Source of the DNA: a virus
Virus record (IMG/VR): IMGVR_UViG_3300025316_000391
Location: 1-29,575 of that record
Direction: 5' to 3' (one strand)
Length of the DNA stretch: 29,575 nt
Shown here: piece by piece, positions 1-29,575 of the stretch
Numbering within the stretch: position 1 is the stretch's first letter
How the letters are laid out: the number at the start of each line of letters is the position of its first letter
Made by a program: the position numbers and the translations under genes
The notes under the pieces: model-generated
What the model saw: the letters and a program-made list of their open reading frames with translations, nothing else
What the model was told of the DNA's origin: nothing
Databases searched by the model: none

Positions 1-201
1 GGAGTGAAAATCAGCATGGACGGACGCGGGCGGTGGATGGACAACGTCTTCATCGAGCGACTGTGGCGGAGCGTGAAATACGAGCTGATCTATCTGTCGG
101 AGCATGCCACGCTCCCGGCGCTGCGGGTGATGGCAAGGGAGGGCATCCGGGCCGGTGGAGTCCACGGGGCGCAACTGGGATATTTCGGCAATCCAAAGTA
201 A
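1..201 (+). pseudogene. IS3-family transposase (OrfB) C-terminal remnant
   Basis: The reading frame is open from the window edge. It begins with sequence typical of the DDE integrase core of IS3-family OrfB: a DGRGRWMDN stretch followed by VFIERLWRSVKYE. The E of FIERLW corresponds to the last catalytic Glu of the DDE triad. After about residue 40 (LPALR) the usual C-terminal segment with the RRPH-type motif is missing. None of the three forward frames restores it, so this is a truncated or decayed copy and not an intact gene that is merely cut by the window. The rest of the element would lie upstream. No terminal inverted repeat can be recognised inside the window. Confidence 0.7.
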
Positions 202-292
202 ATCCTTGCGCCGTGGGAGGATCCAATCAGGATGGCGGCAGACGAGAGGTTGCGCTCATCGTCGAAGCTCTGGGAGGCGAAAGCATTCCCAC

Positions 293-337
293 AAGGCCAG
301 CACGGTTCCGCAACCTCCCGTGCTGGCCTTTTCATTT
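293..337 (+). terminator. Rho-independent terminator-like hairpin
   Basis: A perfect 13-bp inverted repeat (293-305 with 318-330) encloses a 12-base loop and is followed by TTCATTT. It separates the IS3 remnant from the first phage gene at 359. The T tract is short and interrupted, so termination strength is uncertain. Apart from this hairpin I see nothing in 202-358. Confidence 0.65.
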
Positions 338-358
338 CAACCATCACCCATCAAACAC

Positions 359-664
359 ATGAGCATTCAGACTACACCAGATCCATTCGTTTCCGTCCCT
401 TGGGACCTCCTCGATAACCCCCGCCTGTCATGGGCAGCAAAGGGGATTTACGCGCACCTGGCAGCCAAACCAGAGGGCGGCGAGGTGCGCGTGGCCGATC
501 TTGTCAGGATTGGAAACACGACATCGGAGGCAGTCATTGACGCGCTCCACGAGCTAAGGCAGTGGGGATGGGTTGGAATCAGAGATAAGGAGGGACCCGG
601 ACGATATGGCAGGAAAGAATGCGAATGGTGCGTCAACTCAACCCCTGACTTTTCAAAGCAATGA
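359..664 (+). CDS. Small winged-helix protein, replication-initiator type
   Basis: This is a 101-aa protein starting at MSIQTTPDPF. The frame is open further upstream, but that part runs through the terminator hairpin. The body reads as a winged helix of the HTH_36 or phage replisome-organiser kind: LSWAAKGIYAHLA (helix 1), then VADLVRIGNTTSEAVIDALH (helix-turn-helix) and a wing at WGWVGIRDKEGPGR. Such proteins usually bind a phage origin or recruit the host helicase. The stop overlaps the next start by four bases (ATGA, 661-664), so the two genes are probably translationally coupled. No Shine-Dalgarno is visible. The fold type is fairly clear; the replication role is inferred. Confidence 0.65.
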   Translation: MSIQTTPDPFVSVPWDLLDNPRLSWAAKGIYAHLAAKPEGGEVRVADLVRIGNTTSEAVIDALHELRQWGWVGIRDKEGPGRYGRKECEWCVNSTPDFSKQ

Positions 665-1359
665 ACGATCCCGACAAAGCCGCAACAATCGAAAGGAAAT
701 ACATTTGGACCTTCAATATTGAAGCCAGATTCATCAAGGATAATCGGGTGTCCATGCCTGCCCGATTCCTCTACATGCTCTTGCAGGCCTACGTTGGTCC
801 CGATAGTCCGGTTCCGTTTCCCAAGGTAGAGACGCTGGCAGACATCATGGGCAAAAGCATGGAGTTTGTTCGGAAGTATCGGAAGGAGCTTGTGACCATT
901 GGATTGCTCACGATCAGGCAGCGGAGAGGAATTGCCGGAGCGTTCGGATCGAATGCCTATTCCTTGCAAGGAGTAGACAAAATCAGGTCACGGCTTCACG
1001 TTTTACCGCAAGCCGTGAAACGTGAAGCTAAGAGTACCCCATCTTTGAAGAGTTCCCATGAGTCCGCGAGCGGTGTCACCGGCTCCGCCGGAGGATGCAT
1101 GTCTTTGAAGAAGGAATCATCCTCGATTGCCAAGAAGCCAAGAAAGAAGCCGGAAGCCAAGCCGACGTTGGCGCAGTGGAACGCCTATTGTGAAGCGGAA
1201 GACCTTCAGGGGATCATCCAGCACAAGGACGGGCTTTATCAGACGCTCCGGCGCGACGGCTGGCGGTATCTCAAGGCAAAGCGGATGGTCAAGGTGCGGG
1301 ACTGGCGCAAATACCTGGTCGCGCTGAATGCCACGATGGAATCCTACAAGGACAGGTAG
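661..1359 (+). CDS. Winged-helix protein, likely phage replication initiator
   Basis: This is a 232-aa protein. Residues about 15-100 form a second winged-helix domain: MPARFLYMLLQAYVG (helix 1), ETLADIMGKSMEFVRKYRKE (HTH) and LLTIRQRRG (wing). The middle (about 115-165) is Ser/Lys-rich and probably disordered. The basic C-terminal part (about 165-232) contains WNAYCEAEDLQ and GWRYLKAKRMVKVRDW, a pattern seen in phage replication proteins whose tail contacts DNA or helicase. It overlaps the preceding winged-helix gene by four bases. A helicase or helicase loader would be expected nearby but none is in the window. Function is inferred from fold and position. Confidence 0.65.
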   Translation: MNDPDKAATIERKYIWTFNIEARFIKDNRVSMPARFLYMLLQAYVGPDSPVPFPKVETLADIMGKSMEFVRKYRKELVTIGLLTIRQRRGIAGAFGSNAYSLQGVDKIRSRLHVLPQAVKREAKSTPSLKSSHESASGVTGSAGGCMSLKKESSSIAKKPRKKPEAKPTLAQWNAYCEAEDLQGIIQHKDGLYQTLRRDGWRYLKAKRMVKVRDWRKYLVALNATMESYKDR

Positions 1360-1391
1360 GCAACCTGTAAGCATCGCTTACGAGTTGAACC

Positions 1392-1432
1392 GTCAAGGAT
1401 TCCTTGACAGCTCGTCAGCATCCCGATAGAGG
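1392..1432 (+). promoter_or_regulatory. Candidate promoter with overlapping palindrome, upstream of tRNA-Thr
   Basis: A perfect -35 box TTGACA (1404-1409) is followed after 17 bases by a weak -10, TAGAGG (1427-1432). A 7-bp palindrome with a 3-base spacer (1392-1398 and 1402-1408) overlaps the -35 and could be an operator. Between here and the tRNA, GGTCCATC (1436-1443) pairs with GATGGACC (1462-1469) and GCCAGCC (1444-1450) with GGCTGGC (1491-1497), so the leader would be structured. The weak -10 makes this tentative. Confidence 0.4.
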
Positions 1433-1505
1433 CATGGTCCATCGCCAGCCAAGAGTGCGGGGATGGACCGGGGGGTTCCGATCTGCGCCGGGCTGGCGTC
1501 TCGGT

Positions 1506-1578
1506 GCCGCAGTAGCTCAGAGGTCAGAGCGGTTGTCTCGTAAACAACTGGTCGGTGGTTCGATTCCACCCTGCGGCC
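1506..1578 (+). tRNA. tRNA-Thr (anticodon CGT)
   Basis: A full cloverleaf can be drawn. The acceptor stem is 1506-1512 with 1571-1577 (7 bp, perfect), the D stem GCTC/GAGC (1515-1518 and 1527-1530), the anticodon stem GTTGT/ACAAC around loop CTCGTAA (1537-1543), and the T stem GGTGG/CCACC around TTCGATT. Anticodon CGT reads ACG (Thr). G1-C72 and C2-G71 agree with known Thr-tRNA identity elements. The base after the acceptor stem is C, unusual for Thr, and CCA is not encoded, so CCA would have to be added by host enzyme. The gene lies in the gap between the rightward replication genes and the leftward operon. Confidence 0.9.
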
Positions 1579-1579
1579 T

Positions 1580-1831
1580 TCAGTCTGCAATCCCCACTCC
1601 GGGAGGCTTGATCCTGACGGCCCTTGCCTTTCCAAGTGCAACTGATTCAGCGTCACGGGCAACCTCCAAGGTGACTGGCAGGCAGTAGATGGCCATTCTG
1701 GATGGGTCGCCGGGGTAGGTTTCCCTTCCGACGATGACAAAGCAGCGTTCGCCTGTGGCTCGGAGGATAGCGGACTCGACGGGACCGAGGGGTATCTTGA
1801 TGACACCGGGCTGGGCGAGGGGGTCAGTCAT
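1580..1831 (-). CDS. Hypothetical protein, last gene of the leftward operon
   Basis: An 83-aa protein that I do not recognise. It has alternating hydrophobic stretches (RCFVIVGRE, SRMAIYCLPVTLEVA) suggesting a small alpha/beta or beta-rich domain, and no signal peptide or membrane segment. Its ATG (1831-1829) lies within the stop region of the upstream micropeptide gene (ATGACTGA, eight-base overlap), which supports both this start and co-transcription with the DpdA-like gene. Its stop is immediately next to the 3' end of the tRNA-Thr gene on the other strand. Confidence 0.6.
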   Translation of the reverse strand: MTDPLAQPGVIKIPLGPVESAILRATGERCFVIVGRETYPGDPSRMAIYCLPVTLEVARDAESVALGKARAVRIKPPGVGIAD

Positions 1832-1910
1832 GGCTACGGCAGGCTGATGCGGCCATCCAAGCGAGGGCGGCGGCGATTGTGAGGGCGAGGATGGAGGCGG
1901 GGTCGATCAT
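1824..1910 (-). CDS. 28-aa single-helix membrane micropeptide
   Basis: A short frame encodes a 28-residue peptide starting MIDPASILAL. Residues about 5-24 form one hydrophobic helix (ILALTIAAALAWMAASAC), ending in a short polar tail RSHD. The start follows four bases after the upstream stop, and the stop is overlapped by the next ATG through ATGACTGA. This tight packing is the main evidence that it is translated. It may be an inner-membrane micropeptide; a role cannot be assigned. Confidence 0.5.
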   Translation of the reverse strand: MIDPASILALTIAAALAWMAASACRSHD

Positions 1911-1914
1911 GGGT

Positions 1915-2157
1915 TTATTGTCTGAAAGCCGAAACAAACACCCCGTGATGCCATCCTTCAATGGTTATTTCCGCACCAAGCGAATTCCTCAAGTGGGTAG
2001 CTAAATCTTCTTGGTAGATCGTTTCCGGGGCGGTTTTGAGAGTCTCAAGGATTGACTCGACCATGATGGTTGATTCGCTGCGGACGGTGATTTGATAGCA
2101 ATCCACCAAAGTCCCGTTCGGACATTTGCAGCGATGGGTGAGTTTGTAAGTGTTCAT
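1915..2157 (-). CDS. Hypothetical 80-aa protein next to the DpdA-like enzyme
   Basis: An 80-aa protein with a likely beta-beta-alpha-alpha-beta-beta order: YKLTHRC, CYQITVRS, a helix at VESILETLK, another at YQEDLATHLRNSLG, then AEITIEGW and GVFVSAF. It has Cys10, Cys12 and Cys20 and a His pair (WHHG) that could bind metal. I do not recognise the family. Its ATG overlaps the stop of the transglycosylase-like gene (ATGA, 2154-2157), so it is probably co-translated and may act in the same pathway. A T-fold enzyme of deazaguanine synthesis would be the attractive guess, but the sequence does not show the known signature of one. Confidence 0.65.
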   Translation of the reverse strand: MNTYKLTHRCKCPNGTLVDCYQITVRSESTIMVESILETLKTAPETIYQEDLATHLRNSLGAEITIEGWHHGVFVSAFRQ

Positions 2158-2861
2158 AGGGCTAGCTGCGGTTGGTTTGCTGATTTTCTGTATCCTGTCA
2201 CAAAGTTGATGATTGCCGGAGCCTTGTCCTTCCTCGAAGGGTCACGGAACCATCCCGTGCCGTCCACTGATTCACATCCCAATTCCTCGCACCGTTCAAT
2301 CATCGCGGGTTCGTTCACCCGTGCGCAGTGGACTCGCGGGAAATTCTCCGTCCACATCGGCAGGTTCGGGAACTTCCATCCGTCGTTTCCACCGACAAAC
2401 ACCACGTCGGCATCTCGCGGAACATCGGAAGGTTTCATACCGTCCTGAACGCAGTATGCAAGCGGGCCGTATGTTCTCGCAATCTCGGACCATTCGTTCC
2501 AAGCGCGAATTGTTCCCTCTCTATTACCAACCACATCAGGCACAGCAATCCACCTAGGAAACTTTCCTTGTTGCCTCAACTTTTCGAGCAGATTAAGCCA
2601 TTCATCGTGTTCCCATGAAGAGCCCGCCTTCCATGCGATGAACGCTCCATTGTCCACCACGAACGGCATCCACGGGTCAAGTGGCACCCTTGCCGCGTAA
2701 CTTGGCGATATGAGCATCCCAACGCTTCCAGGATAACGTCCAGCCAGATAGTGCCACACACGATTTGACTGTCCGCACAACAGCATCATCCGCTTCGGCT
2801 CGGTTCGAGCTTCCAGTTCGAGGATTCGTTGCTCCAGTAGCATTGTGCGAATGTTGGTCAT
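2154..2861 (-). CDS. tRNA-guanine-transglycosylase superfamily protein, DpdA-like
   Basis: A 235-aa protein; start chosen at MTNIRT because it overlaps the upstream stop (ATGA). The family's active-site pattern can be followed in order: Asp70 in VVDNGAF (like DSGGF), Asp109 in AVPDVVG, Gln139 in CVQDG (like LQGG), Gly157-Gly158 in FVGGN, and Asp200 in SVDGTGW, which would be the nucleophile. Spacing fits a compact TIM barrel shorter than the roughly 370-residue bacterial Tgt, and the tRNA-binding zinc site is absent. Phage members of this type (DpdA) insert 7-deazaguanines into DNA. The family call is mine from motif order; whether it acts on DNA or tRNA cannot be seen. No preQ0 synthesis gene is present in the window. 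Confidence 0.55.
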   Translation of the reverse strand: MTNIRTMLLEQRILELEARTEPKRMMLLCGQSNRVWHYLAGRYPGSVGMLISPSYAARVPLDPWMPFVVDNGAFIAWKAGSSWEHDEWLNLLEKLRQQGKFPRWIAVPDVVGNREGTIRAWNEWSEIARTYGPLAYCVQDGMKPSDVPRDADVVFVGGNDGWKFPNLPMWTENFPRVHCARVNEPAMIERCEELGCESVDGTGWFRDPSRKDKAPAIINFVTGYRKSANQPQLAL

Positions 2862-3112
2862 GCTGCGGCGTGGTTGCGGAGGTGGACGTATAGGCCGCTT
2901 GGGGAGAGTCTGGCGAGGGCTTGGACAACGCGGTTGTGGGATGGCCGCAAGGAGTCCGTTGGCAGGAAGGGTCGGATGGGAGTGGTGACGAGTCTGCCAG
3001 TCCCGTTGCAGGCTTGGCAGGGACGGAGGGGGCGGCAGGCAAGTCCGATGTGGATTCGAGTGCCGAGGCAAGCGGGGCAGGGTTGGATGACGGGGTGTTG
3101 GTTGGAGTTCAT
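2858..3112 (-). CDS. Small zinc-finger protein, first gene of the leftward operon
   Basis: An 84-aa protein with two Cys pairs resembling half of a DnaJ-type zinc finger: Cys12-x-x-Cys15 followed by LGT, and Cys32-x-x-Cys35 followed by NGTG. These probably bind one zinc ion. The remainder (about 45-84) is basic and contains a likely helix, NRVVQALARLSP. The start codon is only six bases downstream of a -10 box. The stop overlaps the start of the transglycosylase-like gene. It could bind nucleic acid or act as an accessory to the downstream enzyme; neither is shown. Confidence 0.65.
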   Translation of the reverse strand: MNSNQHPVIQPCPACLGTRIHIGLACRPLRPCQACNGTGRLVTTPIRPFLPTDSLRPSHNRVVQALARLSPSGLYVHLRNHAAA

Positions 3113-3118
3113 GGCAGG

Positions 3119-3146
3119 ATAATGCGCCTAGCTTGTGCGGAGTCAA
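3119..3146 (-). promoter_or_regulatory. Promoter of the leftward operon, leaderless layout
   Basis: Read on the minus strand: -35 TTGACT (3146-3141), 16-base spacer, -10 CATTAT (3124-3119), then six bases and the ATG at 3112. Transcription would start at or within a base or two of the start codon. Positions 3119-3134 are an imperfect inverted copy (14 of 16) of 3331-3346, the matching part of the repressor promoter, so both are probably controlled by the same protein. Confidence 0.65.
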
Positions 3147-3155
3147 GGAAAAAGG

Positions 3156-3184
3156 TTGACCTTTACGCAAGGGTGGTACATTTA
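3156..3184 (+). promoter_or_regulatory. Third promoter in the control region
   Basis: TTGACC (3156-3161), a 17-base spacer, then CATTTA (3179-3184). The spacer carries ACGCAAG, close to the GCGCAAG found in the repressor promoter (3327-3333) and again at 3300-3306. It points rightward into a short non-coding stretch that ends in a terminator at 3239-3278. Confidence 0.5.
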
Positions 3185-3190
3185 TCGCGT

Positions 3191-3278
3191 GTCGCCGCAC
3201 TTGGGCCTTTGTCGCAGGAGGTTTGCTTCGCAGGCGATGCCCGGTCGGCAGTTGGAAAGCCCCCGACCGGGCTTTTTA
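3191..3278 (+). ncRNA. Candidate small RNA of about 88 nt
   Basis: A promoter-like element (3156-3184) and a strong intrinsic terminator (3239-3278) frame a stretch with no convincing reading frame. The predicted transcript would start near 3191 and carry AGGAGG (3216-3221) with no well-placed start codon. It lies between the divergent leftward operon and the repressor gene. It could be a regulatory RNA or an attenuated leader that insulates the repressor gene from upstream transcription. The ends are predicted from the promoter and terminator only. Confidence 0.45.
3239..3278 (+). terminator. Strong intrinsic terminator
   Basis: A perfect 10-bp GC-rich stem (3239-3248 with 3263-3272) and a 14-base loop are followed directly by TTTTTATT. 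It is the clearest Rho-independent terminator in the window and stops rightward transcripts before the repressor promoter. Confidence 0.85.
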
Positions 3279-3317
3279 TTACCTACGCGATTGCGTGAAT
3301 GCGCAAGATTTACGTTA

Positions 3318-3346
3318 TTGACAAACGCGCAAGTAAGGCGCATTAT
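3318..3346 (+). promoter_or_regulatory. Repressor promoter, leaderless layout
   Basis: A perfect -35 TTGACA (3318-3323), 17-base spacer, and -10 CATTAT (3341-3346), then six bases and ATG at 3353. The A of the ATG sits seven bases after the -10, where transcription normally starts, so the mRNA should be leaderless. The spacer contains GCGCAAG (3327-3333), also present at 3300-3306, a possible operator half-site for the repressor itself. Confidence 0.7.
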
Positions 3347-3352
3347 CCATCC

Positions 3353-3772
3353 ATGACTCAGAAGGAACAAACATTCGGGCAGAGGTTGCGGGCTGAGCGG
3401 AAGCGGCTTGGGTTGACGAAGGCGGAGCTGGCTGAGGTGTTGGGGGAGGTTTCTGCCAGTTGGGTTGACAAGGCGGAGCGGGGTGTGACGGAGCCTCACC
3501 AGTGGATGAAGGACAAGGCGCTGGAAGAGTTGGGGAGATGGGAGGAATTCAAGAGCACGGAGACAGTGGAAGCCCCGAAGCCGTTTACGAGTGCGATGGA
3601 AACCTACGAGGCTCCGGTGATGGTTGACGAAAAGGGTCGGTTCTACATTGATCCGCTGACGGGAAAGCGGGTGGATGTGGAATCACCGCAACCAAAGGAT
3701 TCAGTTAAATTCACTCCGCTGCTGGATGAGCCGTCAGGGCCGGGTGAGGAACAGGAGGAAGGTAAGCCATGA
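3353..3772 (+). CDS. XRE-family HTH transcriptional regulator (phage repressor-like)
   Basis: A 139-aa protein. Residues about 8-62 form an XRE/Cro-CI helix-turn-helix: FGQRLRAERKRLGLTKAELAEVLG followed by SASWVDKAERGV, with the recognition helix around 34-42. The C-terminal half is charged and Pro/Glu-rich, with a short beta-like element KGRFYIDPLTGKRV. There is no LexA-type Ser-Lys autocleavage domain, so if it is a lysogeny repressor, release must come from something else. The frame is open back to an ATG at 3299, but the -35 and -10 boxes lie inside that extension, so 3353 is preferred. It probably acts on the mirrored promoters upstream. The stop overlaps the next start (ATGA). Confidence 0.75.
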   Translation: MTQKEQTFGQRLRAERKRLGLTKAELAEVLGEVSASWVDKAERGVTEPHQWMKDKALEELGRWEEFKSTETVEAPKPFTSAMETYEAPVMVDEKGRFYIDPLTGKRVDVESPQPKDSVKFTPLLDEPSGPGEEQEEGKP

Positions 3773-3999
3773 AAGATTCACAAATCGAAAGCCGCGAGTT
3801 ATATGAAGAGCTTGAGAAGGCTTCGCATTCGCTTGAGCGTTGCGACTGCGGGAGCCGTGCGGTTCTGAGGTATGAGCCGGGATGCACGACGATAGCGTGT
3901 ATCCGTGAGCGGGAGGTGAAGATGAGCGGTCCCGATTGGTGCCCTTCGCAGTTGGCTCGGGAGTGGAACATGATGGCCGCTCCGATGGGGTCGGGGTGA
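3769..3999 (+). CDS. Lar-like small zinc-binding protein
   Basis: A 76-aa protein with Cys25-x-Cys27-Gly-Ser followed by an aromatic/hydrophobic strand, then Cys39, Cys44 and Cys58 and a closing QLAREWN. This resembles the Lar (restriction alleviation) type layout of CPFCGS, central Cys and a C-terminal AIxxWN, though the first pair is CxC and not CxxC. Lar proteins relieve type I restriction; many short phage zinc proteins share the layout without proven function. Translation is coupled to the repressor gene by a four-base overlap. The name is based on layout only. Confidence 0.5.
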   Translation: MKDSQIESRELYEELEKASHSLERCDCGSRAVLRYEPGCTTIACIREREVKMSGPDWCPSQLAREWNMMAAPMGSG

Positions 4000-4010
4000 A
4001 AGGAAATCCA

Positions 4011-4514
4011 ATGATACTACGCCATTCAAATCATCCTCTGCCGCGCCTGTGGTCCGGGAATCCTAAAGCACCAGGAATTATCGGTGAGGCTGAAATCAAG
4101 GTGTCGCATGAATCAAGGGTCAGGGCGAAGGTATTGGTGTTTGAGAAGCGTTCGGATTTGAAAAACTTCTGGAAGAACTGTCTTGGAAATGACGCGGTTT
4201 GCAAGCGGACTCAGGCGCTTGTTTCAGCCTTGGCTGTCAAGCGCATCAAGATTGACAAGGACGGGATTGAAGAGTCTGAGATATGGGAAGTTGACCGCCG
4301 GTATTTCTGCATAATGGGATTCATCAGGAAATATCTCAGGATGGAGGTTGTCGTTCATGAGTCCATCCATGCGGGATTCGCCTACGCGGCGCGTCAGAAC
4401 CGGCGCGAGTGGTCGAAGGGTGACGCGATGGACGAGGAAGAGGTATGCTATCCGGCGGCAAGGATCGCGTCATGCTTGAACCGGTGGCTTTACGATCACG
4501 ATCTGTATCCATGA
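4011..4514 (+). CDS. HExxH metalloprotease-like phage protein
   Basis: A 167-aa protein. The start at 4011 is preceded by AAAGGAAA, one of the few Shine-Dalgarno-like sites in the window. Residues 112-120 read EVVVHESIH, a zinc-protease HExxH motif on a hydrophobic helix. The acidic cluster DEEE at 141-144, about 21 residues later, could give the third ligand, followed by a helix YPAARIASCLNRWL. This is the layout of minimal gluzincins found in many phages. The N-terminal half has alternating strands (RAKVLVFEK, IWEVDRRYF). Lying two genes after a repressor without a self-cleavage domain, it could be an ImmA-like antirepressor protease, but the motif context differs from classical ImmA. Confidence 0.55.
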   Translation: MILRHSNHPLPRLWSGNPKAPGIIGEAEIKVSHESRVRAKVLVFEKRSDLKNFWKNCLGNDAVCKRTQALVSALAVKRIKIDKDGIEESEIWEVDRRYFCIMGFIRKYLRMEVVVHESIHAGFAYAARQNRREWSKGDAMDEEEVCYPAARIASCLNRWLYDHDLYP

Positions 4515-4558
4515 ATGATCTCCGCCGTGGGACGGTATCCCGCACAACCAAAAACAAA

Positions 4559-4903
4559 ATGACAAACGAACAAATCGCATGTGTGTGCCATCAAGCCAAC
4601 AAGGCTTACTGTGAAGCCATCGGGGACAACTCTCAACCCGATTGGACCGCCGCTCCCGACTGGCAGAAGGAAAGCGCCATCAAGGGTGTTGCTTTCACCG
4701 TGGAGAATCCTGATGCGCCGGATAGCGCCCAGCATGAAGCATGGTGTGCGGACAAGGTTGCCGGTGGGTGGCAATACGGTCCCGAAAAGGACTCGGAAAA
4801 GAAAACCCATCCGTGCATCATTCCTTACGATCAACTACCGGTCGAGCAGCGCCGAAAGGATGCGCTTTTCAGGGGCGTCGTCAAAGCGATGATGATGGAA
4901 TAA
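4559..4903 (+). CDS. RyR-domain protein
   Basis: A 114-aa protein that is essentially one RyR domain, the repeat first described in ryanodine receptors and common as a stand-alone protein in phages. Recognisable blocks are IACVCHQANKAYCEAIGD, DWQKESAIKGVAF, the AWCADKVAGGWQYG block with KDSEKKTHPCI, and PYDQLPVEQRRKDALFRGVV. Bacterial RyR domains have been proposed to bind nucleotide ligands; the phage role is unknown. ATG 4559 starts right at the domain and follows an A-rich stretch. ATG 4511, which overlaps the preceding stop by four bases, would add 16 residues and cannot be excluded. Confidence 0.85.
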   Translation: MTNEQIACVCHQANKAYCEAIGDNSQPDWTAAPDWQKESAIKGVAFTVENPDAPDSAQHEAWCADKVAGGWQYGPEKDSEKKTHPCIIPYDQLPVEQRRKDALFRGVVKAMMME

Positions 4904-4913
4904 CCCCAACCCA

Positions 4914-4941
4914 CACGGCGGAAGTTCGACCCTCCGCCGTG
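4914..4941. repeat. Inverted repeat between the RyR and HTH genes
   Basis: A perfect 9-bp inverted repeat, CACGGCGGA (4914-4922) and TCCGCCGTG (4933-4941), with a 10-base loop. It is not followed by a T tract, so it is not a typical terminator. It could be an operator or an mRNA stability element before the packaging genes. Confidence 0.4.
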
Positions 4942-4950
4942 GAAACCGAT

Positions 4951-5319
4951 ATGGAAAAGCCCAAAGCCCGCCTTCCCGATGGCCGGATCAATCCCGGCTA
5001 CAACGCCTGGTATCGCCAGACGGAAGGCGGGAAACGGGCGGTGGCAGCATTCCTTGAGCGAAAGAGGAAGTGGAAAAGGGAGAGGAAACTTGAGAGGATG
5101 GCGCTTGGATTCGTCAAGGATAACGTCTATCCGTCGATGAAGGCGCGGAATGAGGCGCGGCTGAAACTGTGGCGCAAGATCGACTGGAATCGCAAGACCA
5201 AGAGCATCGCGAAGAGCATGGGCGTGACTGTCTCGCAGGCGTGCAACATGCGCCGTAGATTCGCCCCGTGGACGATCAGGAGGGGCAAGCAAGCCAGGTG
5301 GGATGAAGTGAAGGGGTGA
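4951..5319 (+). CDS. Basic HTH protein, possible small terminase subunit
   Basis: A 122-aa, strongly basic protein. Residues about 35-55 are a Lys/Arg-rich helix. Residues 83-104, TKSIAKSMGVTVSQACNMRRR, form a helix-turn-helix. It sits directly upstream of the large terminase gene, where small terminase subunits that recognise the packaging site usually lie. Length is within the range of small terminases, but no family motif beyond the HTH is visible, so a transcriptional regulator is the main alternative. The start is the first ATG after the inverted repeat at 4914-4941. Confidence 0.5.
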   Translation: MEKPKARLPDGRINPGYNAWYRQTEGGKRAVAAFLERKRKWKRERKLERMALGFVKDNVYPSMKARNEARLKLWRKIDWNRKTKSIAKSMGVTVSQACNMRRRFAPWTIRRGKQARWDEVKG

Positions 5320-5323
5320 AGTT

Positions 5324-5355
5324 TTGCGCCCGTTGCCGGTCATCCGGTGAAGCGT
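5324..5355 (+). promoter_or_regulatory. Late-element octamer upstream of the terminase gene
   Basis: TTGCGCCC at 5324-5331 lies 45 bases before the terminase ATG. It is one of five such copies at comparable distance in the window (7606, 8055, 17681, 28621). A TAGGGT follows about 31 bases after the octamer start (5355-5360); two of the other copies have a TA(A/G)G sequence in the same place. Confidence 0.5.
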
Positions 5356-5368
5356 AGGGTGGCAGCCA

Positions 5369-7219
5369 ATGATTGCCGACGCGCTGGACATCCTTGAAAT
5401 CGAACCTGGACCGCCACCGCCTGAAGTGGCGAAGGAATTACAGTGGTTCCGCAACATGCTGGCCGGGAAGTCGGCGGATGAACTGATGGTGCTGGCGTTG
5501 CAGAGTCCCGCCGTCCACTTCGCAACATTCGTCACCATCCGGGACAAGGACAACCGGGAGATCAGACCGGAGCCGAACGTCCTGCAACTGCGGATGAGCA
5601 AGGCGTATGAGACGCTGCGACAGATGGGGGTGAAGGTGAGGATTGTTTGCGTGAAGCCGAGGCGGGCCGGGTGCAGCTCGTTCGCCGCTCATATTGTCTA
5701 TCACCACTCCCAACGGTTCCGCAGCGAGGGAATCACCATCAGCGACATCAAGGCGCACTCTCAGGAATTGATGGAGAAGGTCAGCGGGTATTCCAAGGTT
5801 GACCGCTTCCCGTGGGGACACCGGATCACCGGGGACACCGCCTATTCGCTGGTGTGGGACAATGGATCGAAATGGACAGTCGATACGGCGGAGAATCCCA
5901 ACGCCGGGGTTGGCGGCACCCGGCACCTGGGGCATTTCTCGGAAGTCGCGAAGTGGCCTCAAACGACTGTCAAGAACAGCGAAAAGACGATGGCGGCGGT
6001 GTTGCCGTCACTGTCCGGCAAGGAAACGGTTTGCATTGCCGAGTCCACCCCGGAAGGCGCTCAGGGATGGTTCTACGACACCTACTGCAACGCGGTGACG
6101 CTGGATCAGTTCATTGAAATGCACGCCAAGGGAATCTGTCCCGAAGAGCAATGGGTGAAGGTGTTCGCGGCATGGTGGGAGTTCACGGACAACAAGCGGA
6201 ATGAGCCGGTTTCCGCAGTCGAGATCAACCACTTCAAGGAGACTCTGACCGATGACGAGCGGGAAGGCATCGAGCTTTACGGCTGGTCATGGGAGCAAAT
6301 CGGCTGGCGCAGGGATACGATCCGAAACGTCTGCAACGGAGATTCTCGGGTGTTCAAGTTCTACTACCCGTCCGATGACGTGTCATGTTGGACCGCCAGC
6401 GGCAGCCCGCGCTTCGACATCCCGGCGATCCTCGACATGGAAGCAATCGCCAAGCGGTCAACCTTCGATACCGGATACCTCGTCACCCAGCCGTACAAGA
6501 GGGTTTCTTTCAGTCCCGTGCATGACGGAAGCGGGGAAATCCAGATTGCCGAGCATCCGATGGACGGTTTGCGCTACGTTGTGATAGGAGATCCGGCGAC
6601 CGGTGAAAGCCAGACTATCGGCGCGGACCCTGACAGGAATTCCGTGATGGTTCTCCGGGATGGGTATCACGATAGGGACATGGGGATTTGGAGGCCTGCC
6701 AAGCAGGTTGCGCGGGTGAAAAGCCCGTTTTACTCCGACAACGACATCATGGCCGGTCACATGGCCCGCTTGTCGAAATACTACGGCAACGCGCTTGTCG
6801 CGCTCGAAGTGAACGAGGGTCTTGGAGTTTTGGCCTATCTGAAAGACGCTGGTGTTCCGCTCTACAAGCGCAAACCGGAAAGCGCCCGCCTTGGAACGAT
6901 TGTTGAACAATACGGCTTCAAGCTCTCCAATGATGACCAGCGGCGGTATATCATCGACCGTCTGGCGTCGGCCATCCGCAGCCATGAAATAGAGGTCTTT
7001 AGCTTGGAGACCTGCAAGGAATTGAAGAACTTCGTGGTGAAGAGCAGCGGCAAGGCGGAAGCGGCCAACGGGTGTCACGATGACGATGTGATGTGTCTGG
7101 CGATGGGCTGGACCGTCCTTCCGTCTGCCAGCACGTTCCGGCTGATTAGACGCAAGGAGCACGATCCAAAGGACATGCGCAGTTGGCAGCGGGTCAAACA
7201 CATGGCCGACCTATTCTGA
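5369..7219 (+). CDS. terL: Terminase large subunit
   Basis: A 616-aa DNA-packaging motor. Residues 96-104, KPRRAGCSS, are the Arg-rich Walker A variant typical of large terminases. HFSEVAKW (189-196) gives the Walker B region with its catalytic Glu, and ESTPEG (225-230) fits the coupling motif. The C-terminal nuclease domain begins about residue 403, with Asp408 in VIGDPATGE, further acidic residues around LVALEVNEG, and the terminal metal cluster HDDD at 570-573. Both motor and nuclease motifs are intact, so the protein should be active. It hydrolyses ATP to drive DNA into the prohead and cuts concatemers. The start has no Shine-Dalgarno and follows the late octamer. Confidence 0.93.
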   Translation: MIADALDILEIEPGPPPPEVAKELQWFRNMLAGKSADELMVLALQSPAVHFATFVTIRDKDNREIRPEPNVLQLRMSKAYETLRQMGVKVRIVCVKPRRAGCSSFAAHIVYHHSQRFRSEGITISDIKAHSQELMEKVSGYSKVDRFPWGHRITGDTAYSLVWDNGSKWTVDTAENPNAGVGGTRHLGHFSEVAKWPQTTVKNSEKTMAAVLPSLSGKETVCIAESTPEGAQGWFYDTYCNAVTLDQFIEMHAKGICPEEQWVKVFAAWWEFTDNKRNEPVSAVEINHFKETLTDDEREGIELYGWSWEQIGWRRDTIRNVCNGDSRVFKFYYPSDDVSCWTASGSPRFDIPAILDMEAIAKRSTFDTGYLVTQPYKRVSFSPVHDGSGEIQIAEHPMDGLRYVVIGDPATGESQTIGADPDRNSVMVLRDGYHDRDMGIWRPAKQVARVKSPFYSDNDIMAGHMARLSKYYGNALVALEVNEGLGVLAYLKDAGVPLYKRKPESARLGTIVEQYGFKLSNDDQRRYIIDRLASAIRSHEIEVFSLETCKELKNFVVKSSGKAEAANGCHDDDVMCLAMGWTVLPSASTFRLIRRKEHDPKDMRSWQRVKHMADLF

Positions 7220-7253
7220 TTGACACCCGGCTGGATTCGACCATCATCCGGCC

Positions 7254-7619
7254 ATGAGTGAGGATCAAACCGGCAAAGTGGTGAGGTTTCCGAAGGCATC
7301 CGAGGCTCTGATTGACGTTGAGGCGTTCGCTTCCGATGAAATGCAACGACGGTTCAACGAAATGCGGGACAAGTTCATTGCGAAGTGGCAGGGGGAGGTT
7401 GAGAATGGAATCCAACGCGGCCTGAAACGGCTTGGAATCACGATGGAACAACTGGCTTCCGGGACTTTCGGGCAGTTCGTGATTGAAAATTGCCGCGACG
7501 GATCGACAAACTACGGGATCGAGTTGGCCGGGAATACCACCGTCATTTGCACGATGGCACCGATGTTCAGGAAGAATCCCGAAGACAACCCGAATTTCGT
7601 TGGAGTTGCGCCCGTATAA
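7254..7619 (+). CDS. Hypothetical phage protein
   Basis: A 121-aa protein without a recognised family. The N-terminal half is helical and charged (FASDEMQRRFNEMRDKF and a further amphipathic helix). The C-terminal half looks beta-rich, with NYGIELAGNTTVICTMAP. It follows the large terminase by 34 bases. TTGACA at 7220-7225 could be a -35 box, but no good -10 follows. Its last codons contain the late octamer serving the next gene. Confidence 0.6.
   Translation: MSEDQTGKVVRFPKASEALIDVEAFASDEMQRRFNEMRDKFIAKWQGEVENGIQRGLKRLGITMEQLASGTFGQFVIENCRDGSTNYGIELAGNTTVICTMAPMFRKNPEDNPNFVGVAPV
7606..7613 (+). promoter_or_regulatory. Late-element octamer inside the 3' end of the preceding gene
   Basis: TTGCGCCC is located 46 bases before ATG 7652 and lies within the last codons of the preceding gene. 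It is an exact copy of the octamers at 5324, 17681 and 28621. If it is a promoter it would drive the 61-aa gene and the following tRNA. Confidence 0.45.
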
Positions 7620-7651
7620 CCCGCCCTCGAATAGCCGAAAATCACCCCGCC

Positions 7652-7837
7652 ATGACAAAGCTCACCAAAATCTCACACCACCACGGGCCGATCCATACCG
7701 ATCACACCGTCAACTTCACATTTGAAGGCGACAAGCCAAAGGTCGTTCTGACTCTCACGATTCCCCGGAAATCCACGCCGGCGGCAACCGCTACCCTCAT
7801 CACGGCATTCGTGTCGAAGGTTTCGGCGGTGCCTTGA
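7652..7837 (+). CDS. Hypothetical 61-aa protein
   Basis: A short protein starting MTKLTKISHHHG. It has two or three likely beta strands (TVNFTFEG, KVVLTLTIPR) and a C-terminal helix (ATLITAFVSKV). No family is recognised. It ends nine bases before the tRNA gene, so the two could be in one transcript. Start chosen as the only ATG in the intergenic gap that gives a sensible protein. Confidence 0.55.
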   Translation: MTKLTKISHHHGPIHTDHTVNFTFEGDKPKVVLTLTIPRKSTPAATATLITAFVSKVSAVP

Positions 7838-7845
7838 ATTTCAAC

Positions 7846-7919
7846 CGCAGGTAAGACAATTGGTAAGTCCCGAGGCCCATACCCTCGTCATGCGAGTTCG
7901 ATTCCCGCACCTGCAACCA
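7846..7919 (+). tRNA. tRNA with anticodon CAT, initiator-like features
   Basis: The cloverleaf runs as follows. The acceptor is 7846-7852 with 7909-7915, of which six positions pair and C1 opposes A72. The D stem GAC/GTC (7855-7857, 7867-7869) gives A11-U24. The anticodon stem CGAGG/CCTCG surrounds loop CCCATAC (7876-7882). The T stem is GCGAG/CCCGC with one A-C mismatch, T loop TTCGATT. A73 and CCA are encoded. The C1-A72 mismatch and A11-U24 pair are hallmarks of bacterial initiator tRNA, but the three G-C pairs of the anticodon stem are only partly present (positions 30 and 31). A8 and C33 replace the nearly universal U8 and U33. It may be a phage initiator-type tRNA, a Met or Ile2 tRNA, or a decaying gene. 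Confidence 0.75.
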
Positions 7920-8054
7920 ATTTCCCCAATCCCTCGGGGTAACGGATAAGCCGTCAAGAGTCCGTAAAAGCGGGCGGTTCTATGGTTTTTCATCCCGCCG
8001 ATCAGGCTGGCCCGGCAGTCTCCGAATCACGGCCCGGTGCAATTTCCCCTCTTA

Positions 8055-8080
8055 ATGCGCCCCTAAGTTCACAGGGGCGC
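8055..8080 (+). promoter_or_regulatory. Late-element octamer variant within a hairpin
   Basis: ATGCGCCC (8055-8062) lies 45 bases before ATG 8100 and differs by one base from the other four late octamers. Here it is part of a perfect 8-bp inverted repeat, GCGCCCCT (8057-8064) with AGGGGCGC (8073-8080), loop 8 bases. The rest of 7920-8099 holds no gene I can support. Confidence 0.45.
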
Positions 8081-8099
8081 GGGTGTTCACATTCCCGGC

Positions 8100-11000
8100 A
8101 TGTCCACATGGCGCGATTTCAACGACCCGGAAGTCGATCAGTATTTCCAGCAAGCCAGACAGGGATTTGTCGGGGTTGATCCTCAGTCGCAGACGATGGC
8201 TCGGAGCACGTCGAATCCGAGGCTGGCGGCAGAAGGACAGCGGCAGCTTGCGCAGCAGGATCAAGCGAACCAGCAGAGGGTAGCGCAGGCCGCGCAGGAT
8301 CAAGCCAGACAGGCGGCGGAGACTCAGCGGGACAATCTGAGGCAGCAGGACGCTCAAAGCCGGATGATGGCGCAGGTGACGGCGCAGAAGGCCAAGCAGG
8401 CGGAAGCTGAAAGGTTGCGTCAGGTGCGGATGATGAAGGCGCAGGGAGTCAAAGGCGCGACCGATCCGATCACCGGCCATCAAAGCGTCGCCACCAACCC
8501 GGACGGCTCGCCTGAATACAAAACCGGAAAACTCCCCGGGACGGTCGGGGTGCAGACGCCGGAATCGGCCAACATGGATTTGACGAAGGCGATTGTTGGC
8601 GCTCCGACTGGCGACATTACGGGAGTCACCGGGGCGGAGAATGTTCAACCCGGACACGTTTACCGCAACCCATACGGGGAAACGAAAGCCGTGGTTGACA
8701 AGACCCAAACCGACCCGAAGACCGGGCAGATTTACACCGAAGAAAAAGACTCTTTCGGCGCTCCGGTGCGAGTTGTGACCGGCCATGACCCGCGCTGGCA
8801 GGAAAAGAACGACCTGAAACAAGACCAGTTGCGGGCGGATTTCGGAAGGAATCAGATCATTCAGGCGATCAACAATCATGCGACGGCATGGACTCCGGCA
8901 GCGAAGGCGTTCAAGGAAGCCAAGAAGAATCTGGAAGCGTTCAAGGAGGATGAGTGGAAGATGAATCCAGATTTAGGCATTTTGGAGCGTCAAAATCTTC
9001 TTACTGGAAAAACGGAGCGCATGAACGACCCGGAAGCCAAGGTCGCGAGAGACAAGGCGCTCGCCAAGGCGAAGCAGGACTACGCCATCGCCAAGAAAGC
9101 CTACGACCCGGAGCTTGCGAAGCATGATGCGCTGGTCAAAGCGCACAACGCGGCCTATGCTCAGCAGCTTTCCTTGCGGGCGCGGCGAATCAAGCTGGAG
9201 CTGAATCTCCCGGAAGATGATGCAGGAACCGCTGAAATCCTAGCCGGGGCGGAGATGGGGCAAGAATCTGGTATTGATCCGGTGGTTCACGGCTACATCA
9301 ACGGCACGGATGACGAGGAATCGGACGGCGAGGGCGCTCAATTACCGAAATCGGATGGAAAAGTATCAAATGATACTTTGCCGCAATCACCGCAACCAAA
9401 CACTGCGGATGGCACAAAACCGAAACAGGATGGGAAGCCTGTGCCAGAATCCCAGGAATCTTCAGACTCTGGCACAAATCCGCCGGCTCAGGCTGAACCC
9501 CCCGTGCCAAAATCGCTTGCCGCGATGAACGACCAGGACAAGGTGGCGGCAATCTCGCAATCCATCGGGGGACTAAAGAATCCTGAGAAGATCAAGATCA
9601 ACACGTCGGAATCAGGGATTTCCGAAGTCACGCGAGGCCCAGCCGGTGATGACCAAATCGGATTCCTGACCCATGACGGAAAAGGAAACCCGTTCTTCCA
9701 CCTTGTGAACTCCAAGGCGGGGATGGAGATAGCCCGCAACGTCGTTCCGTCAACCGATGGGATTCCGCTCTACCTGCAACGCGCTCCTGGAGTCGATTCG
9801 CAAGGCCCGCTCAAGGACGCTGAATTCGTCGCTTCCGTGTTCGACGCTCTCGGACAGTCTAAAAACAAGGACGATTCGGAAGCTCTGAATCAGGAAATCA
9901 TCAAACTTGGTGCCAGTCCTGAACAGGTTGCCGAAAAGGTTCGCAAGGGTGAATTGTCCATCCAATCTGGCGAGGCGCTGGTGAAGGGGCTTTACGGCCT
10001 GAGTCTCAAACCGGAAGATCCAGGCGACCCGAAAGTCTTTCACAAGTGGTTTGTCGAGCAACCGGCGGAAGTCCAAAAGGCATGGAAGAATGCCGCAACC
10101 ATCGAGGATAGCGAGGCCATCAAGGCGGATTTCGTCAAGCAGTGGGCGAAGGACAACGCTTGGAAGCCGACCGTCGATCAGGGGTTCTTGGATCGCGAAT
10201 GGAAGCGGATGATGCCGGGACGACCTGCGGAGGGTCAGCTTGAAACCGCCGGTCGCGGATTGGTGATGAATACCATCCCGGCAATCGGGACGGTCATTGG
10301 TGCGGCAATAGGCGGGTTGCTAGGTATTCCAAGCGGACCAGGAGAATTTGCAGCCGTTACCGCTGGAGGAATGGCCGGCGCGACCGCCGCCGCGTCACTT
10401 CAAAAGCGCGTGTTCTCAGCCGTCTTTGGTCCCGGAGCGATGAAGGAAATGGAACTTCAGCAAGCGGCGAATGCCAAAAAGAATCCCGGTTCCGAAATGC
10501 TCGGAACGATGGCACCGCTTTTGATTTCATGCCTTGGGAATCCGGTTGGCGGATCGGTGAAGGTTGAAGGGAAATTGCTTGGTAAGGCGCTCACGGAATC
10601 CGGCAAAGCCGCCATCGCGGCTGGCAAAGCCGCTCCGAAACTTGAAGCCGTCGCTCAGAACTTCGCAACCGGGGTACGTGTCGGCGGAGCTGAAAAGCTC
10701 ACCGATTGGGTGAACGACAAAAAGAACCCGGACGGCTCACCGATCAACGTCCTTTCGGTGATGAACTCCATGGCGCGTGGCGGGGTGACTTTCGGATCGC
10801 TTGGCTTCGCGCCAGAGGCAGTTTCCATGTTGCCAATCGCCAAGAACATTCTGGTCAAGGCCGGGGTGCGTGGAACGTCCGACGCGGCCCTGATGACACT
10901 TTCCGGCGTCATGTATGACTCCATCACCAAGGGCGAGTTGCCGGACTGGAAGAAGGCGGCAGATGAATTCAAGGGTAGTATCACCCCGTTTGTGTTGCAA

Positions 11001-12416
11001 AACCTCGTCATGGGCGCTCTTCACCGTTCCGTTACCGGCATGCCGGAACCGGGAAAACCAGGCGAGAAACCACCGCCGGACGCTACCGGAGAAGCGCCAG
11101 CTCCGAAGCCGATCATTCCTACCGATGGGACGGGCGGAAAAGCCGCCGAACCGCCGCCAGTCGAAGGCGAGTCTCCGACACCTCCAACCGATCAACCTCC
11201 TATCCCTGAACCACCGAAGGAAACCGGAAAACAAATCGTTGGCCGGAAGATGATCGTCCGGTCACTCATGAAGCAAGGGGTTTCTGAGGAACACGCCAAT
11301 GAATTCGCGAACCGCTGGAACGGCGATCTATCGAAATACGACAACGTGGAAGGATTCACACAGGCGGCAAGGGATGCGTTCAAGGAAATCGGCGGAGTTT
11401 TCCCGAACGAGGTTGAAACCAAGCCGGAAGATTTCACTTCATGGAAGAATCAACGTGACGGCATAACCGATGAACAGGCCAGAACCAACGCGGAGAATAC
11501 CCGCCTGCAAAACGAGCGGTTGAAGAACGAGGCGCACGACCAGAACGCCAAGGCGCTTGGAGAATTCAAGAAGCCAACACCCAATGAGCCGAACAATCAA
11601 ACGACCCCGACCGAACCCCCGGCGGTGGCGGAGGTGCCAGTGTCAGACGTGCCAGTTGGGGAGACACCACCCGCGAGTGTTGAGCCAGTTGAAGGAAGTG
11701 CTGCGCCGGTTGGGGATTCCGAAGCGAAAGCCGAAGCTCCGGTAACGAAGCCGGAAATGAAACAGGCGCAGTCTCGAAAAGAAATCATCGAAGCAAAGAA
11801 GCAAACGGCCCGCGACATCATGGCCAAGAATGACGCGGACCGGATGGCTAAAGACGCTAAGGATCGCAACAAGTTTCCCGGTAGGGATTACTCGGTTTCG
11901 CCGAACTCAATAGCCATCCAGCCGCGTGGTCTCGACACTGAACCGCTGTCCGATAAAGTATTCACCTACCCGTATGACGGGACGGCGGAGGATGCAGCCA
12001 AGGTTGGAGCGAAGGCTTTCAAGGAACTTAATGAGCGGTTTCCAGAGATGAGTCAGCGCGAAAGCGTGTTCATTGGATCGGGCGAGGATGGGATGACACG
12101 GCACCGCATGGAAATGGATTTCGTCCATGACAAAGTAAAGGTGACAACGATAGGCAAGGAGCAGGGAAAAGTCTCCGCGCCGGAGACTCCTGCTGCTGAC
12201 GAGACTCCGAAGGAAACGAAAGCGGAAACGAATCCCGCAGAATCCCAGACCGGCAACCCAGAGCTTGACGCCCACATTGAAACCATCACCAAGGGCAAGT
12301 CAAAGGCGGCGCGTGAGGTTAGAAACAGACTTTCCAAAGCTGATTACGAATCAGACGCTTTGAGCGACCACAAGGAAACCAAGGCGGAATACCTCCGCCG
12401 CATCATTTGCGGATAA
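8100..12416 (+). CDS. Giant virion or ejection-type protein (large polyvalent protein-like), 1438 aa
   Basis: A 1438-aa protein. The N-terminus (about 1-125) is Gln/Ala-rich and strongly coiled-coil, opening with WRDFNDPEVDQYF. Residues about 240-360 are charged helices. About 400-475 is a Pro/Ser-rich linker. A Gly/Ala-rich hydrophobic stretch (about 718-770, including IGTVIGAAIGGLLGIPSG) could insert in a membrane. Further Pro-rich linkers lie near 985-1035 and 1160-1220, and a small alpha/beta domain near 1260-1360. This multi-domain pattern resembles large polyvalent or ejection proteins of podoviruses that enter the host with DNA. No enzymatic motif is clear. It starts a late unit after the octamer and is followed three bases later by the ATP-grasp gene. 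Confidence 0.6.
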   Translation: MSTWRDFNDPEVDQYFQQARQGFVGVDPQSQTMARSTSNPRLAAEGQRQLAQQDQANQQRVAQAAQDQARQAAETQRDNLRQQDAQSRMMAQVTAQKAKQAEAERLRQVRMMKAQGVKGATDPITGHQSVATNPDGSPEYKTGKLPGTVGVQTPESANMDLTKAIVGAPTGDITGVTGAENVQPGHVYRNPYGETKAVVDKTQTDPKTGQIYTEEKDSFGAPVRVVTGHDPRWQEKNDLKQDQLRADFGRNQIIQAINNHATAWTPAAKAFKEAKKNLEAFKEDEWKMNPDLGILERQNLLTGKTERMNDPEAKVARDKALAKAKQDYAIAKKAYDPELAKHDALVKAHNAAYAQQLSLRARRIKLELNLPEDDAGTAEILAGAEMGQESGIDPVVHGYINGTDDEESDGEGAQLPKSDGKVSNDTLPQSPQPNTADGTKPKQDGKPVPESQESSDSGTNPPAQAEPPVPKSLAAMNDQDKVAAISQSIGGLKNPEKIKINTSESGISEVTRGPAGDDQIGFLTHDGKGNPFFHLVNSKAGMEIARNVVPSTDGIPLYLQRAPGVDSQGPLKDAEFVASVFDALGQSKNKDDSEALNQEIIKLGASPEQVAEKVRKGELSIQSGEALVKGLYGLSLKPEDPGDPKVFHKWFVEQPAEVQKAWKNAATIEDSEAIKADFVKQWAKDNAWKPTVDQGFLDREWKRMMPGRPAEGQLETAGRGLVMNTIPAIGTVIGAAIGGLLGIPSGPGEFAAVTAGGMAGATAAASLQKRVFSAVFGPGAMKEMELQQAANAKKNPGSEMLGTMAPLLISCLGNPVGGSVKVEGKLLGKALTESGKAAIAAGKAAPKLEAVAQNFATGVRVGGAEKLTDWVNDKKNPDGSPINVLSVMNSMARGGVTFGSLGFAPEAVSMLPIAKNILVKAGVRGTSDAALMTLSGVMYDSITKGELPDWKKAADEFKGSITPFVLQNLVMGALHRSVTGMPEPGKPGEKPPPDATGEAPAPKPIIPTDGTGGKAAEPPPVEGESPTPPTDQPPIPEPPKETGKQIVGRKMIVRSLMKQGVSEEHANEFANRWNGDLSKYDNVEGFTQAARDAFKEIGGVFPNEVETKPEDFTSWKNQRDGITDEQARTNAENTRLQNERLKNEAHDQNAKALGEFKKPTPNEPNNQTTPTEPPAVAEVPVSDVPVGETPPASVEPVEGSAAPVGDSEAKAEAPVTKPEMKQAQSRKEIIEAKKQTARDIMAKNDADRMAKDAKDRNKFPGRDYSVSPNSIAIQPRGLDTEPLSDKVFTYPYDGTAEDAAKVGAKAFKELNERFPEMSQRESVFIGSGEDGMTRHRMEMDFVHDKVKVTTIGKEQGKVSAPETPAADETPKETKAETNPAESQTGNPELDAHIETITKGKSKAAREVRNRLSKADYESDALSDHKETKAEYLRRIICG

Positions 12417-12419
12417 CCT

Positions 12420-13688
12420 ATGAAAAAGACCAAAGACGTAACCTGCATGGTCGTGGACACCGGAATCTTCGTGGATGCCGCCGTGATGCTGGCAAAGAGC
12501 ATGAAGAAGGTCTATTACTGCAATCCCGGCTGGGTGAGCGGGACACCCCGGCAGAATGACGCTGAGATCGGCAGAGGTCTGGAAGGCATCGAGGTTGTGA
12601 GTGACGTTCACGATCACTTTGACGATGTGGATTTGTATGTGTTCTTCGACATATACTTTGGAACCCTGCAAGTCTGGCTGGAAGGCCAAGGCAAGGCCGT
12701 GTGGGGCAGCCGGATGGCCGAAGAACTGGAGATCGACCGGATCAAGTGCCGCGAGCAGATGAAGGAAAAGGGTTTGCCGGTGGCACCCTACCAAGTCATC
12801 ACCGGCATGGAGAAGCTGCGGGCATTCCTCAAAACCCACGGTGACAAATACGTCAAGACGAACAAATGGCGCGGCACCATGGAAACCCTCTACGCGAAGG
12901 ATTACCGCTACATCAAGCCGCGTCTGGACAAGCTGGAATACGATCTTGGTCCGTTCTCTCAATCAACCAGGTTCCTTGTCGAGGACGCATTGCCCGACCG
13001 GATCGAGCTTGGAATCGACACATGGTGCATCGACGGGAAGTTCCCGGATTGTTCCCTCACCGGGATCGAAATCAAGGATTGCGCCTACGTTGGGAGGATG
13101 ATGGAGCGTGAGAACATCCCCGAGCCGGTGCGGAGATTCACCGAAACATTCACGCCTGACTTCAAGAAGGCTGGTTATCGCGGATTCATCAGCGACGAAA
13201 CACGAATCGGCAAGGACAAGGTTCCCTACATGATCGACGCGACCATGAGGATGCCATCGCCTCCCGGAGAGCTTTACAGCTTCATGTTCACCAACTTCGC
13301 GGACATCGTTTGGTATGGAGCCAACGGCAAGGTCATCGAGCCGGAAGAGCGCGCCGAGTTCGGAGTTCAAGCGGTCATTCACTCGTCATGGGCGATGGAG
13401 AACTTCCAGCCGATCATCATCCCTGAGAAGTTCCGCGATCAGGTGCGGATTCACAATGCCATCCGCATCGGCGAGGAATACTACGTGCTACCCCAGGACT
13501 CGCCCGCTGAGATCGTCGGCAGCGTAGTAGCCTGCGGCGACTCCTACGAGGCGTGTTTCGATGAGATCAAGGCCATCACCAAGGAAATCGACGGCTACCA
13601 GATCGAGGTTGACGTTGAGGCGTTCGACAAGGCCGAGGAGCAGCTTGCGAAAGCTGAGAAGATGGGATTCAACTTTCTGACAAAATGA
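12420..13688 (+). CDS. ATP-grasp ligase, PurD-like
   Basis: A 422-aa protein resembling the ATP-grasp part of glycinamide ribonucleotide synthetase. VWGSRMAEELEIDRIKCRE (94-112) starts the grasp domain, followed by EKGLPVAPYQVI (116-127). Lys146 in KYVKTN fits the ATP-contacting Lys. RFLVEDALP (184-192) aligns with the hinge-region strand. GYRGFISDETRI then IDATMRM (272-278) give the late metal/phosphate-binding region, with Asp273 and Arg277, where many relatives have Glu/Asn/Arg. ATP-grasp enzymes join a carboxylate to an amine through an acyl phosphate; the substrate here is unknown. The gene sits between two giant virion-type genes and shares a four-base overlap with the next gene, which suggests a late role such as modifying a virion protein. 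Confidence 0.7.
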   Translation: MKKTKDVTCMVVDTGIFVDAAVMLAKSMKKVYYCNPGWVSGTPRQNDAEIGRGLEGIEVVSDVHDHFDDVDLYVFFDIYFGTLQVWLEGQGKAVWGSRMAEELEIDRIKCREQMKEKGLPVAPYQVITGMEKLRAFLKTHGDKYVKTNKWRGTMETLYAKDYRYIKPRLDKLEYDLGPFSQSTRFLVEDALPDRIELGIDTWCIDGKFPDCSLTGIEIKDCAYVGRMMERENIPEPVRRFTETFTPDFKKAGYRGFISDETRIGKDKVPYMIDATMRMPSPPGELYSFMFTNFADIVWYGANGKVIEPEERAEFGVQAVIHSSWAMENFQPIIIPEKFRDQVRIHNAIRIGEEYYVLPQDSPAEIVGSVVACGDSYEACFDEIKAITKEIDGYQIEVDVEAFDKAEEQLAKAEKMGFNFLTK

Positions 13689-13840
13689 GCTTCGACCGCA
13701 TACCATTCGATGAATCCGACCCGCAAGACCCGCTGGACCGGCTTGGGACATGGGAAGCGGCAAGGTCGGGAGTTTCGGTTGAACCCGACTCCGCGCCTGC
13801 TTTCGATGAAGATGAAGACGAAGATGATGACGGCCTTTGA
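13685..13840 (+). CDS. Hyperacidic 51-aa protein
   Basis: A 51-aa frame beginning MSFDRIPFDESDPQ and ending in an uninterrupted acidic run (DEDEDEDDD, then GL). The start overlaps the ATP-grasp stop (ATGA, 13685-13688), and the next good ATG follows 14 bases after its stop, so it fills the gap neatly. No family is recognised. Possible roles are a protein chaperone or DNA mimic, but this rests on charge alone. Confidence 0.6.
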   Translation: MSFDRIPFDESDPQDPLDRLGTWEAARSGVSVEPDSAPAFDEDEDEDDDGL

Positions 13841-13854
13841 ACCACCCTACCGCT

Positions 13855-16800
13855 ATGCCATTCCCCTGCCCTAATAAGAATCACGATGACTTCAAAGCAC
13901 TTGTCGAAGCCTTTGGAGGCGGAGAAAACGCGGACAAGAAAACCAATGATCTTGCCAAGGAGCGAGCGAGTCTCTCGTATTTCCGCAATGGTGACGTGAT
14001 TCCGAAGGTTGAAGATGCGAAAAGATTGATTGAGTGGAAAGATTCTTCCTCGCCCGTCACTGATTCCAGCCAAGAAACCAATCCAGCGGGTGAAGTCCCG
14101 CCAAAAACAGAAACAACGAAACCAACACCAAATGAGCAAGAAAGCAAGCAAGTCGAAGCCAAGCAGCAAGCCAAACCCGTTCGCAAAGGGAGCGCCCCCG
14201 AAAGGGATGCCGCCGATGCCGAAGGGCAAGGGAAAGGCGTGCTGAAGCCGGAGGATGCCGGGGGTGAAAATCCCCCGGCTTCCGAATTCCTTGCGGAAGA
14301 TGGGACACCCACTGAACGATTCAAGGAGCTTGCCAACGCCGCTAAACCGGATTCCGATCTTTTCAAGGTGAAGAGTGGGGAGAAAGGCAAACCCTCGATT
14401 GGTGTTTATCGGAGGCTTTCAGCCAAAAGCGAACTTTCCCCGGAAGAGAAAACGGACCTTGCTGATGCAACTAAGGCGCTTGCCGAAAAGATGGATTCCA
14501 TGAACGAATCAGGAATCACGGTCCCGCTTGGACCCGGAGCAAAGACCGCCAGAGAAGGCGAGTATTCAGCTGGACGCCACCTGATAGACCAGTTGAAAAT
14601 CAGGCCAAAGACCGGTAAGAAGGATGGTAAGCCGTGGTATGTCGATATTGCTCAGGCATGGGCAAAGGGAAAGGATGCCGTTCGCGGCGCGTGGGCGATG
14701 GCTCAAACCGTGGCACCGAGGGCGAAGGAGATGCTTGAAGGAATCAATTCCATTGATGATGCCAAGCGTGCCGTTCTTGAATTCCACCAAAAGGAGCAAA
14801 CGGCTGCCGGACTACATACCAGAGTTGGTCAGGAAATGGCGAAACGCTTCAAGAGCGAAACCACAAGAGGGGCAGCGCATATTTGGTCAGATACTCCGGG
14901 AACCCGTGAAGAGAAGATCGCGGCCATCAATGATACTTTGGCAAACCTTCCGAAAGATACTAAACCAGAAATCAGAAAGGTTTTGGAAGAAGCGGCCAAG
15001 GGTGGCAAGGATGTTGTCGATCTTTCTGAAATGATGGATGATTTCTGGAGCGAGGCGGGAGACAAGGGACTTGACGCGGATGTTTTGCGGCAGCTTCGCG
15101 AGGACTACGCGACTCACGTTTGGAAAAACGCGGACAATATGCCAAAGCAAATGTCCGGGATGATGAAGAACGGCATGGTGAATGAGTCTTTCGACTACGC
15201 CAAACAACGGAAGATTCCAACCATCCTTGAAGGAATCAAGCAGGGCAAAGAACCATTCCTTGACCCGGCAGTCATAATTCCCCGATACGGATACGAACTT
15301 GACAAGGCGATTGCCAGCCGGGAACTCATTGAGAAACTTTCTGGCCTCGATGCATCGGACGGATCGCCATTGCTGGCAGCAACCGGAACCCGGCAAGTCA
15401 TTGAATCAAACAAGTTCGCCGTAGTGAAGGAGGATGGCGGCAGGGCGCGGAAGACGTTCGACACAAAAGAGGAAGCGGAAGCCGCATTGAAGCCAGGCGA
15501 AAAGGTTGAATCACGGGACTCCACCACGGTCCTGATTCGCCCGCAGGCAAAATATGCAGACATGCAGGGTTATCGTCCCGTGGATCATTCATCAATGCGG
15601 CGGTGGAAATGGGCCGACACGGACCCGGAAACCGGCAAGACGGTCATATATGAGGGGGAACTTTACGTTCACCCGGAAGCATACCAGCGGCTTGCGAACA
15701 TGATGGACAAATACCGTCTGACACCTTCGATGATGATGCGCACCGCCTTGAATGTGAGTTCCGAACTGAAAGGGATGAAGCTGGGTTTGCCGTCGCTATT
15801 TCACACGGTTCATGTCGGAACCCATGACGTTTTCCATTGGGGCAACGTGTTCAAGCACATGGCTACCGAAATCGACCCGGAAAGCCCGGAGGTTCAGGAA
15901 GCGTTGGGTTATGGAATTCAGGTGTTTACCCCACCCGGACAAATATCGGCGGCAGCGGAAGGAATCGGATCGGGGCTGCTGGTTAACAAGATTCCCCTCT
16001 TGGGACCATTTTCAAAGGCGTGGACGGAGTTTCAATTCCAAAAGCTGATTCCACGTATGACCTACGGGACATTTGTGAATGCCTTTGCCCGCGCCAAGTG
16101 GATGAGGGATAATCCGGGAGACTTCGCCCGCGCCAACCTTCCGAAATTCATGACCGACAAACTCGGCCTGTTCAAACGATACACCGATGAGGAAATCGGC
16201 CATCGGATAGCGGACATGACGAACAACGCTTTCGGTGAACTCAATCCGCTGATTTTGGGGAAGAACGGCAGAAATCCAGCAGTGGACAGGATCTTGCGCT
16301 TGGCATTCCTCGCCCCGAAGTTCGGTGAAGGACGCCTGCGATTCGTCGCCAAGGCGCTTACCCGCACCGGCCATGAAGAGCGGTTTGCGCTCGCGACCAT
16401 GATGCTAACCCTCTACACGATGGCGCGAGTGTCGAATCAGTTGTCTCACGGCGACCCGGAAAACGACTGGAAACACGCATTCATGGTCAAGATCGGTGAC
16501 AAGTGGTGGTCCATGAGAAGCGTGATTGGTGACACAACCCACGCGCTTTCAGATTTCCGTGGATTCATTGAGAATCGGCTCAATCCAATGACGACAGCGC
16601 CAATGCTGCGATTCTGGAAGGGAACGGACACGCGGGGCCGCAAACTTAGTGACCAAGAGCAAATCGCGGAGGATTTCAAGGGACTGGCTCCTATTCAGGT
16701 TTCCGGTATGTTCCGCGATGACAAAACCGTGTGGGATTCGTTCTTTCAATCCATGGGTGCCAGCGGACTCAGGGAATCTCCAATGCAGGATATTCACCGG

Positions 16801-17178
16801 CTGGTCACAAAGTGGAAGGAAAACAACGCCGATCCGAAACTTCGCGCCGACGCCAAGAAGGAATCTCAATCGGTATTCGCGCCAAGTGACTATGAACCGC
16901 TCAGGGCGGCAATTCGCCAGGACAATTTGAAGCACGCCGCTATCGAATATCACCGCTTGGTTGACAACAAAATAAAAAGGCCGGATGAGATTTTCAAGGC
17001 GATGAACAACAATCGACCGCTTTCAGGGAGTTGGAAAACCGAGTCGGCATTTGTCAAAACGCTCACCGGACCTCAGAAGCAGATGTATCAACGCGCCATC
17101 AAACAGCGGCATGAGGAGTTTCAAAAGTTCCTCAAGATTCGTGGGGTGCCGAAAAGCGATTCAAACGATGACGAATGA
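13855..17178 (+). CDS. Second giant virion or ejection-type protein (large polyvalent protein-like)
   Basis: A 1107-aa protein when started at ATG 13855. The frame also has a TTG at 13837, overlapping the previous stop, as a weaker alternative. N-terminal residues 1-60 form a small domain (PFPCPNKNHDDFKALVEAFG), followed by a Pro/Lys/Gln-rich linker (about 65-150). Residues about 640-960 carry the region most like large polyvalent protein domains: LGLPSLFHTVHVGTHDVFHW near 640, KAWTEFQFQKLIPRMTYGTF near 720, and ILRLAFLAPKFGEGRLRFVA near 812-830. A hydrophobic helix follows (ALATMMLTLYTMARVSNQL). Virion-packaged proteins of this type are delivered into the host. No nuclease or polymerase motif was recognised. 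It ends a unit; the following gene is on the other strand. Confidence 0.6.
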   Translation: MPFPCPNKNHDDFKALVEAFGGGENADKKTNDLAKERASLSYFRNGDVIPKVEDAKRLIEWKDSSSPVTDSSQETNPAGEVPPKTETTKPTPNEQESKQVEAKQQAKPVRKGSAPERDAADAEGQGKGVLKPEDAGGENPPASEFLAEDGTPTERFKELANAAKPDSDLFKVKSGEKGKPSIGVYRRLSAKSELSPEEKTDLADATKALAEKMDSMNESGITVPLGPGAKTAREGEYSAGRHLIDQLKIRPKTGKKDGKPWYVDIAQAWAKGKDAVRGAWAMAQTVAPRAKEMLEGINSIDDAKRAVLEFHQKEQTAAGLHTRVGQEMAKRFKSETTRGAAHIWSDTPGTREEKIAAINDTLANLPKDTKPEIRKVLEEAAKGGKDVVDLSEMMDDFWSEAGDKGLDADVLRQLREDYATHVWKNADNMPKQMSGMMKNGMVNESFDYAKQRKIPTILEGIKQGKEPFLDPAVIIPRYGYELDKAIASRELIEKLSGLDASDGSPLLAATGTRQVIESNKFAVVKEDGGRARKTFDTKEEAEAALKPGEKVESRDSTTVLIRPQAKYADMQGYRPVDHSSMRRWKWADTDPETGKTVIYEGELYVHPEAYQRLANMMDKYRLTPSMMMRTALNVSSELKGMKLGLPSLFHTVHVGTHDVFHWGNVFKHMATEIDPESPEVQEALGYGIQVFTPPGQISAAAEGIGSGLLVNKIPLLGPFSKAWTEFQFQKLIPRMTYGTFVNAFARAKWMRDNPGDFARANLPKFMTDKLGLFKRYTDEEIGHRIADMTNNAFGELNPLILGKNGRNPAVDRILRLAFLAPKFGEGRLRFVAKALTRTGHEERFALATMMLTLYTMARVSNQLSHGDPENDWKHAFMVKIGDKWWSMRSVIGDTTHALSDFRGFIENRLNPMTTAPMLRFWKGTDTRGRKLSDQEQIAEDFKGLAPIQVSGMFRDDKTVWDSFFQSMGASGLRESPMQDIHRLVTKWKENNADPKLRADAKKESQSVFAPSDYEPLRAAIRQDNLKHAAIEYHRLVDNKIKRPDEIFKAMNNNRPLSGSWKTESAFVKTLTGPQKQMYQRAIKQRHEEFQKFLKIRGVPKSDSNDDE

Positions 17179-17322
17179 CCCTCGCTTGAAAATAGGTTAT
17201 CGCCTGCAAGAAATGAGTGGTCTGCCCCTCGAACGAAGACGATGGACGTTCCAGATATTTTTTCAATTCTCCTGATTTCGGCAGTATCAAAGGTAGGGTC
17301 AACCCCTTGGATGGTTTTGGAT

Positions 17323-17661
17323 TCATAACAACCCAGCCAAAGCCTTCTTCGACTCCTCCCGGACGCGCCTTTCCGCCTTCTCGTGGCCGTTCAGGACTTC
17401 CGCACGGATGCGCCGTGGATGCCGGCCAATCGACATGGCGACGACGTAGCGGGGAAGCCCTATCTGCTCGACCATGGCGACAACGAGCTTTTGACGGGCC
17501 TCGCAAACCTCGTATTGCCGGTTGTGGGCGACAATCACAGCCGGGGGCAGATTGTGGGTTTCGGATATTTGAAAAAGCAGTTTCCTACATTGCTGGCGGA
17601 GTCTCAACGTGGGCATTGGAATTTTGCTCATGCGCTGGAATTGGCACAACCTAACGGACAT
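17323..17661 (-). CDS. DnaA C-terminal-domain-like HTH protein
   Basis: A 112-aa leftward protein between two rightward late genes. The central part matches the DnaA domain IV pattern: LFQISETHNLPPAVIVAHNR (first helices), EARQKLVVAMVEQIGLPRYVV (the region equivalent to the ARQIAMYLLRE helix of DnaA) and AMSIGRHPRRIRAEV (HTH turn and recognition helix). There is no AAA+ ATPase domain, so it can only bind DNA. Stand-alone DnaA-C-like proteins are common in phages as regulators or replication factors. ATG 17631 is an equally possible start and shortens it by 10 residues. 17179-17322, between the two gene ends, shows no gene or strong hairpin. Confidence 0.55.
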   Translation of the reverse strand: MSVRLCQFQRMSKIPMPTLRLRQQCRKLLFQISETHNLPPAVIVAHNRQYEVCEARQKLVVAMVEQIGLPRYVVAMSIGRHPRRIRAEVLNGHEKAERRVREESKKALAGLL

Positions 17662-17680
17662 TGCAACCGAAATCTTGTAA

Positions 17681-17716
17681 TTGCGCCCCTAAATCCGGCA
17701 ATCTGATGCCCCTAAG
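17681..17716 (+). promoter_or_regulatory. Late-element octamer upstream of the portal gene
   Basis: TTGCGCCC at 17681-17688 lies 44 bases before the portal ATG. GCCCCTAA occurs twice here (17685-17692 and 17708-17715), 23 bases apart, so the second copy (TAAGAG, 17713-17718) occupies the place of the TAGGGT/TAGGTT seen downstream of two other octamers. CTGATG (17703-17708) is shared with the copy at 28621. Confidence 0.5.
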
Positions 17717-17724
17717 AGTCCCGC

Positions 17725-19872
17725 ATGATTATTCATGACCCTCGCCCGACCGCCAGGCAGCGCCAGCTTGCCGAAATGGGCGCTCAGGTGAAAACCATGA
17801 AGAACATGGGGGGAGAAAAGACCGTGTTGGGGCGGAAAATGAACGATCACCAGACGAAATGGCTTCTCCAATACCTCACCGACCGATGGACAACGCTTCA
17901 CCGGAATCTCAGTTCTCAGCGGGCCGCGTGGGAGATTCAAGAGCGGGAATCGCGGGGCAACTACTCCGACCGGAAGAAACGGCTGGAAACCGATGTTTCG
18001 GACGCCTTACGGAGCATTTTTGAGCATCAGAACGAATCCCTCGGGGTTGCGAGCGGGTTTTCTGACTTCGCCTTCGCCCAGGCCAAGGGTGACATTTTCG
18101 GCACCAAACCATGGCTTGCGGCAACCCCGCAAGGGGTAAAGGACAACGATCTTGCCGACATCCTGCCGAAACATTGCCAGTGGAAATTCGACCAGTCCGA
18201 CCTTCAGGAAACCCTCACGGACGGGATTCTGACCGCCTGCGACATCGGCACGGCGTTCGTCAAGATCGGGTGGTTGAAGGACATCGAGCAATCGACCACG
18301 GTTGATTTTGTGGCGCATTCCAAGTCTAAGAATGCCCCGCTTGAGGGGATTGGCGGTGACATGGTGCGGGATCATTCCGAACTCCCGGAGGATGTTGACG
18401 GGGCGGATGTCGAGTGGCGGCAGATGGAGTTGCCGGATATTTCCGTCATTTACGACAACCTCACGGCCAGCCTGCTTGACTTCCGGGACGTGGCTTTTGA
18501 TACGCTCGCGCCGGAATTGAACCTGCGGCACACTGAATTCTTCCACCGCTTCCGAATCGGCCTATTGGATGCCGTCAGCCTCTACAAGCTGGACGAAAAG
18601 GAACACATTGAACTCCGGTCGCTGATTCTCACCGGGACCGACCAACTCCGCGCCGACCGGGAAGAGGAATCGAGCAACCAGACGGCGGAGCTTTCCGCCT
18701 TGGAGGCTAACCCTCAGATTGAACTCATCGAAGGATTTACGAGGGTTGACCCGTTCCAAAAGAACAACCCGGTGCGGATTCACGCCGTGTTCGCCCCTTC
18801 GATCAACCTGATGCTGCGGGCCGAATACCTCAAGGAAGACACTCCGGGCGGGATGCTTCCGGTGTTCGCCGTGCGGTGTTTCAAGGTTCCGAACCGGATC
18901 ATTGGTCGCGGCTATCTGGAGAAATACCACGATGCCAACATGACGGTTGACACCCATTTCAACACCGCGACCTACATCAAGCGGCAATCCTGCTTCCCGA
19001 TCAAAGGCATGCATGTTGATGCCGTGGAGGATGAGCTTGACCAGGAGAATCTGATTCTTGACCCGAACAAGACCTACGTTTTGAAGCCGGACAAGACGAT
19101 GGCGGATTTTCTCAGTTTCGCTCAAATCCCGGAAAATTCCAAGCTAGGTCTTGAGCTTCTTGACCGGGCGCACCAGATGGCGCAGATGCACTCAGGCATC
19201 ACGTCCGCCGCGCAGGGCGAGATGAAGGGCGTTCCAAGTTCCAACACCGCCACCGGAACGAATGAGATCATCAGCCGGGGCGCGCAGTTGTTGAAGGTTC
19301 CGATCAGCCAGATGGCTTCCGACCTGACGAATGCGGTGGAATTCTCCGTGTTTCTCGTCTATGCCAACCAGACCGACGATGAGACGTTCACATGGGGCGA
19401 GGGCAAGGACGCGGAGGTGAAGACCATCAATGCCGGGGACGTGAAGGGACTACGCCTGAATGTCAGCCTCTCCCTAACGCTGAGCCAGAATCAGACCAAG
19501 CTCAAGAATGCCCAAGGAGCGATTCAGATCATGGCGCAGTATGTCCAACTTCCTGAGAACGAAAAGACCGCGCAACGGCGGATGTTCATCGAAGCCGTGA
19601 AGGCGCTTGAATTCAACGACGCGGACAAGATCGTCCGGGAGGCGGTGACGGATGTTGCCGGCATCATGGCGATGCTGCCGCCCGAGTTGCAGCCATTGTT
19701 CCAGCAATTCCTTGCCACCATGCAGGCGCAGCAGGGTCAGGGAATGCCGCCAGACGGGCAACAACCCCCGATGGCACCGGACGGCACCCAACCCTCCCCG
19801 GAATCCGCCAGCAGCCAGCCTGACCCCAACGCGCCCGACCCCGCTACCTTTCCAGAACCGCCACAGCAATAA
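17725..19872 (+). CDS. Portal protein
   Basis: A 715-aa protein with the layout of podovirus-type portals. The N-terminal helices (about 35-125) carry a conserved-looking FGTKPWLAA, and a wing region follows. The central block VFAVRCFKVPNRIIGRGYLE, with the KYHDANMTVDTHFN segment, resembles the stem-adjacent portal core, and SGITSAAQGEMKG is followed by helices. The last about 45 residues are Pro/Gln-rich and disordered. The portal forms the dodecameric DNA channel and docks the terminase. It is separated from terminase by more than 10 kb of internal-protein genes, which is unusual. It follows the late octamer and has no Shine-Dalgarno. Confidence 0.8.
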   Translation: MIIHDPRPTARQRQLAEMGAQVKTMKNMGGEKTVLGRKMNDHQTKWLLQYLTDRWTTLHRNLSSQRAAWEIQERESRGNYSDRKKRLETDVSDALRSIFEHQNESLGVASGFSDFAFAQAKGDIFGTKPWLAATPQGVKDNDLADILPKHCQWKFDQSDLQETLTDGILTACDIGTAFVKIGWLKDIEQSTTVDFVAHSKSKNAPLEGIGGDMVRDHSELPEDVDGADVEWRQMELPDISVIYDNLTASLLDFRDVAFDTLAPELNLRHTEFFHRFRIGLLDAVSLYKLDEKEHIELRSLILTGTDQLRADREEESSNQTAELSALEANPQIELIEGFTRVDPFQKNNPVRIHAVFAPSINLMLRAEYLKEDTPGGMLPVFAVRCFKVPNRIIGRGYLEKYHDANMTVDTHFNTATYIKRQSCFPIKGMHVDAVEDELDQENLILDPNKTYVLKPDKTMADFLSFAQIPENSKLGLELLDRAHQMAQMHSGITSAAQGEMKGVPSSNTATGTNEIISRGAQLLKVPISQMASDLTNAVEFSVFLVYANQTDDETFTWGEGKDAEVKTINAGDVKGLRLNVSLSLTLSQNQTKLKNAQGAIQIMAQYVQLPENEKTAQRRMFIEAVKALEFNDADKIVREAVTDVAGIMAMLPPELQPLFQQFLATMQAQQGQGMPPDGQQPPMAPDGTQPSPESASSQPDPNAPDPATFPEPPQQ

Positions 19873-19890
19873 TTCCAACCGCAAACCATC

Positions 19891-21660
19891 ATGAGCAACA
19901 CGCCAGCCGATCAAACCCTTCCGAAGCCCGCCTACCGTGTTTCAGGCCAAACCACAACCGAACAGCCGAACATTTTCAGGAAGCTCTCCAAGCTCTTCAA
20001 GCCGCACCACTCCCAAGAAGAGGAATGCTGCACCGTTTCCCGCTACGCGCTGCGGCTGATTGACAGGATCACGGGGGACGCTTACACCGCCGATGAACTG
20101 ACCGCAGAACTGCAACAGGCAACCTACGACGGAGAGCCGGTCAACCATGTGGCGGCCATCGCCGCCGCAGGCACGGCAAACGGGGTGACGTGGACCAATA
20201 AGACGGCTGGCGTGGCTGGCAACAGCAAGGTTCTCAACATCCTCGACCCGGGCGCATCGGCCCACACTCCGCTGTCATTCGCGATTGACGGCGACAACAT
20301 CAACGTCACGCCGGTGACGGACGCCGGGGCAACAGCGACGGCGACAAGCGGATCGGGCGGCAACGCGGTAACGTGGGCATGGCCTGTTGCCGGGACGGTT
20401 GGCAACGGCAAGACGATCAATTTCTATGACCCGCAGGTGGACTCCTACGCCGGCCGGTGTGAGGTCGTGGGAAGTGTTTACAACGTCTATCTGCCGAGTA
20501 CTGCGGGAGCGGCGGGAGTGTGCGCGTTCGATGTCGGCGCGGGCGGGACCGGCCACAAGATCACCAGCACCCTCACGACCCCTGGATCGGCTGGCAACGC
20601 CAGGCGGATCAATGTCGCGCTGCCAACAAACACCAACCCGTTCGGGGCTACTCTTCTGAAGCCATCTCAGGCGGCTGCGACAGGGACGTTCTCCGCGCCG
20701 AATTACAATCTGCTGCTCGCCACCGGCCCGGGAACGGTCGGGGTGCTGACAGTGACCGAAGCGACCAACGGATCGTTCAAGGTGGAGACGACGGCGGCCT
20801 ACGCCGGGACGTGGGGCAACGGACATGTGACGTGTATCCTGGACAACCCGAATCTGCCGTCCCAGACGCTCAACACGGTTGTGACCAACGCGGGAGGGAA
20901 CATCGCGATTGTGGTATATCTTCCGACCAACACGTCGGCCTTGCTGACAGCGGCGACGGACACGGATGTCGTGGCGAGCATCAACGCGGCGCTGACTGCG
21001 GCAAGCCTCAGCACATATCTGTTGGCAACAAAACTCAGCACGGCGAAGACATTCACGATCAACACGCTGGTTCAGACGATGGCGCTTGGTGTCAACGCGG
21101 TGGCGCTGACCACGGCGGCCAACCAGGCGACTGCGATAGCGGCGCTGATCCATACGCTGGATGACACGCCGACATCGGTTGCCGGAAGCGGGACCGATCT
21201 GGTTGCCGTTGGCGGGCCTTACTCGTTCACCGGCGGCGGTGCCGGATACGCGGCCTACCAGGCGGCATCGGCGATTGTGGGGATGGCCAACTTCCCGTTT
21301 GTGGTGAGCGCGAACGGCACGCGTGTCCCGGCATTCGGGGACCAGGCGGCTGACGGCTCGACCGGCGGTGTCGGTTACGCGGCCACCAGCACGGCGGCGC
21401 AGATCGCGGCGCTGACCGGCTTCCCGCTGGCGGCGACGGGCACCACCTCGAACGTGCCAGCCATCGGCAACGCCATTGTGACCTTTACCAGCGGCGCTGA
21501 CGCTATCCCCGGAACACCCGCACACCTCGGACGGGAGGCTATCTACTTGGCAACCCCCGGAGATGCGAGTACCGCAAGCGTCTGGAAAGCCATGAAGGAA
21601 GATCCGACCACCACGCAGGACGGTTGGATTAAAACCTTAACTTATTATGCATTCTTATAA
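19891..21660 (+). CDS. Repeat-rich beta structural protein of the virion
   Basis: A 589-aa protein, low in charge and rich in Ala, Thr, Gly and Val. The first about 75 residues are a distinct helical domain with a CC pair (EEECCTVSRYALRLIDRIT). After that, degenerate repeats follow with an AG-x-x-GN core and a hydrophobic strand: TAGVAGNSKVLNI, VAGTVGNGKTINF, TPGSAGNARRINV, YAGTWGNGHVTCI. The repeats are irregularly spaced and suggest stacked small beta domains. The C-terminus (about 550-589) is a mixed domain ending DGWIKTLTYYAFL. Placed between portal and tail fibre, it is probably a tail, decoration or adaptor-associated protein. It does not look like an HK97-fold capsid. Confidence 0.55.
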   Translation: MSNTPADQTLPKPAYRVSGQTTTEQPNIFRKLSKLFKPHHSQEEECCTVSRYALRLIDRITGDAYTADELTAELQQATYDGEPVNHVAAIAAAGTANGVTWTNKTAGVAGNSKVLNILDPGASAHTPLSFAIDGDNINVTPVTDAGATATATSGSGGNAVTWAWPVAGTVGNGKTINFYDPQVDSYAGRCEVVGSVYNVYLPSTAGAAGVCAFDVGAGGTGHKITSTLTTPGSAGNARRINVALPTNTNPFGATLLKPSQAAATGTFSAPNYNLLLATGPGTVGVLTVTEATNGSFKVETTAAYAGTWGNGHVTCILDNPNLPSQTLNTVVTNAGGNIAIVVYLPTNTSALLTAATDTDVVASINAALTAASLSTYLLATKLSTAKTFTINTLVQTMALGVNAVALTTAANQATAIAALIHTLDDTPTSVAGSGTDLVAVGGPYSFTGGGAGYAAYQAASAIVGMANFPFVVSANGTRVPAFGDQAADGSTGGVGYAATSTAAQIAALTGFPLAATGTTSNVPAIGNAIVTFTSGADAIPGTPAHLGREAIYLATPGDASTASVWKAMKEDPTTTQDGWIKTLTYYAFL

Positions 21661-21666
21661 CCCTCC

Positions 21667-22089
21667 ATGGACCCCGTCCCCATCACTCTCGACCCGATGA
21701 CCGAAGGCGATAGCTGGGATGGTATCCCCGTGATCGGACCCATCACCTTCGGCCACTACGACACAGCCACGCCGCCGGTCTGGCACGACGACTCCCTGCC
21801 GGGAATCCTCACCAAGCTGATCCTGTCATTCCGCCGGGACGGCACCAAAGACGTGGCGCTCCACTGCGAAAGCGGATCAGGCGCGGTAATCTATCACCCG
21901 ATCATCATCGACCACGACGGGAGCAACAACCCGCCGACATGGGAAGCTCACATCGCCCCGATGGGTTTTCTGGCGTTCCCGCTGACCGCCGGGAGATGGG
22001 TGGGCGACTTGGAAGCCATCTACGATGACACCAACAAAAAAACCCTCTACCGCGTGACCCAGGTTGTAACCACCAATGGAGCCGACTGA
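21667..22089 (+). CDS. Small virion-associated protein, possible fibre adaptor
   Basis: A 140-aa, beta-rich acidic protein: GDSWDGIPVIGPITF, LTKLILSFRRDG, GAVIYHPIIIDHDG, AGRWVGDLEAIYDD, TLYRVTQVVTT. This beta-sandwich pattern resembles the N-terminal domains of phage baseplate and receptor-binding adaptors (BppU type), where short strands surround a central substitution region. It ends two bases before the fibre gene and begins six bases after the repeat-rich gene, so all three are one unit. The adaptor role is inferred from position and the strand pattern. Confidence 0.45.
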   Translation: MDPVPITLDPMTEGDSWDGIPVIGPITFGHYDTATPPVWHDDSLPGILTKLILSFRRDGTKDVALHCESGSGAVIYHPIIIDHDGSNNPPTWEAHIAPMGFLAFPLTAGRWVGDLEAIYDDTNKKTLYRVTQVVTTNGAD

Positions 22090-22091
22090 GC

Positions 22092-25000
22092 ATGGCAAAC
22101 GAAATCATAGCGCCGATCACCCTGATTCAGAACCGGATCACCGCGCCGATCACACTCGGCGGACCGCCCGGCAGCGCCGCGACCGTCACCCTCGGGACGA
22201 TCAGCACCGGGGCACCAGGAAGTCCGGTCATCATCACCAATTCCGGCACCATCCATGAGGCGGTGTGGAACATCACCATTCCCCGTGGAGCGACCGGAAA
22301 CCCCGGACCCGCGAACACCCTGAGCATCGGCTCCGTGACGGGCGGCACGACGGCATCGGCCACGCTGACCGGAACGTCGCCGAACCAGACGCTCAACCTT
22401 GTGCTGCCGCAGGGTGGCAAAGGTGATAAGGGGGACAAAGGGGACAAAGGTGCGGACTCCACGGTTCCCGGTCCCCAAGGCAATACCGGCCCCGGCGTCC
22501 CGGCCGGCGGAACCACCGGGCAGGTTCTCGCAAAGAACTCCGGCACGTCACCGGACACGCACTGGATCAGCCTCGGCAGCGCATCGCTGGCGAACACCGG
22601 GGACTTCGCTCCTGCGGCGACAGCCACAACGGTGAACGCGGCGACGGTAATCCCAACCGTGAACACGCTGATGGAGCGCGATTCCTCGGGCGGAACCAAT
22701 GTCATCTATCTTGCGGCGTGGCAGCAGATAACGATAGGGAGCGGCATATCCCAACCATCTCCGATCACAGCGCAGCTTTGCCTATATCATGCCGCATCCG
22801 ATTACATGATGCTTGTCCAACCGGCAACCCTCACAGACAATCAAGCGCTCACACTGCCGGATAAAACGGGGACCGTCGCGATAACAACGGACATCCCGTC
22901 ATTAGGCACGATCAAGACCGCACTCTCCACTGGCGGCAGCAACGCCATGGTGGCGGGCGACATTGGAGCGGCAACAGCCGCCCAAGGCACCGACGAGCGT
23001 GTCCCGACCGCCGCAGGGCTGACAACCAAGTTCTCGACGAGCAAAGCCACCATCGCGGACGGCGACGGATTCGCCATTTTCGATTCCGAGGCCACCCCGA
23101 CAGCGAACATCCCGAAAAAGACGCTCTGGAGCACGATCAGGAGCAAGCTCGATGGACTCTACGCCGCCATCGGTGATAAGTTCCCCGGATTCGGCACCAC
23201 CGCAGGAACCGCGTTGGAAGCTACCACGGCACATGTTGCGGCGCTTACGGATTCGCGTCCCGCATCAGATGTTTATTCGTGGGCTAAGGCAGCAACAAAG
23301 CCGAGTTATAACGCGTCGGAAGTAAACGCCGCCCCCTCGACCACGGTTAGCTTTCCTGGCTTCGGAACCACTCACACCACGGCGGCATACGGGGATCACT
23401 CCCACGGCAACATCACCAACGCGGGAGCCATCGGTAGCGCGACCGGACTGCCGGTCATCACCACGACTAGCGGCGTTTTAACAACGGGAAGTTTCGGAGC
23501 GACAGCCGGGACATTCGCGCAGGGGAATGACTCGCGGATCGTTTTGGGTGGAACGTCCGCCCAGGTGCCCTATGCGCAAGCCATACTCGGGACGGGGACA
23601 GCCGCCGTGCAATACGTCGCAAAGGCTCCATGGGTTGCGGGGCAATCGGTTTCCATACGGCACAAGGATCCGGAAGGTCCGAAAATCAGCGTGTCAGATG
23701 GCATTATCGCAGTCGGCATCAATGCGTCTTACTGGGGCGGGACGGCACCGACATCCGACCAGGTGGCCGCTGCGGTCAACGCGGATTCCGCCGCCTCCGC
23801 GTTGGTGACCGCGTATGGATCGGGGAGCGGAACGGTCCTTTTCGCGATTACAACCCAGCTGCTTCTCGGCGTTGATCCGCTTACGCCGGAAAACATCGCC
23901 GCTGCCAGCCGCCGGGAAATAAAATATGGTAATTTTACCGCTGCCGCTTATGGCAGATATTCCACGGCGAATGCGAGCGTAACCGTAACCGATCCGCCAA
24001 CCGGCAATCTCGGGGAGTCCTATGATGTCCTGTCCACCATCACGGGGGTCACCATCGGAGGAGTGTATTACAATCCATCGCAGTGCCCTGTTTATCGCTA
24101 TTGCTCGGATAATCTTGGCCCCGTCTGGACCACGCTGCCGCCACCCACACCCGCCTATCTGGGCGCGGCTCTTGCGATAGAAACGAAAACCGCCCAGTTT
24201 ACAGCGGTTGTCGGAGGCCGGTATATCACCGAACCAACAGTTCCGGCAAGTGCGGTGTGCGTGTCCCATCCCACCACGCGAATCGATGGGAGCGCTTTGG
24301 TCAAGGGCGATTCCTACGAAGTCTGGATCGGAAGCGGAACGGTGTTGTTTGACGGCAATGCCACGCTTTATGGAGCTTCCCGATGGTCTATCCGCTGCCG
24401 ATATACCGGCGCGACATGGTCGGTTCCCGCGCCAACATCGACCGACCTGATAACCGCCAACGGAGGAATCACGATTGCGGGCGCGACCACGTGGAACCAA
24501 GGCGCGACGTTCAGTTTCTATTCATCCACCGAGCAACAGGCGTTCCGAATCGCGTCGGGATCGGCTGCGTCGGCAGACATAAACAGCGCGACTTATATCC
24601 GGTTGCAGGAAGTGAAAATGTCACTCGGCGCGCTCCAAGGTATCAAGACATGGATGGCGTCAGCCTCATATTCGGTGTTCATTCCAAGCGGACAGACTGC
24701 CGGGCAGATTCCTTACTTGTTTCGCTACAATTCGGCGGATTATCCGACCGTGAACGAGCGCACGACGAAAATGCGTGTCAAGGCGGATGTTCATTGCAAT
24801 GAAACCGCACCGGGAGCGAGTTTCGCATTCGGACTTTATGAGATTACACGGCCTAGCTCGTCTGCCGGTGGATCGGGCAACATCGTCTTCAATATCGGCA
24901 ATGTGGTTGCCGGATCAACCACCGGAACCGTGACCACTCCGGCGGCGAGATCGTCAACCGGGGTCATCGGGTCCGATTTTGATGTCAGCAACTTGACGGA

Positions 25001-25100
25001 CGGACATTATTACTGCCTGTGCATGGTCACGTCAGGAGCCAGCACCGCAACAAATTCATACACCGCTTTCAACATCGAACTCCAAATGCGCAACTATTAA
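22092..25100 (+). CDS. Tail fibre protein with collagen-like segment
   Basis: A 1002-aa fibre. N-terminal residues 1-106 are small beta modules with PRGATGNPGPANT typical of fibre shafts. Residues 107-139 are collagen-like Gly-x-y repeats (GGKGDKGDKGDKGAD, then GPQGNTGPG), followed by GGTTGQVLAKNSGTSPDTHW, a motif widely seen in tail fibres. The middle (about 220-500) is a Gly/Ala/Thr shaft containing FPGFGTT twice (374 and 417 region). Two homologous tip modules occur at about 612-690 and 700-780 (FTAAAYGRYSTANASV and FTAVVGGRYITEPTV). The last about 180 residues look like a beta-sandwich tip with aromatic residues, the likely receptor-binding end. No intramolecular chaperone motif is recognised. 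Confidence 0.85.
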   Translation: MANEIIAPITLIQNRITAPITLGGPPGSAATVTLGTISTGAPGSPVIITNSGTIHEAVWNITIPRGATGNPGPANTLSIGSVTGGTTASATLTGTSPNQTLNLVLPQGGKGDKGDKGDKGADSTVPGPQGNTGPGVPAGGTTGQVLAKNSGTSPDTHWISLGSASLANTGDFAPAATATTVNAATVIPTVNTLMERDSSGGTNVIYLAAWQQITIGSGISQPSPITAQLCLYHAASDYMMLVQPATLTDNQALTLPDKTGTVAITTDIPSLGTIKTALSTGGSNAMVAGDIGAATAAQGTDERVPTAAGLTTKFSTSKATIADGDGFAIFDSEATPTANIPKKTLWSTIRSKLDGLYAAIGDKFPGFGTTAGTALEATTAHVAALTDSRPASDVYSWAKAATKPSYNASEVNAAPSTTVSFPGFGTTHTTAAYGDHSHGNITNAGAIGSATGLPVITTTSGVLTTGSFGATAGTFAQGNDSRIVLGGTSAQVPYAQAILGTGTAAVQYVAKAPWVAGQSVSIRHKDPEGPKISVSDGIIAVGINASYWGGTAPTSDQVAAAVNADSAASALVTAYGSGSGTVLFAITTQLLLGVDPLTPENIAAASRREIKYGNFTAAAYGRYSTANASVTVTDPPTGNLGESYDVLSTITGVTIGGVYYNPSQCPVYRYCSDNLGPVWTTLPPPTPAYLGAALAIETKTAQFTAVVGGRYITEPTVPASAVCVSHPTTRIDGSALVKGDSYEVWIGSGTVLFDGNATLYGASRWSIRCRYTGATWSVPAPTSTDLITANGGITIAGATTWNQGATFSFYSSTEQQAFRIASGSAASADINSATYIRLQEVKMSLGALQGIKTWMASASYSVFIPSGQTAGQIPYLFRYNSADYPTVNERTTKMRVKADVHCNETAPGASFAFGLYEITRPSSSAGGSGNIVFNIGNVVAGSTTGTVTTPAARSSTGVIGSDFDVSNLTDGHYYCLCMVTSGASTATNSYTAFNIELQMRNY

Positions 25101-25105
25101 CCGCC

Positions 25106-25486
25106 ATGCAAAACGACATTCTGCCACCTTTAACCACCGTCCAGCAATGGATCGAAGCCACCCGCAGCCGTATGACATCTATCGGGCAGCACGCTGGCAA
25201 TATCATCGGCTTCCTGCAATCCGGTTTTGACGATCTCTGGCAACGGCCCGACGAGGAAATCAACGCTATTTTCACTTTTCTCGGGGCGGAAAAAACCATC
25301 TCAATGCTCACGCTGCATTACAACCTTCCGTGGAGACTCCCGCCGAACCCGCGCCTGTTGACCCGCCCGCAGCCGGCACGCCACCCGAAGAAACTCCGCC
25401 CGCATGACACCGGAAAATCAAGACCTGATATTTTGGGGCTTATGGTTCGTCGCTGTTGCCACATGTCTCTCATGTATGATAATTAA
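25106..25486 (+). CDS. Hypothetical protein, probable -1 frameshift near its middle
   Basis: Starting at MQNDILPPL, the first about 64 residues look real: helical, with QQWIEATRSRMTSIG and FDDLWQRPDEEINAIF. After the A6 run at 25290-25295 the in-frame product (to 25486) becomes rich in Arg, Pro and His and looks non-coding. The frame one base back reads into VETPAEPAPVDPPAAGTP and stops at 25405-25407, exactly overlapping the next small gene by ATGA. The true product may therefore be about 100 aa ending at 25407. The cause could be ribosomal slippage, a mutation or a base missing in the assembly. No function is recognised. It is the first gene of the lysis-type cassette. Confidence 0.55.
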   Translation: MQNDILPPLTTVQQWIEATRSRMTSIGQHAGNIIGFLQSGFDDLWQRPDEEINAIFTFLGAEKTISMLTLHYNLPWRLPPNPRLLTRPQPARHPKKLRPHDTGKSRPDILGLMVRRCCHMSLMYDN

Positions 25487-25496
25487 TCTCCGATGA
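25404..25496 (+). CDS. 30-aa single-helix membrane protein
   Basis: A 30-residue frame beginning MTPENQDLIFWG, with one strong hydrophobic helix (about 8-28, including LWFVAVATCLSC) and a short C-terminal NLR. Its ATG overlaps the -1-frame stop of the preceding gene (25404-25407) and its stop overlaps the start of the spanin-like gene (25493-25496). This double four-base overlap fits the pattern of the whole cassette. It could be a small holin-type or other inner-membrane lysis protein. Confidence 0.5.
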   Translation: MTPENQDLIFWGLWFVAVATCLSCMIINLR

Positions 25497-26191
25497 AATA
25501 CCTCACCGCCATCGCCATCCTGCTATCCGCGTGCGCCCCGAAAGGCGCATACCCGCTGCCCGCTCCGGTCGTCAAGCAGCCGCCGATTGCCGCGCCTATC
25601 CAGCTTGTTGCCGCGTCGAATCACCAGACCGAGCTTGTCGCCGTGAAGTTGCAAACCCAGGTCGCCACGCTGCAAGACGCCACCAAGCTGCTATGCGACG
25701 AAATGGAAAAGGGTGAGGCCGAGGCGGACAAGCTGAGGGTGCAGAAATCCGCCACCGAGTCGCAGTTGAATTCGATGGCGCAGCTCTGGCAGGAGGCGAC
25801 CAAGCGCACCACCGGCCTGATAGCCGATAACGTCGCGATCCGGTCCACGCTCGACGAAATGCGCGAGACGATCACCGAAACCGGTAACCGCCTGATGGCT
25901 GCGGAAGCGGCGGGCGAATTGAAAGACCGGGAAGTCGCGGACGTGCGGAAGCAAGAGGCGTCGCTCGAGAAGCAATACCTCGAAAAGTCCAAGGAATCAT
26001 CCGACAAGGACAAGGCCATCAAGTCCAGGGACGCGGAGATCGCTAAAATGAAGCCGGTCTATCACGCGTGGCTGTGGATCAAGTGGGGATCAATCGGGAT
26101 CGTCGCCGCATGGCTCGTCATTCAAATCCTGGTCCTGGCAGGCAAATTCACCGTCCCGCCACCGTTCAACATACTTTTCAAAGTGTTATGA
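25493..26191 (+). CDS. Candidate unimolecular spanin (lipoprotein with C-terminal membrane anchor)
   Basis: A 232-aa protein. The N-terminus MKYLTAIAILLSAC is a lipoprotein signal with lipobox L-S-A-Cys14. Residues about 40-185 are almost entirely charged coiled-coil helix. Residues about 198-216 (WGSIGIVAAWLVIQILVLAG) form one membrane helix, then a short tail. A lipid anchor for the outer membrane plus a C-terminal inner-membrane helix is the topology of unimolecular spanins such as T1 gp11, which fuse the membranes at the end of lysis. It is longer than T1 gp11, and its coiled coil is atypical for that class. Position in the cassette with an amidase supports the role. Confidence 0.6.
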   Translation: MKYLTAIAILLSACAPKGAYPLPAPVVKQPPIAAPIQLVAASNHQTELVAVKLQTQVATLQDATKLLCDEMEKGEAEADKLRVQKSATESQLNSMAQLWQEATKRTTGLIADNVAIRSTLDEMRETITETGNRLMAAEAAGELKDREVADVRKQEASLEKQYLEKSKESSDKDKAIKSRDAEIAKMKPVYHAWLWIKWGSIGIVAAWLVIQILVLAGKFTVPPPFNILFKVL

Positions 26192-26703
26192 CAGACAAGC
26201 ACGAGCACGAGGTTGATGACTTCATGGGCAAAAGCGAAAGCGACAGGGGGCTTTTGTGGATGGCCATCGAAAGCCTTGGAGTGAAGTTCATCTGCGCCGT
26301 CTGCGCCGCGTTGCTCGCTTGGCTTATCTTTCTAACATTCTCGCATTACGAGGACAAGGAGCGGATGACCGCGCACGAGTCAGCCGACCAGACGCGCAAC
26401 CTGATGACACAACAGTCGGGATCGGATTTGAAGGCCGAGCTTCTCGCGGCGATCAATTCATCCGGCGACAAGTATCTGGTAAGAATCAATGGACAGGGAG
26501 AGGAACTTGCGGCGCTGAAAACCGGGCTGAACGACGTGAAGGAGCGCATGAACGCCCAGGCTCAAATCGCGATGCGCAACAACGAGCTTTTGACGGATGC
26601 CACCGCTAAACTATCAGTCGCGCTTGACGACGCCAAGAAGGACCGGGCCGCGAACGAGCGGCGGGACATCGAGATTGAGAACCTGAAACGCAAACGGCAA
26701 TGA
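26188..26703 (+). CDS. Single-pass membrane protein with coiled-coil domain
   Basis: A 171-aa protein with an acidic N-terminus (about 1-28), a membrane helix at about 31-51 (GVKFICAVCAALLAWLIFLT), and a long charged coiled coil to the end. The predicted topology is N-in with a periplasmic coiled coil, like an inner-membrane spanin subunit or a lysis regulator. Its ATG overlaps the spanin-like stop. If the preceding gene is not a unimolecular spanin, these two could form a two-component pair. No family name is supported. Confidence 0.65.
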   Translation: MTDKHEHEVDDFMGKSESDRGLLWMAIESLGVKFICAVCAALLAWLIFLTFSHYEDKERMTAHESADQTRNLMTQQSGSDLKAELLAAINSSGDKYLVRINGQGEELAALKTGLNDVKERMNAQAQIAMRNNELLTDATAKLSVALDDAKKDRAANERRDIEIENLKRKRQ

Positions 26704-27032
26704 AATCTCCGCCAGCCAAGAAGCGCGTCCGCAAGCCGAAAGCGGCGCCTATCGCTCCGCCGGAACCAAGCCGCATCGCATTCGCCGTCGCCCGCTGGAT
26801 TCTCAGGATCGAAACCGCCGGCCGGTGGATCGTGGCCAAGGCGCGGCAGGTCGGGCCATGGATCCTCGCCCGCTCTCTGGAAAATTCGACCTGGCGGGGA
26901 ATCATCGCCCTAACCGGCTCGTGCGCGTCTTTCCTGAACCCGCATTTCCGCGTCGAGATTCTCGCTTTCGCAATCGGCGCAATCGGATTTCTGAACGCCG
27001 TCCACAACACCACCGACCCGCCCAAACCATGA
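26700..27032 (+). CDS. Putative holin-like membrane protein
   Basis: A 110-aa protein with a basic, Pro-rich N-terminus (about 1-24), an amphipathic stretch (about 25-62, many Arg and Trp) and two hydrophobic helices at about 66-80 (TWRGIIALTGSCASFL) and 85-101 (VEILAFAIGAIGFLNAV). The pattern TWRGIIAL followed by a second helix ending in GFLNAV resembles small phage holins of the type with two membrane segments. A holin would permeabilise the inner membrane and release the amidase encoded downstream. The assignment rests on helix pattern and cassette position only. Confidence 0.5.
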   Translation: MKSPPAKKRVRKPKAAPIAPPEPSRIAFAVARWILRIETAGRWIVAKARQVGPWILARSLENSTWRGIIALTGSCASFLNPHFRVEILAFAIGAIGFLNAVHNTTDPPKP

Positions 27033-27169
27033 CATCCCGCAGCGAAGCGCTCGCCCTCGCCGCCCATATCCGGCAGCCCGGAGAAACCCATGCCGAGGCT
27101 TTGAAGCGGGCCGTGGAAATCATCACCGCGAAGCGCAAACCATCTCCCAAACCGAAACTAACAAAATGA
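27029..27169 (+). CDS. Hypothetical 46-aa basic protein
   Basis: A 46-aa frame starting MTSRSEALALAA, with two short helices (SEALALAAHI, HAEALKRAVEIITA) and a Lys/Pro-rich tail. Both ends show the four-base overlaps (27029-27032 and 27166-27169) found throughout the cassette, which is the main support for translation. No family is recognised. Confidence 0.55.
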   Translation: MTSRSEALALAAHIRQPGETHAEALKRAVEIITAKRKPSPKPKLTK

Positions 27170-27486
27170 ACATCAGAACCATACTGTCAGACATCTCCGC
27201 CGAGATCCGCGATCTGGAAAAGAAGTCCCTCGAAGCCGGTCAATTCATCGAAGCGGCAATCCATGAATATTGGGCCAAGCACATCGAGGCCAAGATCGCC
27301 GCGCTGCCAAAAGAACTGGAAGCCATCCCCGGCGAGATCGTCGCGGAAGCCGAGGCGCTGCCCGGTCAGGTGGTCCACTCCGCCTACGCTGTGGCTCAGG
27401 CCGCCGAACACCTCGCCGGGAATGCCGTCGCGGAAGTGGAAGAACTCGCTGGCGAAGTCGAAACCGAGGTCGGAAAAATCCTGTGA
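27166..27486 (+). CDS. Hypothetical helical protein, 106 aa
   Basis: An Ala/Glu-rich, almost wholly helical protein. The N-terminal third (ILSDISAEIRDLEKKSLEAG) and the remainder (repeated LPxELEAIPGEIVAEAEALPG and AVAEVEELAGEVETEVG) look like amphipathic or coiled helices with regular Gly/Pro breaks. There is no signal or membrane segment. It overlaps both neighbours by four bases. Low-complexity helical phage proteins of this type lack a defined function. Confidence 0.6.
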   Translation: MNIRTILSDISAEIRDLEKKSLEAGQFIEAAIHEYWAKHIEAKIAALPKELEAIPGEIVAEAEALPGQVVHSAYAVAQAAEHLAGNAVAEVEELAGEVETEVGKIL

Positions 27487-27578
27487 AAATCAACATCGAC
27501 GGCGTGATGGTGTTCGCATGGGCGGCATTCGTCCTGGTCCTTATCGCGCTCTACATACTCCACAGAACGCACCCATGA
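27483..27578 (+). CDS. 31-aa single-helix membrane protein (GTG start)
   Basis: The frame starts with GTG at 27483, overlapping the preceding stop (GTGA), and ends at a stop overlapping the next ATG (27575-27578). The 31-residue product has one membrane helix (about 9-26, VMVFAWAAFVLVLIALYILH) and a short basic tail. With 25404-25496 it is the second tiny one-helix protein in this cassette. Confidence 0.5.
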   Translation: MKINIDGVMVFAWAAFVLVLIALYILHRTHP

Positions 27579-28051
27579 ACACGCTCGGAACCATCGAAAA
27601 TTGCAGCATCGTCGAACTCGACAACGGCGCGGTCACCTGGACCGGACACGCCCGCATCGACGACGACGGATCTGATAACCGCTTCGGAGATCCCGACTGG
27701 CAGCAGGGCACCAGCCTTGTCCACAACGGGAAGCCGGTTGACGCGGAATCGGTCGCCTACATCGTCGTGCCTCCACTCATCCTGATGGCCGTCCATGGAG
27801 TCGTACTTGGCTGCCAGGCGCATTGCGTCAACCACGCGAACGGGATGGAGTGTGACGCCGTGGTGGCCGACGTGGGACCGCACGCGAAGATCGGGGAAAT
27901 GTCATGCCAGTGCGCCCGCGACCTCGGCATGAGCGGCAACCCGAACACGGGCGGCACCGATGACAACGTGATCGAGTACGTGATCTTTCCCGGCCAACCC
28001 GCAACCGTCAAAGGCGAGACATTTTCACTCCAACCCTACCGCCAATCATGA
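27575..28051 (+). CDS. GH75 chitosanase-like domain protein
   Basis: A 158-aa protein that resembles the core of glycoside hydrolase family 75 (fungal/bacterial chitosanase fold). Shared landmarks are ARIDDDGSDNRFGDPDWQ, SLVHNGKPVDAESVAYIVVP, then VVADVGPHAKIGEMS, and a terminal GGTDDN segment with YVIFPGQPA. Asp99 and Glu108 are nine residues apart, the same spacing as the catalytic pair (Asp160 and Glu169) reported for the Aspergillus fumigatus enzyme. Extra Cys residues (80, 84, 93, 111, 113) suggest disulfides or metal binding. No secretion signal is present. Placed directly before the amidase and overlapping it by four bases, it could cut a cell-wall or envelope glycan during lysis. The substrate is unknown. 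Confidence 0.65.
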   Translation: MNTLGTIENCSIVELDNGAVTWTGHARIDDDGSDNRFGDPDWQQGTSLVHNGKPVDAESVAYIVVPPLILMAVHGVVLGCQAHCVNHANGMECDAVVADVGPHAKIGEMSCQCARDLGMSGNPNTGGTDDNVIEYVIFPGQPATVKGETFSLQPYRQS

Positions 28052-28617
28052 AATTCGCACTCTGTGTAGGACATTCCCGCTCAATCCACGGACAACCCGA
28101 CGGTGGGGCCGTCTCATGGGATGGCCACGAAAACGAATGGACGTTCAACAACGATCTTGCGCTACTGGTTGCCGACAAGCTCTCCGCAAGAGGACTCGAA
28201 TCATTCATCCTCAACCGCTACGATGGCGACTCCTACCCTGCCGCAATGGCATGGATGGCAAAGCAAATCGACGCCGCCGGATGCAACGCCGGAATAGAAC
28301 TCCACTTCAACGACGCGGAGCCTCCCGCGCACGGCCATGAGGTGCTGTGCTGCCAAGGCAGCGTCAAAGGGAAGATTTTCGGAGCGTTCATCGACCAGCG
28401 TACAAATGCCAACTTCGGCAACGCGGATCGCGGCGTACACGAACTCGGTCCCGATGATAGGGGCTATGCCGCCGTGCATGATCCCGCCGCCGTGATGCTG
28501 ATCTATGAACCTGGATTCGGCAGCAACCGGGAGGATTGGGCGATGATGACCAGCCGTGCCGATGACATCGCCGAATCCATCGCCGAAGGTTGCCAGGACT
28601 ACGCCATGAACGCGTAA
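28048..28617 (+). CDS. N-acetylmuramoyl-L-alanine amidase (endolysin)
   Basis: A 189-aa Amidase_3-type zinc enzyme. Zinc ligands fit His9 (VGHSR), Glu30 (NEWTFNNDLA) and His86 (ELHFNDA). The catalytic Glu is Glu154 in IYEPGFGSN. The order, spacing and length match phage and cell-wall amidases that cut between muramic acid and L-Ala. No signal peptide is seen, so release through a holin is expected. The protein ends the cassette of overlapping lysis-type genes; the following gene has its own late octamer. Confidence 0.88.
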   Translation: MKFALCVGHSRSIHGQPDGGAVSWDGHENEWTFNNDLALLVADKLSARGLESFILNRYDGDSYPAAMAWMAKQIDAAGCNAGIELHFNDAEPPAHGHEVLCCQGSVKGKIFGAFIDQRTNANFGNADRGVHELGPDDRGYAAVHDPAAVMLIYEPGFGSNREDWAMMTSRADDIAESIAEGCQDYAMNA

Positions 28618-28620
28618 CGG

Positions 28621-28658
28621 TTGCGCCCCTTCATGGCCTCGCCTGATGGTCGCTAGGT
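28621..28658 (+). promoter_or_regulatory. Late-element octamer upstream of the scaffold-like gene
   Basis: TTGCGCCC at 28621-28628 lies 47 bases before ATG 28668. CTGATG (28643-28648) and TAGGTT (28654-28659) follow, in the same order as near the portal copy. It starts four bases after the amidase stop. Confidence 0.5.
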
Positions 28659-28667
28659 TCCGTGCCG

Positions 28668-29575
28668 ATGACCGACACCAACCCTAGCGTGCCAGGCGGA
28701 CAGCCGACACCACAGCCAGTTGAAACACCCGCCGCAGGCGCACAGCCGCAGGGTGATCTGAGAACCGCTATCAGCGGAATGGATGCCGAGGCAGCCGCCT
28801 CGATCATGGATTCCCTTGAAGCGGGCGACACCGTTACGATTCCCCAGCCAGAGGTTACGCCTCCGACGCCAACAACTCCCCCGGCGAGTGAAGAACCGCC
28901 AGCCGAGACGCCGCCGGAACCCGGAACCCCTCCCGAGGAAGTCCCGCCAACGGAAATCCAAGAACCAACCACGCCGAAAGGCCCGCCCAACAGACTGTCA
29001 ACCCGCGCCTTGGAGGATGCGGACAAGCAGAAGTTGGCTGATGCGCTCGATCTCGTCAGACAGGGACAAGCCCCGGATATTGCGACAGCGATCCTACAGC
29101 TTACCCCGCAGGCGGCACCCGCCGCCCCTGCCGAAACGACGCCGGCCACTCCGCCGACTCCCGTTCAACAGCCGGAAGCACCTGCCGAGGTAGCAGCCAT
29201 AAAAGCCAAGATCGCCAGCCTGCGCGAACAGCGCACTAAGGCGAATGAGGAATATCTGGCACCCGAGGTTGACCGCCTGACAACCGAGATTGAGGAATTG
29301 AACCTTGATCTTGTCCGCTCTGAAATTGCCGCCCGCGAATTGCAATCCCGGCGTCAATCCTACCAGTCCGGGTATGTTGCGGCAGTCGATGCGGTTGAGG
29401 CGATGTATCCAGAACTCAATGAGGAAAGCGAGGTTTTCAACCCCGACTTTTCGGAAATGCTCACCGACCGGATTGAAGCGGCGAAAAGCCGCAAAGACCC
29501 GAGGTTGGCAGATCCTAACTTCATTGTCGAATTCGCGGAACACACGGCCAAGGTTCTTGGAATCCAGAAGGTGAA
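28668..29575 (+). CDS. Scaffold-like protein, partial at the window edge
   Basis: An open frame of at least 302 codons with no stop before the edge. The N-terminal about 115 residues are Pro/Glu/Thr-rich and acidic, probably disordered. A short helix (QKLADALDLVRQG) comes next. Residues about 175-235 are a long charged coiled coil (AAIKAKIASLREQR, VDRLTTEIEELNLDL). The rest (SGYVAAVDAVEAMYPELNEES onwards, with NPDFSEMLTDRIEAAKS) is typical of phage head-scaffold C-terminal parts. Scaffolds direct capsid assembly and usually precede the major capsid gene, which would be expected just past the window. There is no protease motif in the part visible. Confidence 0.6.
   Translation, partial: MTDTNPSVPGGQPTPQPVETPAAGAQPQGDLRTAISGMDAEAAASIMDSLEAGDTVTIPQPEVTPPTPTTPPASEEPPAETPPEPGTPPEEVPPTEIQEPTTPKGPPNRLSTRALEDADKQKLADALDLVRQGQAPDIATAILQLTPQAAPAAPAETTPATPPTPVQQPEAPAEVAAIKAKIASLREQRTKANEEYLAPEVDRLTTEIEELNLDLVRSEIAARELQSRRQSYQSGYVAAVDAVEAMYPELNEESEVFNPDFSEMLTDRIEAAKSRKDPRLADPNFIVEFAEHTAKVLGIQKV

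What the first reader, a model, noticed from the sequence alone, without database searches (positions are those of the whole stretch)
5324..28668. Recurring octamer TTGCGCCC 44-47 bases before five late start codons
Copies are at 5324 (terminase), 7606 (61-aa gene), 8055 (one mismatch, giant protein), 17681 (portal) and 28621 (scaffold-like). Distances from octamer start to ATG are 45, 46, 45, 44 and 47. Three copies are followed about 30 bases later by TAGGGT, TAAGAG or TAGGTT. Four of the five sites are in intergenic gaps and one is in the 3' end of a gene. Genes inside overlapping clusters lack it. A fixed-distance element at unit starts suggests a phage-specific late promoter or a shared 5' leader element. 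It does not match the sigma-70 spacing or the sigma-54 consensus.
Basis: seen in the sequence. Interest (0 to 1): 0.7.

Follow-up and report, generated by a model that had tools for sequence, protein, structure and literature searches.

The report
Late promoter of Verrucomicrobia phages
A short DNA signal repeated in front of the virus-assembly genes of an uncharacterised group of phages of Verrucomicrobia bacteria looks like an activator-controlled late promoter that places the RNA start at, or within a few bases of, the first codon of most genes it drives.

Summary
The octamer and its fixed distance to the start codon are real. Upstream of 18 window gene starts, no other 8-mer is shared at a fixed position by as many genes; 0 of 1000 shuffles reach it. 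Scans of public viral contigs and genomes found the same element in front of the same late genes (terminase, giant internal virion protein, portal, scaffold) in phages whose proteins are only 30-60% identical, and in prophage genes of Haloferula sp. (Verrucomicrobiota). Sites cluster 44-47 nt before ATG (17 sites; other 4-nt bins hold 0-4).

The element is bipartite: NTSCGCCCSTW, then a sigma70-type -10 hexamer (xAxxxT) 31-33 nt from the octamer start (16 of 17 sites; 0-3 of 17 at other offsets), 6-8 nt before ATG at most sites. At small-terminase genes the octamer-to-hexamer spacing stays while the ATG moves, so this is a DNA promoter, not an RNA leader.

Best reading: an activator box at -44 to -37 (class II position), host sigma70-type RNA polymerase, and leaderless or nearly leaderless late mRNAs in hosts that rarely use Shine-Dalgarno. 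The activator was not identified, and nothing has been tested experimentally.

The parts
5324..5369 (+). Late promoter of the terminase large subunit gene: box TTGCGCCCGT 5324-5333, -10-like TAGGGT 5355-5360, ATG 5369 (predicted transcript start at or within ~2 nt of the ATG)
   Evidence: same box, spacing (45) and hexamer TACCCT at the 57%-identical Haloferula terminase gene
7606..7652 (+). Late promoter of the 61-aa gene: box TTGCGCCCGT 7606-7615, -10-like GAAAAT 7637-7642, ATG 7652; the box lies in the 3' end of ORF 7254-7619
8055..8100 (+). Late promoter of the giant internal virion protein gene: box ATGCGCCCCT 8055-8064, -10-like CACATT 8088-8093, ATG 8100
   Evidence: orthologous genes in G003, G011, G012 and L099 carry the element at 43-46 nt
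17681..17725 (+). Late promoter of the portal gene: box TTGCGCCCCT 17681-17690, -10-like TAAGAG(T) 17713-17719, ATG 17725
   Evidence: portal genes of G009, G010, G011, G012 and G004 carry the element at 44-45 nt
28621..28668 (+). Late promoter of the scaffold-like gene: box TTGCGCCCCT 28621-28630, -10-like TAGGTT 28654-28659, ATG 28668
   Evidence: conserved in near relative L094/L013 (TAGGGT, 47 nt) and in G005, G009, G010, G012
5369..7219 (+). terminase large subunit
   Evidence: PHROG phrog_2, E 1.8e-17
8100..12416 (+). N-terminal part of a giant internal virion protein
   Evidence: similar to the 5541-, 3698- and 5517-aa proteins of G003, G011 and G012
17725..19872 (+). portal protein
   Evidence: phrog_1216, phrog_156; 40-49% identity to G004, G009-G012
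28668..29573 (+). scaffold-like protein, directly upstream of the major capsid gene in the relative L013
   Evidence: the name rests on position only, no family hit

Best explanation
The recurring element is the late promoter of a lineage of tailed phages of Verrucomicrobiota. It has an upstream box (consensus NTSCGCCCSTW, TTGCGCCCGT in most copies), 21-23 bp of unconserved spacer, and a -10 hexamer of sigma70 type (xAxxxT) 31-33 bp from the box start. Shown: this anatomy, its conservation in divergent phages, its restriction to late (packaging, capsid, virion) genes, and the 6-8 bp between hexamer and start codon at most genes. Inferred: host RNA polymerase with its main sigma factor starts about 7 bp after the hexamer, at or within about 2 nt of the A of the ATG, giving leaderless or nearly leaderless mRNAs. 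This explains the near-constant 44-47 nt, and fits hosts that make little use of Shine-Dalgarno. Also inferred: the box, at about -44 to -37 where a good -35 hexamer is missing, is bound by a phage-encoded activator that contacts sigma or alpha (class II geometry) and switches late genes on.
For: Positional significance in the window (0 of 1000 shuffles). Same element before orthologous late genes in divergent phages and the Haloferula prophage. ATG distances of box matches peak sharply: 17 at 44-47 nt, 0-4 per other 4-nt bin. Box columns carry 1.2-2.0 bits, flanks mostly below 0.3 bits. xAxxxT at offset 31-33 in 16 of 17 sites, 0-3 of 17 elsewhere; 0 of 2000 shuffles after allowing for the search over windows. 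Small-terminase genes keep the octamer-to--10 spacing (TATAAAAT in G012; TAGAAT in G003) although ATG is 77-80 nt from the octamer. Extended boxes are phage-specific and repeated within a phage (TTGCGCCCGTTTCTCTAG three times in G009; TTGCGCCCGTATTTC three times in G012), as expected if a phage protein coevolves with its sites. Absent as a positioned signal from 154 Haloferula genes. TAnnnT about 12 bp before start codons marks leaderless genes in bacteria (PMC3160421); some Verrucomicrobia, Akkermansia among them, are SD-scarce (PMC10783764); class II activators bind near -40 (PMC4287176).
Against: No transcript start has been mapped. No activator was found: the unannotated gene families shared by G009, G011 and G012 have no recognisable DNA-binding domain except a CxC...CxH (SWIM-like) pattern in one, and the models of two were unusable (pLDDT 39-41). 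Some hexamers are weak (CACATT, CACACT, ATACCC). A few sites have 4-36 nt leaders rather than none. The box shows no dyad, unlike Mu Mor/C sites. Only a few records carry three or more sites, and related phages are not independent samples.
Confidence: 0.75

Rival explanations
1. Promoter of a phage-encoded RNA polymerase (single-subunit T7/N4 type or a virion polymerase within the giant protein): the box is the recognition sequence, transcription starts about 18 nt downstream, and the mRNA has a ~27-nt leader.
For: Phage-specific 15-18-nt extended boxes (TTGCGCCCGTTTCTCTAG in G009) resemble the long invariant promoters of such polymerases. These phages carry a very large injected-type protein of 3700-5500 aa.
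Against: It does not explain the xAxxxT hexamer at 31-33 (16 of 17 sites) or the near-constant distance to ATG. No RNA_pol family (PF00940) match in 8 records, though the control genomes were silent too, so this is weak; no polymerase domain in the parts of two giant proteins scanned.
Confidence: 0.12
2. Shared 5' leader (RNA) element: a protein- or ribosome-binding sequence or hairpin that controls translation of late genes at a fixed distance from the start codon.
For: Fixed distance to ATG; some sites can form a hairpin with the box (window giant gene, G011 sites, G012 scaffold); these genes lack Shine-Dalgarno sequences.
Against: Folding z-scores range from -2.9 to +2.2 with no common structure. 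At small-terminase genes the box keeps its spacing to the -10 hexamer, not to ATG. A hexamer with conserved A at position 2 and T at position 6 is a DNA (sigma) signature.
Confidence: 0.06
3. The box is the -35-like element of a phage-encoded or alternative host sigma factor with an unusually long spacer (about 24 bp between box and -10).
For: Two-block architecture with fixed spacing; a weak sigma-70 region 4-like match in the G011 giant protein (E 0.003, below cut-off).
Against: Known sigma70-family spacers are about 16-18 bp (general knowledge); no convincing sigma factor seen among the proteins scanned; the -10 block looks like that of the main sigma.
Confidence: 0.05
4. Chance repetition of a GC-rich word.
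For: Raw octamer count in the window is unremarkable.
Against: Position test and conservation across divergent relatives.
Confidence: 0.01

Closest known systems
Phage Mu middle and late promoters (activators Mor and C)
   Same: Phage promoters with a -10 hexamer, no good -35, and an activator site near -40; Mor's site is centred at -43.5 (PMC4287176). Here the box spans about -44 to -37.
   Different: Mor/C sites have dyad symmetry; this box has none. No Mor/C homologue was recognised among the proteins scanned. Here the predicted start lies on or very near the start codon.
P2/P4 late promoters (Ogr/Delta) and T4 middle promoters (MotA), from general knowledge
   Same: A phage-encoded activator recognises a short box upstream of a sigma70 -10 to drive a gene class in divergent phages.
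   Different: Different sequence; Ogr boxes are centred at -55 and are palindromic, the MotA box at -30; neither was tested here as a homologue.
Leaderless (TA-led) genes of bacteria
   Same: TAnnnT-type -10 about 12 bp before the start codon (PMC3160421).
   Different: Those are chromosomal genes of Actinobacteria, Deinococci and others without this activator box; here it is a coordinated phage late class.
AR9/phiKZ late promoters (phage multisubunit RNA polymerase)
   Same: A short consensus before most late genes.
   Different: AR9's motif AACA-N6-TA/G ends at the transcript start and leaders are 26-491 nt (PMC5312081); here the -10 is of sigma70 type and leaders are about 0-36 nt.

Membership tests
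Activator-dependent (class II) phage late promoter | -10 hexamer of sigma70 type at fixed spacing | tested here: met
   xAxxxT at offset 31-33 in 16 of 17 sites; 0 of 2000 shuffles
Activator-dependent (class II) phage late promoter | Conserved upstream box near -40 in place of a good -35 | tested here: met
   NTSCGCCCSTW at about -44 to -34 in 24 aligned sites; of the consensus sigma70 promoters found in the part of the window scanned (4500-20500), none lies at the sites
Activator-dependent (class II) phage late promoter | Restricted to late genes of the phage, not general in host | tested here: met
   Sites with start codons precede packaging, portal, scaffold, giant and other late-module genes; no positioned excess in 154 Haloferula genes; in 388 Verrucomicrobiota genomes 71 matches (my count from the list) vs 51 for the reversed pattern, with one clear prophage hit
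Activator-dependent (class II) phage late promoter | A phage-encoded activator binds the box and is required | not testable with these tools
   No activator identified; needs experiment
Mu Mor/C-type promoter | Dyad-symmetric binding element | tested here: not met
   Columns upstream of the box carry 0.01-0.3 bits and no inverted half-site is conserved
Leaderless late genes | -10 about 12 bp before the start codon, no Shine-Dalgarno | tested here: met
   Hexamer score peaks at -16 to -11 from ATG; no SD-like sequence evident in the aligned leaders
Leaderless late genes | mRNA 5' end at the start codon | not testable with these tools
   No transcript data available
T7-like RNA polymerase promoter | Phage encodes a single-subunit RNA polymerase | tested here: inconclusive
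   No PF00940 match in 8 records, but the control genomes were also silent and records may be incomplete

The most novel reading that the evidence does not exclude
A lineage-wide phage late-gene switch in Verrucomicrobiota, in which a previously undescribed activator box at -44 drives a coordinated class of leaderless or near-leaderless late mRNAs, so that the promoter is locked at a near-fixed distance from the start codon.
Probability: 0.55. Interest if true: 0.65.

Novelty: new variant of a known kind. Interest (0 to 1): 0.55.

Why it matters
I found no described regulatory signal for this phage lineage, and few phages of Verrucomicrobiota are described. The element gives a predicted late regulon, exact transcript starts and a host species with a draft genome (Haloferula sp. 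BvORR071) in which to test them. If late structural genes are translated from leaderless mRNAs, it would be a clear case of a phage adapting its promoters to a host that makes little use of Shine-Dalgarno. The box can also be used to call late units and link metagenomic fragments of this lineage.

Tried and rejected
Chance repetition: rejected by the position test and by relatives. RNA leader or hairpin: rejected by folding and by the small-terminase sites. Terminator or known RNA family: the only Rfam hit is a tRNA at 1506-1578; the terminator scan is at shuffle level. Host signal: octamer 16 vs reversed control 16 in 324 kb of Haloferula, no positioned excess; the best extra hit in a Verrucomicrobiota genome survey precedes an iron-sulfur protein gene and is taken as chance. 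Phage RNA polymerase: no PF00940 hit, control silent. Activator search: shared gene families of G009, G011 and G012 are helicase, RecU, RecT, SSB, exonucleases and three unannotated families; structure models of two had pLDDT 39-41 and were not searched. The terminase, scaffold, giant and portal proteins as single-sequence viral-contig queries found at most one near relative; alignments were needed. Relatives cannot be drawn for a virus record. G011's small terminase has only a doubtful box.

Full report
OBSERVATION. The count alone is unimpressive: 5 exact copies on both strands against 2.2 +/- 1.5 expected. Position is the signal. For 18 gene starts of the window, TTGCGCCC is the only 8-mer shared at a fixed position by 4 genes (TGCGCCC by 5). 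In 1000 dinucleotide shuffles of the same upstream regions the best 8-mer was shared by at most 3 genes, and that once. The copy on the minus strand at 174 has neither a start codon nor a -10-like hexamer at the right place.

RELATIVES. The record is a viral contig with no close isolate: tblastn of the terminase in 50,697 phage records gave only matches of about 28% identity or less, and the portal none. A near relative (IMGVR_UViG_3300032562_001469; L008/L013/L094) has a 91%-identical scaffold-like protein and keeps the leader TTGCGCCCCT...CTAGGGT...ATG at 47 nt. Profile-guided scans gave more distant kin: contigs G003, G004, G005, G009, G010, G011 and G012 (G005 is recognised by its scaffold and capsid genes only; where present, terminases or portals are 40-61% identical to the window's), plus Haloferula sp. 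BvORR071 (Verrucomicrobiota), whose terminase gene is 57% identical. Other terminase kin lie in Verrucomicrobia MAGs, and one in a contig binned as Hyphomonadaceae. Hosts other than Haloferula are therefore inferred.

THE ELEMENT IN RELATIVES. Exact octamers precede terL in Haloferula (45 nt) and G011 (44 nt, GTG start), the portal in G009, G011 and G012 (45 nt), the scaffold gene in G009 and G012 (45, 46), the giant gene in G012 (44), and a 508-aa gene in G009 (50). Variants precede the giant gene in G003, G011 and L099, the scaffold gene in G005, G010 and G004, and the portal in G010 and G004. Over all records, matches to [ATC][TC][GC]CGCCC[GC]T have 17 open ATGs at 44-47 nt and 0-4 in every other 4-nt bin from 12 to 99; control words show no such peak. 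Within a phage the box is longer and identical: TTGCGCCCGTTTCTCTAG three times in G009, TTGCGCCCGTATTTC three times in G012.

ANATOMY. Aligned on the octamer, the core carries 1.2-2.0 bits per position from the second base to the last C, then S and T; the 12 bases upstream carry 0.01-0.3 bits and the spacer is mostly below 0.3. A second block appears 31-33 nt from the octamer start: a hexamer with A at position 2 and T at position 6, the two most conserved positions of the sigma70 -10. It is present in 16 of 17 regex-defined, non-duplicate sites against 0-3 of 17 at control offsets. The mean hexamer score is 2.60 against 1.32 +/- 0.16 in shuffles, 0 of 2000 even after allowing for the search over windows. 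The hexamer lies 6-8 nt before ATG at most sites.

PROMOTER, NOT LEADER. A scan with the two-part model found further sites upstream of small-terminase genes: G012 2879 (-10 TATAAAAT), G003 10151 (TAGAAT) and Haloferula L270 8964 minus (TACGGT). In G012 and G003 the ATG is 77-80 nt from the octamer, yet the octamer-to-hexamer distance is unchanged. Other G011 and G012 sites have ATG at 57-68 nt. So the fixed relation is between box and -10; the start codon follows because most mRNAs have almost no leader. Folding of octamer-to-ATG RNA gives z-scores from -2.9 to +2.2 without a shared structure.

MECHANISM (inferred). With the usual distance from -10 to start, RNA begins at or within about 2 nt of the ATG of most of these genes. 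In bacteria TAnnnT about 12 bp before the start codon marks leaderless genes (PMC3160421). Some Verrucomicrobia, Akkermansia among them, are listed as SD-scarce (PMC10783764); in 154 Haloferula genes SD-like words show no peak before ATG, with the caveat that starts were called simply as the first ATG. The box then spans about -44 to -37, 8-9 bp upstream of a normal -35, where class II activators bind and touch sigma (PMC4287176). The phage-specific extension of the box suggests a phage-encoded partner, and the box is not a positioned signal in the host. The activator is unknown. G009, G011 and G012 share three unannotated families besides replication and recombination genes, one with a CxC...CxH pattern (in G009 only its end is present, at the contig border); domain searches found nothing for the members scanned, and the two models made were too poor to use.

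ALTERNATIVES. A phage RNA polymerase promoter remains possible because of the long invariant boxes, but it does not account for the sigma70-like hexamer or the near-fixed ATG distance; the PF00940 search was negative with a silent control. A new sigma factor would need a spacer far outside the usual range.

NOVELTY. No paper found in the limited searches describes this motif or these phages. Activator-driven phage late promoters are a known kind; this is a new, lineage-wide variant with an undyadic box and apparently leaderless late mRNAs.

Noticed in passing
window 8100-17178: The giant internal virion protein, 3698-5541 aa in one frame in G011, G012 and G003, is here followed by separate ORFs: a 1438-aa part, a 422-aa ORF without family hits, and a 1113-aa ORF.
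   Followed up: partly
window 1506-1578 (+): A tRNA gene (Rfam RF00005, 69.8 bits) between a replication-initiator-like gene and a minus-strand ORF.
   Followed up: no
G012 (L192/L201-L203), G011 (L191/L198-L199): Giant proteins of 5517 and 3698 aa; the G011 one carries an InPase-type domain (PF18823), DarB-like and minor-head-like regions, and a weak sigma-70 region 4-like match.
   Followed up: partly
L270 8378-8964, L269 8214-10037, L221 2647-2928 and 12980-14743 (Haloferula sp. BvORR071): Pieces of a related prophage (small and large terminase, portal fragment, giant protein) in two contigs of a species with a draft genome; terS and terL both carry the element.
   Followed up: partly
G012 2923-2960 and G003 10195-10230: The small-terminase leaders of two phages share a GGTG..AACCGTC stretch, possibly a separate leader signal.
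   Followed up: no
window, most late genes: Late genes inside clusters have no Shine-Dalgarno sequence (starts such as CCTCCATG, CCATCATG, CAATCATG), whereas at least one early-side gene (3769) has AGGAGG.
   Followed up: no
L013 15052-16410 (-): Relatives carry a gene matching phrog_2045 and a radical-SAM mobile pair protein A model (below its cut-off), next to an HNH endonuclease.
   Followed up: no
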